Source of the DNA: Oscillospiraceae bacterium
GTDB taxonomy: Bacteria > Bacillota > Clostridia > Oscillospirales > Oscillospiraceae
DNA: 64,000 nt
Direction: 5' to 3'
Assembly: GCA_017429325.1 (NCBI GenBank)
Contig: JAFRPC010000003.1
Coordinates: 1 to 64,000, forward strand
Shown here: positions 1 through 64,000 of the stretch, piece by piece
Position numbering within the stretch: the stretch's first letter is position 1
Layout of the letters: each line of letters starts with the position of its first letter
Made by a program: the position numbers and the translations under genes
The notes under the pieces: generated by a model
Seen by the model: only the letters and a program-made list of their open reading frames with translations
What the model was told of the DNA's origin: nothing
Database searches by the model: none

Positions 1-19
1 CTGTTGTATAATCCATGGT

Positions 20-90
20 GAAACCTCGGGTTTGATTAAGTAAGTACATCCGGCAAGATGCTTCTTTATCCTACTTCGAGGTTTCGTTTT
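20..90 (+). terminator. Possible terminator-like hairpin at the window edge
   Basis: A perfect 9-bp inverted repeat (GAAACCTCG at 20-28, CGAGGTTTC at 77-85) encloses about 48 bases and is followed by GTTTTATT. It could be the end of a transcript entering from the left or a small structured RNA. The sequence to about position 250 is AT-rich compared with the rest of the window and holds no convincing ORF. Confidence 0.3.
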
Positions 91-199
91 ATTCAATTGT
101 CAACTTTGCTCATCCCACAAGAAAAGTGATTGAGCCATAATACTTGAAAAAAGCTGTAAAGAAACAAAGAAACAAATGAATACTATGAAAGCATTTTTC

Positions 200-228
200 T
201 TGACTTTTTCTCCTTTTTCATATATCAT
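200..228 (+). promoter_or_regulatory. Candidate promoter of mgtE
   Basis: TTGACT (200-205) and TATCAT (223-228) are separated by 17 bases, close to the housekeeping sigma consensus. Transcription would start near 235, leaving a leader of about 250 nt before mgtE. Confidence 0.5.
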
Positions 229-235
229 AAATTTT

Positions 236-480
236 GGTGAGGTATCACCAAATACAAGAAAAAGGAAGTGAACATCCATGGACGCGGGGAGTAGCGGCGG
301 CACATCAGGCCGAAGTCCCACCGACGGAATTCCCTTGTGTGCCAGGGAGTTCCCTTAACCTCGGCCAACGTGCCTGCTTTTCACGTTCCCTGAATGACGA
401 CTGTACCGTGGCGCACAATGTGCGCCGCTGCCGGAAGCTGAAAAACGACCGGAAGCTGTCAAACAAAAACTGAAAAGGAG
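236..480 (+). promoter_or_regulatory. Long structured 5' leader of mgtE, possible metal-sensing element
   Basis: The leader contains GCGGGGAGTAGCG near 285; GGGGAGUAG is the best-known conserved string of yybP-ykoY (Mn2+) riboswitches. A long arm follows, with GGCAC/GTGCC and GGCCGA/TCGGCC pairing around an internal hairpin (about 298-382). The 3' half of the yybP-ykoY core is not recognisable, and the M-box expected for mgtE is also not seen. A palindrome (GGCGCACAATGTGCGCC, 410-426) sits near the end. Regulation by Mg2+ or Mn2+ is an inference. Confidence 0.3.
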
Positions 481-488
481 GAATTCCA

Positions 489-1880
489 ATGGCAGAACAT
501 ACCGTGATCATGGAGAATACCCTGCGCAAGCTGCTGGCGGAGAAGAAGTACAGCACCCTGCGGGAGATCCTGATCACCATGAACCCGGCGGACATTGCCG
601 CCATCTTCAACGAGCTGGAGGAGGACCGGCTTCCTCTGCTCTACCGTCTGCTCCCCAAGGAGCTGGCGGCGGACGTCTTTGTCGAAATGGACCAGGAGGC
701 CCAGGAGCTCCTGATCCGCGGCTTCTCGGACTCCGAACTGAAGGCCGTCATCGACGAGCTCTTCGTGGACGACGCCGTGGACATCATCGAGGAGATGCCC
801 GCCACGGTGGTCCGCCGTATACTGAGCCAGGCCGACCCCGAGATGCGCAAGTCCATCAACGAGATCCTGCGCTATCCCGAGAGCTCCGCCGGCTCCATCA
901 TGACCACCGAGTACATCTCCCTGCGGCCCCAGATGACCGTCGCCGAGGCCATCACCCGCATCCGCCGCACCGGAATCGACAAGGAGACCATCTACACCTG
1001 CTACGTCACCAAGGACCGCACCCTGATCGGCGTGGTCACGGTGAAGGATCTGCTGCTGTGCAGCGACGACGACAAGCAGATCGCCGACATCATGATCGAC
1101 AAGGTCATTTCGGTCAATACCCACGACGACCAGGAAGAGGTCGCCCAGATGTTCTCCAAGTACAACTTCATGGCCCTGCCCGTGGTGGACGGCGAAAACC
1201 GCCTGGTCGGTATCGTCACCTTCGACGACGCCATGGACGTCATGGAAGAAGAGGCCACCGAGGATATCGAAAAGATGGCCGCCATCATCCCCTCGGAGAA
1301 GCCCTACATGAGCATGAGCCCCTTCGAGATCTGGAAAAAGCGCATCCCCTGGCTGATGCTCCTCATGGTGTCGGCCACCTTCACCGGCATCATCATCTCC
1401 CACTTCGAGGACGCCCTGGCCAAGCTGGTCATTCTGACCGCCTTCATCCCCATGCTGATGGACACCGCCGGCAACTCCGGCTCCCAGGCCTCCGTCACCA
1501 TCATCCGCGGTCTGAGCCTGAATGAGCTGGAATTCGGCGACATCCTCCAAATCATCTGGAAGGAGGTCCGCGTGGCGGTCCTCTGCGGCCTGAGCCTGGG
1601 GGTGGCCTGCTTCGGCAAGATCCTTTTGGTGGACTATCTGATCCTGGGCAGCTTCGCCGAAGTCACCATGTCCAGCCCCTTCCTGATCATCGGCGTTATC
1701 TGCATCACCCTGTCCATCACGGTGCTCTTCGCCAAGATCGTGGGCTGCTCCCTGCCCCTCTTCGCCAAGAAGCTGGGCTTCGACCCGGCGGTCATGGCGA
1801 GCCCCTTCATCACCACCATCGTGGACGCCCTCTCCCTGCTGGTCTACTTCGGCGTGGCGAACCTGTTTTTGCCGCTATAA
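489..1880 (+). CDS. mgtE: MgtE-family magnesium transporter
   Basis: The 463-residue protein has the full MgtE architecture: an N-terminal superhelical MgtE_N domain (about 20-125), a pair of CBS domains (about 130-255) that sense cytosolic Mg2+ in this family, a connecting helix, and about five membrane helices from residue 285. The pore signature TAGNSGSQAS is present in the first membrane segment, as in Thermus MgtE. Length is normal. The start is set by an AAAGGAGG ribosome site eight bases upstream. It is a single-gene unit with its own promoter and a long leader, and a palindrome with T-rich tail follows the stop. Some MgtE proteins also carry Co2+ or Mn2+. Confidence 0.93.
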   Translation: MAEHTVIMENTLRKLLAEKKYSTLREILITMNPADIAAIFNELEEDRLPLLYRLLPKELAADVFVEMDQEAQELLIRGFSDSELKAVIDELFVDDAVDIIEEMPATVVRRILSQADPEMRKSINEILRYPESSAGSIMTTEYISLRPQMTVAEAITRIRRTGIDKETIYTCYVTKDRTLIGVVTVKDLLLCSDDDKQIADIMIDKVISVNTHDDQEEVAQMFSKYNFMALPVVDGENRLVGIVTFDDAMDVMEEEATEDIEKMAAIIPSEKPYMSMSPFEIWKKRIPWLMLLMVSATFTGIIISHFEDALAKLVILTAFIPMLMDTAGNSGSQASVTIIRGLSLNELEFGDILQIIWKEVRVAVLCGLSLGVACFGKILLVDYLILGSFAEVTMSSPFLIIGVICITLSITVLFAKIVGCSLPLFAKKLGFDPAVMASPFITTIVDALSLLVYFGVANLFLPL

Positions 1881-1899
1881 ATATCCGTGAAAAATGCGT

Positions 1900-1942
1900 A
1901 GTAGGGCGGCCAGACCTCTGGCCGCCGCGCTTTTCGCTTTTT
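1900..1942 (+). terminator. GTAGGGCGGCC palindrome acting as probable terminator
   Basis: The stem GGCGGCCAGA/TCTGGCCGCC follows mgtE and is succeeded by TTTTCGCTTTTT. It belongs to the GTAGGG palindrome family that recurs across the window; the same stem is found near 14445, 29435 and 56220. Confidence 0.6.
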
Positions 1943-1952
1943 GGGAGTTCGT

Positions 1953-2070
1953 ATGCTCAGATACAAATGCTTGATCTTAGACCATGACGACACGGTCATG
2001 GACTCCACGGCCCACGTCCACCATCCGGCCTTCCTGGTCTCCCTGGCGGAGCTTCGCCCGGGGCACACCA
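1953..2070 (+). pseudogene. Truncated duplicate of the HAD phosphatase 5' end
   Basis: These 118 bases match the first 118 bases of the intact HAD gene at 2755-2872 with only a few silent-type differences, starting exactly at the ATG. After about 39 codons the similarity stops abruptly at the edge of a palindrome (2078-2125). The fragment keeps the HAD motif I region but not the rest of the enzyme. The layout implies that the histidine phosphatase gene and palindrome were placed into the HAD gene with duplication of its 5' end. Confidence 0.85.
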
Positions 2071-2077
2071 GAACACA

Positions 2078-2125
2078 GTAGGGGACGGTTCTGTGTGTTG
2101 CCGAACACATAGAACCGTCCTCTAC
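2078..2125. repeat. 20-bp-arm palindrome at a duplication breakpoint
   Basis: GTAGGGGACGGTTCTGTGTG (2078-2097) pairs with CACATAGAACCGTCCTCTAC (2106-2125), 18 of 20 positions matching. The AGAACCGTCC half also appears near 12503 and 60040. It lies seven bases after the end of the duplicated HAD fragment. Confidence 0.85.
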
Positions 2126-2155
2126 GTGTGTTGAGTGTGTTGAGGACAATGACCT

Positions 2156-2776
2156 ATGACAACGATCATTTTCGTCCGCCACGCGGATTCCAACCGCCGG
2201 AACCACGACGAGCTGCTCCGGGAGCTGTCGCCCAAGGGGATGGAGGACCGGAAGCGCGTCACGGAGTACCTGGCCGGAAAGGGGATCGACGCCGTGCTGT
2301 CGAGCCCCTACCGAAGGGCCGTGGATACCGTCGCAGACTTCGCGCAGCGGTACGGCGTTAAGATCGAGCTCGCAGACGGCTTCCGGGAGCGGGAGGTCTC
2401 CGGCTGGCTCGAAGACTACGCCGCCTTCGTCAAACGGCAGTGGGAGGACTTCGACTACCGGCGGCCCGGGTGCGAGAGCCTGCGGCAGGCCCAGCGCCGA
2501 TGTATCGCCGCCCTGGAAGCGGTGCTGCGGCAGTACGCCGGAAAGACCGTCGCTATCGGCAGCCACGGAACAGCCATCAGCGCCGTCGTGAACTACTACG
2601 ACAGCTCCTTCGGGTACAGGGAGTTCGAGCAAATCGAGCCCGTGATGCCCTGGATCGTGGAGCTCGATTTCAATGAAAGCGGGACCTGCACGGAGCTCCG
2701 GCAGCTTGACCCCTGCCGATGCGCTCCGGCGGACCGAATAGAGGGACCGACAGTATGCTCAGATACAAATGCCTGA
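2156..2776 (+). CDS. Histidine phosphatase family protein (phosphoglycerate mutase-like)
   Basis: The 206-residue protein starts with a beta strand running into VRHADS, the RHx phosphoacceptor motif of the branch-1 histidine phosphatases. It also has FREREVSGW with the expected acidic/arginine region, a central helix (ESLRQAQRRCIAALEAVL) and IGSHGTAIS carrying the second catalytic histidine. The substrate cannot be told from sequence; small phosphorylated metabolites are usual. The start at 2156 follows TTGAGGAC. Its last seven codons overlap the HAD gene that starts at 2755, so the two are probably co-transcribed. It sits between a truncated and an intact copy of the HAD 5' end, which marks it as a late arrival. 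Confidence 0.85.
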   Translation: MTTIIFVRHADSNRRNHDELLRELSPKGMEDRKRVTEYLAGKGIDAVLSSPYRRAVDTVADFAQRYGVKIELADGFREREVSGWLEDYAAFVKRQWEDFDYRRPGCESLRQAQRRCIAALEAVLRQYAGKTVAIGSHGTAISAVVNYYDSSFGYREFEQIEPVMPWIVELDFNESGTCTELRQLDPCRCAPADRIEGPTVCSDTNA

Positions 2777-3417
2777 TTTTGGACCATGACGACACGGTCA
2801 TGGACTCCACGGCCCACGTCCACCATCCGGCCTTCCTGGTCTCCCTGGCGGAGCTTCGCCCGGGGCACACCATCACGCTGGAGGACTATTTCCGGGTGAA
2901 CTTCCACCCGGGCTTCGTGGAATACTGCCGGGACGTTTTGGGCTTCACCGAGGCAGAGCTGGCCCGGGAGGTGGAGATGTGGAAGGAATACGTCCGGGAC
3001 CACGTCCCCGCGGTCTACCCCGGCATGGCCCGCATCATCCGCCGCCAGAAGGAGGCAGAGGGCCTGGTCTGCGTGATCTCCCACTCCTTCGACTACAACA
3101 TCCGCCGGGACTACGAGGCCAACGGCCTGCCCGCGCCCGACGCGGTCTACGGCTGGGAGCTGCCCCCGGCGCTTCGCAAGCCCGACCCCTGGGCCCTGCG
3201 GCAGGTGCTGGAGCGCTTCGCCCTGGCGCCGGAGGACTGCCTTGTGGTGGACGACCTGAAGCCCGGCTACGAGATGGCCCAGGCCCTGGGCGTCCCCTTC
3301 GCCGCCGCCTGCTGGGCTTACGACGTGCCCGAGATCCGGGCCTTCATGGAGGCCAACTGCGCCCTGTCCTTCGAGGACCCCGCGGACCTGGAGGCCTACC
3401 TGTTCCCCACCCCGTAG
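2755..3417 (+). CDS. HAD-superfamily hydrolase
   Basis: The 220-residue protein opens with LILDHDDTVMDS, matching HAD motif I with nucleophile D10 and acid/base D12. A cap domain follows, then CVISHS (motif II), a lysine-proline pair in ALRKPDPW (motif III) and CLVVDDLKPGYEMA (motif IV). The pattern is that of small-molecule phosphatases or phosphoglycolate-phosphatase-like enzymes; the substrate is unknown. The ATG at 2755 is preferred over an upstream in-frame ATG because the 118-bp duplication begins exactly there. The TAG stop (3415-3417) is part of the GTAGGGG of a palindrome, so the repeat defines the C-terminus. Confidence 0.88.
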   Translation: MLRYKCLILDHDDTVMDSTAHVHHPAFLVSLAELRPGHTITLEDYFRVNFHPGFVEYCRDVLGFTEAELAREVEMWKEYVRDHVPAVYPGMARIIRRQKEAEGLVCVISHSFDYNIRRDYEANGLPAPDAVYGWELPPALRKPDPWALRQVLERFALAPEDCLVVDDLKPGYEMAQALGVPFAAACWAYDVPEIRAFMEANCALSFEDPADLEAYLFPTP

Positions 3418-3780
3418 GGGCCGACGCCTCGACGGCCCGCCGTACCCGCCCCGTAGGGGCCGGCGCCTCGACGGCCCGCCGTACCTTGCTCCCGCCTGTA
3501 GGGGCGGTCATTGGCCGCCCGCCGTTCCCCGCCCGGACGAGGCAACAGGCAACGGGCAACAGGCAACAGGCCCGCCTGTAGGGGCGGTCATTGGCCGCCC
3601 GCCGTACCCTGCCCCCGCCTGTAGGGGCGGTCATTGGCCGCCTGCCGTACCCTGCCCCCGCCTGTAGGGGCGGTCATTGGCCGCCCGCCGTTTCCGCCCG
3701 TAGGGGGCGGCCCCCGGACGCCCCGCTCCGCCGTCGGGAAAAATGTAGGGAGGCATCCCCTGATGCCTCCGCCCACCGAC
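3414..3780. repeat. Array of eight GTAGGG palindromes with several stem types
   Basis: GTAGGG starts occur at 3414, 3453, 3498, 3578, 3621, 3664, 3700 and 3745. The stems differ (GCCGACGcctcgaCGGC, GGCGGtcattggCCGCC, GGCGGCCCCCGG, GAGGCATccccTGATGCCTC) but each is self-complementary, usually followed by CGCCG and a C-rich spacer. A 7-bp tandem repeat (GGCAACA/GGCAACG) lies at about 3540-3571. No gene is seen in this stretch. Confidence 0.9.
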
Positions 3781-3798
3781 AAAAAAGGAGAACAAAGC

Positions 3799-4587
3799 AT
3801 GAAAAAACGCTATCAACCACCGCTCTGGATGCGGGTCCTGCCGATCGTCATCCTCGTACTTGTCACCGCCATCGTCGCGGTGGCCCTTTGGAACGCCTTC
3901 GGACCGGGTAAAACGCCCCCCTCCGAGCCGGTTTCCGAGCCGCAGACCCAGACCGCCGCTCCCACCGTGGACAGTACCGCCCAGCCGGAAAGCAGCGCCC
4001 AGCCGGATACTACCGCCCAGCCGGAGACTGCCGCGCCGACGACGCAGCCTGTCGAAACGACGGCCCTCCCCGCAGCGCCGGAGCCCGAGACGGCAGCGCT
4101 CCGCTTCTCCGAGGAGGAGGTCAGAGCGGTCCTGCAAGAATACCTGCGGCTGAAAGGCGCACTGGAGGGCTCCCCGGAGGGGATGCTGGTCGAGCTGGGG
4201 CTGTGGAGCTTTGACCGGGAGGCGGAGCTGCTGCCCAACAACTACCGAAAGACCGACATCCCCTATGCGGAATATCGGGAAAAAATGCTTCAAATCATGA
4301 CGGAGGACTGGCTGGAAGGGAGCTTCCAGTTTGACGGCAAGGGCCTGGGCGATTCTGTCTTCAAGGAAGAGGACGGCTGGCTGTGCTTCTATGAAGCCGG
4401 CGCCACCGGCGGAGCCTATGAGCTCGGCAGCCTGACGCCCCGGGAAGGCACGGAGGGCGAATACCTCGCGGAGGTCTATTCCTGCAACGAGGACGGGAGC
4501 CGCGAGCTGTGGACCGCAGAGCTCCATGTCGCCGAGGCCGAAGGCCGCTGCGTCATCGCCGCATACCAGACGCTTGCTGCGGAGTGA
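3799..4587 (+). CDS. Hypothetical single-pass membrane-anchored extracytoplasmic protein
   Basis: The 262-residue protein has a basic N-terminus, one membrane helix (about 12-32: VLPIVILVLVTAIVAVALW) and no lipobox cysteine. A Pro/Thr/Ala/Gln linker follows, with imperfect TAQPE/TTAQPET repeats (about 40-95), then a globular domain of about 165 residues that I do not recognise. The likely topology is N-in with the C-terminal domain outside. The start is fixed by AAAAGGAG just upstream; a longer in-frame ORF reads through the palindrome array and is not believed. Low-complexity linkers like this are typical of cell-surface proteins in Clostridia. Confidence 0.75.
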   Translation: MKKRYQPPLWMRVLPIVILVLVTAIVAVALWNAFGPGKTPPSEPVSEPQTQTAAPTVDSTAQPESSAQPDTTAQPETAAPTTQPVETTALPAAPEPETAALRFSEEEVRAVLQEYLRLKGALEGSPEGMLVELGLWSFDREAELLPNNYRKTDIPYAEYREKMLQIMTEDWLEGSFQFDGKGLGDSVFKEEDGWLCFYEAGATGGAYELGSLTPREGTEGEYLAEVYSCNEDGSRELWTAELHVAEAEGRCVIAAYQTLAAE

Positions 4588-4590
4588 ATT

Positions 4591-4684
4591 TGTATGCAGA
4601 AACGCAAAAATGAGTATATGCAGAAACGCAGGAATGTGTATGCGGAAACGCAAAAATGAATGTATGCGCAAACGTAAAAAAATG
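4591..4684 (+). repeat. Four degenerate tandem repeats of about 22-26 bp
   Basis: The unit TATGCAGAAACGCAAAAATGA recurs four times with small changes (GTATGCAGAAACGC, ATATGCAGAAACGC, GTATGCGGAAACGC, GTATGCGCAAACGT). It ends just before the tRNA-Leu promoter. No function is evident. Confidence 0.7.
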
Positions 4685-4690
4685 AGGCTC

Positions 4691-4719
4691 TTGACGAAAC
4701 GGGAGAAACGTGATACAAT
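4691..4719 (+). promoter_or_regulatory. Promoter of tRNA-Leu
   Basis: TTGACG (4691-4696) and TACAAT (4714-4719) are spaced by 17 bases, ending ten bases before the tRNA. Confidence 0.8.
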
Positions 4720-4729
4720 ACTCCCGCAC

Positions 4730-4816
4730 GCCGCTGTGTTGGAATAGGTAGACAAAGCGGACTTAAAATCCGCCGGTAGCGATACCGTACCGGTTCGAGT
4801 CCGGTCAGCGGCACCA
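4730..4816 (+). tRNA. tRNA-Leu (anticodon UAA)
   Basis: The acceptor arm GCCGCTG (4730-4736) pairs with CAGCGGC (4806-4812), followed by discriminator A and an encoded CCA. The D-loop contains GGTAGAC, the anticodon stem GCGGA/TCCGC encloses CTTAAAA giving anticodon TAA (4764-4766), a long variable arm identifies the leucine class, and the T-arm has GGTTCGAGTCC. It has its own promoter and terminator. Confidence 0.97.
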
Positions 4817-4823
4817 GCAAAAG

Positions 4824-4848
4824 GCACTTGCGAAAGCAAGTGCTTTTT
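4824..4848 (+). terminator. Terminator of tRNA-Leu
   Basis: The perfect stem GCACTTGC/GCAAGTGC with a GAAA loop is followed by TTTTT. Confidence 0.92.
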
Positions 4849-4854
4849 GCAATG

Positions 4855-4932
4855 ATATCCGTCCATGCCGGAGATATGTCTTCGGCATGATATCGCCCTT
4901 CGGGTGGTGATATACGCCTTCAGCGTATGATA
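4855..4932. repeat. Array of short tetraloop hairpins linked by TGATAT
   Basis: Consecutive mini-hairpins (CATGCCggagatatgtcttcGGCATG, CGCCCTTCGGGTG, TACGCCTTCAGCGTA) are joined by GATAT/TGATA. The same style of array resumes at 5075 on the far side of the 123-bp element, so the element appears to have split one array. Confidence 0.6.
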
Positions 4933-4941
4933 AGGAACGGG

Positions 4942-5064
4942 GTAATTGTTCAGTCGCCCGTAGGGGCCGATGCCTACATCGGCCCTACCTACCGATTTTT
5001 GCCTGCAAGCGAGGGCGGATGTGGGCATCCGCCCCTACGACGAAGGGGGCTACTGAATAGATAC
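4942..5064 (+). mobile_element. 123-bp MITE-like element, copy 1
   Basis: Imperfect 17-bp terminal inverted repeats (GTAATTGTTCAGTCGCC and, inverted, GTATCTATTCAGTAGCC, 13 of 17 matching) enclose two palindromes of the GTAGGGGC type (GCCGATG.../...CATCGGC and GCGGATG.../...CATCCGC). The complete 123 bases are identical to the reverse complement of 53367-53489. GGAACGGG flanks both sides (4935 and 5065), a possible target duplication. No ORF is inside, so mobility would need a transposase in trans. Confidence 0.8.
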
Positions 5065-5074
5065 GGAACGGGTA

Positions 5075-5175
5075 TCATATCATTTTACTCCTGCGGAGCA
5101 AACTATCATACTTGCAGCGCAAGTATATCCTATCGCGTCAGCGATATAGCATTCGTCAGCGTGATAATCAAGCCT
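5075..5175. repeat. Continuation of mini-hairpin array
   Basis: Units such as CTCCTGCGGAG, ACTTGCAGCGCAAGT, TATCGCGTCAGCGATA and ATTCGTCAGCGTGATAAT follow one another. From here to about 5298 I see no gene. Confidence 0.55.
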
Positions 5176-5298
5176 GTTTCCCTTGTTGGAGGCTGGCTTC
5201 TTTTTTTGTATAGCCCTTCCATCAGCGCCTCCCTCGGATGTGCCAATTTTCTGTTTTTTTAAGCTTCGGGAATCTGCTGTGTCAGAGGATGCGGAGGC

Positions 5299-5447
5299 CT
5301 ATTCTGAACCGGAAAGGATTCCCTCGAGGGCCTGGGCGGAGCGCACCTTGTAGCTGTAGTCCAGATGCAGGAAGACGGTTTTGACAGACGGATGATCGGA
5401 GAGAAACTGCGCTAAGGCCACGGGGACGACCTTCTCCCGTTTCTGTG
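5299..5447 (-). pseudogene. Remnant of a Toprim-like protein C-terminus
   Basis: Read leftward, the frame ending at the TAG at 5299-5301 encodes about 48 residues containing ALAQFLSDHPSVKTVFLHLD. This resembles the ALxxFLxxHPxIxxIxLxLD segment of Toprim/DUF3991 proteins of conjugative and mobilisable elements. The second acidic motif (usually DND) is degraded to DYS. The upstream end is cut by a sequence like the MITE terminal repeat (GTATCGATTCAGT, 5447-5459). Position near a tRNA gene fits a decayed integrative element. The family match is from memory and short. Confidence 0.45.
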
Positions 5448-5545
5448 TATCGATTCAGTCACCCCTTTCTTCGTAGGGGCGGTCATTGGCCGCCCGCCGT
5501 CCCACGCCGGAGGGCGGCCAGACCCTGGACGCTGCACACCTTTCT
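5447..5545. repeat. Partial MITE terminus and two palindromes
   Basis: GTATCGATTCAGT resembles the 123-bp element end (GTATCTATTCAGT), followed, as there, by a GTAGGGGC palindrome (from about 5475). A decayed AGGGCGGCCAGACCC palindrome follows (about 5510). This looks like a divergent or recombined member of the same family. Confidence 0.6.
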
Positions 5546-5824
5546 GTAGCGCCGACAATCTGTCGGCCCAGGCCGATTGATAATCGGCGCTACCGATTTG
5601 CGGTGCGGGCAACCTGTCCGCCGTCCCCTGCCTGTAGCGCCGACAATCTGTCGGCCCAGGCCGATTGATGATCGGCGCTACCGATTTGCGGTGCGGGCAA
5701 CCTGCCCGCCGTCCCCCGCCTGTAGCGCTGACAATCTGTCGGCCCAGGCCGATTGATAATCGGCGCTACCGATTCGCGGTGCGGGCAACCTGCCCGCCGT
5801 CCCCCGCCTGTAGCGCCGACAATG
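5546..5824. repeat. Three complete 88-bp tandem repeats plus partial fourth
   Basis: Units start at 5546, 5634, 5722 and 5810 (partial). Each contains GTAGCGCCGACAATCTGTCGG, a second arm GCCGATTGATAATCGGC, and GCGGGCAACCTGCCCGC. The copies differ at only a few positions. The array ends a few bases past the stop of the ANTAR gene. There are no unique spacers, so it is not CRISPR. Confidence 0.92.
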
Positions 5825-5835
5825 GGAGCTTAGTA

Positions 5836-6429
5836 TCAGTTCCTCAAAGAGGCCGTTCCGAGGAGTTCCTCGGCGATCCGGCGTTTGCTGACGCAGCGGT
5901 CCATAGCCTGTTTCTCCAGGAAGCGGTGCGCCTCCGGCTCGCTCATGCCTCGCTGCTCGATGAGCAGCCATTTGGCGCGATTCAAAAGATGGATCTCCTG
6001 CATCTTCTGTTCCACGGTCTGCGTGCTCTCTTCCATCCTGCGAAGGCGCTCTCTTGCCGCGGTCATCCATTCCAGAGCCCTGGTCAGGGCTTGCTGCGTC
6101 GTGGGCTTCGGCAGGGTAAAAACGCCGCGATCCACCACCTGGCTGTGGATCTCCTCCTGTAGGGCCGCCCGGACCAGCATCAGGACCACCGTCTGCTGAT
6201 TTCCGCATTGCGCAATGGAAAAGGCGGTGCCGAAGTCGTCCGGCAGAGGCGCGTTGACGATGACCAGGTCGTAGACCCGCTCCAGGGCGGCACGCTTCGC
6301 CGCGCTGACGGAGGGCACGGTCCGAATGGGTCCGTAGGCAGACGCCGGAAGCAGACCGGTGATCGCCTGATTGAACCGGTCGGAATCAGACACCAGCAAA
6401 ACGCTGTAGCATTGCTGAGAGAAAACCAT
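5836..6429 (-). CDS. ANTAR-domain response regulator (RNA-binding antiterminator)
   Basis: The 197-residue protein has a receiver-like N-terminal domain (about 1-120; DLVIVNAPLPDD takes the place of the phospho-acceptor loop) followed by a coiled segment and a C-terminal ANTAR domain (about 140-190: NRAKWLLIEQRGMSEPEA... AEELL). ANTAR proteins bind paired hexaloop hairpins in nascent RNA and block terminators, usually for nitrogen genes. It lies 40 bp downstream of glnA in the same orientation, a common arrangement in Clostridia, so a nitrogen-control role is likely. The conserved phosphorylation aspartate is not clear, suggesting signal input other than a histidine kinase. Confidence 0.88.
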   Translation of the reverse strand: MVFSQQCYSVLLVSDSDRFNQAITGLLPASAYGPIRTVPSVSAAKRAALERVYDLVIVNAPLPDDFGTAFSIAQCGNQQTVVLMLVRAALQEEIHSQVVDRGVFTLPKPTTQQALTRALEWMTAARERLRRMEESTQTVEQKMQEIHLLNRAKWLLIEQRGMSEPEAHRFLEKQAMDRCVSKRRIAEELLGTASLRN

Positions 6430-6469
6430 AGATCGCCCCTCCTCTCCTTGAAATGCGGTTTACGCGCCG

Positions 6470-7681
6470 TTATCTTGCGCAGTAGGCGTCGATCAGCATC
6501 TGCGGCAGATGCCTGCGGACAAAGGCGCTGTCCCGGGCCAGCTGTGCAGCTTCCGCGTGATCCTGCGGCAGGCGTTTGAGCTGTCTGAGCACACTCGCCT
6601 CCGCGGCATAGAGATTCCGGTCCGTTGCGGGGGGCAGGGTCAATCCGGCCTCCATACCGTCCATGGCGGCGTGGATCAGCAGGGCAAACGACAGATAGGG
6701 ATTTGCGCCGGGATCGGGGGAGCGCAGCTCCGCACGCCGGAATTCTCCCTCCGCCGCCGGGACCCGCACCAGCTGGGAGCGGTTCTCGCTGGACCAGGAG
6801 ACGTATTTCGGCGCCTTGTCCCGCCCCAGACGCGCATAGGAAGCTTCCGTGGGATTCAGAAACACGGTGATATCGGGGACAAACTCCAGAATCCCGGCGA
6901 TCATATGGGGCAGCAGATCCGCTCCGGACGCCGCCTTGACCGACATATTCATGTGGAAGCCGCTGCCCGGTGCGTCGTCCAGCGGACGGGGCGAGAAATC
7001 GGCGAACAGGCCATTCCTGGCCGCGACGGTCTTGACGACCGTGCGGAAGGTCATGGCGTTGTCCGCGGCGGTGAGGGCGTCGGAGTAGCGGAAATCGATC
7101 TCATTCTGGCCGGGGCCCTCCTCATGGTGGGCGCCCTCCGGTGTGATATTCAGCGCCTGCAGCAGCATACAGATTTCCCGCCGGATGCCCTCGCCCTTGT
7201 CCTCCGGCGCGGCGTCCATATAGGAAGCCCGGTCGTAGGGCTGCCTGGTGGGCTCGCCCCGGTCGTCGAGCTGGAACAGATAGAATTCCAGCTCCGCGCC
7301 GAAAGAGAATTGCAGCCCTGCCTGTTTGGCCCTCTCGACTGCGTCCGCCAAGATCGCACGGGTATCGTTTTCAAAGCGGCGCCCGTCCGGATAGGTCACG
7401 CTGCAGCGCAGCTCTATTAGCTTTCCCTGCTCGGGCCGCCAGGGCAGGAGGGTCAGGCTGTCCGGGATCGGATGCAGGAACAGGTCCGAGTGGACCTCCC
7501 CGCCGAAGCCCCGGATGGCAGAGGCGTCGATGGCAATCCCGCCGGAAAAGGCGCGGGGCAGCTCTGTCGGCAAAATCGCAAGATTCTTCTGCCGTCCGAA
7601 GACATCGCAGAAGGAAAGATGGATAAATCGGACGTCTTCCTCCTGCACGAAGGCCTGCACGTCTTCTCTGGAATACCGCAT
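6470..7681 (-). CDS. glnA: Glutamine synthetase, type I
   Basis: The 403-residue enzyme joins ammonia and glutamate to glutamine. Beta-grasp N-domain residues and the catalytic domain are present: FGAELEFYLF, EEGPGQNEIDF (metal/glutamate site), GSGFHMNMSV (ATP/metal) and NRSQLVRVP (glutamate binding). It is shorter than the usual 440 or so residues but matches the short form often paired with an ANTAR gene in Clostridia. The start follows GGGAGGA; a -10 TATAAT is at 7711-7716 on this strand with a weak -35. Only a short leader is available, so the ANTAR target is probably elsewhere. Confidence 0.93.
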   Translation of the reverse strand: MRYSREDVQAFVQEEDVRFIHLSFCDVFGRQKNLAILPTELPRAFSGGIAIDASAIRGFGGEVHSDLFLHPIPDSLTLLPWRPEQGKLIELRCSVTYPDGRRFENDTRAILADAVERAKQAGLQFSFGAELEFYLFQLDDRGEPTRQPYDRASYMDAAPEDKGEGIRREICMLLQALNITPEGAHHEEGPGQNEIDFRYSDALTAADNAMTFRTVVKTVAARNGLFADFSPRPLDDAPGSGFHMNMSVKAASGADLLPHMIAGILEFVPDITVFLNPTEASYARLGRDKAPKYVSWSSENRSQLVRVPAAEGEFRRAELRSPDPGANPYLSFALLIHAAMDGMEAGLTLPPATDRNLYAAEASVLRQLKRLPQDHAEAAQLARDSAFVRRHLPQMLIDAYCAR

Positions 7682-7744
7682 AAGAATTCCTCCCGATCCG
7701 ATTTTTTCGTATTATACTACAGAAAAGACCAAAAGAAAAGGGGC

Positions 7745-7773
7745 TTGACAAATAAAAACTCATTTTATATAAT
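7745..7773 (+). promoter_or_regulatory. Promoter of guaA
   Basis: A consensus TTGACA (7745-7750), 17-base spacer and TATAAT (7768-7773) give a predicted start near 7780. Confidence 0.85.
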
Positions 7774-7785
7774 ACTTCGGTAAAA

Positions 7786-7835
7786 GGCAATGGAGTCTTT
7801 GGGGCCACGGTCCCAGTGCCCCCATTGCCCTTTTT
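7786..7835 (+). terminator. Leader terminator/attenuator upstream of guaA
   Basis: GGCAATGG (7786-7793) pairs with CCATTGCC (7822-7829), with an inner GGGGCCAC/GTGCCCC stem, followed by CTTTTTG. The hairpin lies within ten bases of the predicted transcription start and 63 bases before guaA, so transcripts would need to pass it. No guanine aptamer is recognisable upstream. Confidence 0.7.
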
Positions 7836-7898
7836 GTTCCTGACAAACGGAGCTGACAAAGAATTATCCGGAGTGGAAGCATCGGAAGGAGACACGGC

Positions 7899-11055
<3,157 letters not shown>

Positions 11056-11058
<3 letters not shown>

Positions 11059-11089
11059 GAACTTGCCTAAAAAATTAGCCAAGTTCTCA
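11056..11089. repeat. Inverted repeat with 15-bp arms between pyrG and the ATPase gene
   Basis: TGAGAACTTGCCTAA (11056-11070) and TTAGCCAAGTTCTCA (11075-11089) match at 14 of 15 positions around AAAA. It includes the pyrG stop and ends ten bases before the next -35. It lacks a T-tract. It may be an operator or an unusual terminator; a half-site GTTCTCA recurs at 11161. Confidence 0.7.
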
Positions 11090-11098
11090 GCGGAAAGA

Positions 11099-11127
11099 TT
11101 GACAAGCGCCACCTTTTGCGGTATACT
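11099..11127 (+). promoter_or_regulatory. Promoter of the DUF4143 ATPase gene
   Basis: TTGACA (11099-11104), 17 bases, TATACT (11122-11127). Transcription from near 11134 excludes a translation start at 11048. Confidence 0.8.
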
Positions 11128-11158
11128 TCCTATTGAGAAGCAGCATAATCCTTTAGCC

Positions 11159-12484
11159 ATGTTCTCAATGGAGGCGATCGCTTTGCATATTCAACGTGAC
11201 CAATATCTGAAAAAACTTGTTTCCTATATGTGGGACGGGCAGGTAAAGGTGATTACCGGTATCCGCAGATGCGGAAAGTCCTATTTGCTGCGCACCATTT
11301 TCCGGCAGTACCTGGCAGAGCAGGGAGTCCCCGCGGATCGCATCCTCACCTATGAACTGGATCTGGCGAAGGACATTCGATACCGGAACCCACTGGAGCT
11401 TGCGAAAACGGTGCGGGATCGTGTAGAGGGACAGTCGGAGCGGTTCTATCTGTTTGTGGATGAGATTCAGATGTCCGACGAGATTCCAAATCCCTACAAC
11501 CCGGAAGGGAAACGGATTACCTTCTATGACGCGCTGAACGACCTGAACTCCCTGGACAACCTGGACATCTACGTCACCGGCAGCAACTCCAAAATGCTGT
11601 CCAGCGACATCCTGACTGAATTCCGGGGCCGCAGCGACGAGATCCGGGTACATCCCCTGAGCTTTGCGGAGTACTACGCCGCGGTGGGCGGCGATAAAGC
11701 GGAGGCCTTCGAGAACTACGCCTTCTACGGCGGTCTGCCGCTGATCCTGTCAAGGCCGGACGACGCCGCAAAGATGAACTATCTGAAATCCCTGTTCTCC
11801 GAGGTCTATCTGAAGGATATCGTCGAGCGAAAAAAGGTCCGCCGTGAGGACGTTCTCTCCGCGACGCTGGACCTGCTCTGCTCCTCGGTCGGCTCTCTCA
11901 CCAATCCGAACAACATTGCCAACGCTCTGAACACCCGGCAGAAGCTGGCTGGAGCGGAGACTGTCGCCGCCAATACGGTCAAGTCCTACCTGGGCCACCT
12001 GGCGGACGCTTATCTGTTTGAGGAATGCCGCCGCTTTGATGTGAAGGGCAAAGATTATTTTGACTATCCGAACAAGTATTACTGCGAGGACCTGGGACTG
12101 CGCAATGCCAGGATCGGCTTCCGTCAGCAGGAAATGACCCACATCATGGAAAACATCCTGTATAACGATCTGCGCATCCGGGGCTGCGAGGTCGATATCG
12201 GCATCGTCTACGGGGCAGAAAAAAACAAATCCGGGCAGATCGTTCAGACCGCCCGGGAGATCGACTTCGTTGCCGCCCGGGGCGGCAGGAAAACCTATAT
12301 CCAGTCGGCCTACGCCCTGGATACCGAAGCGAAAGCGGAGACCGAAAAGAAGCCTTTCGCCCTCACCGGCGATTCCTTCCCCAAGATCATCGTCCGCCAC
12401 GACATCCGCAAGCGCTGGTACGACGACAACGGCATCCTGAACATCGGCATCCTGGACTTCCTACTGGACGTGGATATGGTATGA
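11159..12484 (+). CDS. AAA-family ATPase with C-terminal DUF4143
   Basis: The protein (about 441 residues from 11159) has Walker A GIRRCGKSYL, Walker B YLFVDEIQ, a sensor segment VTGSNSKMLS and arginine-containing FRGR. A winged-helix-like region and the C-terminal DUF4143 nuclease-fold domain (EIDFVAARGG) follow. These ATPases are abundant in gut bacteria and archaea; their role is unproven. The start is uncertain: the promoter places it after 11134. Options are ATG 11159, ATG 11168 or TTG 11183, the last with GGAGG at good spacing. It has its own promoter and looks independent of pyrG. Confidence 0.85.
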   Translation: MFSMEAIALHIQRDQYLKKLVSYMWDGQVKVITGIRRCGKSYLLRTIFRQYLAEQGVPADRILTYELDLAKDIRYRNPLELAKTVRDRVEGQSERFYLFVDEIQMSDEIPNPYNPEGKRITFYDALNDLNSLDNLDIYVTGSNSKMLSSDILTEFRGRSDEIRVHPLSFAEYYAAVGGDKAEAFENYAFYGGLPLILSRPDDAAKMNYLKSLFSEVYLKDIVERKKVRREDVLSATLDLLCSSVGSLTNPNNIANALNTRQKLAGAETVAANTVKSYLGHLADAYLFEECRRFDVKGKDYFDYPNKYYCEDLGLRNARIGFRQQEMTHIMENILYNDLRIRGCEVDIGIVYGAEKNKSGQIVQTAREIDFVAARGGRKTYIQSAYALDTEAKAETEKKPFALTGDSFPKIIVRHDIRKRWYDDNGILNIGILDFLLDVDMV

Positions 12485-12599
12485 CGCTTTTGGAACGAAC
12501 GCCAGAGAACCGTCCCCTTCCCGTGTGAGTCGAGAACCGAAAAATGGGTATGCGCCTGAATTGCCGACCGGACGAGCGATTGAATGTGATAACATTGTA
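12485..12599. other. Intergenic with AGAACCGTCCCC fragment
   Basis: Contains AGAGAACCGTCCCC near 12502, half of the palindrome type seen at 2078-2125. No gene or terminator is recognised. Confidence 0.4.
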
Positions 12600-12627
12600 T
12601 TGACAAACGCAGGATTTGTGGTATACT
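12600..12627 (+). promoter_or_regulatory. Promoter of the RelB-type antitoxin
   Basis: TTGACA (12600-12605) and TATACT (12622-12627) with 16-base spacing. The promoter overlaps upstream in-frame ATGs, which supports the start at 12649. Confidence 0.75.
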
Positions 12628-12648
12628 ATGACCGAGGAGATGATAACA

Positions 12649-12969
12649 ATGCCAGAACTGAATGTAGCGACCGCCCCGAAGAGCGGGACCTTCCAGATGC
12701 GGATCAACCCGGAGATCAAGGACCGGGTGGAACGCATCTACGCCAACTGCGGCATGACCCTGACGGACGCCATCAACACCTTTTTGCAGCAGTCCATCAA
12801 CGTGGGCGGCCTGCCCTTCTTGGTCACGCAGAACAGCAAAGAAGCCCTGCGCCAGCAGGCCGTCGCCATGCTGATGCAGGAGCTAAAAAAGGGCGAGGAT
12901 TCTGTTAAAACGGAGGCCGATTGGATTTCCGAGGAGGCCCTCGCCGCCGAATTCGGGGTCGATCTATGA
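12649..12969 (+). CDS. RelB/DinJ-family antitoxin
   Basis: The 106-residue protein has a ribbon-helix-helix N-terminus (FQMRINPEIKDRVERIY, then GMTLTDAINTFLQQS), the DinJ pattern. The C-terminal part is acidic and would wrap the toxin; EEALAAEFGVDL is at the end. Antitoxins of this type bind their own promoter as well as the toxin. The ATG at 12649 follows GAGGAG. Its TGA overlaps the ATG of the next gene (ATGA), typical of a toxin-antitoxin pair. Confidence 0.88.
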   Translation: MPELNVATAPKSGTFQMRINPEIKDRVERIYANCGMTLTDAINTFLQQSINVGGLPFLVTQNSKEALRQQAVAMLMQELKKGEDSVKTEADWISEEALAAEFGVDL

Positions 12970-13115
12970 GGCTGCGCTATTCACCGGAGGCCCGGGAAGA
13001 CCTGCGGCGAGCGTCGCAGTATATTGTCGTTGAATTCCAGAATCCGAAAGCCGCGAAAGAGCTCGTACAGCGGATCATGCGGGACTGCGCCGCGTTGAAA
13101 CAGATCTACGGCTGA
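12966..13115 (+). pseudogene. Truncated RelE/ParE-type toxin
   Basis: The reading frame begins MRLRYSPEAREDLRRASQYI, a clear RelE/ParE N-terminus, but stops after 49 residues, about half of the family length. The C-terminal beta sheet with catalytic or gyrase-contacting residues is missing, so it is probably inactive. A strong hairpin follows 48 bases later. I cannot find the missing half in any frame downstream. Confidence 0.75.
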
Positions 13116-13163
13116 GGCGGCGTATCCAGGGGAAGAGCCCCAATGCAGTCATGGAAAAACAAC

Positions 13164-13204
13164 GACACACGGGCAAGCGCGAAATCAGCGCTTGCCCGCG
13201 TGTC
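13164..13204. terminator. Bidirectional terminator
   Basis: GACACACGGGCAAGCGC pairs with GCGCTTGCCCGCGTGTC with one bulge around GAAATCA. It lies between the toxin remnant and the leftward malic enzyme gene. Confidence 0.8.
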
Positions 13205-13238
13205 ATTTCATTCTCGAGGATCGCATCTGTCCGATCTC

Positions 13239-14417
13239 TCAGTCGTCCAATTTCCGCGCCGCGCCGCTTTCGATGGCGGCCTTTTTGACCGCCTCGGCGA
13301 CGGCTGGGCCCACCCGGGGGTCGAAGGCGGCGGGAATGATGTTTTCAGCGTTCAGCTCTTCCTCCGGGATGAGGTCTGCAAGGGCGTAGGAGGCGGCCTG
13401 CTTCATCGCCTCGTTGATGCGGCTGGCCCGGACATCCAGGGCGCCCCGGAACAGGCCGGGGAAGACCAGCACGTTGTTGATCTGGTTCGGATGGTCGCTG
13501 CGCCCGGTGCCCACCACCGCGGCCCCGGCGGCCTTTGCCAGCTCCGGGGCGATCTCGGGGACGGGATTCGCCATGGGGAAGACGATGGGGTCCTTTGCCA
13601 TAGAGTGGATCATCTCCTCCGAGACGACGCCCGGGGCGCTGACGCCCACGAAGACGTCCGCGCCGCGCAGGGCCTCCGCCAGAGTGCCGCGCATATGCTC
13701 GGGGTTGGTCCGCTCCGCCATTTCCCGCTGGGCGGGGTTCATGTCCACGCCCTCGCAGAGGATGCCGCAGCGGTCCACTAATTTCAGATGCTTCACACCC
13801 AGGTTCAGCAGATGCTTGCCGATGGCGATGCCGGCGGAGCCCGCGCCGTTGATGACGACCCGCACCTCCTCCATCCGCTTGCCGACCACCTTCAGGGCGT
13901 TGATCAGGGCGGCGCCTACCACGACGGCGGTCCCGTGCTGGTCGTCATGGAAGATCGGGATGTCGCAGAGCTCCTGCAAACGGCGCTCGATCTCGAAGCA
14001 TCGCGGCGCGGAGATGTCCTCCAGATTCACCCCGCCGAAGGAACCGGAGAGCAGCCAGATGGTCCGGACGATCTCGTCCACGTCCTTGCTGCGGACGCAG
14101 AGCGGGATGGCGTCCACGCCGCCGAAGGCCTTGAACAGAACGCACTTTCCCTCCATGACCGGCATTCCCGCCTCGGGGCCGATGTCCCCCAGGCCCAGGA
14201 TCGCGGTACCGTCGGTGACGACGGCCACGGTGTTCCATCTCCGGGTGAGCGCAAAGCTCTTTTCCGGATGCCGTTGGATCTCCAGACAGGGCTCCGCCAC
14301 GCCGGGGGTATAGGCAAGGCTGAGGGCTTCCCTGGAATCGACCTTGACCCGGGGCTGGATCTCCAACTTTCCCCGCAGCTCATAGTGGAGCTTCAAGGAT
14401 CCTTTTGCGTAGTCCAT
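13239..14417 (-). CDS. Malic enzyme (NAD(P)-dependent)
   Basis: The 392-residue protein is a short bacterial malic enzyme: malate to pyruvate plus CO2 with NAD(P)H. It has the tyrosine segment SLAYTPGVAEPC, the metal-binding FHDDQHGTAVVV and the dinucleotide fold VINGAGSAGIAIG. GGAG lies eight bases before the ATG. It is 105 bp after fumC in the same direction, with one palindrome between. With FumC upstream it can convert fumarate from purine synthesis to pyruvate. Cofactor preference is not clear from sequence. Confidence 0.93.
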   Translation of the reverse strand: MDYAKGSLKLHYELRGKLEIQPRVKVDSREALSLAYTPGVAEPCLEIQRHPEKSFALTRRWNTVAVVTDGTAILGLGDIGPEAGMPVMEGKCVLFKAFGGVDAIPLCVRSKDVDEIVRTIWLLSGSFGGVNLEDISAPRCFEIERRLQELCDIPIFHDDQHGTAVVVGAALINALKVVGKRMEEVRVVINGAGSAGIAIGKHLLNLGVKHLKLVDRCGILCEGVDMNPAQREMAERTNPEHMRGTLAEALRGADVFVGVSAPGVVSEEMIHSMAKDPIVFPMANPVPEIAPELAKAAGAAVVGTGRSDHPNQINNVLVFPGLFRGALDVRASRINEAMKQAASYALADLIPEEELNAENIIPAAFDPRVGPAVAEAVKKAAIESGAARKLDD

Positions 14418-14444
14418 AGTATTCTCCTTTTAATGATGGATGGC

Positions 14445-14522
14445 GTAGGGCGGCCAGACCTCTGGCCGCCGGAGACGCCTCATAACCGGGGGGCACGGCG
14501 GCCTGGGGTCAGGCCGCCCTGC
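14445..14522. repeat. Two GGCGGCC palindromes between fumC and the malic enzyme gene
   Basis: GTAGGGCGGCCAGACC/TCTGGCCGCC starts at 14445; GGCGGCCTGG/TCAGGCCGCC lies near 14499. On the transcribed strand the second directly follows the fumC stop. Confidence 0.8.
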
Positions 14523-15899
14523 TTATACCATCTGCTCCGGGCGGACGACCTCATCGAACTGCTCCGGGCTGAGGAAGCCCAGCTCGACGCAGGCCTCCCG
14601 CAGGGAGATCCCACGCTGGGCCGCGGCCTGCGCCGCCAGCGCCGCCTTTTCATAGCCGATGTGGGGCGACAAGGCCGTTGCCAGCATCAGGGAGCGCTCC
14701 ACATTCCGCGCCATCCGGTCCCGATCCGCCCGGATGCCGCGGACACAGCGCTCGGTAAAGGAGGCGACGGATTCTGCAAGCAGCCGGGAGGACTGCAAGA
14801 AATTGTAGGCGCAGACCGGGAGGAAGACGTTCAGTTCCAGATTGCCCTGGGACGCCGCGACGCCAATGGCCGCGTCGTTGCCGAGGACCTGGACCGCGAC
14901 CATGGTGAGCTGCTCGCACTGGGTCGGATTGACCTTGCCGGGCATGATGGAGGAGCCGGGCTCGTTGGCAGGGAGCGTGAGCTCTCCCAGACCGCAGCGG
15001 GGCCCGGAGGCCAGCAGGCGCAGGTCGTTGGCGAGCTTCATCAGGTCGGCCGCGAGGGCCTTTATGGCGCCGTGGGCAAACACAAGCTCGTCGAGGCTGG
15101 TCAGGGCGTGAAATTTGTTCGGGGCGGAGACAAAAGCGGTCCCGGTCAGCTCGGACAGCTTTTCCGCCGCCAGCAGGTCGAAGCCCTTCGGGGCGTTCAG
15201 CCCGGTCCCCACGGCGGTCCCGCCCAGGGCGATCTCCCGAAGGGGCGGCAGGGAGAGCAGCAGCATCCGGCGGTCCTGTTCCAGGCTCCCGCGCCAGCCC
15301 GAGATTTCCTGGGAGAAGCGCAGCGGGGTCGCGTCCTGTAAATGGGTGCGTCCGATCTTGAGGACGTCCTCGTTTTCGGACTCCAGGCGGCGCAGGGCGT
15401 CGATAAGCCCCTCCACGGCGGGGAGCAGTCTGTCCTCCACAGAAAGGGCCGCCGCGACCCGCAGCGCGGTGGGGAAGGTGTCGTTGGAGGACTGGGATAG
15501 GTTCACGTCGTCGTTCGGGTGGAGCAGTGCTTTCCCGGCCTGCATATTGCCCCGGTTGGCAATGACCTCGTTGACGTTCATATTGGACTGGGTCCCGGAG
15601 CCGGTCTGCCAGACCACCAGCGGGAAATGCTCCGCGAGGGCGCCCTCCAAAATCGCATCCGCGGCTTCGCAGATGGCCGCACATTTCTCCGCCGTCATTT
15701 TTTCGGGCAGCAGGGCGCGGTTCGTCAGGGCCGCGGCCTTTTTGATTTGGGCAAAGGCCCGGATGATCTCCACCGGCATGGTCTCCAGACCGACGCCGAT
15801 GGGAAAGTTGCGGCGGGAACGCTCCGTCTGCGCCCCCCAAAGCGCCCAGGCTGGGACCTGCATCTCGCCCATGCTGTCATGCTCTGTACGGTATTCCAT
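14523..15899 (-). CDS. fumC: Fumarate hydratase class II
   Basis: The 458-residue enzyme interconverts fumarate and malate. It has TGSGTQSNMNVNEV near residue 97 and the superfamily signature GSSIMPGKVNPTQCE, with the catalytic serine in the mobile loop, and the normal FumC length and C-terminal domain. The start at 15899 has a GGAGG at ideal spacing; an upstream in-frame GTG-type extension is less likely. It lies 13 bases after purB, so it is translated from the purine operon transcript. Confidence 0.95.
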   Translation of the reverse strand: MEYRTEHDSMGEMQVPAWALWGAQTERSRRNFPIGVGLETMPVEIIRAFAQIKKAAALTNRALLPEKMTAEKCAAICEAADAILEGALAEHFPLVVWQTGSGTQSNMNVNEVIANRGNMQAGKALLHPNDDVNLSQSSNDTFPTALRVAAALSVEDRLLPAVEGLIDALRRLESENEDVLKIGRTHLQDATPLRFSQEISGWRGSLEQDRRMLLLSLPPLREIALGGTAVGTGLNAPKGFDLLAAEKLSELTGTAFVSAPNKFHALTSLDELVFAHGAIKALAADLMKLANDLRLLASGPRCGLGELTLPANEPGSSIMPGKVNPTQCEQLTMVAVQVLGNDAAIGVAASQGNLELNVFLPVCAYNFLQSSRLLAESVASFTERCVRGIRADRDRMARNVERSLMLATALSPHIGYEKAALAAQAAAQRGISLREACVELGFLSPEQFDEVVRPEQMV

Positions 15900-15912
15900 G
15901 TCGGACGCCTCC

Positions 15913-17328
15913 TTACACATTCAGCTCCGCACTGCCGCCTGCGGCAGCCTCATAGACGCCGCGGGTTCGCGCTAAGAAGGTTTCGACCTGTTCCCTGCAT
16001 CGGCCAATGTAGTTCTCGGGGGAAAGCAGCTCGCGCATCTCCGCCTCGGTCATGCCGAACTCCCCGGTCGCGGCCAGGCGCGGGATCAGGTCGGAGGGCT
16101 CGCCGTTTTGCAGCCTCTGCGCCGCTTCCATGGAGCAGCGGCGAATCACTTCATGGAGAGCCTGCCGGTCTCCGCCGCGCTTGACGGCCTCCATCATCAG
16201 GTTTTCGGTCGCCAGGAAGGGCAGGGATTCCCGGAGGCTCCTGTCCACGATGGCCTCGTTGACGCGCAGCCCCGCCGTGATATTCTGGGCCAGCCGCAAA
16301 ATTGCGTCGGCGCAGAGGAAGCCCTCCGGCATGGAGATACGGCGGTTCGCCGAATCGTCCAGGGTTCGCTCGAGCCACTGGGTCGAGGCGGTCATAGGCG
16401 CGTTGGCGGCGTCGGTCATCAGATAGCGGGCCAGGGAGCAGAGCCGCTCGCTGCGCATGGGGTTCCGCTTGTAGGGCATGGCGGAGGAGCCGATTTGGGC
16501 ATCCTCGAAGGGCTCCTGGAGCTGCCGGTCATGCTGGAGCAGGCGGATGTCGTTTGCCATCCGGCAGCAGCTCTGCGCGACGGCGGACAGGGCGTTCAGG
16601 ATTCGACTGTCCAGCTTGCGGGGGTAGGTCTGGCCGCAGACCTCGAAGCATCTCTCGAAGCCAAAGGCAGCGGCCAAGCGTCGATTCAGTTCGTCCACCT
16701 TTTCCCCGTCGCCCTCGAACAGGTCCAAAAGACTGGCTTCCGTCCCGGTGGCGCCGCGGCAGCCGAGGAAGCGGAACATGCCGAGGGCAAAGTCCACTTC
16801 CTCCACGTCAGAAAGGAGGTCCTGCATCCAAAGCGCTGCCCGTTTGCCCACCGTGGTCGGCTGGGCCGGTTGATAGTGGGTATAGCCGAGGGTCGGCAGG
16901 GCCTTATAGCGTTCAGCGAAGTCCGCAAGATTCGCAAGGACCTTGACCAGCTCGCCCCGCAGATAGCGCAGGCCGTCCCGGTAGAGGATCAGGTCGGCGT
17001 TGTCGGTGACAAAGCAGCTCGTCGCGCCGAGGTGGATGATCCCGGCGGCGCAGGGCGCGGCCTGTCCGTAGGCGTAGACGTGCGCCATCACGTCGTGGCG
17101 CACTTTTTTCTCCTGCGCGGCAGCCACGTCGAAGTCGATGTCCGGGATATGGGTGCGCAGGGCTTCGACCTGCTCCTCGGTCACGGGCAGGCCCAGCTCG
17201 TGCTCCGCGGCGGCCAGCTCCGTCCAGAGCCGCCGCCAGGTCTCGATGCGGGTCCGCTGGGAGAACAGCTTCAGCATGTAGTCGGAAGCATAGCGGGAGG
17301 ATAAGGGGGACTCATATTTGTCGTACAT
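15913..17328 (-). CDS. purB: Adenylosuccinate lyase
   Basis: The 471-residue enzyme cleaves SAICAR to AICAR and adenylosuccinate to AMP, releasing fumarate each time. The family signature SSAMPYKRNPMRSE is present, with HLGATSCFVTDNADL and GYTHYQPAQPTTVGKR. Length fits the longer human-like PurB. It is 15 bases after purF and 13 before fumC, so tightly coupled to both. Confidence 0.96.
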   Translation of the reverse strand: MYDKYESPLSSRYASDYMLKLFSQRTRIETWRRLWTELAAAEHELGLPVTEEQVEALRTHIPDIDFDVAAAQEKKVRHDVMAHVYAYGQAAPCAAGIIHLGATSCFVTDNADLILYRDGLRYLRGELVKVLANLADFAERYKALPTLGYTHYQPAQPTTVGKRAALWMQDLLSDVEEVDFALGMFRFLGCRGATGTEASLLDLFEGDGEKVDELNRRLAAAFGFERCFEVCGQTYPRKLDSRILNALSAVAQSCCRMANDIRLLQHDRQLQEPFEDAQIGSSAMPYKRNPMRSERLCSLARYLMTDAANAPMTASTQWLERTLDDSANRRISMPEGFLCADAILRLAQNITAGLRVNEAIVDRSLRESLPFLATENLMMEAVKRGGDRQALHEVIRRCSMEAAQRLQNGEPSDLIPRLAATGEFGMTEAEMRELLSPENYIGRCREQVETFLARTRGVYEAAAGGSAELNV

Positions 17329-17343
17329 CGTATTCTCTCCTGT

Positions 17344-18783
17344 CTATTGTTTGTGGATACGCCGCTCAAAGCGGGATTTGCTGCCGGGCGCCGGAATCTC
17401 CGTGGGATAATCTCCGCTGAAGCAGGCCATGCAGAAGCCGCCGTCCTCCCCGGTCAGCAATCCGGCGTGTTCGAGGCTGAGATAGCCCAGGGAGTCCGCT
17501 CCGATCAGGTCTGCGATCTCCGGCACCGTGTGGTGATTTGCGATCAGTCCGTCTGCGCTGTCGATGTCGGTGCCGTAGAAGCAGGGGGCAATAAAGGGTG
17601 GAGCGCTGATCCGCATGTGGACCTCCTTTGCACCGGCGCGGCGCAGCAGCTCCACCGTGCGGCGGCAGGTCGTACCGCGGACGATCGAATCGTCAATGAG
17701 GACCACGCGCTTGCCTTCGATCACGCTGCGGATCGGGTTGAGCTTGAGGTTGACGCCCGTCTCCCGCTCCCTCTGCGTCGGCGCGATAAAGGTACGCCCG
17801 ACGTATTTGTTTTTGGTCAAGCCGATGGCATATGGGATCCCGGAAGCTCGGGCATAGCCGATGGCGGCGTCCAGGCCGGAATCCGGCACGCCTACTACCA
17901 CGTCGGCCTCGACCGGGTGCTCCTGCGCAAGAAACTCGCCCGCCCGCTGTCTGGCCAGACACACGCTTTTCCCGTCCAGCACCGAATCCGGCCGGGCAAA
18001 ATAGATGTATTCAAAGACGCACAGGCTGCGTCTGGATCCGCCGCAGTGGCTTCGGTCCGAATGCAGACCGTTCCCGTCCACCATAACCACCTCTCCGGGC
18101 TCCACGTCCCGCAGGAAGGCTGCGCCGACCGCGTCCAGCGCGCAGCTTTCCGACGCCGCCACGACAGACCCGTCCGCACGCCTGCCGAGGCAGAGCGGCC
18201 GGAAGCCGTGCGGATCACGGGCGGCGATCAGCTTGGTCGGGGAAGAGATCACAAGGGAGTATGCCCCGTGTATCACGTCCATGGCGGCACATACAGCGGC
18301 TTCGATGCTGCCGCAGCGCAGCCGCTGCCCCACGATCACGTAGGCAATGACCTCAGAATCCGTCGTGGTGTGAAAGATGGAGCCGCGCTGCTCCAACGCG
18401 GTGCGTAGTTCATAGGCGTTGGTTAGATTCCCGTTGTGGGCCAGCGCCATGCTGCCCTTGTGGTGGTTGATGATCAGGGGCTGGACGTTGCGAAGATTGT
18501 CCGCGCCGGTCGTGGCGTAGCGCACGTGGGCGACGGCGATATTGCCCTGCCCCAGCGCCTCCAGCTTTTCGCGGCTGAACACCTCGTTCACCAGACCCAC
18601 GCCCCGGCAGGCGCGAAATACGCCGTCGTCGTTCAGCGCGATCCCCGCGCTTTCCTGTCCCCGATGCTGCAGCGCATAAAGGCCGAAGCGGGCAAGCGGC
18701 GCAAGGTCCGCGGGAACAGGGGAATAAATCCCGAATACGCCGCATTCCTCGTGGATGCCGCGGTCCATACCCTGCTTATTCAT
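17344..18783 (-). CDS. purF: Amidophosphoribosyltransferase
   Basis: The enzyme commits PRPP to purine synthesis. A short propeptide precedes ECGVFGIYS, whose cysteine becomes the N-terminal nucleophile after cleavage. The PRPP loop is [17 protein letters not shown] near the C-terminus fits the [4Fe-4S] ligands of the Bacillus-type enzyme. The start overlaps the end of purC: ATG 18783 is preferred; GTG 18792 and ATG 18768 (MDRGIHEE) are alternatives. Confidence 0.95.
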
Positions 18784-19492
18784 CGTGCTCACACAGGCGG
18801 CGCATGACCTCCGCGTAGGCGTCCTCTACGCCGCCGAGGTCGCGGCGGAAGCGATCCTTGTCCAGCTTTTTCCCGGTCGCGCTGTCCCAGAGGCGGCAGG
18901 TATCGGGACTGATCTCGTCAGCCAGAACGATCGTTCCGTCGGCCAGCCTGCCAAATTCCAGCTTAAAGTCCACCAGCGTGATGCCGCGAGAAGCCCAGAG
19001 CGCGCTAAGGACCTCGTTGACGCGGAAGGCATAGCGACGGATAAGCTCCAGCTCCTCCGGGGCGGCCAGACCCAGCGCGATCACATGAGAGGAATTGATC
19101 AGCGGATCGCCAAGCGCGTCGTTTTTGTAGGAAAACTCAATCGTCGGCGCGTCGAAGACGCGTCCCTCTTCCACGCCGTACCGCTTGGAGAAGGAGCCTG
19201 CCGAACGATTGCGCACGATGACCTCCAGCGGAACGATCTCCACCCGCCTGACCAGCGTTTCCCGCTCGGAGAGTTCCTTGACGAAATGGGTCGGGACGCC
19301 CGCCTGTTCCAGCCGACGCATCAGACGGTTGCTCATTTGGTTGTTGATGACGCCCTTTCCGGCGATGGTCCCTCTCTTTTCCCCGTTGAAGGCCGTGGCG
19401 TCGTCCTTGTAGTCCACGATCAAAAGCTCCGCCTCGTCGGTGGCGTAGACCCGCTTGGCCTTGCCCTCGTAGATCATTTCCAGTTTTTGCAT
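18776..19492 (-). CDS. purC: SAICAR synthase
   Basis: The 238-residue ATP-dependent ligase joins CAIR and aspartate. It starts [16 protein letters not shown], the usual N-terminus with ATP loop, and has [15 protein letters not shown] and the [14 protein letters not shown] signature. Length is typical. GGAGGG lies before the ATG, 14 bases after purA; its end overlaps the start of purF. Confidence 0.97.
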
Positions 19493-19506
19493 GTTGTTCC
19501 CTCCCT

Positions 19507-20781
19507 TTATCGTTCGATGAAGGCGTTTCGCTCCGCGCCGACGGATACGTATCGGATGTGGCAGCCCACGGCGCTCTCAATGCGCTCGACGTAATCCCGC
19601 GCTTGTGCGGGAAGCTCTGCCCAGGTACGGACGCTCGAAATATCGCAGTGCCAGCCGTCCATGTACTCGATCACCGGCTTCGCGTCCGGCAGGGCCGCGG
19701 GGAAGGGGAACTCATCTGTCCGAAGGCCGTCCAGCTCATACTGCACACACAGCGGAATGCGGTTCAGATAGCTCAGCACATCCAGCTTCGTCAGGGCAAG
19801 GGCGGTCGCGCCCTGCATCCGCACGCCGTAGCGGGTGGCAACCAGGTCGATGGGACCGACGCGGCGCGGACGGCCGGTTTTCGCGCCGTATTCCGCACCG
19901 GCCTCCCGCAGGGCCACTGCCTCCGGCCCGAAGAGTTCACAGGGAAAGGGTCCCTCGCCCACGCAGGTGGAATAGGCCTTGACGATCCCCAGCACCTCGT
20001 CTACCCTCAGCCACGGGGCGCCCGCGCCTACCGGCGCGTAGGCGGCAAGGGTATGGGAGGAGGTCGTGTAGGGGTAGATGCCGCAGTCCAGGTCCCGCAG
20101 GGCGCCGAGCTGGGCCTCAAAGAGGATGCGTTTGCCGACATTCTGCGCCTGATGCAGCTCCGCGGCGACGTCGCAGAGGAAGGGCTTGAGCTTCTTGCCG
20201 TAGTCGTTCAGCCAGTTCAGCAGGGCCTCCTGCGGGAAGGGCTCTGCTCCGTAGACGCCGGTGAGGATCAGGTTTTTCCACTCCAGCAGCTCGCTAAGAT
20301 GCTCGCGCAGATGCTCCGGATAGAGCAGCTCTCCGGCAAGGAGGGTCTTCTTCTGGGCTTTGTCCGAATAGAACGGGGCGATCCCCTGCTTGGTCGAGCC
20401 ATATTTTTTGTCCTTGAGCCGCGCCTCCTCCAGCGCATCCAGCTCCCGATGCCAGGGCAGGAGGATGGACGCACGGGCGCTGATTTTCAGATTCCGGGGC
20501 GTGACCTCCACGCCCGCCTCGCGCAGGGTTTCGATCTCCTTCCACAGGTTTTCCAGATCGAGGGCGACGTCGCTGCCCAGAATGTTGACGACGCCCTCCC
20601 GGAAGATGCCGGAAGGAAGCAGATGCAGGGCGAATTTGCCCAGCTCGTTGACGACGGTATGCCCGGCATTTCCGCCTCCCTGATAGCGGACGACGTAGTC
20701 ATACCGCTCCGTCAGCAAATCGACCATGCGGCCCTTTCCCTCGTCGCCCCAATTGATCCCAACGATTGCACAGTTTGCCAT
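19507..20781 (-). CDS. purA: Adenylosuccinate synthetase
   Basis: The 424-residue GTP-dependent enzyme condenses IMP and aspartate. It begins with the P-loop [16 protein letters not shown], followed by [12 protein letters not shown] with the catalytic histidine. It also has the IMP-site region [16 protein letters not shown] and [18 protein letters not shown]. It is the first gene of the purA-purC-purF-purB-fumC-malic enzyme run. GGAGGAAC precedes the ATG. Confidence 0.97.
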
Positions 20782-20850
20782 CTTTGTTCCTCCAAATCTG
20801 TCGCTTTTCAGAATTGCTAAGATGTGGTTGTTTCTTCCTTCAAACAGAAA

Positions 20851-20934
20851 AGACGCTCATTTGGGGACACCAGTCCCTATCTGAACGCCTTTGTTCAACA
20901 TCAGAATTTTACTACAGAAACATGTGGATGTCAA
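20851..20934 (-). promoter_or_regulatory. Promoter and leader hairpin of the purA operon
   Basis: On the minus strand TTGACA (20934-20929) and TAAAAT (20911-20906) have 17-base spacing. The RNA would begin near 20899 and immediately form AGGCGTTCA (20890-20882)/TGAGCGTCT (20859-20851), with a purine-rich internal loop and a GGGAC/GTCCC tip, followed by TTTTCTGTTTG. Terminator-like form plus an internal loop suggests a small riboswitch or attenuator. It does not match the guanine, PRPP or ZTP aptamers as I know them. Confidence 0.6.
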
Positions 20935-20997
20935 CAGTCCTTTTTTGGCTTTCGTTGATCGTCACCAGAAATCGTTTTTAGATACTTTGATTGACTT

Positions 20998-21084
20998 TTG
21001 TCGAAAAAGAAGGTGGCGGAGCTGCAGGAGCAGAAGGAAGCTGCGCTGAAAACCTCCTATGAGAATCAAGTGATCGACATCTGA
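20998..21084 (+). pseudogene. Possible 3' remnant of a lost gene
   Basis: A frame from TTG 20998 to TGA 21082 encodes 28 residues, mostly charged helix (VAELQEQKEAALKTSYE). Because a good terminator follows 20 bases later, it may be the tail of a deleted gene. I do not recognise the family. Confidence 0.3.
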
Positions 21085-21104
21085 GATTTGACGAAAACAA
21101 CGAG

Positions 21105-21134
21105 AAAACCGGCCCATTCAGGCCGGTTTTCCTG
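21105..21134 (+). terminator. Intrinsic terminator
   Basis: AAAACCGGCC/GGCCGGTTTT with a CATTCA loop, then CCTGTTG. Confidence 0.8.
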
Positions 21135-21163
21135 TTGTATATGCAGAGACGTTCCGATCAGTT

Positions 21164-21245
21164 TGTAGGGGGCGGCCCCTGGACGCCCCGTGCCAGCGTG
21201 TCGAAACGAACATGCGGGCCGTCGAAGGCGCCGGCCCCTACAGCG
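21164..21245. repeat. Two GTAGGG-type palindromes downstream of the GH31 gene
   Basis: GTAGGGGGCGGCCCCTGG starts at 21164; the inverted form ending GGCGCCGGCCCCTAC ends near 21241, ten bases from the GH31 stop. Confidence 0.7.
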
Positions 21246-21248
21246 TGA

Positions 21249-23258
21249 TCAACGCTGTGCTGTGAACCACACGGGCAGGTCGGTGGGCAGGCAGGGGAGG
21301 GTCACGGTCTCGCCGGGAGAGAAGACCTCCCCCTCGCCCCGGAGCCGCCAGCCGTCCGCAAAGTTGGGCAGCTTGACGGTGACGGACGCTGCGCCTTCGT
21401 CGAAGACGGGGCAGGCCAGGACGCTGGGGCCGCAGAGAAAGCAGTCGCTCTCGGGGTCGTAGTCCGCATCCCGCAGGAAAACGGGAAGGATCAGCGGATC
21501 GTGGGTCTCCCGGCAGCGCTTGGCTTCAGCGTACAGGTAGGGCACCAGCTTCTCCCGCAGGGCGAAGAGCCGCCGCACGGTGGGCAGCAGCTCCGGGTAG
21601 AGCCAGGGCATGGTGGATTCCTCGCCCGGCTTCCAGGAGTGGAGGACAAAGCGGGGCAGGAAGAGCCCGTACTGGAGCCAGCGCAGGAAGAGCTCCGACG
21701 TGGTCTTCGGCCCCGCGAAGCCGCCGATATCCGGCCCGAAGAAGCAAAAGCCTGTCAGGGCCATCGTCATAGCCTGCTTGTGGTTCCAGCGCAGCTCCGC
21801 AAAGTCCGTGAAGTTGTCCCCGGTCCAGGTGGAGGCCACCCGCTGGGTCCCGGCAACGGCACAGCGGGAGACGTTGAAGGGCGTCTCCTCCCCGGCCTCC
21901 AGGCAGGCCTCCCGGCTGGCCCGGGCCATCAAATAGGAGAACAGGGGCCGGATGCGGCAGGCCGGGACAGGTCTGCCGAAGCCATCCGCCAGCACGGCCT
22001 CGTCGGTCACGTCGTACTCATTGTTGTCGTTCCAGATGTCTCGATAGCCCCGGTCTGCCAGCTCTCGGCGCACGCAGCCCTTCCAGAAGGCATAGGCGCC
22101 GGGATTCGTGAAGTCCAGATAGCTCGCCATACCGCCCCAGAAGGGGAAGACGGCGGGGCTCCCGTCGGCGTAGTGCAGGAACCAGCCGTGGGAGGCGATC
22201 TCGTCATACAGGGGGTGCACCAGCAGGAAGGCGGGCTTCACGTTGGGGATGAGCCGCAGACCGTGGGCGGCGAAGTGTGCCGCCAGGCCCTCCGGGGAGG
22301 GGACCTTGTCTCGGTTCCAGTGGAAGACGCAGCGCCGGTCCCCGATCTGGGTATAGCCGCTGGAGAGGTAAAAGCCGCCGCAGGGGAGGCCGTTTTCCTC
22401 GCACTTGCGCACGAAATCCCGCAGCCGGGCGTCGGCATCCGGGGCGTCGGTGTACTCCATGGTGGAGCCGCAGTAGCGGAAGGCCCATTCCGGCGTCGGG
22501 GCGACGGGCCCGCAGAGGGCCCCGAAGCGGCGGACGATCTCCGCGGGGGTCCCGAGGATCAGGTAAAAGACCAGGTCCTCCTCCTCGAAGCGGACGGAGT
22601 TGAAGGGCTCGAAATAGTTGTCGTGCTCCACGCCGAAATTGACGCTGCCGTTGCTGTAGGTGTCGTAGTACAGGCCGTAGGCTCCGACGGCGTGCTGACA
22701 GAGATAAAAGGGGATCTGCTTATAAAGGGGGTCGCTCCAGGCCGCCCGGAAGCCCATGGAGTCCGTTGCCGCCAGCTGATACCGGCGGCCCGACTTGTTG
22801 ACCGGGCCGCTCTTGTCCCCCAGGCCGAAGATCCGCTGGCCCTTGAAGCGGTCCGTAAAGTGGACGCTGCCCCGGCCCAGCTCGCCGTCGAAGTTGTAGC
22901 TGAGGCCGCTGCGGTCCCGGTAGAGCAGGCCCTTGTCCGTCTCGGCGGAGATGCGGAAGTTCCGCAGCTCCACGGCAAAGCGTACCCCGTCCTGGGAGAA
23001 GCGCAGAACGCCGTCCTCCTCTGTGACCACGGGGGAGACAAGCCGGAAGCCCTCGGTCGTTAGCTTGTCCCGTCCCTCCAGGGGCATCTTCCCGTCCGGG
23101 CAGACGCTCCAGGTGGGAACAGGCGTCGAGCCGTCTCGGAGGACGCAGACGCGCAGGATATGGTCGAAGAAGTCCAGCCGGACCGTCACGCCGTCCGCGG
23201 CGTAGACGCGGCGGGAGGGTGCGGCCTCCTTCAGCCGGAAGCGGTGGTCGAATTTCAT
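21249..23258 (-). CDS. Glycoside hydrolase family 31 enzyme
   Basis: The 669-residue cytoplasmic protein (no signal peptide) has an N-terminal beta domain, a GH31 catalytic barrel with IWNDNNEYDV supplying the nucleophile aspartate, and WTGDNFTDF with the acid/base aspartate, then beta domains. Family members are alpha-glucosidases, alpha-xylosidases or sulfoquinovosidases; NDNNE rather than DMNE does not settle specificity. ATG 23258 has GGAGGAGGG and overlaps the esterase TGA (ATGA), so the two are coupled. Near the uxu/uxa genes it may process side-chain sugars of glucuronate-containing polymers. Confidence 0.9.
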   Translation of the reverse strand: MKFDHRFRLKEAAPSRRVYAADGVTVRLDFFDHILRVCVLRDGSTPVPTWSVCPDGKMPLEGRDKLTTEGFRLVSPVVTEEDGVLRFSQDGVRFAVELRNFRISAETDKGLLYRDRSGLSYNFDGELGRGSVHFTDRFKGQRIFGLGDKSGPVNKSGRRYQLAATDSMGFRAAWSDPLYKQIPFYLCQHAVGAYGLYYDTYSNGSVNFGVEHDNYFEPFNSVRFEEEDLVFYLILGTPAEIVRRFGALCGPVAPTPEWAFRYCGSTMEYTDAPDADARLRDFVRKCEENGLPCGGFYLSSGYTQIGDRRCVFHWNRDKVPSPEGLAAHFAAHGLRLIPNVKPAFLLVHPLYDEIASHGWFLHYADGSPAVFPFWGGMASYLDFTNPGAYAFWKGCVRRELADRGYRDIWNDNNEYDVTDEAVLADGFGRPVPACRIRPLFSYLMARASREACLEAGEETPFNVSRCAVAGTQRVASTWTGDNFTDFAELRWNHKQAMTMALTGFCFFGPDIGGFAGPKTTSELFLRWLQYGLFLPRFVLHSWKPGEESTMPWLYPELLPTVRRLFALREKLVPYLYAEAKRCRETHDPLILPVFLRDADYDPESDCFLCGPSVLACPVFDEGAASVTVKLPNFADGWRLRGEGEVFSPGETVTLPCLPTDLPVWFTAQR

Positions 23259-24634
23259 ACAGGGTCCCTCCTCCGCAGGAAGTTCCGCAGCAGCTTCCCA
23301 TAGGCAGCGCGGCCCATTTTCGTCCCCTCCGGCCCGATGCGCAGGACCCGGGTCCGCAGCCTGTGCCCGGCCTGCTTCCATTCCGGCAGCGCTGGGCCGC
23401 TGGGATTGCCGGAGCGGGCAAAGTTCGCCAGGTACGCGAGCATCTGCGAGGACGCCTCACGGTCCCGCTCCCCGTAGGGCCGCCAGCTCCGGTCCAGGGT
23501 GCCGAAGACATAGTGCAGGTCCGAGGAGTGGAAGGCCCGGTTGTCGTCGCCCGGCGCGTCCAGGTCGAAGAAATACACAAAGGCGTTCATCTTCCGCCCG
23601 TAGCGATTGCCGATCCAGGCCATGATCGGGGCGAACATGTCTGCGTTGGTGTAGCCGATGAGGGTGTCCACGGGCAGGGGAGCGCGGATCAGCTTGTCCA
23701 CCCGGTCGGGGATCAGCACCCCGTCTATCACGGGCATGGTGCAGCAGGTATTGTCCTTCCGCAGGCTCCGCATTTTCTCCACCGTGTCGAAGAGGAGGCT
23801 GAGGGGTGCGGCCTTCAGCTCTTCCAGGCTTCGGCAGCCTGCGGTCTCCAGGAACTGCGCCCAGTATTCCCGGGTCTGCTCCGCGGGTCGGGGCAGGCCG
23901 ATCTTCGGGAATTTGCCCGCGCCGGAGAGCATGACGACCCGCCGGAACAGCCCGGCGTTGGCGGGATTGACGCAGAGATACTGAATGGACATAGCCCCGG
24001 CGCTCTGGCCCATCAGGGTGAGCATCTCCGGGTCGCCGCCGAAGTCCCCAATGTGGGCCTTCACCCAGCGGAGGGCGGTGAGCTGGTCGTCCAGCCCGAA
24101 GTTGCCCTCCCTGCCGTACCGGGCTTTGACATCGGCGTGGGTCAGATAGCCCAGAACGCCCACCCGGTAGTTGGCGAAGACGGCAATGACGCCCCGCTCC
24201 GCCAGGGCGGAGCCGTCGAAGGGGCTCTCCCAGTTGAGGCCCGAGTCGAAGCCGCCGCCATAGAAATAGAGGAGGACCGGCGCGTTTTTTGCGTTGTAAG
24301 GCGCGTAGATGTTCAAATTCAGGCAGTCCTCGTCGTAGGTAAATTCCAGACCCTCCCGGTACTCCCGCTTGTAGAAGCGGCGGGTGGGGTGCTCCAAATG
24401 CTCGTGGACCGCCCGGTTCTGGGGGCAGCCGGGACCGAAGGAGGTGGCGTCATACACGCCCTCCCAGTGCTCCACCGGCTCTGCGTAGGCAAAGCGCTCC
24501 GCCCGGGCAAAGCGCAGGCCGCGAAACTCCCGGCAGCGTCCGTTGTCCAGCCCGCGCAGCGGACCGCAGGCGGTGTCCAGCAGAATGCAGGAGGCGGCGC
24601 TTCCAGTTTCAGGGTGCTTGTTTTCAGGGTCCAT
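23255..24634 (-). CDS. Carboxylesterase, type B
   Basis: The 459-residue alpha/beta hydrolase has the nucleophile elbow LMGQSAGAMS, an oxyanion-hole segment YFYGGGFDSG, EDCLNLNIYAP near the N-terminus (the family's second signature) and a late histidine region. No signal peptide is seen. Substrates in the family include acetylated or feruloylated sugars; coupling to the GH31 gene suggests deacylation of an imported oligosaccharide. ATG 24634 is chosen for the AAGGAAG upstream. Confidence 0.88.
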   Translation of the reverse strand: MDPENKHPETGSAASCILLDTACGPLRGLDNGRCREFRGLRFARAERFAYAEPVEHWEGVYDATSFGPGCPQNRAVHEHLEHPTRRFYKREYREGLEFTYDEDCLNLNIYAPYNAKNAPVLLYFYGGGFDSGLNWESPFDGSALAERGVIAVFANYRVGVLGYLTHADVKARYGREGNFGLDDQLTALRWVKAHIGDFGGDPEMLTLMGQSAGAMSIQYLCVNPANAGLFRRVVMLSGAGKFPKIGLPRPAEQTREYWAQFLETAGCRSLEELKAAPLSLLFDTVEKMRSLRKDNTCCTMPVIDGVLIPDRVDKLIRAPLPVDTLIGYTNADMFAPIMAWIGNRYGRKMNAFVYFFDLDAPGDDNRAFHSSDLHYVFGTLDRSWRPYGERDREASSQMLAYLANFARSGNPSGPALPEWKQAGHRLRTRVLRIGPEGTKMGRAAYGKLLRNFLRRRDPV

Positions 24635-24665
24635 CTTAATCTCTTCCTTTTTTGGATTCGTCTGT

Positions 24666-24694
24666 ATTGTATCATGGATCGCGGGAAGCCGCAA
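24666..24694 (-). promoter_or_regulatory. Candidate promoter of the esterase-GH31 operon
   Basis: On the minus strand TTGCGG (24694-24689), 17 bases, TACAAT (24671-24666). A GC inverted repeat with GGGATCC/GGATCGC character surrounds the -35 and could be the AraC-gene terminator or an operator. Confidence 0.5.
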
Positions 24695-24710
24695 GAGCGC
24701 GGGATCCATT

Positions 24711-25595
24711 TCATGAGGATCCCGCGAGTTCCGCATGAGGCGCTGTATCCCGGTATTCGGAGGGCGACATGCCGTATTCCTTCCGGAAGGCACGGTAAAA
24801 GCTGGAATAGTCCCGGAACCCATAGCTTAGATAAAGCTCGCTGAGCTTTGCGCCGCTCTGGATGGCGCCGCAGCAGGCGGCGAGGCGTTTTTTGATGAGG
24901 GATTGATGGACGGACAGGCCCACGCTGTCCTGGAACAGGTGGGCGATGTAGTATTTGCTCAGGAAGAATTCCCGCGCCAGCCGATCCAGAGACAGGTCCT
25001 CCTCCAAATGCGCGTCGATGAAGGCCGTGATGGCCTCGTATTTGGAAACGCTTTCCGTATGGCTGCGCTTGTCGGTCTGCTCGTGGATCAGGCGGCTGAG
25101 CCGCAGCAGGAGCTGACGGAGATTCAAATCGACCTGGGCCTCCTTGCCGAAGCGCTCCGCGTGGAGCTCGTCCAGCAGGTCAAAGAGGGAAGCCCGCAGG
25201 GAGTTGAAGCTCAGAACGTCGAAATGCCAGTGATACCGCCCTGTCTCGGCGCGGCGCAGGCAGAAGACGGAATCTTTTGCCTGCGCGGCCAGGGCTTCGG
25301 CGTATTCCCGGCTGAGCCAGAGGACGAAGCGGCGGTAGGGCACGGCGGAGTCGGTCAGCACCGCCCGGTGGGGCACGCCGGGGGGCACGATGACCACGTC
25401 CCCCACAGCAAGCGGACAGCGCTTGCCGCCGAGCTCCATGGTGACGGCGCCTTCCACGAAGAAATAGAACTCATAGTAGTCGTGGCTGTGACTGCCGACG
25501 CTCTGAAAGTGCAGGTCGCTGTAATAGTAGATCTCATAGTCCTTCGAGAGCATGTACTGCCGGGAATTGAACTGCACGCTGCGCTGTCGTGCCAT
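24711..25595 (-). CDS. AraC-family transcriptional regulator
   Basis: The 294-residue regulator has an N-terminal cupin sensor (HSHDYYEFYFFVEG, then VGDVVIVPPGVPHR) and a C-terminal pair of helix-turn-helix motifs (about 195-290; LSLDRLAREFFLSKYYIAHL and SELYLSYGFRDYSSFYRAF). The second matches the AraC signature. It is divergent from uxuA and upstream of the esterase-GH31 pair, so it probably controls one or both in response to a uronate or oligosaccharide. ATG 25595 has AAGGAG upstream; the longer ORF crosses its promoter. Confidence 0.92.
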   Translation of the reverse strand: MARQRSVQFNSRQYMLSKDYEIYYYSDLHFQSVGSHSHDYYEFYFFVEGAVTMELGGKRCPLAVGDVVIVPPGVPHRAVLTDSAVPYRRFVLWLSREYAEALAAQAKDSVFCLRRAETGRYHWHFDVLSFNSLRASLFDLLDELHAERFGKEAQVDLNLRQLLLRLSRLIHEQTDKRSHTESVSKYEAITAFIDAHLEEDLSLDRLAREFFLSKYYIAHLFQDSVGLSVHQSLIKKRLAACCGAIQSGAKLSELYLSYGFRDYSSFYRAFRKEYGMSPSEYRDTAPHAELAGSS

Positions 25596-25729
25596 ACGGA
25601 TCGCGCTCCTTTTTTGCCTTCTCATCTCCATTATAGCAACATTTACAATGTTTGCAACAATTAAAGCAATCGTTTTCCTGGTTTTTTCTGCTATAATGAA
25701 GGAAGACAACAACGCGAGGAGGTACAAAA
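25596..25729. promoter_or_regulatory. Divergent araC/uxuA regulatory region
   Basis: A minus-strand TATAAT lies at 25635-25630 and a plus-strand TATAAT at 25692-25697. The plus promoter lacks a good -35, as expected of an activated promoter. Between them GCAACATTTACAATGTTTGC and a repeated TTGCAACAATTAAAGCAA form candidate operator sites. Confidence 0.55.
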
Positions 25730-26815
25730 ATGCCAATGCAAATGGGCTTTCGCTGGTACGGCGAGGGCAACGACAGGATCAGGCTGAGCGACATTCGGCA
25801 GATCCCCGGCGTGCAGACCATCGTCTGGGCCCTGCACGACAAGCTGCCGGGGGAGGTCTGGCAGAGCGCGGAAATCGAAAAGGTGGTCTCCCAGATCAAG
25901 GCCGCCGGCTTCAACGCCGACGTGGTGGAGTCCGTCAACGTCCACGACGACATCAAGATCGGCCTGCCCACCCGAGACCAATACATCGCCAATTACATAC
26001 AGACCCTCCGCAACCTGGCCCCCTTCGGCGTAAAGGTGATCTGCTACAACTTCATGCCCGTCTTTGACTGGACCCGCAGCGAGCTCTTCCACCCCCTGGA
26101 GGACGGCTCCACGGCCCTGTTCTACCAGAAAGACATGATCCAGGACGACCCCAAAAAGATGGCGGACTACGTGATGAGCTTCACCGAAAAGTACCACATG
26201 AGCTTCCCCGGCTGGGAGCCCGAGCGTATGGCGAAGCTGGACGAGCTCTTTGAGAAGTACAAGCCCGTGACGAAGGAGCGCCTTTGGGCCAACTTCCAAT
26301 ACTTTCTGGAAAAGCTCATGCCCGTCTGCCATGAGACCGGCATCAGGATGGCCGTCCACATGGACGATCCCCCCTGGGACATCTTCGGCCTGCCACGGCT
26401 TTTGGTGGACTCAGAGAGCATCGACCGCTTCCTGAAGATGGTGGACGACCCCCACAACTGCCTGACCCTCTGCTCCGGCAGCCTGAACGCGAACCCGGAG
26501 AACAACGTGGCCGAGATCGTCCGCAGGCACTGGGACCGCATCGCCTTCGCTCACATCCGCAACGTCCGGCACTATCCCAACGGCGACTTCTCCGAGGCCA
26601 GCCATCGGGACTGCGACGGCGACACCGGCATTCTTGATATCCTCCGCGCCTATCACGACTGCGGTTGGAAGGGCTATATCCGCCCCGACCACGGCCGCCA
26701 CCTCTGGGACGAAAAGCCGGGCAGCGTGCGCCCCGGCTACGGCCTGTACGACCGCGCCCTGGGCATCATGTATATGCTCGGAGCCTGGGATTTGATGGAA
26801 AAGGAGAACAAATAA
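25730..26815 (+). CDS. uxuA: Mannonate dehydratase
   Basis: The 361-residue TIM-barrel enzyme dehydrates D-mannonate to 2-keto-3-deoxygluconate. N-terminal MGFRWYGEGNDRI, YNFMPVFDWTR, the metal-site histidine in MAVHMDDPPWDIFGLPR, CSGSL and RPDHGRHLWDE all match UxuA. GAGGAGG precedes the ATG. It is first in the glucuronate operon with uxuB two bases downstream. Confidence 0.96.
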   Translation: MPMQMGFRWYGEGNDRIRLSDIRQIPGVQTIVWALHDKLPGEVWQSAEIEKVVSQIKAAGFNADVVESVNVHDDIKIGLPTRDQYIANYIQTLRNLAPFGVKVICYNFMPVFDWTRSELFHPLEDGSTALFYQKDMIQDDPKKMADYVMSFTEKYHMSFPGWEPERMAKLDELFEKYKPVTKERLWANFQYFLEKLMPVCHETGIRMAVHMDDPPWDIFGLPRLLVDSESIDRFLKMVDDPHNCLTLCSGSLNANPENNVAEIVRRHWDRIAFAHIRNVRHYPNGDFSEASHRDCDGDTGILDILRAYHDCGWKGYIRPDHGRHLWDEKPGSVRPGYGLYDRALGIMYMLGAWDLMEKENK

Positions 26816-26816
26816 C

Positions 26817-27671
26817 TTGGAAAAGAACGTTCTGAACACTGATTTATCCGGCAAGGTCGCCGTTGTCACCGGCGCGGGCGGTGTGCTCTGCTCCGCTTTT
26901 TCCAAGGTGCTGGCCCGTGCAGGCGCGAAGGTCGCCCTGCTGGACATCGACCTCGCCGCCGCAGAAGCCTTCGCCCGGGAGATCCGGGACGAGGGCCTCG
27001 TCGCCAGGGCCTACGCCTGCGACGTGCTGGACAAGGCGCTCTGCTGTGCCGTGGCCGATCAGGTCCTGGCCGAGCTGGGCCCCTGCGACATCCTGCTCAA
27101 CGGCGCGGGCGGCAACAACCCCCGTGCCACCACCGACAAGGAATACTACGAGCCCGGCGACCTTGACGCCGAGGTCAAGAGCTTCTTCGACCTGGACAAG
27201 TCCGGCGTGGAGTTTGTCTTCGGCTTGAACTTCCTGGGCACTCTGATCCCCACCCAGGCCTTCGCCCGGCAGATGCTGGGCCGGGAGGGCTGCAGCATCC
27301 TGAACATCTCCTCCATGAACGCCTACACGCCCCTGACCAAGATCCCCGCCTACTCCGGGGCGAAGGCCGCCGTTTCCAACTTTACCCAGTGGCTGGCCGT
27401 CCACTTCTCCAAGGTCGGCATCCGGGTCAACGCCATCGCCCCCGGCTTCTTCGCCACCAAGCAGAACGCGGCCCTGCTCTTCAAGCCCGACGGCAGCCCT
27501 ACGGCAAGAACGGGCAAGATTTTGGCGGCCACCCCCATGGGCCGCCTCGGCGACAGCGAGAAGGAGCTCTCCGGCGCTGTCCTCTTCCTGCTGAACAATG
27601 AGGCCGCCAGCTTCATCACCGGCGTCACCCTGCCCATCGACGGCGGCTTTTCCGCCTATTCCGGCGTGTAG
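26817..27671 (+). CDS. uxuB: D-mannonate oxidoreductase, SDR type
   Basis: The 284-residue short-chain dehydrogenase reduces fructuronate to mannonate. It has the TGxxxGxG-like VVTGAGGVLCSAF, NGAGGNNPRATT, the catalytic serine in ISSMN and YSGAKAA (YxxxK). This SDR form, rather than the long-chain UxuB of E. coli, is the common Firmicute replacement. The start is TTG at 26817, with GGAG in the end of uxuA; no ATG is nearby. The stop TAG lies in GTAGGGC, possibly a relic of a palindrome. Confidence 0.88.
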   Translation: MEKNVLNTDLSGKVAVVTGAGGVLCSAFSKVLARAGAKVALLDIDLAAAEAFAREIRDEGLVARAYACDVLDKALCCAVADQVLAELGPCDILLNGAGGNNPRATTDKEYYEPGDLDAEVKSFFDLDKSGVEFVFGLNFLGTLIPTQAFARQMLGREGCSILNISSMNAYTPLTKIPAYSGAKAAVSNFTQWLAVHFSKVGIRVNAIAPGFFATKQNAALLFKPDGSPTARTGKILAATPMGRLGDSEKELSGAVLFLLNNEAASFITGVTLPIDGGFSAYSGV

Positions 27672-27675
27672 GGCA

Positions 27676-27721
27676 GGTAAGAAGTAATAGGTAAGAAGTA
27701 ATAGGTAAGAAGTAATAGGTT
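27676..27721 (+). repeat. Three 14-bp tandem repeats, GGTAAGAAGTAATA
   Basis: Three near-perfect copies lie between uxuB and eda. Related 7-bp-period AAGTAAG tracts occur at about 42271, 42921, 56405 and 63432. Confidence 0.85.
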
Positions 27722-27737
27722 ATACAGGAGAAAACCC

Positions 27738-28379
27738 ATGAATGAGTTAAATACCAGAATTTCCCAAATCGGCGTTGTTCCTGTTATCAAAATCAACGAC
27801 CCCGAGCGCGACGCAGCCCCGCTGGCGCGGGCGCTGTGCGCGGGCGGGCTGCCCGTGGCGGAGATCACCTTCCGGGCTGCCGGGGCTGACCGGGCCATCC
27901 GGGCCATAAAGGAGGCCTGCCCCGAGATGCTCGTGGGCGCCGGGACCGTGCTGAGCGCGGAGCAGGCCCGGGCTGCCGTGGAGGCAGGCGCGGAGTTCAT
28001 CGTCTCTCCCGGCTTCTCCTGCCTGCTGGCGGAGGCCTGCGAGGCGCTGAACGTCCAATACATCCCCGGCGTCATCACCCCCACCGAGTACCAGATGGTC
28101 CTGCCCTACGGCTATGAGCTCGTCAAGTTCTTCCCGGCGGAGCAGAGCGGCGGCCTGGCGCGGATCAAGGCTATGAGCGCCCCCTTCCCCATGTTCAAGG
28201 TCATGCCCACCGGCGGCATCAATCTGAAGAACCTGGAGGCGTACCTGTCCTGCCCCGTCGTCGCGGCCTGCGGCGGCTCCTATATGGTCAAGCCCGCCGA
28301 CATCGACGCCGGGAATTGGGACAGGATCATGAATCTGTGTCGTCAGACAAGAGAAATCGTTGACAGAGTGAGAGGATAA
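27738..28379 (+). CDS. eda: KHG/KDPG aldolase
   Basis: The 213-residue class I aldolase splits KDPG to pyruvate and glyceraldehyde 3-phosphate. AEITFR carries the catalytic glutamate, VGAGTVL follows, and KFFPAEQSGG holds the Schiff-base lysine. It has a GGAG-led start and lies 15 bases before kdgK. Confidence 0.96.
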   Translation: MNELNTRISQIGVVPVIKINDPERDAAPLARALCAGGLPVAEITFRAAGADRAIRAIKEACPEMLVGAGTVLSAEQARAAVEAGAEFIVSPGFSCLLAEACEALNVQYIPGVITPTEYQMVLPYGYELVKFFPAEQSGGLARIKAMSAPFPMFKVMPTGGINLKNLEAYLSCPVVAACGGSYMVKPADIDAGNWDRIMNLCRQTREIVDRVRG

Positions 28380-28394
28380 CGGAGGAGGATCGAA

Positions 28395-29423
28395 ATGGCA
28401 AGAATTATCACCTTCGGCGAACTCATGGTTCGCCTCCAGCCCTTCCACTATGAGCGCTTCGTCCAGGCCAACACCCTGGAATTCAGCTTCGGCGGCGCCG
28501 AGGCAAACGTGGCGGTCTCCCTGGCCAACTACGGCCTGGACGCGGCCTTTGTCACCAAGCTCCCCGCCCACGCCATCGGTCAGGCGGCGGTCAACAGCCT
28601 GCGCCGCTACGGCGTGGACACCTCGAAGATCGTCCGGGGCGGCGACCGCGTGGGCATCTACTACAACGAAAAAGGCGCCTCCCAGCGGGGAAGCGTCTGC
28701 ATCTATGACCGGGCCAATTCCGCGATCCAGCTTGCCCAGCCCGAAGAGTTTGACTGGGACAAGATCTTCGAGGGCGCCGACTGGTTTCACTTCACCGGCA
28801 TCACCCCGGCTCTGGGCCCCAACGTGGCGGAGATCTGCCGCCGGGCCTGCAAGGCCGCCAAGGCCAGGGGCATCAGGGTCTCCTGCGACCTGAACTATCG
28901 AGCCAAGCTCTGGACTCGCGCCCAGGCCCGGGAGGTCATGACCGAGCTGTGCCGGTATGTGGATGTCTGCATCGCCAACGAGGAGGACGCCAAGGACGTC
29001 TTCGGCATCGAGGCCGAGGCCAGCGACGTCCGCGGCGGCACCCTGAACCGCGAGGGCTACAAGTCCGTGGCCCGGCAGCTGGCTGACCGCTTCGGCTTTG
29101 AGAAGGTCGCCGTCACCCTGCGGGAGTCCCGCTCCGCCTCCGACAACGGCTGGTCCGCCCTGCTCTGCGACGCGGCCTCTGACGAATACTGCTTCTCCAA
29201 AAAGTACGAGCTGCACGTCGTTGATCGCGTGGGCGGCGGCGACAGCTTCAGCGGCGGCCTGATCTACGCCCTGCTGAGCGGCAAGAGCAGCCAGGCGGCG
29301 GTGGAGTTCGCGGCGGCGGCCTCCGCCCTCAAGCACAGCATTGAGGGCGACTACAACCTGGTCTCCGTCGCCGAGGTGGAGAAGCTGGCCAGCGGCGACG
29401 GCTCCGGTCGGATCCAACGATAA
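28395..29423 (+). CDS. kdgK: 2-keto-3-deoxygluconate kinase, PfkB family
   Basis: The 342-residue sugar kinase has the N-terminal FGGAEANVAVSLANYG ribokinase signature, a substrate lid, and VGGGDSFSGGL with the catalytic aspartate and anion hole. It phosphorylates the product of UxuA for Eda. GGAGGA precedes the ATG. Confidence 0.94.
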   Translation: MARIITFGELMVRLQPFHYERFVQANTLEFSFGGAEANVAVSLANYGLDAAFVTKLPAHAIGQAAVNSLRRYGVDTSKIVRGGDRVGIYYNEKGASQRGSVCIYDRANSAIQLAQPEEFDWDKIFEGADWFHFTGITPALGPNVAEICRRACKAAKARGIRVSCDLNYRAKLWTRAQAREVMTELCRYVDVCIANEEDAKDVFGIEAEASDVRGGTLNREGYKSVARQLADRFGFEKVAVTLRESRSASDNGWSALLCDAASDEYCFSKKYELHVVDRVGGGDSFSGGLIYALLSGKSSQAAVEFAAAASALKHSIEGDYNLVSVAEVEKLASGDGSGRIQR

Positions 29424-29434
29424 CTTTCCATCAT

Positions 29435-29505
29435 GCGTAGGGCGGCCAGACCCCTGGCCGCCGCTGCCTGTACCGCACCCCGGTAGCGGCGCACAGTGTG
29501 CGCCA
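29435..29505. repeat. Two palindromes between kdgK and uxaC
   Basis: GTAGGGCGGCCAGACCCC/TGGCCGCC starts at 29438; GTAGCGGCGCACAGTGTGCGCC starts near 29483. Confidence 0.8.
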
Positions 29506-29540
29506 CGGAGACACCCTCAAATACGAAAAAGGAGCGACCT

Positions 29541-31001
29541 ATGAGACCCTTTCTGGACAAGGATTTCCTGCTCAGCACGGAAACGGCGAAGAAGCTGTAC
29601 CACGAAATTGCGGAACAACTGCCCATCCTTGACTACCACTGCCACCTGGACCCGCGGGAAATATACGAGGACCGGCGCTTTGAGAACATCACCCAGGTCT
29701 GGCTGGGCGGCGACCACTACAAATGGCGGCTCATGCGCTCCTTTGGGATCGAAGAGAAGTATATCACCGGCGACGCCACGGACCGGGAGAAGTTCCAGGC
29801 CTGGGCCGAGACCCTGGCCCTGGCCGTCGGCAACCCCCTCTACCATTGGACCCACCTGGAGCTCAAAAACTACTTTGGCTTCGAGGGCCCTCTGACCCCG
29901 GAGAACGCGGAGGCCGTCTGGACCCTCTGCAATGCCCAGCTTGCCAAGCCGGAGTTCTCCGCCCGCAATCTGCTCCTCCGCTCCAAGGTGGAAGTCATCT
30001 GCACCACCGACGACCCGGCGGACAGCCTCAAATGGCACCGGAAGCTTGCCGGGGACGACAAAACCTCCCCTGCTTGCAGGGGAGGGGGACCGGCCTCAAG
30101 GCCGGTGGAGGGGTCCATTCCGTCCGAAGCAGCTGCCTTTCCCGTCAAGGTGCTGCCCTCATACCGCCCCGATAAGGCGCTGGGCCTGGAAAAACCCGAC
30201 TATCTGGACTATCTGGCTCGCCTCGGCGGCCCGCAGAGCTTCCGGGCTTTGGTTGACGCGCTGAAAGACAGATTGGACTACTTCGTCTCCCTGGGCTGCC
30301 GGGTCAGCGACCACGGCCTCGCTGCGGTGCCCTTTGCCCCCGCGGCGGAGGATTTGGTGGAGCATATCTTCCAAAACCGCCTGGCGGGCGTCCTGCCCTC
30401 GGCGCTGGAGGAAAAGCAGTTCAAGACTGCCCTCCTGGTGGAGCTGGGCAGGGCCTATCATGCAAAGGGCGTCGTGATGCAGCTCCACTTCGGCGTCATC
30501 CGCGATTTGTCGAAGCGGGTTTACCGCCGACTCGGCCCCGACGCCGGGATTGACTCCATCGGCGACCAGGCCTCCATTTCTGAGCTGGCAGCCTTCCTGA
30601 ACGCCCTGGACGAGACCGGCCAGCTGCCGAAGACGGTGCTCTATTCCCTGAATCCCAACGACAACACCGCCGTCGAGACCGTCATGGGGGCCTTCCAGAC
30701 CGGGGAGGCCCGGGGCAAGCTCCAGCACGGCTCCGCCTGGTGGTTCAACGACCACAAGCGGGGAATGCAGGCCCAGCTCGAAAGCCTGGCCGCCGAAGGC
30801 CATCTGGCGACCTTTGTCGGGATGCTCACCGACTCCCGCAGCTTCCTCAGCTGCGCCCGCCACGAGTACTTCCGCCGCATCCTCTGCGACTTGCTCGGCG
30901 CCTGGGTCGAAAACGGCGAGTATCCCGACGACAAGGCCCTGCTGACCCGCATCGTCAGGGGCGTCTGTTACGACAACGCAGGTGCCTATTTCGGATTTTG
31001 A
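29541..31001 (+). CDS. uxaC: Glucuronate isomerase with an in-frame palindrome insertion
   Basis: The 486-residue enzyme isomerises D-glucuronate to fructuronate, the first step of the operon. DYHCHLDPREI carries metal-binding histidines, with TTDDPAD, QLHFGVIRD and WWFND also conserved. It is about 15-20 residues longer than usual because a 52-bp palindromic repeat (30063-30114) is translated in frame as residues 175-191 (SPACRGGGPASRPVEG). The peptide sits in a loop just before FPVKVLPSYRPDKAL, so activity may be kept. ATG 29541 has AAAGGAG. The gene ends 23 bases from a convergent transporter gene. Confidence 0.94.
   Translation: MRPFLDKDFLLSTETAKKLYHEIAEQLPILDYHCHLDPREIYEDRRFENITQVWLGGDHYKWRLMRSFGIEEKYITGDATDREKFQAWAETLALAVGNPLYHWTHLELKNYFGFEGPLTPENAEAVWTLCNAQLAKPEFSARNLLLRSKVEVICTTDDPADSLKWHRKLAGDDKTSPACRGGGPASRPVEGSIPSEAAAFPVKVLPSYRPDKALGLEKPDYLDYLARLGGPQSFRALVDALKDRLDYFVSLGCRVSDHGLAAVPFAPAAEDLVEHIFQNRLAGVLPSALEEKQFKTALLVELGRAYHAKGVVMQLHFGVIRDLSKRVYRRLGPDAGIDSIGDQASISELAAFLNALDETGQLPKTVLYSLNPNDNTAVETVMGAFQTGEARGKLQHGSAWWFNDHKRGMQAQLESLAAEGHLATFVGMLTDSRSFLSCARHEYFRRILCDLLGAWVENGEYPDDKALLTRIVRGVCYDNAGAYFGF
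30063..30114 (+). repeat. In-frame palindromic repeat inside uxaC
   Basis: ACCTCCCCTGCTTGCAGGGG, then AGGGGG, then ACCGGCCTCAAGGCCGGT and GGAGGGGT: two hairpins within imperfect outer ends ACCTCCCC/GGAGGGGT. Same sequence as 36662-36713 in polA and the split copy at 49522-49648. Confidence 0.92.
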
Positions 31002-31024
31002 AAAAAACAGTCAGAAATCCAATC

Positions 31025-32776
31025 TCACAGAGAGAACCTTGCGGCGTAGTCGTCGTAGGCGCTTTGGAAGGCTTGCGGGTCGTCGTCCTTCAGACGTTTT
31101 TGACCGGCGTGGGTATCAAAGGAATCGTCCTCCAGCTCCAGCATGGCCAGGGCGATGTTGGAGCAGTGGTCTCCGACGCGCTCAATGCTGGTGAGCAAAT
31201 CGTTGAAGACGAAGCCCTGCTTGATGGTGCAGACGCCCTGCTGAAGCCGCTCCACATGGTGGCGCTTGGCTTTGTCGCAGAGGTCGTCGATGAGCTGCTC
31301 CAAGGGCTCGACCCGTGCGGCCTGGGCCAGATCATTCTGCGAAAACGCCTCCGTCGTCAGGCGCACGATCTCCCGCACGGCTGCGCTGAGCACGGAGAGC
31401 TCCCGGGTGGCCTTGTCGGAGAAATCGACCTTCTTATCGTGGATCTCGGCGGCGCTTTCTGCGATATTCAGCGCGTGGTCGGAGATGCGCTCAAAGTCCG
31501 TCAGGGTGTGCAGGTACTTGGAGACATCTTCATTTTGACGGCGGGTCATATCCCGACCGGTCAGCTTGACAAGATAAGAGCCCAGGGCGTCCTCGTAGCG
31601 GTCCACGTCGCTTTCCATGCGCTTGACCTCTTCAAAGCCGTTCCTGGAGTAGTTTGCCGTGAGCGCCAGCGCCGCGGACAGCGCTTCCCGGGAGCGCTCC
31701 GCCATATCCAGGATCGTCAGGCGGCTCTGCTCCACGGCGAGGGCCGGGTGCGCCAGGAAGCGCTCCTCCAGCCGGAGGGTCAGCTCATCCGCCGGGGTCT
31801 TCTTGTCCTTGATCAGCAGGCGGACCAAAGCCTCCAGCCCGTCGGTGAAGGGCAGGAGCAGCAGCACCATGGCGAAGCGCAGGATCGTATTGACCAGCGC
31901 CAGTGAGAAGGGATTCATGACCTTGGACAGGAAATCAAAGTGGAAGAAGGCGTTCGCCAGATAGAACAGGGCGGTGCAGACGAACACGCTGAGCGCCGCG
32001 GCGACGAGATAGACCGCCGCGGTCCGTTTGCCGTCGGGGTTCGCACCCAGGGCTGAGAGCAGGACCGGGAAGGCCGCGCCGATGGCGACGCCCATGAGCA
32101 GCGGAAGCGCCGCCTCAAAGCTCATGGCGCCGGTGACGGAGAGGGCCTGCACGATACCGACGGCAGCCGAGGCCGATTGCAGGATGGCCGTGAAGACCGT
32201 GCCGACCAGGATGCCCAGCAGCGGATTGGAGAGGGAGGCCAGGGTCCCGGTGAACCAGGGCTGCTTGCCGAGCCCGGACACCGCGCCGCTCATAGCGCTC
32301 ATGCCGAACATCAACACCGCAAAGCCCATCAGGATGTCGCCGACATGACGGCGCTCCGGCTTTTTTGAGAAGACCCGGAGAAAAACGCCGATGACGGCCA
32401 CCACACCGGTCAGCGTGGCGGTGGAGAGCAGGCTGAGCACGCCGCTGCTGCCCTCAATATAGCTGAGGCTGATGACCCAGCCAGTGACGGAGGTGCCGAA
32501 GATCGCGCCCAAAATGACGCCGATGGCCTGCCGCAGCTTCATCATCCCGGCGTTCACAAAGCCCACCACCATGACGGAGGTGGCGGCTGAGGACTGGATC
32601 ACGCCGGTGACGCCGGTGCCGAGCAGCACGCCCCGGAGCGTTGTGCTGGACAGCCGGTAGAGCACCAGCTCCAGCTTGTTGCCTGCGACTCGCTTCAGCC
32701 CGTCGCCCATCAGCGTCATGCCGAACAGGAACAGCGCAATGCCGCTGCAAAGAGAAATAATTTCAGATATTTCCAT
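31025..32776 (-). CDS. Na/Pi cotransporter family protein with PhoU domain
   Basis: The 583-residue protein has two inverted Na_Pi_cotrans repeats, each with a QSS motif (GVIQSSAATSVMVVG and AILQSASAAVGIVQ), about eight membrane helices to residue 330, and a cytoplasmic PhoU-like helical domain (about 350-560). NptA-type carriers couple Na+ to phosphate. GGGGTGAAG precedes the ATG and a TATAAT lies at 32804-32799. It is divergent from a paralogue. Confidence 0.92.
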   Translation of the reverse strand: MEISEIISLCSGIALFLFGMTLMGDGLKRVAGNKLELVLYRLSSTTLRGVLLGTGVTGVIQSSAATSVMVVGFVNAGMMKLRQAIGVILGAIFGTSVTGWVISLSYIEGSSGVLSLLSTATLTGVVAVIGVFLRVFSKKPERRHVGDILMGFAVLMFGMSAMSGAVSGLGKQPWFTGTLASLSNPLLGILVGTVFTAILQSASAAVGIVQALSVTGAMSFEAALPLLMGVAIGAAFPVLLSALGANPDGKRTAAVYLVAAALSVFVCTALFYLANAFFHFDFLSKVMNPFSLALVNTILRFAMVLLLLPFTDGLEALVRLLIKDKKTPADELTLRLEERFLAHPALAVEQSRLTILDMAERSREALSAALALTANYSRNGFEEVKRMESDVDRYEDALGSYLVKLTGRDMTRRQNEDVSKYLHTLTDFERISDHALNIAESAAEIHDKKVDFSDKATRELSVLSAAVREIVRLTTEAFSQNDLAQAARVEPLEQLIDDLCDKAKRHHVERLQQGVCTIKQGFVFNDLLTSIERVGDHCSNIALAMLELEDDSFDTHAGQKRLKDDDPQAFQSAYDDYAARFSL

Positions 32777-32982
32777 GTCTTCACCCCTTTCGCGTCTTAT
32801 TATAACACATCAAGTTTAATTCTGCCATAGCTTTCGTGTATTTTTTATAAAAATCAGCAGGAAAGACTGTTTTTTTGAGAGAAAATGTGATAAACTGAAA
32901 CCCAATGGGCCCTGCTGCTCCGCAAAGGGAACGGCCTGCGCCTTTTATCAAGAAACAACAAGATTGGAAAGGTATTCTGTTT
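32777..32982. promoter_or_regulatory. Divergent region between two Na/Pi transporter genes
   Basis: AT-rich. A leftward TATAAT is at 32804-32799 with weak -35. Rightward, GATAAACT near 32889 may be a -10. I see no clear Pho box. Confidence 0.35.
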
Positions 32983-34782
32983 ATGGATATTTTTCATGTG
33001 ATCTCCCTGCTGGGCGGCCTTGCCATGTTTCTCTACGGGATGCGCCTGATGGGCGACTCCCTGAAGGAAAACTCCTCCGGCACCCTGAAGCGCGTCATGG
33101 GCAAGGTAACGGACAACGCCTTTAAGGCCTTCCTGTTGGGCGTGGCGGTCACAGCCCTGATCCAGTCCTCCACCGCCACCATTGTCATCACCGCCGGTCT
33201 GGTCAGCGCCGGGATCCTGACGCTGCGGCAATCCCTTGGCATCCTCGTCGGCGCCAACTTAGGCACCACGGTGACGGGCCAGATCATCCGTCTGCTGGAC
33301 ATCGACGCCTCCGGGACCTCCTTCCTTCGCTTTTTGCAGCCCTCCACCCTGGCGCCCATTGCCCTGATCATCGGGATCGTCCTGATCATGGGCAGCTTCT
33401 TCAAAAACGCCCGCTCTGTCGGCAACATCGCCATTGGCTTCGGCATCCTGTTCTCCGGCCTGCTCAATATGACCGGCGCGGTGAACAGTCTGACGGAGTC
33501 CGGCGTCTTTGAACGCCTCTTCGCCAGCTTAGGGGACAATCCGCTGCTGGGCTATCTGACCGGCGCGGCAGTCGCCTTCATATTGCAGAGCTCCTCCGCC
33601 GCGGTGGGCATCCTCCAGGCCTTCTCGGCCACGGGCATGTTGGCCTTCAAATCCATCTACGCCGTCATCGTGGGCATCTACCTGGGCGACTGCGTTACCA
33701 CCGCCATTGTCTGCTGGATCGGCACAAAGGCCGATGCGCGGCGGGTCGGCATCGTGAACATCCTCTACAACTTAGGCAAATCCGTCCTGGTCCTGGCCGC
33801 CATCGCCGTGGTCCACAGCCTCGGCCTGCTGGACGGGCTCTGGGACCGGACCGCCAACTCCGGCATGATCGCCAACACCAACTCCATCTTCAATCTGGCC
33901 TGCGCCCTGCTCCTGCTCCCCACCCTGCGCTTTTTGGAGCGGCTCAGCTACAAGCTCGTCCGGGACGTTCCCGTCAAGGAGAGCAAGTTCAAGTCCGTCA
34001 CCGACGCCCTGAACCCGGTCTTCTACGACACCCCTGCCCTGGCCTTCCAGAGCTGCTACAATCTGCTGCTCAGCGTCTTCGCTGCCTCCCGGACCAACAT
34101 CGAGAAGTCCTTCCGGCTGCTGAACAAATACGACCCCGCCCTGCACAGGGAGATCCTGGCGGACGAGGACGAGATCGACCGCATGAGCGACCGGGTGAAC
34201 AATTACATGGTTGGATTTTTGCCCCATCTGCAAAACCAGAGCCATGTGGCGATGGTGGACCAGTATTACCGCGTCACGTCGGAATTTGAACGTCTGGGAG
34301 ACCACGGCGTGAATATTGCCGAGCACGCCGCCACCCTGCATAAAAACAACACGGTCCTGTCTGCCGCGGCCCTGTCAGAGCTGGCGGTCGTGGAAAGCGC
34401 CATCATGAATATCCTGGACGAATCGGAGCATACCTTTCACAGGCGGGATGAGGAAGCGGCCCGCCGGATCGAGCCCCTGGTGCAGGTGATCAAGGAGCTC
34501 ACCGCCGTTCTGAAGAAGAACCATTTGAAGCGCATGAGCACCGGCGAATGCAACGTCTATGCCAACGCGACCTATACGGACCTGCTGATCGAATTCCAAC
34601 GGATCGGCGACGTGTGCTCCAACGTGGGCATTGCGACCATCATCCGGCTTCACCCGGATCTGGCGGACCACGAGCACGTGTATTTTGACCGGCTCCATGC
34701 GGGCGGCGACGAGACCTTTGATGCCGCCTATGAGCGGGCGCACCAACGCTACTTTGCCCTCCTCCCAGGCGGAACGAAATAA
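32983..34782 (+). CDS. Na/Pi cotransporter family protein with PhoU domain (paralogue)
   Basis: The 599-residue protein has MFLYGMRLMGDSLKE at the N-terminus and LIQSSTATIVITAGLV plus ILQSSSAAVGILQA as the paired transport motifs. A C-terminal PhoU-like domain (about 355-580) is present. It is a divergent paralogue of the leftward neighbour with moderate similarity. GGAAAGG precedes ATG 32983; an ORF extension to 32905 is possible but crosses the likely promoter. Confidence 0.92.
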   Translation: MDIFHVISLLGGLAMFLYGMRLMGDSLKENSSGTLKRVMGKVTDNAFKAFLLGVAVTALIQSSTATIVITAGLVSAGILTLRQSLGILVGANLGTTVTGQIIRLLDIDASGTSFLRFLQPSTLAPIALIIGIVLIMGSFFKNARSVGNIAIGFGILFSGLLNMTGAVNSLTESGVFERLFASLGDNPLLGYLTGAAVAFILQSSSAAVGILQAFSATGMLAFKSIYAVIVGIYLGDCVTTAIVCWIGTKADARRVGIVNILYNLGKSVLVLAAIAVVHSLGLLDGLWDRTANSGMIANTNSIFNLACALLLLPTLRFLERLSYKLVRDVPVKESKFKSVTDALNPVFYDTPALAFQSCYNLLLSVFAASRTNIEKSFRLLNKYDPALHREILADEDEIDRMSDRVNNYMVGFLPHLQNQSHVAMVDQYYRVTSEFERLGDHGVNIAEHAATLHKNNTVLSAAALSELAVVESAIMNILDESEHTFHRRDEEAARRIEPLVQVIKELTAVLKKNHLKRMSTGECNVYANATYTDLLIEFQRIGDVCSNVGIATIIRLHPDLADHEHVYFDRLHAGGDETFDAAYERAHQRYFALLPGGTK

Positions 34783-34794
34783 ACGAAACGAGCG

Positions 34795-34843
34795 CGACGC
34801 ACCGTTTCCGGATTCGCATGATCCGGAAACGGTGCGTCTTTTT
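34795..34843. terminator. Bidirectional terminator
   Basis: GACGCACCGTTTCCGGAT/ATCCGGAAACGGTGCGTC, a perfect 18-bp stem, followed by TTTTTG. It serves the Na/Pi gene and possibly polA from the other side. Confidence 0.93.
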
Positions 34844-34854
34844 GCTGCTTGTGA

Positions 34855-37638
34855 TTACTTTGCCTCGTACCAGCTTCGGCCTGTTTTGGCCTCGGCGGTC
34901 AGGGGGACGCTCAGGCTCGCGGCGGCTTCCATCTCCCGGGTGACGAGGGCGGCCACGGTCTCCGCCTCGGCCTCGGGGCACTCCACGATCAGCTCGTCGT
35001 GGACCTGGAGCACTAACTTCGCCGCCAGGCCCGCGGCCTTCAGGGCCTTGTCCACCCGGAGCATCGCCAGCTTGATGATGTCCGCCGCGGTGCCCTGGAT
35101 GGGGGAGTTCATCGCCATCCGCTTGGCGGCCTCCCGGACCATATATTTTCCGTCCTTCAGCTCGGGAATGTACCGCCGCCGCCCGTAGAGGGTGGCAACG
35201 TAGCCCAGCTTCGTGCCCTGCTCCACCGTGGCGCTCATGAAGTCCCGGACCCCGTGGTATCTGCGCAGATAGCTGTCGATATAGTCCTTCGCCTCGCCCC
35301 GGCTCACGCCGATGTCCTCCGCCAGAGAGAACTCCGAAATGCCGTAGACAATGCCGAAGTTGACGGCCTTTGCGCTGCGGCGCATCTGGGGCGTCACCTG
35401 GTCGAAGGGGACCCCGAAGACCTGGGAGGCCGTGACCCGGTGGATGTCCTCGCCGGAGTTGAAGGCGGCCTGCATCGCCTCGTCCCCCGCCATATGGGCC
35501 AGGACCCGCAGCTCAATCTGGCTGTAGTCCGCGTCCACAAAGACGCAGCCTGGCGCCGGGACGAACATCTTTCGGATCTCCGCCCCCAGGTCCGTGCGGA
35601 CCGGGATGTTTTGCAGGTTGGGCTCCGTGGAGGAGAGGCGGCCCGTGGCCGTCACCGTGTTCTGGAAGGTGGTGCGCACCCGCCCGTCGGGGCCGATGAC
35701 CTTCAAAAGTCCCTCGGCGTAGGTGGCCTGGAGCTTGGTCAGGGTCCGGTACTCCAGGATGCGCCCGATGATGGGGTGCTTGCTGCGGAGCTTTTCCAGC
35801 ACCTCCGCGTTGGTGGACCAGCCGGTCTTGGTTTTCTTCCCGGCGGGCAGGCCCAGCCGCTCAAAGAGGATCTCGCCCAACTGCTTCGGGGAATTGAGGT
35901 TGAATTCCCCGTCCGCATAGCGGAACACCTCCGCCTGGGCCTCCGCGATGCGGGTCTTCAGCATTTCGTCAAAGGCGTGGAGGGCCTCGGCGTCCACCAG
36001 CACACCCTCCACCTCCATCTCCGCCAGCACGGCGCAGAGAGGCAGGTCCATTTCATAGAAGAGCTTTTCCAAGCCCTGCTCCTTCAGCCCCGCGGTGAGG
36101 GGGGTATATAATTCCAAAAGCGCGGCGGTTTCGGCCAGCAGCACGGTCTCCCGGGCGCCAAAAGCCTTCCCCCTTGGGGGAAGGTGGCGCGAAGCGCCGG
36201 ATGAGGGGTCCTCCGAGGAAGCAGCCGCCGCCCCCTGGGCGATCAGCTCCTTTTCCGTGGGCAGCTCAATCTGGCAGTAGTCGAAGGCCAGCCGGGCCAG
36301 CTCATACTTACCCCGGGCAGCGTCCAGCAGATAGGCCGCCACCTCGGTGTCGAAGACGACGCCCTCGGTGGGCAGGCAGCGCTCCAGCAGCCGCCGAAGC
36401 AGTTCCTTGGCCCCGTGGACGATCAGTTTGACCTCCCCGGAGAAAAGGGATGAGAGGCAGAAGTCCCAGGCCAGCCCCAGGTCAGCCCGCCGCAGCAGCG
36501 CGGGCTGCGCACCGTCGTCCAGGGCCAGGAGCTCCAGGTCCTCCGAGGCCGCCAGGGCCACGAATTCCGCCCGTTCCCAGCCCGCCAGCAGCGCGTCGAA
36601 CTCGGCCTTTGAGGCGGGGACCGCAGGCCCCGTACCTGTCATTGCGAGGCCAGTGCGCATAACCTCCCCTGCTTGCAGGGGAGGGGGACCGGCCTCAAGG
36701 CCGGTGGAGGGGTACTTCCCGGCATCGGAGCCGGTGGTGTTTTGCGGGCGGTCAATGACCGCCCCTACAGAGCGCAGGCGGTAACGGTCGATCAGCTTGA
36801 CGAAATTCAGCCGCACGAACAGGTCGTACAGCGCCTGCTTGTCCGGTTCCGCCATCAGCGCGTCGCCGGGGGCGAAGTCCACCGGGGCGTCCAGGCGGAT
36901 GGTCGCCAGGTCGTAGCTCAGATAGGCGCTGTCCTTTCCGGTTTCCAGCTTCTCATAGAGCTTCCCTTTCATGTTCTGGGGGGTCAGATTCTCATAGACC
37001 CCGTCCAGGGTCCCGTACTTCAGCAGCAGCTCCGTGGCGGTCTTGGGGCCGACCCCGGCCACGCCGGGGATGTTGTCGGAGCTGTCCCCCATCAGGGCCT
37101 TCAGGTCGATCAGGTGAATGGGCTCAAAGCCGTATTCGGCCCGAAAGACCGCGGGCGTGTAGTTGACGGAGCTGGTCTGCCCGGCCTTGGTGGAGACCAG
37201 CTTCACGGTGACGTGCTCGTCGATGAGCTGCAGGCTGTCCCGGTCGCCGGTGACGATGACGCAGTCCCAGCCCCCGGCGGCGCAGCGCTTGGCGACGGTG
37301 CCGATTACGTCGTCGGCCTCCCAGCCCTGGCAGGCGTAGATGGGGATGTTCATCGCCCGCAGCACGTCCTTCATGACCGGCATCTGCTGGGCCAGCTCCT
37401 CGGGCATTCCGTGGCGGGTGGCCTTGTACTGGTCGTATTTCTCGTGGCGGAAGGTGGGCCCTTTGAGGTCAAAGGCCACGCACAGGGCGTCCGGGGCCTC
37501 CTCCTGGCGCATCTTGTCCAGGATGTTCAGAAAGCCGTAGACGGCGTTGGTGTACAGCCCGTCCCGGGTGCTGAGCAGCCGCACCCCGTAAAAGGCCCGG
37601 TTGATGACGGAGTTCCCGTCCAGGATCATCAGTTTCAT
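34855..37638 (-). CDS. polA: DNA polymerase I with three palindrome-derived insertions
   Basis: The 927-residue protein has the 5'-nuclease domain (LMILDGNSVINRAFYG; VVTGDRDSLQL), a degenerate 3'-exonuclease-like middle (about 330-560) and the polymerase domain with DYSQIELRVLAHMAGD (motif A), RRSAKAVNFGIVYG (motif B) and LVLQVHDELI (motif C). Three repeats are translated in frame: a GTAGGGGC palindrome (residues about 291-298, VGAVIDRP), an ACCTCCCC-type repeat (309-326, GLEAGPPPLQAGEV) and an AGCCTTCCCC-type repeat (477-492, SSGASRHLPPRGKAF). All fall between domains. The middle domain lacks obvious exonuclease acids, common in Firmicutes. ATG 37638 has GAGG upstream. Confidence 0.96.
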   Translation of the reverse strand: MKLMILDGNSVINRAFYGVRLLSTRDGLYTNAVYGFLNILDKMRQEEAPDALCVAFDLKGPTFRHEKYDQYKATRHGMPEELAQQMPVMKDVLRAMNIPIYACQGWEADDVIGTVAKRCAAGGWDCVIVTGDRDSLQLIDEHVTVKLVSTKAGQTSSVNYTPAVFRAEYGFEPIHLIDLKALMGDSSDNIPGVAGVGPKTATELLLKYGTLDGVYENLTPQNMKGKLYEKLETGKDSAYLSYDLATIRLDAPVDFAPGDALMAEPDKQALYDLFVRLNFVKLIDRYRLRSVGAVIDRPQNTTGSDAGKYPSTGLEAGPPPLQAGEVMRTGLAMTGTGPAVPASKAEFDALLAGWERAEFVALAASEDLELLALDDGAQPALLRRADLGLAWDFCLSSLFSGEVKLIVHGAKELLRRLLERCLPTEGVVFDTEVAAYLLDAARGKYELARLAFDYCQIELPTEKELIAQGAAAASSEDPSSGASRHLPPRGKAFGARETVLLAETAALLELYTPLTAGLKEQGLEKLFYEMDLPLCAVLAEMEVEGVLVDAEALHAFDEMLKTRIAEAQAEVFRYADGEFNLNSPKQLGEILFERLGLPAGKKTKTGWSTNAEVLEKLRSKHPIIGRILEYRTLTKLQATYAEGLLKVIGPDGRVRTTFQNTVTATGRLSSTEPNLQNIPVRTDLGAEIRKMFVPAPGCVFVDADYSQIELRVLAHMAGDEAMQAAFNSGEDIHRVTASQVFGVPFDQVTPQMRRSAKAVNFGIVYGISEFSLAEDIGVSRGEAKDYIDSYLRRYHGVRDFMSATVEQGTKLGYVATLYGRRRYIPELKDGKYMVREAAKRMAMNSPIQGTAADIIKLAMLRVDKALKAAGLAAKLVLQVHDELIVECPEAEAETVAALVTREMEAAASLSVPLTAEAKTGRSWYEAK
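36163..36209 (-). repeat. AGCCTTCCCC-type palindrome inside polA
   Basis: CTTCCCCCTTGGGGGAAG plus GGCGCGAAGCGCC, ended by GGATGAGGGG. Same family as 42992, 53952 and inverted copies near 56646 and 60490. Confidence 0.85.
36662..36713 (-). repeat. ACCTCCCC-type palindrome inside polA
   Basis: Same 52-bp repeat as in uxaC but read on the opposite strand and in another frame, so the encoded peptide differs (TGLEAGPPPLQAGE). A GTAGGGGC palindrome follows at 36746-36768, also in frame. Confidence 0.9.
36746..36768 (-). repeat. GTAGGGGC palindrome inside polA
   Basis: Minus-strand GTAGGGGCGGTCATTGACCG is read in the GTA-GGG-GCG frame, avoiding the TAG used as stop elsewhere. Confidence 0.9.
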
Positions 37639-37664
37639 GACAGCACCTCGTTTGAGAGGAGTTT

Positions 37665-37777
37665 GTAGCGCGGGCAATCTGCCCGCCTATGCGAGGGATC
37701 AGGCAACAGGCAACAGGCAACGGGCAACAGACCCGCCTGTAGGGACGGCTCTCTGCGGACAAGCGATGTTTGCCCCT
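37665..37777. repeat. Compound palindromes and GGCAACA tract between gltX and polA
   Basis: GTAGCGCGGGCAATCTGCCCGC (from 37665), a 7-bp-period GGCAACA/GGCAACG tract (about 37700-37730), then GTAGGGACGGCTCTCTGCG and the inverted GCCCCTAC that carries the gltX stop. Confidence 0.8.
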
Positions 37778-39434
37778 ACAGTTTCGCCGCAAATGCGTTC
37801 AGACGTTTGGCGACCTTTTCCTTGCCCAGCAGCTGCATAATGGTGCACAGGTCCGGGGTGTTGGTTCGGCCTGTCACCGCCAGGCGGATCACGGAGCTCA
37901 GGTCTCCCACGTGGCCCTTGAAGCCGTCGGGGTTCTTCTTATACTCCTTGACCTCGGGGCAAAAGCCTAAGGCCGGGCACCAGGTCTTCATCCGGGCGAA
38001 CCAGGCGTCCTTGTCCTCGCCGGGCTCGTAGTGCGCACAGCAGCAGGCCAGGATGCCCTTGGCGTCCTCCGGGCTGACCCGCTCCGGCAGGAGGGCCGGG
38101 TCGGCGTCTGGCTCGTTGAAGAAGAAGTCCAGATAGGCCGGGACCTCGTCCCACTTGGCGATGTCCTTCCGGGGCTTGGGCACCTCCCGGTCGATGTTCA
38201 GGATCGCAGTGGAGAAGGCCGGGTCCGCGGTGAAGACAGCGTAGAAGTCCGGCGCGTAATCCTTCGCCCAGGCGGCCACCCGGTCATAGATGTCGGCGGC
38301 CTTCATGTGGGAGATCACGTTCTTGCTCACGTCGGTGAGCTTCAGCAGATCAAAGAGACAGCCGGAGGTGCCCATTTTCTTCAGGTTGAAGGGGAAGTCC
38401 ATGGCGTCGGCGTTGGGGTTGGCCCTGCGCCAGTCCTCGAAATTGGAGTTCAGCAGGGTCAGCAGGTATTCGATCAGCGCTTCCCTGGGGAAGCCCTTCT
38501 CCACGAAGTAGGAGACGGCGGCCTCGGGGTCCTTGCGCTTGGAGAGCTTGCGCTTGTCGCCGGTCTCGTCGTCCACCTTCATGACCTGGGCGGTGTGGAC
38601 GTACTTGGGCACCCTGTAGCCGCAGGCCTTGAACATGGCGATGTGCTTGGGCACGGAGGAGATCCACTCCTCGGCGCGGATGACGTGGGTGGTCCGCATG
38701 AAGTGGTCGTCGCAGACGTGGGCGAAGTGATAGGTGGGGATCCCGTCGGACTTCAGCAGCACCTCGTCGATGATGTTCTCGGGCATCTCGATCTTGCCCC
38801 GGATCAGGTCTTCAAAGACGATGCGCCTGTCCTCGCTGCCCTCGGAGCGGAAGCGCAGGACCCAGGGGAGCCCTGCGGCCAGCTTCGCCTCGATCTCCTC
38901 TAAGCTCAGATCCCGGCACTTGGCGTACTTGCCGAAGTAGCCGCGAATCAGGGCGCCCTCGGCCTCTTGCCGCTCCCGGAGCGCGGAAAGCTCCTCGGCG
39001 GTGCAGAAGCAGGGATAGGCATGGCCGTTTTCCACCAGCCGCTTGGCGACGGTGTGGTAAATTTCGACCCGCTGGCTCTGGGTGTAGGGGCCGTAGTCGC
39101 CCTTCTCAGTGCCGAAGCCCGTGACGCCCTCGGTGAATTCCACGCCGAAGGCCTCGAAGCCCTTGATGATGGCGGAGACGCCGTCGTCTACCTCGCGCTT
39201 CTTGTCGGTGTCTTCGATGCGCAGATAGGAGACGCCCTTCGACGCCCTGGCCGCCAGTACGTCGGTCAGGGCCCCGAAGAGGCCGCCGATGTGCAGATAG
39301 CCGGTGGGGGAGGGGGCAAAACGGGTGACCCGGGCGCCCTCGGGCAGCTCCCTGGGGGGATATTGGACCTCCAGGTCCTCCGGCGTCAGTTTCACGTCGG
39401 GAAAGAGCAGATCCGCAAGCTTGATGTTGTCCAT
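37776..39434 (-). CDS. gltX: Glutamyl-tRNA synthetase
   Basis: The 552-residue class I synthetase has FAPSPTGYLHIGG (HIGH), KRKLSKRKDPEA (KMSKS equivalent) and a C-terminal anticodon-binding region. It is longer than the usual 480-490, with an N-terminal extension of about 35 residues and an enlarged C-terminal region, as in some Clostridia. GGAG precedes the ATG. The stop TAG (37778-37776) is inside a GTAGGGGC repeat, giving ...NAFAAKL as the end. Confidence 0.95.
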   Translation of the reverse strand: MDNIKLADLLFPDVKLTPEDLEVQYPPRELPEGARVTRFAPSPTGYLHIGGLFGALTDVLAARASKGVSYLRIEDTDKKREVDDGVSAIIKGFEAFGVEFTEGVTGFGTEKGDYGPYTQSQRVEIYHTVAKRLVENGHAYPCFCTAEELSALRERQEAEGALIRGYFGKYAKCRDLSLEEIEAKLAAGLPWVLRFRSEGSEDRRIVFEDLIRGKIEMPENIIDEVLLKSDGIPTYHFAHVCDDHFMRTTHVIRAEEWISSVPKHIAMFKACGYRVPKYVHTAQVMKVDDETGDKRKLSKRKDPEAAVSYFVEKGFPREALIEYLLTLLNSNFEDWRRANPNADAMDFPFNLKKMGTSGCLFDLLKLTDVSKNVISHMKAADIYDRVAAWAKDYAPDFYAVFTADPAFSTAILNIDREVPKPRKDIAKWDEVPAYLDFFFNEPDADPALLPERVSPEDAKGILACCCAHYEPGEDKDAWFARMKTWCPALGFCPEVKEYKKNPDGFKGHVGDLSSVIRLAVTGRTNTPDLCTIMQLLGKEKVAKRLNAFAAKL

Positions 39435-39458
39435 GGTGTTTTCTCCTGTTTTAGTATA

Positions 39459-39530
39459 TGTAGCGCCGGCAATCTGCCGGCAAAGGATTCAATGTTGCAG
39501 CGCCGGCAATCTGCCGGCCCGCCGGTTCCC
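39459..39530. repeat. GTAGCGCCGGCAATCTGCCGGC palindromes
   Basis: Two copies of GCGCCGGCAATCTGCCGGC (about 39461 and 39500) upstream of gltX. Confidence 0.75.
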
Positions 39531-39533
39531 GTC

Positions 39534-39699
39534 GTAGGGGCGGCTCTTACCCCATCGGGGTGAGCCGCCCGGCGCTCGGAACGAGCGCATTTGCCGCAGG
39601 CAAATCCGGGACGGTATCGTTGACGGAACGTGCCTGGATCGTTTGCTGAAGCAAACGATTGTTTGCTCCGCAAACCGGGCGCCCAATGAGCGCCCCTAC
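39534..39699. mobile_element. 166-bp compound palindrome element, copy A
   Basis: Starts GTAGGGGCGGCTC and ends GAGCGCCCCTAC, so the ends are inverted. Internal hairpins are GCTCTTACCCC/GGGGTGAGC, GCGCTCGGAACGAGCGC, ATTTGCCGCAGGCAAAT and CGTTTGCTGAAGCAAACG. The next element is a diverged second copy. No coding capacity is evident. Confidence 0.7.
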
Positions 39700-39710
39700 A
39701 GGTCAACGGT

Positions 39711-39897
39711 GTAAGGGTCGCTCTTACCCCGCAGGGGTGAGCGACCCGGCGTTCGGAACGAACGCAATTTGCCGGAGGCAAATCCGGGACGGTATCGCTG
39801 ACGAAACGCGGCTGGATCGTTTGCTGAAGCAAACGATTGTTTGCTCCGCAAACCGGGCGGCTCATCCGCCTTGAGGCGGATAAGAGCCGCACCCTAC
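39711..39897. mobile_element. 187-bp compound palindrome element, copy B
   Basis: About 85 percent like copy A by eye over the central 130 bp (GTAAGGGTCGCTCTTACCCC... CGTTTGCTGAAGCAAACG), but its end stems have changed in a paired way. It ends CCGCACCCTAC, which on the minus strand supplies the TAG stop of gluQ. A third relative starts at 62521. Confidence 0.7.
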
Positions 39898-40823
39898 AGG
39901 GGAACGGTAAATTGCAGGCAGATGTCCGCTTTTCGGACGTTTTTCCAGTCGAAAATGGCTGCAAGCTCCCTCGCGGAGATCGCTTCGTTTTTTTCGAGCA
40001 ATCCCGCAGAAAAAGCCAGCGCCCCGATGATCGCTTCCGGTGTGGTCCGTTCCAGCAGGGTCCCCAGGTCCAGGTCGCCGTCCCGCTTGCTGAGGCGCCG
40101 TCCGTCGGGGGCCAGCAGCAGGGGAACGTGCCAGTACTCCGGCGCGGGCCGTCCCAGCAGGGAAAACAGATAGCGCTGCCGGGGCGTGGAGGCCAGCAGG
40201 TCCCGGCCCCGGACCACCTGGGTCACGCCGTTGTCCGCGTCGTCCACTACCACGGCCAGCTGGTAAGCGTAGACCCCGTCGGCCCGCCGGACCACGAAAT
40301 CCCCGCAGTCCCGGCTCAGCAGCTCGGCGTAGTCCCCCTGGAGGCCGTCGTGGACGGTCCATTCTTCCGCGGGGACCCGGAGCCGCCAGGCGGGGAGCCG
40401 CTTTTTGGCGGCCCGCTGGGCCTCGGTCAGGTCCCGGCAGGTCCCGGCGTAGACGAACTCGCTCTGGCCTAAGTGGGGGGCCGAGGCCGCGTGGACCTCG
40501 GAGCGGGAGCAGTAGCAGGGGTAGATCAGCCCCATGGCGTTCAGCTTCTCAAAGGCGGCGTCATAGGCCGCCGTCCGGGTGCTCTGGCAGGGCACCTCCC
40601 GGTCCCAGTCCAGGCCGAAGGCCAGCAGGTCCCGCCGGATCAGCGCGGCGAATTCCGCAGAGGTCCGCTGCGGGTCCAGGTCCTCCATCCGGAGCACCAT
40701 TTCCCCGTTTTCCGAGCGCACGGCGCACCAGGCCAGCAGAAACGAAAACAGGTTCCCCAAATGCATTCTCCCGGAAGGAGAAGGCGCGAAACGGCCTGTA
40801 ATTGCATTGATTGTATTATTCAA
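39894..40823 (-). CDS. gluQ: Glutamyl-Q tRNA(Asp) synthetase
   Basis: The 309-residue GluRS paralogue lacks the anticodon domain and attaches glutamate to queuosine in tRNA(Asp). It has GRFAPSPSGRMHLGNL, the zinc-type CYCSRSE...YAGTC segment and a KMSKS-like RRLSKRDGDLD. The only available start is TTG 40823, overlapping the stop of the AT-rich upstream gene, and codons 1-8 are AT-rich. The original start was probably lost when that gene arrived. The stop TAG is in a GTAGGG repeat. Confidence 0.9.
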   Translation of the reverse strand: MNNTINAITGRFAPSPSGRMHLGNLFSFLLAWCAVRSENGEMVLRMEDLDPQRTSAEFAALIRRDLLAFGLDWDREVPCQSTRTAAYDAAFEKLNAMGLIYPCYCSRSEVHAASAPHLGQSEFVYAGTCRDLTEAQRAAKKRLPAWRLRVPAEEWTVHDGLQGDYAELLSRDCGDFVVRRADGVYAYQLAVVVDDADNGVTQVVRGRDLLASTPRQRYLFSLLGRPAPEYWHVPLLLAPDGRRLSKRDGDLDLGTLLERTTPEAIIGALAFSAGLLEKNEAISARELAAIFDWKNVRKADICLQFTVPL

Positions 40824-41805
40824 TGTGATAATTATCCTTAAAATATTTTATTACTTTTTCTTTCAGTGTTTCATAATCACCATGAGGATATGTAAGGCAT
40901 TCCAGGTTTTTAATATCGGTTGGGAGATTATCAATAAAGGGTTCCTCGGAAATAAGCAAAACAGGTTTTCCTAACCCCATTGCATAACCCAATTCAAAAT
41001 ATACATTTAGATTTTTCTCATCGACTTTTATGATAATAAACCTACTTCGCTTAATTGCTTGCTGGACTTTTTGAAGAATTGGCATCGAAAGAATTGTGTC
41101 ATCTCCACGACGATAATTGATTCCTATATCATTAAGTGCAGGAATAATACCATATTTGTATGCATGATCATTTTCATCGTGGGTAGAAAAGCGCATAACA
41201 ATAAAAGCTTCGTTGTGATTAATTAATATAGGTTTTCCAATTGCTTCTAATCGAACAGCTTCAAGGATGCTTTCTGTAGCAGATAGAGCTTTTTCATCGG
41301 TGCCATAACTTGCAAGGGCAGCACGACATGTTGGACATATAGCGCCTGACACCATGCCAATCTTAATGTCCGGCTTGTTATCACAGAAATCAAACATACA
41401 GCCTTGAGTTTTCCAGTGCACGAGATTGAATAACATGCCTTCACTTAAGTCTGCTTCAAAATTGATTGAAGCCTGCGCAATCTGATACATGATATAAGCA
41501 CTTAATGAAGGAGGGGAGAAAGAATCTTCCCATGAATCTAATGAAATTAGAGAAAAATTCCGTTCTTCGTGGGAAAACCAATTGTCGTCAATTGGCTTAT
41601 CAGAAATGAAAATGTTATAGCCCTCGCCAGACGAATGAGAATCTGAGAATGAGAGCCAACATACAGGATCTGTATTCAATACAGGAAGGTCAGTCTTTTG
41701 AAGAGAAAAAATGAAATAGCTTTGGACACTATTAAGTGTGGAAATGGCTTTTCTAATTTGCCGCTCATAGATGCTTTGTTCGTGATAGATTACGGTAATA
41801 TTCAT
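40816..41805 (-). CDS. AT-rich gene: C-terminal TIR-like/nucleoside-deoxyribosyltransferase-like domain, cysteine-containing N-terminal domain
   Basis: The 329-residue protein is unlike its neighbours in base composition (roughly 37 percent GC by eye, against about 63). The C-terminal part (about 215-320) reads as alternating strands and helices with AIKRSRFIIIKVDEKNLNV, then YFELGYAMGLGKPVLLISEE. That is the pattern of nucleoside 2-deoxyribosyltransferase and TIR-like NAD-cleaving effectors, where the glutamate in YELG is catalytic. The N-terminal part has CMFDFCDNK...ICPTCRAAL, possibly a metal site, of unknown family. No partner gene is adjacent. A defence or abortive-infection role is an inference. 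The start at 41805 is chosen for AGAGAGAG; a longer frame has GGAGG but no normal start codon. Confidence 0.7.
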   Translation of the reverse strand: MNITVIYHEQSIYERQIRKAISTLNSVQSYFIFSLQKTDLPVLNTDPVCWLSFSDSHSSGEGYNIFISDKPIDDNWFSHEERNFSLISLDSWEDSFSPPSLSAYIMYQIAQASINFEADLSEGMLFNLVHWKTQGCMFDFCDNKPDIKIGMVSGAICPTCRAALASYGTDEKALSATESILEAVRLEAIGKPILINHNEAFIVMRFSTHDENDHAYKYGIIPALNDIGINYRRGDDTILSMPILQKVQQAIKRSRFIIIKVDEKNLNVYFELGYAMGLGKPVLLISEEPFIDNLPTDIKNLECLTYPHGDYETLKEKVIKYFKDNYHIE

Positions 41806-41946
41806 TTTGCTCTCTCTCTTTCTGTGATAATATGTTGAAAATATATGGAAATCTGAATACCTGTGAAAGCCACGAATATGTAATAATTCGATAGAAATCC
41901 TCCTTTTTATCCTTTCTGTGATTAATGAAAGAGGAATATTAATCAA

Positions 41947-42331
41947 TACTACACTACCATTATGAAATTAGGTCGTGAAATGATAAACTGAGATATAATA
42001 GTATCAAGTGAGGATCAATGACTATCCCTACAGGTGGGCGGAGCACAATTGAGAACGAATGTGTTTTCAAGTTGCAATTTGAAAACTCCTAAATTTTTGT
42101 GTTTATTATTCACTTTTAACTGTTCCCGAGCGGGGCAGTGCGGGCAGATTGCCCGCACTGCCCTGTGGGGAAGGGGAGACGGATTCTTCACTTTGCTCGA
42201 AATGACAGTATGGGTGGAGTTTCAGCATCGTGCGGACGGCAATGACCGCCCCTTCAGAGGAACCGCATTTCACTTCTAACTTTTTACTTCTTACTTTTTT
42301 TACTTTTGCAGCGGGCGGCCAATGACCGCCC
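41947..42331. other. Intergenic: AT-rich left part, repeats in the right part
   Basis: No gene is seen. GCGGGCAGATTGCCCGC (about 42150), a fragment ATTCTTCACTTTGCTCGAAATGACAG of the widespread TTCTGAGCG/CGAAGAAT repeat (about 42183), GCGGACGGCAATGACCGCCC, and a 7-bp-period ACTTTTT/ACTTCTT tract (42271-42306) are present. Confidence 0.6.
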
Positions 42332-42889
42332 CTACGGCTCGACGGGCAGCTCCACCACCGTGGCCTCGTGTCCCAGGGCGGGCAAGATCTTCTCCCGGAA
42401 GTCCGCCATTGAAACCGCCAGCGTGGACGTGTTCCGGCAGGGGTGGAAGCCGATCTCCGGCTGCTCCAGCACGGGACAGTCGATGACCAGCCGGACCTTT
42501 TTCTCCGGGTCGTTCATCAGGCCCAGCACCGAGAGAGAGCCAGGGGTTATGTCAACCAACTGTTCCATGTGTTCGTCGGTGGCGAAGCTGAGCCGGGAGC
42601 AGCCCAGGGCCTTGGAGAGGTACTTGGTCTTGAAGACCTTGTCCCCCTCCATCAAAAGCAGATAGAAGTCCGTCTGCTGGCGGTTGGTCAGCAGCAGGTT
42701 CTTGCAGATGGGGCAGCCCAGGCTCTTTTCAATTTCCCGGCAGATCTCCATAGTAGCGGCGGCTTCGTGGTCGGCCCGACGGTAAGAGACGCCCAGCCGG
42801 TCCAGAAATTCATAGCAGCGCCGCTCCCGCGGCTCGCGGTCGGCCACGTTGGCTGGGACGCCTTGGTCAAGGGTTACAAATATCGACAT
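42332..42889 (-). CDS. YbaK/ProX-like aminoacyl-tRNA deacylase
   Basis: The 185-residue protein resembles the prolyl-tRNA synthetase-associated editing domain (ProX/PrdX), which clears Ala-tRNA(Pro). It has CKNLLLTNRQQTDFYLLLM with the conserved lysine, LSFATDEHMEQLVDITPGSL and NDPEKKVRLVID. AAGGAG precedes the ATG. The TAG stop (42334-42332) is formed by a GTAGGGGC palindrome, giving ...ELPVEP. Confidence 0.9.
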   Translation of the reverse strand: MSIFVTLDQGVPANVADREPRERRCYEFLDRLGVSYRRADHEAAATMEICREIEKSLGCPICKNLLLTNRQQTDFYLLLMEGDKVFKTKYLSKALGCSRLSFATDEHMEQLVDITPGSLSVLGLMNDPEKKVRLVIDCPVLEQPEIGFHPCRNTSTLAVSMADFREKILPALGHEATVVELPVEP

Positions 42890-42920
42890 GGAATTTCTCC
42901 TTGAGAAAGAACTTTTTTAC

Positions 42921-43140
42921 TTCTTACTTTTTACTTTACGCCGGTGCGGGGGACGGCGGACAAGCAATGCTTGTCCCTACAGGCGGGATAGCCTTCCCCC
43001 TGGGGGGAAGGTGGCATCGGGCGTCTCCCGCAAGCCCGATGACGGATGAGGGGGCGTCCGTGCGAGGGACGGAGGGCCGATGTGGGCATCGGCCCCTACG
43101 GGCGGGTCTGTTGCCTGTTGCCCGTTGCCTGTTGCCTTAG
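42921..43140. repeat. Mosaic of at least five repeat families
   Basis: In order: ACTTCTTACTTTTTAC tract, GGACAAGCAATGCTTGTCCCTAC, an AGCCTTCCCC...GATGAGGGGG repeat (about 42992-43055), GGCCGATGTGGGCATCGGCCCCTAC, and GTTGCCTGTTGCCCGTTGCC. No gene is seen. Confidence 0.85.
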
Positions 43141-43142
43141 CC

Positions 43143-44360
43143 TCAATACCCATAGGGGTGCAGGTCGTCGGCCTGGATCTCGCTATCGTAGGGGTTGTAC
43201 TTTTCGTTGACCAGGGCCGCGGCGGCCTCCCGGTCCTCCGCGTAGTAGGAGCCGCCGTTGATCCAGACGGCCTCGCCGGGCAGGGTGTCGCTGTCCATCC
43301 CGCCCTCGCAGCGGGCCAGGGTCAGGGCGAGCCAGCAGAGGTTCCGGTAGCTCAGGTCCGTCTGGGCGTGCTTCATCAGCAGGAGGGCGGCATAGGGCAG
43401 CCGGGGCAGGCGGGAGAGGGACTTCCACTGGCTGACGGCAGCCCCTAAGAAGTCCCGCTGGACCCGCACCCGTTCCAAGTCCGCCGCGTCGTAGCCGCTG
43501 CGGAAGCGGACCAGCCACAGGGCCTGCTGGCCGTTGAGGGTCTGGGTCCCGGCCTTCAGGTCGATGTAGAGCTCCTGGGTGGGGTCCTTGTACTCCATGT
43601 CCATGGGCACGTCATAGGTAACGCCGCCCATGGCGTCCACCAGCGCGGCGAAGTCCTCCAGCTCCAGCAGCAGACAGCCGTCGGGCTTGTAGCCGATCAA
43701 GTCCTTGACATAGCCCAGCAGGACCTCCATTCCCTTACGGCCCTTGCCGTTGGCCCCGTAGGCGCCGTTGAGCTTGGGCACCGGGTTGTCCCGGTTCACC
43801 ATGGTGTCCCGGGGCAGGCTCAGCAGGCGGGCCTGTTTGCCGTCCCGGTCCAAAAAGAGCAGCAGCATGGTGTCGGTGCGGGCGCCGCCCTCGTCGGCTC
43901 CGCAGAGGAGCACGGCGCAGCAGCCCTGCTTCCGGGGGCCGAGGGGCGCGTCGGTCTGGGGCATCTCGGCCAGGAGGACGGAGATCAGTCCCAGGGTCAG
44001 CGCCAGCACCAGGAGCAGGCCCGCCAGCCGCAGCAGGAAGCGCAGCAGGCGGTGTTTTTTGCGCTTCTTTCCGCGGCCCTGCCGGACCGGCACCGGGGGC
44101 TCGTAGTAGGGCTCCTGGACATAGGTAGGCTGCCGAGCCTGCCCGCGCCCGCCGACGTAGACGGCCTCGCCCTCGTGGACCTGGCGCATGGACTCCAAGC
44201 TGTAGCCCTCGCCGCCCCGGATGCGCCGGGGCTCGTTGAGGAACTCCGGCACCTCGGGATAGTCCTTCGGGCTCTGCGCCGCCCGATTCCGGTCCCGCCG
44301 CGCAAAGACAGCCTGAATGTCGTCGTATTCGGTTTTATGATTTTTGTCAGTTTTTCCCAT
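43143..44360 (-). CDS. LytR-CpsA-Psr (LCP) family protein
   Basis: The 405-residue protein has a cytoplasmic N-terminus of about 105 residues ending in RGKKRKKHRLLR, one membrane helix (about 108-130) and an extracellular LCP domain. Diagnostic arginine/aspartate motifs are RTDTMLLLFLD, LLSLPRDTMV, KLNGAYG and FRSGYDAADLERVRVQRDF. LCP enzymes transfer teichoic acids or other glycans to peptidoglycan. The long N-terminal region is unusual. AAGGACAC precedes the ATG. Confidence 0.92.
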   Translation of the reverse strand: MGKTDKNHKTEYDDIQAVFARRDRNRAAQSPKDYPEVPEFLNEPRRIRGGEGYSLESMRQVHEGEAVYVGGRGQARQPTYVQEPYYEPPVPVRQGRGKKRKKHRLLRFLLRLAGLLLVLALTLGLISVLLAEMPQTDAPLGPRKQGCCAVLLCGADEGGARTDTMLLLFLDRDGKQARLLSLPRDTMVNRDNPVPKLNGAYGANGKGRKGMEVLLGYVKDLIGYKPDGCLLLELEDFAALVDAMGGVTYDVPMDMEYKDPTQELYIDLKAGTQTLNGQQALWLVRFRSGYDAADLERVRVQRDFLGAAVSQWKSLSRLPRLPYAALLLMKHAQTDLSYRNLCWLALTLARCEGGMDSDTLPGEAVWINGGSYYAEDREAAAALVNEKYNPYDSEIQADDLHPYGY

Positions 44361-44368
44361 GTGTCCTT

Positions 44369-44443
44369 GTAGGGACGGCTCTCAGCCGTCCGGCGTGTGG
44401 TGTTCGGGAATCGTCTGAGCGGACGGCAAAGTGCCGTCCCTAC
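44369..44443. repeat. Pair of ACGGC palindromes between galT and the LCP gene
   Basis: GTAGGGACGGCTCTCAGCCGTCC from 44369 and, inverted, GGACGGCAAAGTGCCGTCCCTAC ending 44443. The two form a larger inverted pair; the second carries the galT stop. Confidence 0.85.
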
Positions 44444-45948
44444 AGTGTGCGGTTTACATAATTAACGAACCGCAGGAAGGCGGCCTGGCCTTCGGGGCTG
44501 CGCTTATAGACGCCCGCGTGCTCCAGGACCTGGGAGAAGACCACGCCCACCTCATCTCGCAGAATGCCCTCCACGTTCTCCGGCGTGAAGACGTAGCGGG
44601 TCTTCAGCTCCTCCGCCCAGTCGGCGTGCTTCTCCGTCAGCTCGTCGGCCCGGAGCTCGCCGCCGGAGAGCAGCAGCTCCGCCGTGCGGGCCAGCTCCCG
44701 CTTCAGCCGCGGGGGCAGCACCGCCAGACCCATGACCTCGATGAGGCCGATGTTCTCCTTCTTGATGTGGTGCAGTTCAGGATGGGGGTGGTAGACGCCT
44801 AAGGGCAGCGCCTCGGTGGTGATGTTGTTGCGCAGCACCAGGTCCATCTCGTAGTCCGCGCCGCGGCGGCGGGCGATGGGGGTGACGGTGCTGTGGGGCG
44901 TGCCCTCGGTCTCGGCGAAGATGCAGGCCGCTTCGTCGGTGTAGCCCCGCCAGAGCCGCAGGATCTTCCCGGCCAGCTCCGCCACCCGGGCCTTGTCGGC
45001 GCCTCGCAGACGGATGACGCTCATGGGCCACTTGACGATCCCGGCCTCCAGCTCCTCGTAGCCCCGGAAGATTAGGGGCGTCTCCACGGGGGCCTTTGCC
45101 ATCGCAAAGTCATAGTGGCCGCCCTGGAAATGGGCATGGGTGAAGATGGAGCCGCCCACGATGGGCAGGTCCGCGTTGGAGCCCATGAAGTAGTGGGGGA
45201 AGACCGTCACAAAGTCCAGAAGCTGCCGCAGGGCGTGGTCGTCGATGACCATGGGGGTGTGCTGCGCCGAGAAGGCGATGCAGTGCTCGTTGTAGTAGAC
45301 GTAGGGGGAGAACTGCACGAACCAGTCCTCGCCGTCCAGCACCACGGGGATGGGCCGGTGGTTCTGCCGGGCTGGGTGGTTCCAGCGGCCCGCGTAGCCC
45401 TCGTTCTCCACGCAGAGCAGGCACTTGGGATAGGAGACGGCGCTTGCCTTGGCGGCCTTGAAGGCGGCGCCGGTGGTGGTGGCCTTCTCGGGCTTGGTGA
45501 GGTTCACGGTGATGTCCAGGTCCCCGTACTCCGTGGGGGCCTTCCAGACCAGGTTCCGGCGGATCCGGTCCCAGCGGATGTAGTTGGTGGCGCCACTGAA
45601 GCGGTAGTACCAGTCGGTGGCCGCCTCCGGCGACTGGGCGTAGAGGCGGCGGAACTCCCGGCGCACCTCGGCGGGCCGGGGGGTCAGGCAGCTCATGAGG
45701 CCGGTGTCGAAGAGGTCTCTGGCGGTGGGATCGTCCTCGCAGAGGCCTCGGGCAACGGCGTCGTCGGTCAGAAGGCCCAGCAGCTCGTGGACGGGCTTGT
45801 CCAGAAGCTGTGCGGGGGCCTCGTAGCTGTCCAGCTTCATCCGCTCCAGCAGGGCGTTGACGGAGAAGACCCGCTCCTCCGCGGGAATGAGGCCCTTTTG
45901 GACGGCGTACTCCACTAAGGAAGCAATGGCTTGATTGATCATGGTCAT
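44440..45948 (-). CDS. galT: UDP-glucose-hexose-1-phosphate uridylyltransferase, class II
   Basis: The 502-residue GalT of the Firmicute family (unrelated in length to E. coli GalT) exchanges UMP between UDP-glucose and galactose 1-phosphate. KCLLCVENEGYAGRWNHPARQNHRPIP and HCIAFSAQHTPM carry the conserved region, with HAHFQGG and GVYHPHPELHHI histidines. No galK or galE adjoins it. The TAG stop (44442-44440) is inside a GTAGGGAC palindrome. Confidence 0.93.
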   Translation of the reverse strand: MTMINQAIASLVEYAVQKGLIPAEERVFSVNALLERMKLDSYEAPAQLLDKPVHELLGLLTDDAVARGLCEDDPTARDLFDTGLMSCLTPRPAEVRREFRRLYAQSPEAATDWYYRFSGATNYIRWDRIRRNLVWKAPTEYGDLDITVNLTKPEKATTTGAAFKAAKASAVSYPKCLLCVENEGYAGRWNHPARQNHRPIPVVLDGEDWFVQFSPYVYYNEHCIAFSAQHTPMVIDDHALRQLLDFVTVFPHYFMGSNADLPIVGGSIFTHAHFQGGHYDFAMAKAPVETPLIFRGYEELEAGIVKWPMSVIRLRGADKARVAELAGKILRLWRGYTDEAACIFAETEGTPHSTVTPIARRRGADYEMDLVLRNNITTEALPLGVYHPHPELHHIKKENIGLIEVMGLAVLPPRLKRELARTAELLLSGGELRADELTEKHADWAEELKTRYVFTPENVEGILRDEVGVVFSQVLEHAGVYKRSPEGQAAFLRFVNYVNRTL

Positions 45949-46667
45949 ACCTCTTTCAATGTTTTGTAGCTTTCACATTGTTGATGATTTGTATGATTAT
46001 AGAGGGAACGAAACTGGTCCCAGGGCTCTCCATGGGGTGTCAAATCGAAGGAGAGCCGTTTGCCTGTGGCCGGGTGGTCGAAGGCCAGGCGGCAGGAGAA
46101 CAGGGCGGGGCCGTGCCCGGCCTTGCTGCCGTAGCGGATATCCCCCAACAGGGGAAGGCCCCGGGCGGAGAACTGGGCCCGGATCTGATGGGTCCGGCCT
46201 GTGTAGAGCCGCACGCGCACCAGGGTCAGGGGCTGCGCCTCCGTCCCGGCCCGGCCAAGGACCCGATAGGAGAGCTTCGCCGCCCGGACCCCCTTGCGGG
46301 GCCGCTGCACCACAAAGGTCTTGTTGCTGCGGCTGTCGTGGAAGAGCAGGTCCTCCAAGGTGGCCTCGTCTTGCTCCGGCACGCCCCGCAGGACGGCCAG
46401 ATATTCCTTCTCGACGCGGTGGGCGGCGATCTGGGCGATCAGGGAGGCCGCGGCGGCCTGGGTCCGGGCCAGGACCATGAGGCCCCCCACGGCCTTGTCC
46501 AACCGGTGTACCGTGCGGACTTCGGGCGCTTCGCCCCGCTCCAGCAGCCAGGCGGCAGCCAGCTCCGGCAGGTTTTTCCCCGATCCGGGTTCTGAAAGCA
46601 CGCCGACAGGCTTCTCACAGACCAGGATGACTTCGTCGCAGAATAGAACCTTCAATTCCTGGGTCAT
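45945..46667 (-). CDS. RluA-family pseudouridine synthase without S4 domain
   Basis: The 240-residue enzyme starts directly in the catalytic domain. It has VHRLDKAVGGLMVLAR with the catalytic aspartate, YLAVLRG and GRTHQIRAQF. The RNA target is unknown. Its ATG overlaps the TGA of rpe (ATGA), and its end overlaps the galT start by four bases, so rpe-rluA-galT form a coupled run. Confidence 0.92.
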   Translation of the reverse strand: MTQELKVLFCDEVILVCEKPVGVLSEPGSGKNLPELAAAWLLERGEAPEVRTVHRLDKAVGGLMVLARTQAAAASLIAQIAAHRVEKEYLAVLRGVPEQDEATLEDLLFHDSRSNKTFVVQRPRKGVRAAKLSYRVLGRAGTEAQPLTLVRVRLYTGRTHQIRAQFSARGLPLLGDIRYGSKAGHGPALFSCRLAFDHPATGKRLSFDLTPHGEPWDQFRSLYNHTNHQQCESYKTLKEV

Positions 46668-47314
46668 GCCTTCAGCTTTTTGCAGAATTCCGCCGGGTCC
46701 GGGCTCTTGAACCAGGCGCTGCCCGCCACTAAGACGTTGGCGCCGTTTTCGGCGCAGAGCTTTCCGGTGCGCTCGTTGACGCCGCCATCCACCTCTAACT
46801 CGCAGCCGGGGTTCCGTGCGTCGATCCATTCCCGGAGGGTCCGCAGCTTCGGCATCATGTCCTCCATGAAGCTCTGGCCGCCGAAGCCGGGCTCCACGGT
46901 CATCACTAAGATCAGGCCGCAGAGCTCCAGGAAGGGCAGCACGGCCTCGGCCCGGGTGTTGGGCTTGACGGAGACGGCGGGGACGACGCCCAGGGCCCGG
47001 ATCTTCTCCAGAGCTGCCCGGGTGTTGGCGGGGAAGTCGGACTCTACGTGGAGGGTCAGGATGTCGGCTCCGGCCTTGCAGAAGTCCTCCACATAGCGAA
47101 TGGGCCGGTCTATCATCAGATGCACGTCCAGGGGCAGAGGGGAGATCTTTTTCAGGGCGGCCACCACGGGGATGCCGATGGTGATGTTGGGGACAAAAAC
47201 GCCGTCCATGACGTCTACATGGACGTAATCGGCCCCGGCAGGGCCTAAGGCGCGGACGTCGCGCTCCAGATTGACAAAGTCCGCCGAGAGAATCGACGGA
47301 GCCAGCTTCAGCAT
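46664..47314 (-). CDS. rpe: Ribulose-phosphate 3-epimerase
   Basis: The 216-residue TIM barrel has LAPSILSADF, VHVDVMDGVFVPNITIG with metal histidine/aspartate, VHLMID, VEPGFGGQSF and EVDGGV. It interconverts ribulose- and xylulose-5-phosphate. GGGAGGG precedes the ATG. Confidence 0.97.
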   Translation of the reverse strand: MLKLAPSILSADFVNLERDVRALGPAGADYVHVDVMDGVFVPNITIGIPVVAALKKISPLPLDVHLMIDRPIRYVEDFCKAGADILTLHVESDFPANTRAALEKIRALGVVPAVSVKPNTRAEAVLPFLELCGLILVMTVEPGFGGQSFMEDMMPKLRTLREWIDARNPGCELEVDGGVNERTGKLCAENGANVLVAGSAWFKSPDPAEFCKKLKA

Positions 47315-47346
47315 GGAAAATCCCTCCCAGTTTGATTCTAACCTAC

Positions 47347-47415
47347 ATTATATCGAATAAATCTCATGAAGTCAACTTTACAATTCTTGACTTATGGAAG
47401 GTTTTGCGATAAAAT
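47347..47415. promoter_or_regulatory. Back-to-back promoters of rpe and telA
   Basis: Leftward: TTGACT (47375-47370), 17 bases, TATAAT (47352-47347). Rightward: TTGACT (47387-47392), 17 bases, TAAAAT (47410-47415). Confidence 0.85.
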
Positions 47416-47460
47416 ACAGGCGTAGGATTCTGCAACAAGCTGAATAAGGAGGATTCTGAT

Positions 47461-48660
47461 ATGGATTACGTTCCCGAACTGAAGATGGAAGAAGCCGCCG
47501 AGACGGCCCAGACCCTGGTCCAGGAGGCCGAACAGACCATGGAGGTCCCGTCCCTGGAGCCGGTCCCCACGCTGGAGCTGACCCCCGCCGAGCCGGAGCC
47601 CGCCGTGCCCGAGGCCGGTCCCGACTACTCCATGCTCACCGAGGCGGAGCAGAAGGTGGTCCACGACTTCGCCCAGAAGATCGACATCCGCAACCCCAAC
47701 CTCTCCCTGGAGTACGGCGCGGGCGCCCAGAAGAACGTGGCGGACTTCTCCGACGCCGCTCTGGCTGCCGTCCGGACCAAGGACCTGGGCGAGGTGGGCG
47801 ACATGATCAGCTCTCTGGTGGTGGAGCTTAAGGGCTTCAACGCCGACGAGGAGCGCAAGGGCTTCCTGGGCCTGTTCAAAAAGGCGGGCTCCGGCATTGA
47901 GACCCTCAAGGCCAAGTACAGCAAGGCCGAGGTCAACGTCAACAAGATCTCCCACGAGCTGGAGGGACACCAGCGCACCCTGATGAAGGATGTGGTGATC
48001 CTCGACCAGATGTACGACAAGAACCTGGACTACTACAAGCAGCTCACCATGTATATCCTGGCGGGCAAGGAAAAGCTGGCCCAGGAGCGGAACACCACCC
48101 TGGTGGAGCTGCGCCGCAAGGCCGAGAAGACCGGCCTGGCCGAGGACGCCCAGGCGGCCAACGACTATGACGCCCTCTGCCTGCGCTTCGAGAAGAAGCT
48201 GCACGACTTAGAGCTGACCCGGATGGTCTCCATCCAGATGGGCCCCCAGATCCGGCTGCTCCAGAACAACGACACCCTGATGTCCGAAAAAATCCAGACC
48301 TCCCTGGTCAACACCATCCCCCTCTGGAAGAGCCAGATGGTGCTGGCCCTGGGCCTGACCCACAGTCAGCAGGCTTTAGAGGCACAACAGGCGGTGACAG
48401 ATATGACAAATGAATTGCTCCGGAAGAACGCAGACAAGCTGAAGACGGCCACCATCGAGACCGCCAAGGAGTCCGAGCGGGCCATCGTGGACATTGAGAC
48501 CCTTCAGCACACCAACCAGCAGCTCATTACCACCCTGGACGAGGTGCTCCAGATCCAGACCGAGGGCCGCCAGAAGCGGGCCGCCGCCGAGCAGGAGCTC
48601 CGCAAGATCGAGGGCCAGCTGAAACAAAAGCTGCTGGAGACCCGCAACCTGTCCAACTGA
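47461..48660 (+). CDS. TelA/KlaA-family toxic anion resistance protein
   Basis: The 399-residue soluble, mainly helical protein has an acidic low-complexity N-terminus (about 1-60), then the TelA core. It includes VHDFAQKIDI, GLFKKAG, MLKDVVILDQMYDKN-like text and IPLWKSQMVLALGLTHSQQAL, a family hallmark. Originally tied to tellurite resistance, family members in Firmicutes contribute to envelope stress responses. AAGGAGG precedes the ATG and a strong promoter is present. Confidence 0.92.
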   Translation: MDYVPELKMEEAAETAQTLVQEAEQTMEVPSLEPVPTLELTPAEPEPAVPEAGPDYSMLTEAEQKVVHDFAQKIDIRNPNLSLEYGAGAQKNVADFSDAALAAVRTKDLGEVGDMISSLVVELKGFNADEERKGFLGLFKKAGSGIETLKAKYSKAEVNVNKISHELEGHQRTLMKDVVILDQMYDKNLDYYKQLTMYILAGKEKLAQERNTTLVELRRKAEKTGLAEDAQAANDYDALCLRFEKKLHDLELTRMVSIQMGPQIRLLQNNDTLMSEKIQTSLVNTIPLWKSQMVLALGLTHSQQALEAQQAVTDMTNELLRKNADKLKTATIETAKESERAIVDIETLQHTNQQLITTLDEVLQIQTEGRQKRAAAEQELRKIEGQLKQKLLETRNLSN

Positions 48661-48683
48661 CAGACCATCCTTCGTTCTCCGCC

Positions 48684-48765
48684 GTAGGGGCGGTCATTGA
48701 CCGCCCGCCGTCCTCCCCGCTGTGTGTAAATCGGCAGCGCGGGCAATCTGCCCGCTGTCCCTCAC
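48684..48765. repeat. Two palindromes upstream of a membrane protein gene
   Basis: GTAGGGGCGGTCATTGACCGCC from 48684 and GCGCGGGCAATCTGCCCGC near 48737. Confidence 0.8.
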
Positions 48766-48797
48766 CCCGGGAATGTATTTGCAAAGGAGGCCGTTCC

Positions 48798-49517
48798 ATG
48801 AAGCTCTGGCTCAAGCGCATCGCCGCGGCGGCGCTCATCATCGCCGGGATCGTCCTGTTCTGGAAGCACACTGCAAAGCTTCTGGACTGGCCCCACCTCT
48901 ATCCGGATTACACCCAGATCCACCTGGAGAATCTGCTCTTCCTGGGTCTGACCCTGCTGGCCGCAGCCCTGGCCTGGATCAGCGCCGCCTATCTGCTGCT
49001 CAACGCGGACCAGAAGCTTCTGCGTCTGCTGCTGCCTGCGGCGGCCTTCGTCCTCTTCCTGACCGCCGGCGGCTTTTGCCTGACCCGGACGGTGGGGGAG
49101 ATCCCCTGCACCTACACCACCTCCTTGGAGGTCTGCAAGCAGGAGTTCCGCTCTAACGCCTTCCAGGTCCAGGGCCAATCCCTCTATCCGCCCTTCGCCT
49201 CCGGGGAGATCACCTCCTACGCCCGCTATCAAAAGGGCGAGGTCCTGGCGGAGTCCCTGACCCGGACCTTTGACCGGGACGGCTTTTACGTGGAGCAGCG
49301 GCGGCTGGAGCAGCTTTGTTTAGAGGGCTTCCACCCGGAGGAGAAGCCCACCGCCCGGGAGACCGTCTGCTATGAGCTCTCCGTCGGCGAAACCCTCTGG
49401 CAGGTGCTGGTGGACCCGTGGAACAAAACCGTGGTCTACTCCCGCTTCTACGCCGCCGACCAGCTCCCCTCCTTCGCCCCCCACCCCACCGAACCGCCCG
49501 CCGCACCTACCGCGTAG
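48798..49517 (+). CDS. Hypothetical membrane protein
   Basis: The 239-residue protein has three predicted membrane helices (about 8-24, 45-67, 75-95) followed by an extracytoplasmic domain of about 130 residues with CTYTTSLEVCKQEF (possible disulphide) and a proline-rich tail. I do not recognise the domain. AAAGGAGG at good spacing fixes the start. It is downstream of telA in the same direction but separated by palindromes. Confidence 0.7.
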   Translation: MKLWLKRIAAAALIIAGIVLFWKHTAKLLDWPHLYPDYTQIHLENLLFLGLTLLAAALAWISAAYLLLNADQKLLRLLLPAAAFVLFLTAGGFCLTRTVGEIPCTYTTSLEVCKQEFRSNAFQVQGQSLYPPFASGEITSYARYQKGEVLAESLTRTFDRDGFYVEQRRLEQLCLEGFHPEEKPTARETVCYELSVGETLWQVLVDPWNKTVVYSRFYAADQLPSFAPHPTEPPAAPTA

Positions 49518-49521
49518 TAAA

Positions 49522-49648
49522 ACCTCCCCTGCTTGCAGGGGCACAACAGTCCGTGGGACTGTTGTGAATTTCATTGCCGTTGCGGCGGCTGTGCTGACGC
49601 AACTGGCATCCTTTGGCAGGGGACCGGCCTCAAGGCCGGTGGAGGGGT
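49522..49648. repeat. ACCTCCCC-type repeat split by a nested insertion
   Basis: The left half (ACCTCCCCTGCTTGCAGGGG) and right half (ACCGGCCTCAAGGCCGGT...GGAGGGGT) are separated by about 75 bases that begin with the hairpin CACAACAGTCC/GGGACTGTTGTG. GCAGGGG occurs on both sides of the inserted segment, like a short target duplication. Confidence 0.8.
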
Positions 49649-49871
49649 TCGTCTCATTTTATTTGCAGGCGTCCCACATCGGCCTGTCCCCCGAAAGAAC
49701 CGAAAGCAAAGAAGCCGTAGGGGCGCTCATTGAGCGCCCGTCCTTCCCCAAAGAGAATAAAGACCGCAATGCGGTCGGCCATCAGATAGTGAATATTTGT
49801 ATTAAGTATTTCAGAAGTGATTTTCTTGTATGTGGAATCATTTATCTTGTAATCTTTTGGAGGTTGCTTAC
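49649..49871. other. Intergenic, shifting from GC-rich to AT-rich
   Basis: Contains GTAGGGGCGCTCATTGAGCGCCC (about 49718) and then AT-rich DNA leading to the peptidoglycan-binding gene. No other gene is seen. Confidence 0.6.
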
Positions 49872-50426
49872 ATGAAGAAAATGAAAAAAACCATTGCAAT
49901 TCTCTGCATGTTTCTGATTTGCATACAGCTTATTACAATAGTAGCCAGCGCAAAGATTACTGTGCCATCAAAGCTGCCTACACTTAGACGCGGAGAAAAA
50001 TCGAATTATTTTGTCAAAGTGATGCAGATGATGCTGGTCCACTCAAACGGCGCAGACCTTGATTGTACCGGAACCTTTGGAAGCAAAACGGAGAAAGAAG
50101 TGAAGAAATTCCAAAAAAAATATGATCTTGATGTCGATGGAATTGTTGGCCCAAAAACGTGGAGCAAGCTGCTCAGCAAATGCAAACTTAAGGAAAACGA
50201 CAAAAACGACTTGGTAAAACTGGTTCAGACGATCCTCAATGAATATCGCGATAAAAATGGAGTGAAAGTTTACTACTGCGGAAAAGCAAATGGCGTCTTC
50301 AATTCTAGTACGAAAAAAGCTGTGAAACTATTTCAGAAAGAAATAATTGGTGACGATGACCCAACCGGCATTGTAGACGCAAAAACCTGGAGATATTTAT
50401 TATATTTCGCCTGCGGGGCTTATTGA
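49872..50426 (+). CDS. Secreted peptidoglycan-binding-domain protein
   Basis: The 184-residue protein has a signal peptide (KKMKKTIAIL... to VASA) and two peptidoglycan-binding type 1 domains (about 35-100 and 110-184). Each shows the LxxGxxxxxVxxLQ-like start, GTFGSKTEKEVKKFQKKYDL and VDGIVGPKTW in the first, FNSSTKKAVKLFQ and TGIVDAKTW in the second. No catalytic domain is attached. GC content is well below that of neighbours, suggesting transfer. GGAGG precedes the ATG. Confidence 0.88.
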   Translation: MKKMKKTIAILCMFLICIQLITIVASAKITVPSKLPTLRRGEKSNYFVKVMQMMLVHSNGADLDCTGTFGSKTEKEVKKFQKKYDLDVDGIVGPKTWSKLLSKCKLKENDKNDLVKLVQTILNEYRDKNGVKVYYCGKANGVFNSSTKKAVKLFQKEIIGDDDPTGIVDAKTWRYLLYFACGAY

Positions 50427-50548
50427 TTTACAATTCATACCGCGCGGATAGAAGTAACATGGACAGCGATGGCGGCAATATCTCAATGCCCAGCCGTCAG
50501 CGCAAATGCCTTCAAACAAAGTATTAACCTTGTAAAAATGGCAATAAT

Positions 50549-50578
50549 ATGAGTGCGGCACAAGCCTGCCGCACTCAT
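50549..50578 (+). terminator. Hairpin before the DUF1540 gene
   Basis: ATGAGTGCGGC/GCCGCACTCAT with a seven-base loop ends 22 bases before the ATG. A weak T-tract makes it either a terminator of the previous gene or a regulatory hairpin. Confidence 0.5.
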
Positions 50579-50600
50579 ACTATTTACAGGAGGCATTCTC

Positions 50601-50786
50601 ATGTACACCAACGATTCCTGCCATTCCGGCTCTGCCAACCACTGCATTGCCTGCACCGTGCAGCAGTGCGCCAACCACTGCGGCAAGGAGGACTACTGCT
50701 CCCTGAACAAGATCCTGGTGGGCACCCACGAGTACAACCCCACCGAGGACCAGTGCACCGACTGCAAATCCTTCCGCAAGCGCTGA
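50601..50786 (+). CDS. DUF1540 small cysteine-rich protein
   Basis: The 61-residue protein has eight cysteines in the DUF1540 spacing (CIACTVQQCANHCGKEDYC ... CTDCKSF), suggesting metal binding. Family members are common in spore-forming Clostridia but have no proven function. AGGAGG lies at ideal distance from ATG 50601. Confidence 0.88.
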   Translation: MYTNDSCHSGSANHCIACTVQQCANHCGKEDYCSLNKILVGTHEYNPTEDQCTDCKSFRKR

Positions 50787-50943
50787 TACTGAACTCCCAT
50801 AGAAACCTTTAATCTGTTCCGGCAGGAATTGTGCCATACTTCGTTGTCGTCCTTGCCGGGCGTCAAGCCCGCCTGCGTCCTCCGCCTCGTCTGGCGCAAT
50901 TTCTGCTCGGAACATTTTTCAATCTTTCTATGGGAGTTCAGTA
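50787..50943. mobile_element. 157-bp element with perfect 19-bp terminal inverted repeats
   Basis: TACTGAACTCCCATAGAAA (50787-50805) is exactly inverted at 50925-50943. Just inside, GTTCCGGCAGGAATTGTGCCA is imperfectly complementary to the other flank (TGGCGCAATTT...CGGAAC), so the transcript would form a long hairpin. It starts at the DUF1540 stop codon. It carries no clear gene; it may be a MITE or a structured RNA. Confidence 0.7.
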
Positions 50944-50952
50944 TGAGGTCCA

Positions 50953-50997
50953 AGCGGTCCTGCGTCCGACAGCCGTCGGATGCAGGACCGCTCTTTG
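50953..50997 (+). terminator. Strong hairpin terminator
   Basis: AGCGGTCCTGCGTCCGAC/GTCGGATGCAGGACCGCT, one mismatch, then CTTTG. Confidence 0.75.
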
Positions 50998-51015
50998 CTC
51001 CGGACGGATTTTTTG

Positions 51016-51044
51016 TTGCAAACGCCGGAAGTCTGTGGTAAAAT
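51016..51044 (+). promoter_or_regulatory. Promoter of the AAA-CYTH gene
   Basis: TTGCAA (51016-51021), 17 bases, TAAAAT (51039-51044). Confidence 0.75.
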
Positions 51045-51078
51045 AGACAGAGAAAACCATAGAAAGGCAGGCGCTACC

Positions 51079-52188
51079 GTGGAAAAGAATATCGTTAAAA
51101 TCGTCCTCACCGGCGGACCGGCGGCGGGCAAGACGACCCTGATCTCCCGCATCCTGAAGGAATTCAAGCAGGACGAGGGCTGGCGCGTCATCACCATTCC
51201 CGAGACGGCCACCGACCTCATCAGCGGCTTCGGCATCAAGCCCTTCGGCAACTGCATGTCCATGCTGGAGTTCCAGGATTACGTGGTGGCCGACCAGCTC
51301 CACAAGGAGCGCCTGGCCCTCCAGGCGGCCCAGGTGGTGCCGGAGCCCAATGTCCTGATCGTCTATGACCGAGCCCTGCTGGACGACAAGGCCTACATCA
51401 CCGACGCCGAGTTTGAGCAGGTCATCGCCAAATTCGGCCTTACCACCGAGACGGCGATGGCGAAATACGACGCGGTCATCCATCTCGTCACCTGCGCCAA
51501 GGGCGCGGAGTTTGCCTACAACCTGGGCAACGCCGCCCGCACCGAGAGCCTGGACGCCGCTGTGGAGATGGACGACAAGACCCTCCGGGCCTGGAGCTCG
51601 CATCCCAACCTGAAAATCGTGGACAACGCCGTGGACTTCGAGAAGAAGATCCGCCGGGCTATGCGGGAGATCTTCCGGGTGGTGGGCCGTCCCGAGCCCA
51701 TGGACAAGAAGCACAAGTACCTCATTGCCATGCCGGATATGAACAAGCTGGTGGTGAACCGAGGCGCGGTGCCCTTCGAGATGACCCAGAATTATCTGGT
51801 CATCACGAATCCCCGCATCGAACGCCGCATCCGCAAGCAGAAGAACGGCTCCGAGTACCTCTACTTCTACACCGAAAAGCACCTCATGGAGGACGGGACC
51901 ATGTGGGATACCGAGCGCCCCATCTCCGCGAAGGCCTACGAGAGCTATCTGCTGGAGGCCGAACCGGAGCTCCAGCCCGTCCACAAGGTCAAGTACCGCT
52001 TCAACGACAAGCGCCAGCGCTTTGAGATCGACGTGTACCCGTTCTCCAGGGAGCGGGCCGTGATGTTTGCCTACGCCGGAGCGGACGAGGCGGAGGTGGT
52101 ACCGCCTCCCGAGATCGAGATCCTGCGGGAGGTCACGGGCGACCCCGAGTACAAGAATAAGACCCTGGCAAGGCTCCAGCGGCTGTGA
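51079..52188 (+). CDS. NadR/Ttd14-like AAA ATPase with C-terminal CYTH-type domain
   Basis: The 369-residue protein has a P-loop GGPAAGKTTLISRIL, ETATDLI and NVLIVYDRALLDDKAY in the kinase-like AAA_28 domain (about 1-190). A beta-rich CYTH-like domain follows (about 200-345) with ERRIRKQKNGSEYLYFYTEK, the basic/acidic strand pattern of triphosphate-tunnel enzymes. The fusion is known in bacteria and in Drosophila Ttd14; the substrate is unclear, probably a nucleotide or triphosphate. The start is GTG 51079 with AAAGG; ORF extension upstream overlaps the promoter. Confidence 0.85.
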   Translation: MEKNIVKIVLTGGPAAGKTTLISRILKEFKQDEGWRVITIPETATDLISGFGIKPFGNCMSMLEFQDYVVADQLHKERLALQAAQVVPEPNVLIVYDRALLDDKAYITDAEFEQVIAKFGLTTETAMAKYDAVIHLVTCAKGAEFAYNLGNAARTESLDAAVEMDDKTLRAWSSHPNLKIVDNAVDFEKKIRRAMREIFRVVGRPEPMDKKHKYLIAMPDMNKLVVNRGAVPFEMTQNYLVITNPRIERRIRKQKNGSEYLYFYTEKHLMEDGTMWDTERPISAKAYESYLLEAEPELQPVHKVKYRFNDKRQRFEIDVYPFSRERAVMFAYAGADEAEVVPPPEIEILREVTGDPEYKNKTLARLQRL

Positions 52189-52198
52189 CGGCGGACCC

Positions 52199-53167
52199 AT
52201 GAAAGAGCTCACCGTCAAAAAAAATGACGCCGGGCAGCGGCTGGACCGCTTCCTGGCAAAGAGCGTCCCCCTGCTGCCCGCCTCCCTGGCCCAGAAGTAC
52301 ATCCGGCTCAAGCGCATCAAAATCGACGGCAAACGGGCGGACCGGGACACGCGGCTGGCCGAGGGGAACCTGATCCAACTCTACATCAACGACGAATTCT
52401 TTGACACCCCGAAGCCGGAGAACGCATATCTCACCGTCACGGCGCCCAGACTGAACCTCGTCTACGAGGACGAGAATCTGCTCTTGGTGGACAAGAAGCC
52501 CGGCCAGGCCGTCCACCCCCACGACGGCTCCGAGTACGGCAGGACCCTGATCGACCACATCCAGGCCTATCTCTACGCCAAGGGAGAGTGGAAGCCCCGG
52601 GAGGAGAACGCCTTCGCCCCGGCCCTCTGCAACCGCATCGACCGCAACACCGGCGGCATCGTCATCGCCGCCAAGAACGCCGAGGCCCTGCGCATCCTCA
52701 ACCAGAAGATCAAGGACCGGGAGCTGGAAAAACGCTATCTCTGCGTGGTCCACGGGACGCCGAGGCCCCCGGAGGGCCGCCTGGAGGGCTACCTCTTCAA
52801 GGACGCCAAACAGAACCGGGTCTACGTGACCCAGAGGCCCCAGCCCGGCGCGAAGACCGCCGTCACCGCCTATCGGACCCTGGCGAGCCGGGCGGGCCTG
52901 TCCTTAGTCGAGTGCGAGCTGCTCACGGGCCGGACCCACCAGATCCGGGCCATGCTGGCCGCCGCCGGGACCCCCCTGCTGGGGGACGGGAAATACGGCA
53001 GGCTGGACAAGCGCTACGATAGGACTTACCAGGCCCTGTACTCCTACAAGCTGCGCTTCGCCTTCACCACCGACGCCGGCGCCTTGGCCTATCTGAACGG
53101 CCAGAGCTTCCAGGTCGAGCGCGTAGACTTCGTGGAGGAATACTTTCCAGAGCTTCTGTTGAGTTAA
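52199..53167 (+). CDS. RluA-family pseudouridine synthase with S4 domain
   Basis: The 322-residue enzyme has an S4 RNA-binding domain (RLDRFLAKSVPLLPASLAQK), then the catalytic domain with NRIDRNTGGIVIAAK, where the aspartate is nucleophile, KRYLCVVHG and GRTHQIRAML. Likely rRNA target of the RluC/D group. It follows the AAA-CYTH gene by ten bases, so it is co-transcribed. A terminator follows. Confidence 0.93.
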   Translation: MKELTVKKNDAGQRLDRFLAKSVPLLPASLAQKYIRLKRIKIDGKRADRDTRLAEGNLIQLYINDEFFDTPKPENAYLTVTAPRLNLVYEDENLLLVDKKPGQAVHPHDGSEYGRTLIDHIQAYLYAKGEWKPREENAFAPALCNRIDRNTGGIVIAAKNAEALRILNQKIKDRELEKRYLCVVHGTPRPPEGRLEGYLFKDAKQNRVYVTQRPQPGAKTAVTAYRTLASRAGLSLVECELLTGRTHQIRAMLAAAGTPLLGDGKYGRLDKRYDRTYQALYSYKLRFAFTTDAGALAYLNGQSFQVERVDFVEEYFPELLLS

Positions 53168-53231
53168 CAAAATATCTATGAATATTTCCGCCGCATAAAT
53201 AGTTTTTCACAGTTTCCACATAGTTTTCCAC

Positions 53232-53272
53232 AGCCCGCGAGGCCTGATGAATTCAGGCCTCGCGGGCTTTTT
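53232..53272 (+). terminator. Intrinsic terminator
   Basis: AGCCCGCGAGGCCTGA/TCAGGCCTCGCGGGCT, a perfect 16-bp stem, followed by TTTTT. Confidence 0.95.
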
Positions 53273-53366
53273 CCACCGCTATGGGGAAAACCCGCGAACG
53301 AAGGTCCCGTTTTGCGGAAAAACCGAAAACGATTGACATAATCTGTCCTGACTAACTTCCGTTTTT

Positions 53367-53489
53367 GTATCTATTCAGTAGCCCCCTTCGTCGTAGGGGC
53401 GGATGCCCACATCCGCCCTCGCTTGCAGGCAAAAATCGGTAGGTAGGGCCGATGTAGGCATCGGCCCCTACGGGCGACTGAACAATTAC
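53367..53489 (-). mobile_element. 123-bp MITE-like element, copy 2
   Basis: Exact reverse complement of 4942-5064 over all 123 bases. Its end (minus strand GGGTAATTG) overlaps the TAA stop of the TetM-like fusion gene, so insertion set the protein's C-terminus. Confidence 0.85.
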
Positions 53490-56146
53490 CCGTTTTTCAG
53501 ATTCTCCCCCACGGTTCCCAGCTTCTGCCGGTTCAGGTCCCTCAGAAAGCTCTCGATGTCCCCGTAGATCCGATCGATCTCCTCACCGAACTCCCGGGCG
53601 GACTGCCGCAGGACCCCGGCCCGGAGGGCCGAGACTTGAATCAGACTGTCGGAGGTAACGATGCGGACCTGCTCGTTTTTGCCGATGTCGTGGACCAGCC
53701 GCTCGATGTAGGCGTCGCCGGTCTCGTTTTCCTTGGTATAGACCACCCGGACGCCGTGGAAGCTGAAGCGCTCCCCCTTGCCGCCCTTGACCCGGTAGGC
53801 GTCGAAGACCAGTACGGTCTCCGTCCGGGTGAAGGAGGAATAGTTGGCCAGGATCTCCATGAGCCGCTCCCGAGCCTGGTCCAGGTCCTTCTCCGCCAGG
53901 GCCGCCAGCTCAGGCCAGGCGTAGATGACGTTCATCCCGTCCACCACCAACAGCCTTCCCCCTCGGGGGAAGGTGGCATCCGCCGTCTCCCGCAAGGCGG
54001 ATGACGGATGAGGGGCGTCCGTCGCCCGAAAGCCCTGGGAGGGGGCGTCCGTCTCCCGGCTCGTTTCCTGGGTGGCCCCCTTCCAAACGCTTGCCGAATA
54101 CCGGGGCCGTTTGATAGGCCCGAACTCCCGCTCTAAGATGGCCTGCAGCTCCTTCTCGCTGATGGACAGCCGCCGCCGGGCGGGGGCCAGGGCGTCCCGC
54201 TTCGGAGCCAGGACGCTCTCTAAGTGCATATTGGAGAAGACCTTGTCCCACTTCACCGTGAAGCCGCCCCCGTGGGCGCAGAAGACAGAGTCCGGCGTGT
54301 TGTCCAGGTCCGCCTCCGGGTCATAGGGGTGGGCAGCCCGGACGGCCTCGGGGTCGTGGCAGAGCTCGTAGCCCTCTACCTCCAAGGCCAGCTTGCCCAG
54401 GCCTCGGGTGTAGGCGGCTACCTCCCGGGCGTAGTCCGTCATGGCGGCCACCGGAGCGCGGCCCCGGAGCAGGCTCATGCCCCCCAGGTCCTCCGGGGTG
54501 TCGAAGGAGCCGAAGCGGGCCCGGATGTCGGTGATGGCCCGACCGATCTGGGCCGTGGGGACCTCCAGCCGGAAGCGGTACCAGGGCTCCAGCAGCACCG
54601 AGGGGACCTGCATCAGGCCCTGGCGCACGGCCCGGTAGGTGGCCTGGCGGAAGTCGCCCCCCTCGGTGTGCTTCAGATGGGACTTGCCCGCCGCCAGGGT
54701 CATCTTCATATCCGTGATGGGTGCACCGATGGCGGTGCCGACGTGCTCCTTTTCCATGAGGTGGGTGAGGATCAGCCGCTGCCAGTGCCGATCCAGCTTG
54801 TCCTCGCTGCACGAAGAGGCGAAGACCAGGCCGCTGCCACGGGGCAGGGGCTCCAGCAGCAGGTGGACCTCGGCGTAGTGCCGCAGGGGCTCGTAGTGGC
54901 CCACGCCCTCCACGGCCCGGTCGATGGTCTCCTTGTAGAGGACGCGGCCCCGGCCCAGCTCCACGGCCAGCTCGAAGCGGTCCAGGATCAGGCTCTTCAG
55001 GATCTCCGCCTGGACCTCTCCCATGAGGCCCACGGAGAGCTCCTGGAGGCGGGGGTCCCAGCGCAGCCGGAGCATGGGCTCCTCGGCCTCCAGCTGGCGG
55101 AGCTTGGGCAGCACCAGCCGGGGGTCCGTCCCGGCGGGCAGGCCCAGCCGGTAGTGCATCACCGGCTCCAGCACCGGCGCCCCGGCGGCGGCCTCGGTGC
55201 CGAAGCCCTGGCCGTTCCGGGCCGCGCTCAGCCCCACGGCGGCGCAGACCTGGCCCGGCAGCACCTCCTCCACGGCGGCGTATTTCCCGCCGCTGTAGCG
55301 GCGGAGCTGCGTCAGCTTCTCCTCCAGCCCGTCATAGGTCAGCGTGTCCCGGACCCGCAGCACGCCGCCCGTCACCTTCAGGTGGGTCAGGCGCACGCCC
55401 TGGGCGTCGTGGGAGATCTTGAAGACCCGGGCGCCGAAGGCCTCGGGCCTGGTCCGGGGCTTCAGCAGGCCCGTGAAGCCGTCCAAAAAGGCCTCGATCC
55501 CCTCCAGCCGCAGGCCGGAGCCGAAGAAGCAGGGGAAGGCCTCCCGGGCCGCCAGCAGGTCCCGCAGGGTGTCGGGGGAGAGGGCCCCCGTGTCCAGATA
55601 TTCCTCCATGGCGGCCTCGCCGCAGAGGGCCAGCTGCTCGTCCCGCCCGGCGTTGTCGGGGGAGAAGTCCACCGCCCCGTCGCCAAACTCCCGGCGCAGC
55701 TCGTCCAGCAGCTCCTCCCGGCCCCGGCGGGCCAGGTCCATCTTGGTGACGAAGAGGACCGTGGGGACCTGGTAGTGGGCCAGCAGCTTCCAGAGGGTCC
55801 GGGTGTGGGACTGGACCCCGTCGATGCCGCTGATGACCAGCACCGCGCAGTCCAGCACCTGGAGCATCCGCTCCGTCTCGGCGGAGAAGTCCACGTGGCC
55901 CGGCGTGTCCAGCAGGGTCAGCTCCCAGCCGCCCCATTCCACGTGGGCCTGGGAGGCGAAGATGGTGATGCCCCGCTCCCGCTCCAGCGGGTCGAAGTCC
56001 AGGGCCGTGTTCCCGTGGTCCACCCGCCCCAGGCTCCGCAGAAGCCCGCAGCGGTAGAGGATGGCCTCCGCCAGAGTGGTCTTGCCCGCGTCCACGTGAG
56101 CCAGCAGCCCCACGCAGGCCCGTTTGTCGCTGCCTGTCATCGTCAT
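53486..56146 (-). CDS. TetM/EF-G-like ribosomal GTPase fused to a YacP/Rae1-type NYN endonuclease
   Basis: The 886-residue protein begins as a ribosomal-protection GTPase: G1 AHVDAGKTTL, ERERGITI (switch I), LDTPGHVDF (G3), TKMDLARRG (G4), then EF-G-like domains II-V to about residue 690. Residues about 733-870 match B. subtilis YacP/Rae1: LLVVDGMNVIYAWPEL, VLVFDAYRVKGG, VVYTKENETGDAYIERL, TSDSLIQ and VLRQSAREF. Rae1 enters the ribosomal A site and cuts mRNA. The linker (711-732) is encoded by an AGCCTTCCCC palindrome. The TAA stop is in a 123-bp MITE. The tetracycline-resistance name often given to such proteins is not supported here; a ribosome-rescue or mRNA-cleavage role is inferred. ATG 56140 is an alternative start. 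Confidence 0.9.
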   Translation of the reverse strand: MTMTGSDKRACVGLLAHVDAGKTTLAEAILYRCGLLRSLGRVDHGNTALDFDPLERERGITIFASQAHVEWGGWELTLLDTPGHVDFSAETERMLQVLDCAVLVISGIDGVQSHTRTLWKLLAHYQVPTVLFVTKMDLARRGREELLDELRREFGDGAVDFSPDNAGRDEQLALCGEAAMEEYLDTGALSPDTLRDLLAAREAFPCFFGSGLRLEGIEAFLDGFTGLLKPRTRPEAFGARVFKISHDAQGVRLTHLKVTGGVLRVRDTLTYDGLEEKLTQLRRYSGGKYAAVEEVLPGQVCAAVGLSAARNGQGFGTEAAAGAPVLEPVMHYRLGLPAGTDPRLVLPKLRQLEAEEPMLRLRWDPRLQELSVGLMGEVQAEILKSLILDRFELAVELGRGRVLYKETIDRAVEGVGHYEPLRHYAEVHLLLEPLPRGSGLVFASSCSEDKLDRHWQRLILTHLMEKEHVGTAIGAPITDMKMTLAAGKSHLKHTEGGDFRQATYRAVRQGLMQVPSVLLEPWYRFRLEVPTAQIGRAITDIRARFGSFDTPEDLGGMSLLRGRAPVAAMTDYAREVAAYTRGLGKLALEVEGYELCHDPEAVRAAHPYDPEADLDNTPDSVFCAHGGGFTVKWDKVFSNMHLESVLAPKRDALAPARRRLSISEKELQAILEREFGPIKRPRYSASVWKGATQETSRETDAPSQGFRATDAPHPSSALRETADATFPRGGRLLVVDGMNVIYAWPELAALAEKDLDQARERLMEILANYSSFTRTETVLVFDAYRVKGGKGERFSFHGVRVVYTKENETGDAYIERLVHDIGKNEQVRIVTSDSLIQVSALRAGVLRQSAREFGEEIDRIYGDIESFLRDLNRQKLGTVGENLKNG
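53952..54016 (-). repeat. AGCCTTCCCC-type palindrome in the interdomain linker of the GTPase-nuclease
   Basis: CTTCCCCCTCGGGGGAAG followed by ATCCGCCGTCTCCCGCAAGGCGGAT and GATGAGGGG. Translated in frame as HPSSALRETADATFPRG. Confidence 0.9.
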
Positions 56147-56219
56147 TCCCCGTCCATTCCTGTTTTTGTTTGATTATACCACAGCCCCGCCGGATAGGCA
56201 AGAAAAAACCGCCGCCCCG

Positions 56220-56400
56220 CCGTAGGGCGGCCAGACCCTGGCCACCGCCCCCGCCGTAGTAGGGCGGCCAGACCCTGGCCGCCGCCCCCCGCCGTAGGGC
56301 GGCCAGACCCTGGCCGCCGCCCCCGCCGCAGGGCGGCCAGACCCTGGCCGCCGCCCCCACCGTAGGGGCCGATGCCCACATCGGCCCGCCACCTCCCGCC
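56220..56400. repeat. Five tandem palindromes (four GGCGGCCAGACCC plus one GGCCGATG)
   Basis: GTAGGGCGGCCAGACCCTGGCCGCC-type units begin near 56221, 56260, 56294 and 56327 with CCGCC spacers; GTAGGGGCCGATGCCCACATCGG follows near 56362. Confidence 0.9.
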
Positions 56401-56760
56401 TGGACGAGGTAAGAAGTAAGAGGGAAGAAGTAAGAAGTGGCCTTGTTGTAGCGGCGCACAGTGTGCGCCACGGGATGCCGCTCATCTTCTGCCGTAAGGA
56501 CGGCTCTGTAGGGACGGCTCGCAGCCGTCCGCCGTTCCCGCCCCGCCGTCCCCCGCCCGGGAAAGGCAACAGGCAACGGGCAACAGGCAACAGACCCGCC
56601 TGTAGGGACAAGCATTGCTTGTCCGCGATTCCCCGCACGGACGCCCCCTCATCTGGCATCGGGCTTGCGGGAGACGCCCGATGCCACCTATTTCGTGAGG
56701 ATACCATTTTCGCAGTATAGCTGCGCAAATGGTGATAAAAAAAATCCAAAAATTATTCAA
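56401..56760. repeat. Dense repeat mosaic, no gene
   Basis: AAGTAAG tract (about 56405-56438), GTAGCGGCGCACAGTGTGCGCC (56448), GTAGGGACGGCTCGCAGCCGTCC (56516), GGCAACA tract (56566-56594), GTAGGGACAAGCATTGCTTGTCC (56601) and a truncated inverted AGCCTTCCCC-family repeat (56646-56692). Confidence 0.85.
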
Positions 56761-56767
56761 AAAATTT

Positions 56768-56793
56768 GGGAACAGCCGAAAAACGACTGTTCC
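56768..56793 (-). terminator. Terminator of the nitroreductase gene
   Basis: On the minus strand GGGAACAG/CTGTTCCC is followed by AAATTTTTTG. Confidence 0.7.
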
Positions 56794-56877
56794 CGCAGTG
56801 TGTTTTATTTGGAGATTGCGTTTTTTAAGAGCTTGAGATGCGTTTTTTTTGAGAGCTTCTGTTGCTTGAAAGCGCGG

Positions 56878-57690
56878 TCAGCTCAGGAGATAGGAGGCAA
56901 TGTACCGGATCCCGTTGGGCAGGGGCAGGGCGGGAGCCTCCAGGGAGAAGCTGACGCGGCGGCCCAGGGCCTCGGCGGCCAGGGCAAAGTGGCACAGGGC
57001 AATGCCCAGGTCCACCTTTTGCAGGTCCCAGCCGCTTTTATCCGCATAACCGCGGCTGGACTTCTCGAAAAAGTGCAGCCAGTCGCCATCCCGGACCACC
57101 CGCCAGGGCTGCCGGTTCACCGCCGATGGCCCGCGCCGCACGGCCTCCAGCAGGGGGGCCAGTTCTCCGGCGGCGGCAGGGGAGAGGGGCTGATCAAAGC
57201 TGCCGTCGAAGAAGAGGGTCTCAAAGGGCAGCCGCGTCTCCGCGCCGGTCCCCTTGCGCATGAGCTGCTCCCGCAGAGACATCTTCTTTGCCGGGTAGCC
57301 CACAGGGCTGACGCAGGGCAGGACCTCCCCGGCCTCCAGGGCCATAGCGGCCTCGAAAGCACCGCGGCTCAGGGTCCCGGCAAGCCAGACCGTTCCCAGA
57401 CCTAAGGCCACGGCCCGGAGCAGCAGCGTCTCGAAGGCGAAGCCAAAGGCTTCCTCGGCGTGAGGCGTCCGGGGGAGCTTTCCCGCCAGCCAGTGGGAGG
57501 CGCCGACGATGACAGGGCTGGACAGGCCATTTTCCGCCCCGTCCAGCAGGGCAAAGCGCACCGGGAGCCCGTAGGGGTTCCGTGTCGTCTCGGCCAGCGC
57601 CAGCAGCGCGGCCCGGTCCTCCGGCGTCAGAGGCCGCCCGTCAAAGCTCCGAACGCTCCGCCGGACCCGTATTGCTTCCATCATGTCCAT
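56878..57690 (-). CDS. Nitroreductase family protein
   Basis: The 270-residue FMN-binding protein starts MEAIRVRRSVRSFDGRPL, the phosphate-binding arginine motif, and carries a duplicated or extended C-terminal half (AVRRGPSAVNRQPWRVV, then GIALCHFALAAEALG). This two-lobed form resembles the TM1586-type nitroreductases. Substrate is unknown. GGAGG precedes the ATG. Confidence 0.88.
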   Translation of the reverse strand: MDMMEAIRVRRSVRSFDGRPLTPEDRAALLALAETTRNPYGLPVRFALLDGAENGLSSPVIVGASHWLAGKLPRTPHAEEAFGFAFETLLLRAVALGLGTVWLAGTLSRGAFEAAMALEAGEVLPCVSPVGYPAKKMSLREQLMRKGTGAETRLPFETLFFDGSFDQPLSPAAAGELAPLLEAVRRGPSAVNRQPWRVVRDGDWLHFFEKSSRGYADKSGWDLQKVDLGIALCHFALAAEALGRRVSFSLEAPALPLPNGIRYIASYLLS

Positions 57691-57714
57691 GGTTCGTTCC
57701 TCCTTATGTTATCG

Positions 57715-57780
57715 TAGGGGCCGACGCCTCGACGGCCCGCCGTCCCCCGTTCCCGTCATTCTGAGCGCAGCGAAGAATCC
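57715..57780. repeat. GTAGGGGCCGACG palindrome and TTCTGAGCG repeat
   Basis: GTAGGGGCCGACGCCTCGACGG starts 57715. CATTCTGAGCGCAGCGAAGAAT follows near 57757; the same string is at about 62663. Confidence 0.85.
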
Positions 57781-57821
57781 GTCCCCCCTTCGCCCGCCAT
57801 CCCGATTCGGAAATCGTGGGG

Positions 57822-58331
57822 TCAAAGTGTCTCCCACCAGGCGTTGACGGCCAGCAGCGTCGCAATGGGCACCGCCACCAGCAGAAGGACCGGTAGGATC
57901 GCCCAAGGCGCATCCATTACGATCGCCATAAAACTGGCAGGGAGCAGGATGATGCTGCCAGCCACCGCGAACAAAAGCTGTGCGATCATGCAGCCCCGAA
58001 TCAGCCGCGGTCCGGCCTCCTTCCCGGCGCTGCCCAAGAACCAGCCCGCCAGGGGCAGCAGTGACAGCAGACCCAGCAGCGGGAAAATCAAATACAAAAG
58101 GCCGTAGAATTCGAGGGCGGCAAACATGGCGCCAAGCAGCACGCCCATCGCCGACAGCGGCCAAATCAGAAGGAGATATTCGCTGAGAGAGAAGTCTATC
58201 GGATGCGTATAGGTGACGATCAGGACGACTGCGGTGAGCAAAGGGGTGTAAAGGGTCAGGGCGAGGCAGAGATACCGCCGTCTGCGCCCCTGGGCTGTGG
58301 CGTGCCCCGGTCCTTGCTTTCTGTGTTTCAT
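57822..58331 (-). CDS. Hypothetical polytopic membrane protein
   Basis: The 169-residue protein has about five hydrophobic segments (for example LALTLYTPLLTAVVLIVTY and LLYLIFPLLGLLSLLPLAG). The family is not recognised. ATG 58331 has AGGAGG ten bases upstream and is preferred to an ATG 24 codons earlier. It starts a leftward run of envelope-type genes. Confidence 0.6.
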   Translation of the reverse strand: MKHRKQGPGHATAQGRRRRYLCLALTLYTPLLTAVVLIVTYTHPIDFSLSEYLLLIWPLSAMGVLLGAMFAALEFYGLLYLIFPLLGLLSLLPLAGWFLGSAGKEAGPRLIRGCMIAQLLFAVAGSIILLPASFMAIVMDAPWAILPVLLLVAVPIATLLAVNAWWETL

Positions 58332-58380
58332 AAGAGGCGTCCTCCTGTTCATCTTGTTGGAGCAGGTATCGTTCTGTGAT

Positions 58381-59205
58381 TTACTTATCCTCTTTTTTAT
58401 CATCCTTCTGCTCCAGAGCGGCCCATTGATTGTGTTCGCCGATGGAGATATTTTCGCAAACCGTAAAGAGGGCCTGCTTCCGTTTTTCCGGGTCGTCGGT
58501 CAGGTTCGCAAACTCTCCCGCGTTCATGAAGTACATGTTCACCGTCCGCTTCAACTGCTCCAGACAAAGACGATACTGGACCCACAGCTCCCGGTGCTTT
58601 TTCAGTGCCAATACAGCCGTCAGGATCCCGGCGGCAGAGCTGAGGGCGGCGACAAGGTATTTCATAAACGGGCCGACGTATGCAACATCCTCCAGCAGGA
58701 TGAGAAACGGCACAAGCCCGTTGAAAATGAGACAGAGGATGGTGAGACGGTGATACATCTTCTTGCAGACGCGGCTGCTGTCGCTGTAATACTTCATTTG
58801 CGGAAAGACCCGGTCAAGAAGATAGTTTTTCTCCATGCCCTCTGGCATCAGGTCCAATTCGGCGCGGTACTGCGCGGCGTATTTATTTTGATAGCGCTTG
58901 TCCGCATCGGGTCCCTCCGGAGCGGCTTCCGCATTCGGCGACTGGGCGGGGGCAGCCGCGTCTGCGGCGTCCGGCGTTTCGCCCGGTTCCGGGGGAACGA
59001 GGGCAGAGGCTGCCGCGCTGTCCGGCTTGGCTTCCGCTTCGCCGGAAGGAGCTTCCCCCTCCGCGGCGGCTGTCTGCCCGGAGCCGTTCTCCAGACCTGC
59101 GGCGTCGTCGGGGACGATTGCGTCTTCGGCTTCCGGCGCGGTGGTCAAGGGTTCCGCATCCTGTACCGGGAGCGGAGCTTGTGTTTCCTGTTCCATACCT
59201 GTCAT
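58381..59205 (-). CDS. DUF4231/SLATT-like membrane protein
   Basis: The 274-residue protein has a disordered Ala/Pro/Glu-rich N-terminus (1-100), then helix-rich KYYSDSSRVCKKMYHRL, two membrane helices (about 155-173, 180-198) and HRELWVQYRLCLEQLKRTV, the DUF4231 pattern. Related SLATT proteins are predicted membrane effectors in nucleotide-signalling defence systems, but DUF4231 proteins also occur alone. ATG 59196 is an alternative start. Confidence 0.7.
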   Translation of the reverse strand: MTGMEQETQAPLPVQDAEPLTTAPEAEDAIVPDDAAGLENGSGQTAAAEGEAPSGEAEAKPDSAAASALVPPEPGETPDAADAAAPAQSPNAEAAPEGPDADKRYQNKYAAQYRAELDLMPEGMEKNYLLDRVFPQMKYYSDSSRVCKKMYHRLTILCLIFNGLVPFLILLEDVAYVGPFMKYLVAALSSAAGILTAVLALKKHRELWVQYRLCLEQLKRTVNMYFMNAGEFANLTDDPEKRKQALFTVCENISIGEHNQWAALEQKDDKKEDK

Positions 59206-59235
59206 TCTCCTTTTTTCGTTAAGTCTTTACCAAAA

Positions 59236-59955
59236 TCAAAAGTGTGCGATGCAGAAATAGAGGTGCTCGCCGATCTCCCGATAGAAGAAGGTGTCGTCGC
59301 CGTCAATCCGTCCGAACCAGCCGCCGTCCTGCTCCGTGAAGGTCATTCTGGAGGAATAACCGAAGCAGCCGCTGACGTCGTCGGAGGGGATGTAGTACAG
59401 GTCATAGTATTCCGTCTCCGGCCCAAAGCCCCGTCCGCCCAGAGAAAACTGGACCATTCCTGGCGCTGCCGTCACGGATTTGAATGTCGGATCCTCCAAA
59501 AGGACCCGGCAGTTCTCGCTGTGAAAATCGATGAGTTCCTTGGAGCTCTCATGCCAAAGCTCGATCCAGTCGTCCCGGATGATGGAGACTTCAAATGTTG
59601 CTGCGGTCCACTTCGGCGTTTCCGGATAATGGGCCAGCAGCTCCTCACCGCAGGCGGTCAGCAGCTCCACGCTGGAGAGAGCTTTTGCAAGAGCTTCTTT
59701 AGGCGTTGGGTCTTCCTCGGACATCCTCTCAATGACTGTTTTCCAGACGTCGAGCATCTCCTCGTCCGTGAGCATGTCTCCTGGCATGGGAAACGATGCT
59801 TCGATTTCGATAGAAGGAACGGTTTTTGCAGGAAAAGCTTCCGTGGAGGCCGGGACAGCTGTGGTGCTTGTTTCCGGCAGGGAGGTCGGCGCAGCCTGTC
59901 CGCAGCCCGCCAGCGCCGCCAGCAGGGAGAGCAGCAGGGCAAGTACTCGTTTCAT
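59236..59955 (-). CDS. Putative lipoprotein
   Basis: The 239-residue protein has a signal peptide with lipobox LLAALAGC (C18), a Thr/Ser/Pro linker (20-50) and an acidic domain I do not recognise. It would be attached to the outer face of the membrane. Confidence 0.75.
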   Translation of the reverse strand: MKRVLALLLSLLAALAGCGQAAPTSLPETSTTAVPASTEAFPAKTVPSIEIEASFPMPGDMLTDEEMLDVWKTVIERMSEEDPTPKEALAKALSSVELLTACGEELLAHYPETPKWTAATFEVSIIRDDWIELWHESSKELIDFHSENCRVLLEDPTFKSVTAAPGMVQFSLGGRGFGPETEYYDLYYIPSDDVSGCFGYSSRMTFTEQDGGWFGRIDGDDTFFYREIGEHLYFCIAHF

Positions 59956-60064
59956 AGCGATCTATCCTTTTCTTTACTATGTGTGCCAAAGAGGACAGTT
60001 TTCGTTGGCACGTTTTTTTGTTAACTTGCGTGTCATAGAGAACCGTCACCGATGACACGTTTCG

Positions 60065-60406
60065 CTAAAGCATTTTCACAGCCAGCCAGAACAGCAGCGC
60101 AAAGCTGAGCAATGTAAGGCACACGAGGGTGAGGAGGACCAGCGAGCCCCGTTCTTCCTGATGGATGGCGCGGGCGTCCGTCCCAATCGCGGCGGCACCG
60201 GTGACGAGGACGGCGGCCAGACAAGCCAGTACGCCGGGATTGGAGAATACTATAGAATAATAGGACGCATGGTTGCCGGTCACGACAAAGACTTTATAAT
60301 GGTCCTCCAATTCGACTTGTAACAGATAGCAGAGGAGGACAAATGCGATCACCGCAGCCAGGATCGCCGCGGCGGAGAGGATGGGATAAAGCTTGATGCG
60401 TTTCAT
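60065..60406 (-). CDS. Hypothetical small membrane protein
   Basis: The 113-residue protein has three membrane helices (about 8-28, 55-73, 88-110). GGAGG-like GGAACGCCC precedes the ATG. Family unknown. Confidence 0.55.
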   Translation of the reverse strand: MKRIKLYPILSAAAILAAVIAFVLLCYLLQVELEDHYKVFVVTGNHASYYSIVFSNPGVLACLAAVLVTGAAAIGTDARAIHQEERGSLVLLTLVCLTLLSFALLFWLAVKML

Positions 60407-60439
60407 GGGCGTTCCTCCAAAATATAAGGTCCCCTGCCT

Positions 60440-60555
60440 GCGGCGGGTGGACGGCAGGATGCCATCCCTACAGGGGGCTTCTATTGATACACCACCTCAT
60501 CCGCCCCAGTGTGCGCGCTGGGCACCTTCCCCTCAAGGGGAAGGCTTTGCGGGGC
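60440..60555. repeat. Palindromes and inverted AGCCTTCCCC-family repeat
   Basis: GGACGGCAGGATGCCATCCCTAC (about 60447), then CCTCATCCG...CACCTTCCCCTCAAGGGGAAGG (about 60490-60553). Confidence 0.75.
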
Positions 60556-60578
60556 GTCCGGGGGGCGCCCCCTGCGGG

Positions 60579-60923
60579 TCAGCGGATCACGGACCAGCCG
60601 CAGTACTCGTTGTTAAACTGCGTCAGGTCCCTTGCCTCGTCCAAATCGAAGTCGTCAAAGGCGACGAAGCCGATCTCATGGGTCTTATCGTTGGTGACAA
60701 ACAGCAGACAGGTCTTGAAAAACCGGTCCCCGTATTCGTCCGCCCCGTCCCAGGGGAAGAGAAAACGGAATGCGTCGTTCCGGATCCTGACGTAGGGCTC
60801 CAGAAGCAGCGCGTCATCTCCGTTCAATTTGGAATAGCCGATCACCGGCTCCGTCCGGAAGCTGTACTGTATCTCCAGCGCCGCAGGCGCTTGCTTTTCA
60901 CCGGCAGTCAGGTGTTCCGTCAC
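60579..60923 (-). CDS. Short protein matching the C-terminal part of a neighbouring membrane protein
   Basis: The 114-residue frame aligns with the last 110 residues of the protein at 61632-62471: SFRTEP/SYRTEP, VRIRNDAFRFL/VRLGNDEFRFL, FFKTCLLFVTND/FFKTSGITVTND and the WSVIR/WNWIR end. It lacks the membrane part. GTG 60923 overlaps the TGA of the upstream gene (GTGA). It may be a separate cytoplasmic domain or a decayed duplicate. Confidence 0.55.
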   Translation of the reverse strand: MTEHLTAGEKQAPAALEIQYSFRTEPVIGYSKLNGDDALLLEPYVRIRNDAFRFLFPWDGADEYGDRFFKTCLLFVTNDKTHEIGFVAFDDFDLDEARDLTQFNNEYCGWSVIR

Positions 60924-61615
60924 TTTTGTCCAGGGTCTGTATCGCCCTGCGCTGGATTTCCGTGTGTTTGATCGATGGGGTGGGCCTCCCAGTAGGCCTG
61001 TCGGTAGGGGTTGGCCGGGCTTGCGTCGAAGCCCAGGGGGAGGTAGGGGGCGGGGATGTAGGCGTTGTAATCCAGATCCATAAAGTAGTTGTGGAACCAG
61101 ATCAGCACGTAGGTGACGCTTCTGGACCGGTCCGGGGTGCGGATGGCGTAAACGAAGCCCATGTAGTCGTCGGCGTCTATGGCCAGGGGGTCCTCCGGGT
61201 CCGCGAAGCCGGTGACGGAGTAGATTCCCGCATAGTCCTCCCGGGGAAAGGCTGCCAGCCTGTCCAACTCCGCTTCGTAGGCCGCTTGGGGGTATTCCAC
61301 GGTCAGATAGCAGAGCCACTGGGGGTCCCAGGGGTCATAATAGACCAGCTTGAAGGCCTGGACCTCCATTTCCTGCCGGATCTCCAGGGGAAAGATGAAG
61401 CTGTCCTGCTCCCGGGCCGTGCGGATAAAACGATTCTCCGCCCGGGGGCCGATGAAGCGGCTGTATTCCGCGCAGTCTTCATAGACTTCCACGCCGGTGT
61501 CCGTCGCCGCCATGAGCCCCAGCGCTGCCAGAAATGTGCAGCCGGTGAAGCTGCCGCAGAGGACCAGGACCAGGGCCGCGACGGCCCAGAGGGGCAGGCG
61601 GTTTTTTTGTTCCAT
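60920..61615 (-). CDS. Putative lipoprotein/membrane-anchored protein
   Basis: The 231-residue protein has a signal segment VAALVLVLCGSFTGC with a possible lipobox (C26). The extracytoplasmic domain has FKLVYYDPWDPQWLCYLTVE and YEAELDRL, weakly like the middle of the protein at 61632-62471. With the overlapping 114-residue gene it looks like a split version of that architecture. Confidence 0.65.
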   Translation of the reverse strand: MEQKNRLPLWAVAALVLVLCGSFTGCTFLAALGLMAATDTGVEVYEDCAEYSRFIGPRAENRFIRTAREQDSFIFPLEIRQEMEVQAFKLVYYDPWDPQWLCYLTVEYPQAAYEAELDRLAAFPREDYAGIYSVTGFADPEDPLAIDADDYMGFVYAIRTPDRSRSVTYVLIWFHNYFMDLDYNAYIPAPYLPLGFDASPANPYRQAYWEAHPIDQTHGNPAQGDTDPGQK

Positions 61616-61631
61616 GGGTTCCTTCCCTTTT

Positions 61632-62471
61632 TTACCGGATCCAGTTCCAGAAGCATTCCTCCTCCAGGAACCGGGTCATACTGTCAATGCCGTCGGCTTC
61701 CGTATCGGTGTAGTAGATGAAAGCGATCTCGCAGGTCTCGTCATTGGTGACGGTGATGCCGCTGGTTTTGAAAAACGGGAGGGCCAGGTCCGGGCCGGAG
61801 TCCAAGAAACGAAACTCGTCGTTCCCGAGGCGCACCGTCGGCTCCGTCGCGCCCGTGGTTCCGTCCTCATAGTACATGACGTACATGGGCTCCGTCCGAT
61901 AGGACAGGGAGCGCTCCAGGGCAGCCTTCTCCGCGGCATAGGCCTCCGGCGTATAGCGGCAGAGCAGGATATCCGCGTCAGTCTCAAAAAACCAGAAGAT
62001 TCGGGAGCAGCGGTGCAGGGCTATCTCCTCCGGCTGGCCGGGGTCCAGCTCGGACAGGAGCTCCGTGGTCTTCACGAACCAGGAATTCTGCCGGGTCGTG
62101 AATTCTTCCAGCGCGTCCTGCCGGTAGACCCGGTGGTATTCCAGGGGCAGGTTCAGAGAGAAAAGGCTGACGCCAACGAAGAACCAGCAGAGGGTCAGCA
62201 GGCTCCAGACGACGGCGCGAAGGGCCTTATCCAAAGCCTTCCGCCCGGAATGAAACAGAAGGAGCAAGCGGACCAGGATCAGCGCAGGCGCCAAAATCAG
62301 CAGCAGGAACGAGCCCCAGTTGAGCCGAAGGCTTCCAAAGATCAGAGAATAAAACGTAAAGCCAAGGACGGCCCCGGGCAGCAGACAGGCCGCTGCCGCC
62401 CCGATCCGGCCCAGGACGCGCCGGGCCTTGGAGGGCTGTGCAGGGTCAAGGGCGTTTTCAGTCGGGTCCAT
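61632..62471 (-). CDS. Hypothetical membrane protein with extracytoplasmic domain
   Basis: The 279-residue protein has three membrane helices (about 25-48, 55-78, 92-115) and a C-terminal domain ending in NDEFRFL...FFKTSGITVTNDETCEI. The family is not recognised; at least one partial paralogue lies next to it. ATG 62471 (second of two adjacent ATGs) has AAGGAGG at good spacing. Confidence 0.65.
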   Translation of the reverse strand: MDPTENALDPAQPSKARRVLGRIGAAAACLLPGAVLGFTFYSLIFGSLRLNWGSFLLLILAPALILVRLLLLFHSGRKALDKALRAVVWSLLTLCWFFVGVSLFSLNLPLEYHRVYRQDALEEFTTRQNSWFVKTTELLSELDPGQPEEIALHRCSRIFWFFETDADILLCRYTPEAYAAEKAALERSLSYRTEPMYVMYYEDGTTGATEPTVRLGNDEFRFLDSGPDLALPFFKTSGITVTNDETCEIAFIYYTDTEADGIDSMTRFLEEECFWNWIR

Positions 62472-62520
62472 CATAGCCTCCTTTTTCATACCGCGCAGAT
62501 CGGGATCAGTAAGGATTACG

Positions 62521-62690
62521 CCGTAGGGGCAATCATTGATCACCCGCGTTTGCGAAGCAAACAATTGCCTGCAGGGCAATCCTACGCTGCAGGATTTGCC
62601 TCCGGCAAATTGTCCGCCTGCGGCGGACCGGGCGCTCAATGAGCGCCGCCGTCTCCCGCTCCCGGCATTCTGAGCGCAGCGAAGAATCCG
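62521..62690. mobile_element. Compound palindrome element related to 39534-39897
   Basis: Begins GTAGGGGCAATCATTGATC and contains GTTTGCGAAGCAAAC, ATTGCCTGCAGGGCAAT, ATTTGCCTCCGGCAAAT and GGGCGCTCAATGAGCGCC; a CATTCTGAGCG repeat follows. No gene. Confidence 0.65.
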
Positions 62691-62756
62691 TTCCCCGCTT
62701 CACCCGTCGGACCTCTGAGTTTTATTTTTTCCCGTTCAATCGTGGTCTGTCATGAC

Positions 62757-63293
62757 CTACCAATTCGGAGCGACCTCTTTTTGGAGCACAGCTTCCGAAA
62801 AAGATCCGCTTGGCTCGCCGCCGTTGGGCTGATAGGCAATCAATGCCTCCTGGCCCCATTCGCTCTGGACGATAAATTGGATGGTCCTGTCGTTTCGAAA
62901 GATGCGATCCACTACGGAAGCGGAAAACAGCGGTTCAACCGCCGGGTACAGTTCATCGCAGAGAGTTTCCGTCAATACGAACTCCCGGGGATCGGCTTTC
63001 CCGGGCTCGTGATGGAAAGAAGCGTGGAAGCAAAGCATTCCATGTACGACGCTTGGTTCGTTGATCCATTCGATTCCGCCTTCCCTGTAGATCCAGCAGT
63101 TCGGCCATCCCTCGCCGGGGATATCCGCATCGGCAAAGGCGGCTTGGATTGCATCGGCGGCCGTTTCCAGCAGCTCCCTGTTCTCCGCGTAGATCGCTTC
63201 CAGTTCATCGGTCTGCACGAATTGCGTTCTTTCACAGCCGCACAGCGCCGAGAGGGAGAGCAGAATGAAAAGCAAGCAAAGGATTCGTTTCAT
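62757..63293 (-). CDS. Putative lipoprotein
   Basis: The 178-residue protein has a signal peptide with lipobox SALCGC (C20), then an alpha/beta domain with GWPNCWIYREGGIEW. Family unknown. It belongs to the leftward lipoprotein cluster. Confidence 0.75.
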   Translation of the reverse strand: MKRILCLLFILLSLSALCGCERTQFVQTDELEAIYAENRELLETAADAIQAAFADADIPGEGWPNCWIYREGGIEWINEPSVVHGMLCFHASFHHEPGKADPREFVLTETLCDELYPAVEPLFSASVVDRIFRNDRTIQFIVQSEWGQEALIAYQPNGGEPSGSFSEAVLQKEVAPNW

Positions 63294-63431
63294 AAGAGGC
63301 TGCCCTTTCCCAGAAACAATCTTTGTACGTCTGTATCATAGCACAAAAAGGGTCGATTGTCAAAAAGAACGAAGGAAAAACCGACCCGAGGCGACCCCAA
63401 AAAGGGATCGCCCCGGGTGAACACGGGATTC

Positions 63432-63700
63432 GTTTTACCTCTTACCTCTTACTTCTTACCTTGTCCGGGCGGGGTACGGCGGGCGCTCAGTGAGCGCCCC
63501 TACGGCGGGGAACGGCGGACGGCTTCTTACCTTGTCCGGGCGGGGTACGGCGGGCGCTCAGTGAGCGCCCCTACGGCGGGGGACGGCGGACGGCTGAGAG
63601 CCTTCTTACCTTGTCCGGGCGGGGTACGGCGGGCGCTCAGTGAGCGCCCCTACGGCGGGGAACGGCGGACGGCTGAGAGCCGTCCCTACAGAGCCGTCTC
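63432..63700. repeat. Three tandem units of 71-79 bp
   Basis: CTTCTTACC starts at 63452, 63523 and 63602; each unit carries TTGTCCGGGCGGGGTACGG, GGCGCTCAGTGAGCGCCCCTAC and GGCGGACGGC. An AAGTAAG-type tract (TTACCTCTTACTTCTTACC) precedes and an ACGGCTGAGAGCCGT palindrome ends the array. Confidence 0.9.
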
Positions 63701-63711
63701 TGTTTCCGCGC

Positions 63712-64000
63712 CTAATCCTCCTCCGGCAGCAGGAAGGCGATTGCGGCGGACTTATCCGCTGCGGGGGTGTAGCTCTCCTGGGGGAAGAACAGCGCCCAGT
63801 TTTCCTCCGTGCGCAGACGGACGGCCCAGGCGTCGGGCCAGATCTCCGGCCACTCGACGGGATTGGAGTGGGGCTCCCAGGTGATGATCCGGTACAGACT
63901 TTCGTTGTCCGGGTCCAGCGCTGCCATGCGGATCATGACTTGCTGCTCTGCGCTGCGAATCTCCGGGTCCATGACCTCGGAGCGGGGCAGGTTTTCCAGC
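63712..64000 (-). CDS. Hypothetical protein, cut by the window edge
   Basis: The frame is open to 64000, so the start lies outside. The visible 96 residues contain RIITWEPHSNPVEWPEIWPD and WALFFPQESYTPAADKSAA. Not recognised. The stop is TAG at 63714-63712, outside any palindrome. Confidence 0.6.
   Translation of the reverse strand, partial: LENLPRSEVMDPEIRSAEQQVMIRMAALDPDNESLYRIITWEPHSNPVEWPEIWPDAWAVRLRTEENWALFFPQESYTPAADKSAAIAFLLPEED

Follow-up and report, generated by a model that had tools for sequence, protein, structure and literature searches.

Palindromic DNA elements of several families, likely mobile, lie in frame within enzyme loops of an uncultured Oscillospiraceae genome

Palindromic repeats lie inside uxaC, polA, and a gene for a TetM-like GTPase within one 64,000-nucleotide stretch of an Oscillospiraceae genome (the whole stretch is termed the window herein), raising the question of what these repeats are and how three enzyme genes came to hold them without losing their reading frames. 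The window is contig C63 of G000, a metagenome-assembled genome (MAG) of 2,034,620 bases in 68 contigs, 73% complete. The closest named relatives of its PolA (~76-80% identical) were Oscillospiraceae, Ruminococcaceae, and Clostridia MAGs, many of them sampled from the rumen or other ruminant gut, and more remote matches were mostly Chloroflexota. In the explanation that we consider very probable, short and likely mobile DNA hairpins have left copies in frame in loops of the three enzymes, where they are predicted to be translated as tolerated linker peptides. The observation is real and well supported; the mechanism proposed for it is partly inferred.

The five palindromic repeats of the original prediction, one in uxaC, three in polA, and one in the GTPase gene, were recovered at the positions claimed, each within one intact ORF (Table 1). 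They are in frame, they fall in loops or between domains, and their peptides differ with the strand and frame of the repeat, all as predicted. A sixth piece, the third-family remnant of polA, was missing from that first list. Profile matches placed GTP_EFTU at residues 11-227, EFG_C at 517-598, and NYN_YacP at 733-873 of the GTPase protein, and an Rfam scan of the window returned nothing but a tRNA at gathering score.

Table 1. Repeats of the window and the genes that hold them (window coordinates)
Feature	Position	Strand	Reading or basis
uxaC (glucuronate isomerase) CDS	29541..31001	+	NF002794 579.3 bits vs cut-off 387; PF02614
Type-A two-hairpin element inside uxaC (core)	30064..30113	+	Repeat anatomy
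polA (DNA polymerase I) CDS	34855..37638	-	NF004397 993.6 bits vs cut-off 720
GTAG-REP GTAGGGGCGGTCATTGACCGCCC, polA site 1	36746..36768	-	Read VGAVIDRP
Type-A element, polA site 1	36663..36712	+	Gene-strand reading YPSTGLEAGPPPLQAGEV
Third-family remnant TGTCATTGCGAGGCCAGTGCGCA, adjoining the A element in polA site 1	36637..36659	+	Fuller in congener G019
Type-B element, polA site 2	36165..36208	+	Read DPSSGASRHLPPRGKA
EF-G/TetM-like GTPase fused to YacP-like NYN domain	53486..56146	-	Profile matches
Type-B element, linker between EFG_C and NYN	53954..54015	+	Read APHPSSALRETADATFPRGGRL
Type-B copy, intergenic	42992..43053	+	
GTAG-REP, TAG = stop codon of called gene 2755-3417	3414..3438	+	
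GTAG-REP, TAG = stop codon of called minus-strand gene ending there	44421..44443	-	

The anatomy of the A and B elements was established from 38 stems of two CCTYCCC types in 442,603 bases (the first G000 sample, ~443 kb), 34 of which could be oriented. All 34 followed one design, consisting of an outer hairpin (CCTCCCCTGC..GCAGGGGAGG in A; CCTTCCCC..GGGGAAGG in B), an inner hairpin that varies in sequence, and a tail (GG(T)GGAGGGG in A, GGATGAGGGG in B). Because the same inner hairpin, gccccagtgcgcacactggggc, was found within both outer types, A and B are variants built on one plan, their inner parts being interchangeable, and their earlier description as unrelated repeats does not hold. The stem pattern matched 107 times in the 2.03-Mb G000, versus 0 for the reversed control. 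A third family (D; TGTCATTCTGAGC... or TGTCATTGCGAG...) has left a remnant in the window's polA and is more complete in congeners. No empty site was close enough to show target duplication. Beside 32 Y1_Tnp loci, only scattered A/B or third-family pieces were found (single stems, tails, and ends near a few), and two third-family ends lie 88 bp apart on L193 beside a Y1_Tnp gene. Classification of A/B elements as CGTC-REPs was considered and ruled out: the available text of PMC3733652 gives CGTC-REPs as single hairpins with an 8-9 bp stem, a 4-5 nt loop, and an unpaired CGTC tag, whereas A/B elements have two hairpins and span 44-62 nt. A CGTC-like stretch often follows the A/B tail, yet inconstantly. 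Type-A elements also occur in three IMG/VR viral contigs (L232:6245, L233:49, and L234:12886).

The GTAGGGGC palindrome of polA is a GTAG-REP. Members of this family are GC-rich hairpins whose 5' foot carries an unpaired GTAG, and GTAG stood at the foot of 172 of 1,292 hairpins on both strands, 7.6 times expectation and second in rank after the overlapping TAGG. The GTAG pattern gave 337 matches in G000 versus 14 for the control, with a few places matching twice. In the 443-kb sample, 15 of the 40 TAG stop codons assigned to called genes are supplied by a GTAG-REP. Contig C31 of G000 carries a 192-codon ORF with an HUH motif and GTAG hairpins on either side; we take its C-terminus to be RAYT-like, and alignment with congeners also points to RAYT likeness. 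The C31 RAYT protein (L024) scored 22.2 bits against Pfam Y1_Tnp, just below the cut-off of 23. A second G000 RAYT (C56, L252) has GTAGCGCGGGCAATCTGCCCGC at both sides in inverted orientation, and no REPs were found near a third (C33, L279). RAYTs of congeners had REPs on both sides, each with a stem of its own. No RAYT adjoining exactly the polA GTAG stem was found; the L196 RAYT of congener G006 is flanked by a similar stem, GTAGGGGCGGCCATCGGCCGCC, which resembles the polA stem of G006 and G016. Judged by these sequences, GTAG-REPs are probably spread by RAYT transposases.

The UxaC loop offers the simplest view of one insertion site. Aligned to PDB 3iac, query residues 174 and then 201 pair with chain residues 179 and then 181, leaving one chain residue between, and the extra segment covers about residues 175-200 (30063-30140). 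Among 17 homologues aligned, out of 120 matches listed (7,993 scored), six have extra residues at this site and 11 are empty. Only two of the 17 carry the A peptide, namely P0003 (of the query's own cluster, one residue different) and P0004 (94% identical, from a JGI contig). No homologue of an unrelated lineage with the same peptide, which would have counted against the original prediction, was seen among those aligned. Relatives do not all have a bare loop, however, and some have other palindromes there: at the peptide level, P0005 and P0007 carry segments resembling translated GTAG-REPs, P0008 a GTAG-REP-like plus a third-family-like peptide, and P0064 a third-family-like peptide. At the DNA level, uxaC of congener G018 holds a full 76-bp third-family palindrome in the same place, with inverted ends TGTCATTCTGAG/CTCAGAATGACA, and the site is empty in congeners G009 and G026. 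In AlphaFold2 models built from 37- and 25-row alignments, the palindrome-encoded residues fell below pLDDT 50 both in UxaC (174-198; model mean 80.9) and in PolA (292-335 and 474-490; model mean 83.7), as did further segments at 319-342 and 401-404 of UxaC and at 660-672 of PolA.

polA site 1, which follows the 5'-nuclease domain, is the best illustration of pile-up and nesting, as seen in G005, G016, and the window species. G005 carries an inverted GTAG-REP pair there; in G003 and G004 the inverted pair has a different GTAG stem. G016 has an inverted REP pair with a third-family element in between, and G006 is like G016, with a further REP. The site holds two B elements and two REPs in G007, a B stem and A in G021, a REP and two third-family pieces in G019, and one REP in the partial polA of G002; the window species has one REP, A, and the third-family remnant. 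Only altered traces or a variant REP were seen in G008, G001, G012, and G022, no palindrome was recognised in polA of G011 and G014, and short site 1 linkers with no palindrome were found in G010, G013, G015, G017, G018, and G020, although G018 has a REP near site 2. The G003 and G004 genes (L037 and L041) are identical in the site 1 linker and different at site 2, which may reflect recombination or MAG mixing. At polA site 2 and in the GTPase linker, B elements are present in some species and absent in others. The sister species G021/G002 and G008/G007 share common flanking residues in the GTPase linker and differ in the inner hairpins, from which we infer that the inner hairpin was exchanged within an orthologous element. 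On a FastTree species tree of PolA and GTPase with linkers removed (support 0.65 for the grouping beside G000), species with a B element in the GTPase linker are scattered; this may reflect repeated gain or recombinational loss, as both fit.

Could each site instead descend from a single ancient insertion that was inherited and decayed, with no repeated insertion? A REP start of VGA.IGRPQ, or near it, is common to several species in polA site 1, so the first insertion there is likely ancestral. Against it stand the differing families and combinations at one uxaC codon position, the REP pair of G016 that encloses a third-family element, and the different inner hairpins between common flanks in the two sister pairs, and we regard this explanation as unlikely. 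Site occupancy followed genome-wide abundance: with sites scored as filled or unfilled by our own reading, decayed traces counted as unfilled, G009 omitted, and species that are not independent of one another, an intact GTAG-REP at polA site 1 went with more REPs genome-wide (9 versus 13 species; one-sided Mann-Whitney p 0.0013), and A/B elements in the polA and GTPase linkers likewise went with the genome-wide number (9 versus 13 species; p 0.0007). Against this trend, G018 (311 REP matches) and G020 (110) have no palindrome in polA site 1.

Host genes across G000 were examined in 724,468 of its 2,034,620 bases (the window and two sets of 20 stretches). Of the 58 full A/B copies in these bases, 40 are intergenic, 16 fall within called genes, and 2 sit at an edge. 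The counts are no random sample, the stretches having been picked partly for holding copies, and they rest on a simple codon-usage caller with rough gene edges; since genes were called as ORFs, in-gene copies sit in open frames partly by construction and frame-broken cases would escape. The window is richer in genic copies (4 of 5) than the rest of the sample (12 of 53, three of them in one tandem array). As about 80% of the sample was called coding, A/B elements avoid genes, yet genic copies are still common. The cores inside genes measured 44-62 nt, for the most part not divisible by three, and the frame must then be completed by other bases.

Several repeat families lie in frame inside genes, as had been predicted, and the hosts are diverse. 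Those with named domains include Maf, MoaA, TrmK, HypB, and a Toprim+DUF4093 protein, as well as CitG (A and REP), RlmD (B and REP), and HydF (third family). Further ones are a Fer4-AhpC fusion, a GntR-aminotransferase, an Orn/Lys/Arg decarboxylase-like protein, SpoIIP, MetG, NrdD (B and REP), UDG, a sigma factor, and an SLH protein. Profile matches flank or span the insert in Maf, MoaA, CitG, TrmK, HypB, RlmD, MetG, NrdD, GntR-aminotransferase, and UDG. Elements lie between domains in, for example, MoaA, MetG, NrdD, GntR-aminotransferase, and the GTPase, and within a domain match in UxaC, Maf, TrmK, HypB, and UDG. Separately, L123:11081-14080 encodes a 1,000-aa ORF in which an A element and a GTAG-REP together form a 132-bp unit, present three times in tandem; the result is a protein repeat built from two palindrome families. 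The ORF was excluded from the named hosts, having no Pfam or NCBIfam match.

This range of hosts bears on an idea of PMC3733652, which in its available text names DNA polymerase I, UvrABC, and RecBCD, that insertions are selected for altering proteins, above all repair and replication enzymes. The three elements of the window's polA, the recognisable palindromes in polA of many congeners, and the presence of UDG and NrdD among the hosts are in its favor. Nevertheless, we judge it very unlikely here, given hosts as mixed as UxaC, Maf, MoaA, CitG, HypB, TrmK, RlmD, MetG, HydF, SpoIIP, a sigma factor, and an SLH protein, and given that the peptide at a given loop varies between species in sequence, length, and family, leaving no fixed function. 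The mixed hosts speak against repair genes as special targets.

The reading phase of GTAG-REPs within genes was uniform. Among the strong GTAG-REPs, 8 of 180 in the first sample and 7 of 80 in the second lie on the same strand inside genes, and all 15 are in phase GTA-GGG (phase 0), a number that includes tandem copies (three in L123 and two each in L121 and L220). Sense phase 2 puts TAG in frame and is impossible inside a gene, but 233 of 263 REPs are free of stops in sense phase 1, and avoidance of stop codons is thus not enough to explain 15 of 15 in phase 0; a preference for the peptide could be a further explanation. Opposite-strand REPs were few in G000 genes. Among 26 GTAG hairpins scored as inside genes, many on the opposite strand look like chance hairpins of coding sequence, and these were left out.

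Strong hairpins within coding sequence might also suggest segments that are removed or skipped after transcription, by self-splicing or ribosome hopping, and hence left untranslated. In hosts with known domains the same frame is kept past the element, which skipping would not call for, and the same-strand genic GTAG-REPs share a single phase; this frame evidence is one-sided, genes having been called as ORFs, and we nonetheless hold the skipping explanation to be highly improbable. An assembly or binning artefact is hardly credible: although G000 is a 68-contig, incomplete MAG and support from a second source covers uxaC and not the polA and GTPase sites of the window, the same A peptide occurs in UxaC of P0004, on another contig and from another source, making assembly error unlikely for uxaC, and palindromic linkers recur at the same polA site in congener assemblies of several projects.

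Translated, in-frame copies of likely mobile hairpins remain the explanation we favor, and a course of events can be proposed for them. GTAG-REPs would be moved by RAYT transposases, and the two-hairpin A/B elements would be mobile as well. Copies would enter genes more or less at random, with nearly all harmful ones lost. The survivors would be those in intergenic DNA, those at a gene end where the TAG of GTAG serves as the stop codon, and, within genes, those in a loop with an open frame and a total insert length divisible by three. Once a loop has accepted one such peptide, it probably tolerates further landings, so that more palindromes may pile up, nest, and swap inner hairpins. At polA site 1, an early REP pair may have opened the linker, with later elements nesting there.

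RAYT genes with REPs inside their own frame add a possible origin for such coding palindromes. A G026 RAYT was searched against 120 genomes of the family and found matches in 37 at 1e-15; of 65 loci, 59 yielded 60 parsed RAYT genes and 6 were left unparsed. An inverted GTAG-REP pair lies inside the ORF in 37 of the 60 genes, one REP in 3, and none in 20, which is no estimate of prevalence, as the query itself is of the internal type. Among the 20 genes with no internal REPs, 16 have GTAG-REPs near both ends. The internal-REP RAYTs come from other genera of the family (loci L235-L284 and L210); in the window's own genus, all parsed RAYTs are of the flanking or bare type. The HUH motif lies between the internal REPs, about 40 residues past the first and 15 ahead of the second. 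The sense hairpin is read in phase GTA-GGG in 36 of 38 cases (one gene adds a second, unlike hairpin), and the opposite-strand hairpin in phase 2 in 33 of 37. REPs within one RAYT gene are on average 96% identical (18 of 37 pairs are identical), and sense REPs of different RAYT genes are 56% identical, with 30 distinct sequences. Copies like the internal REPs are dispersed in their own genomes, with matches in all five genomes tested; G023 had 36 such matches, six of them in RAYT genes, and the control 0. On a midpoint-rooted RAYT tree with REP columns removed, whose sampling favors the internal type, Fitch parsimony made the internal state ancestral and counted 7 changes; on the same tree, the C31 RAYT of G000 clusters with a gene of the internal type.

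The phases of the REPs in RAYT ORFs are those seen in polA of G016 and G006 (VGAAIGR. ... GGRP.AAPT), so that REPs here may be coding sequences from birth. We tentatively suggest, as a reading less probable than not, that the Oscillospiraceae REP pair is a coding module from birth, which would enter other genes in the same phase as a linker peptide, the transposase thus spreading a piece of its own coding sequence through the proteome. If this is true, one sequence would be transposase peptide, DNA substrate, and spreading linker, and the spread of REPs, an old question, would become directly testable. The literature searched yielded no account of RAYTs that carry a REP pair internally.

Much of this has precedent. 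In-frame REPs are already known, and the available text of PMC3733652 reports intragenic REPs, with DNA polymerase I as one of the hosts, differing REPs near the same recB site in two Xanthomonas, and REPs that donate TAG stop codons in other organisms. The elements of the window's genus resemble published GTAG-REPs and RAYTs (PMC3733652, PMC2817692, and PMC6006769, as far as their text was available) in the GTAG tag, the GC-rich hairpin, copies in the hundreds, an HUH transposase gene with its own REPs, donated TAG stops, and REPs in genes including DNA polymerase I. In contrast to those accounts, the same loops are here refilled across a genus with other palindromes nested, and many RAYTs of related genera hold the REP pair inside the ORF; the available text of PMC6006769 describes genes flanked by REPs, and the phrases "inside the," "internal," and "located within" are absent from it. 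The list of phyla with GTAG and CGTC repeats, in the part of PMC3733652 available, has no Firmicutes/Bacillota. Three Bacillota do stand in the table of genomes searched in the accessible part of PMC12306157, under a wider REP definition, and thus only the GTAG/RAYT form can be called undescribed, within the literature searched. These intragenic repeats were not found described for this family in that literature.

The parallel with Rickettsia palindromic elements (RPEs) drawn in the original prediction holds as a likeness, in that both are palindromes in frame inside conserved genes (PMC2229807, available text); the nearest known kind for one of the families is instead the GTAG-REP/RAYT system (PMC3733652 and PMC2817692, in the parts available). 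RPEs, likened here by description and not by sequence, measure 105-146 bp and belong to Rickettsia, and, unlike for them, a likely transposase is known here for one family. That review, in its available text, tells of an RPE-containing guanylate kinase that is both translated and active. The same source describes in-frame MITEs of enterobacteria and Neisseria, likewise small repeats fused in frame to genes; these measure ~100-200 bp, are bounded by terminal inverted repeats, and mostly end in TA, features not seen for A/B. REPINs (PMC3116915, available text) resemble the inverted REP doublets in polA of G003, G004, G005, and G016, except that REPINs are described in extragenic space and these lie within coding sequence; in the window's polA, a single REP and not two inverted REPs as a unit was found.

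New, as far as searched, are the recurrent filling of fixed loops by several families, the exchange of inner hairpins within what looks like an orthologous element, and RAYT genes, from other genera of the family, whose own frame contains two REPs in inverted orientation. These results extend the phenomenon of in-frame palindromes to an uncultured gut family, with a likely transposase, and suggest a route by which selfish DNA can enlarge protein linkers, with one and the same loop filled, nested, and refilled across related species.

The window also contains repeats of other kinds. A 125-bp perfect inverted repeat with GTAG hairpins lies at 4940-5064 and 53367-53491, 48 kb apart, and an 88-bp unit with a GTAG hairpin occurs in three tandem copies at 5544-5823. 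Short tandem repeats (GGCAACA-like, AGGTAAGAAGTAAT) were seen near REP clusters at 3540-3571, 27675-27734, 37696-37730, 56407-56438, and 56563-56595. A 132-nt direct repeat (94%) joins 1951-2082 and 2753-2884, and the most frequent 13-mer of the 443-kb sample was GGCAACAGGCAAC.
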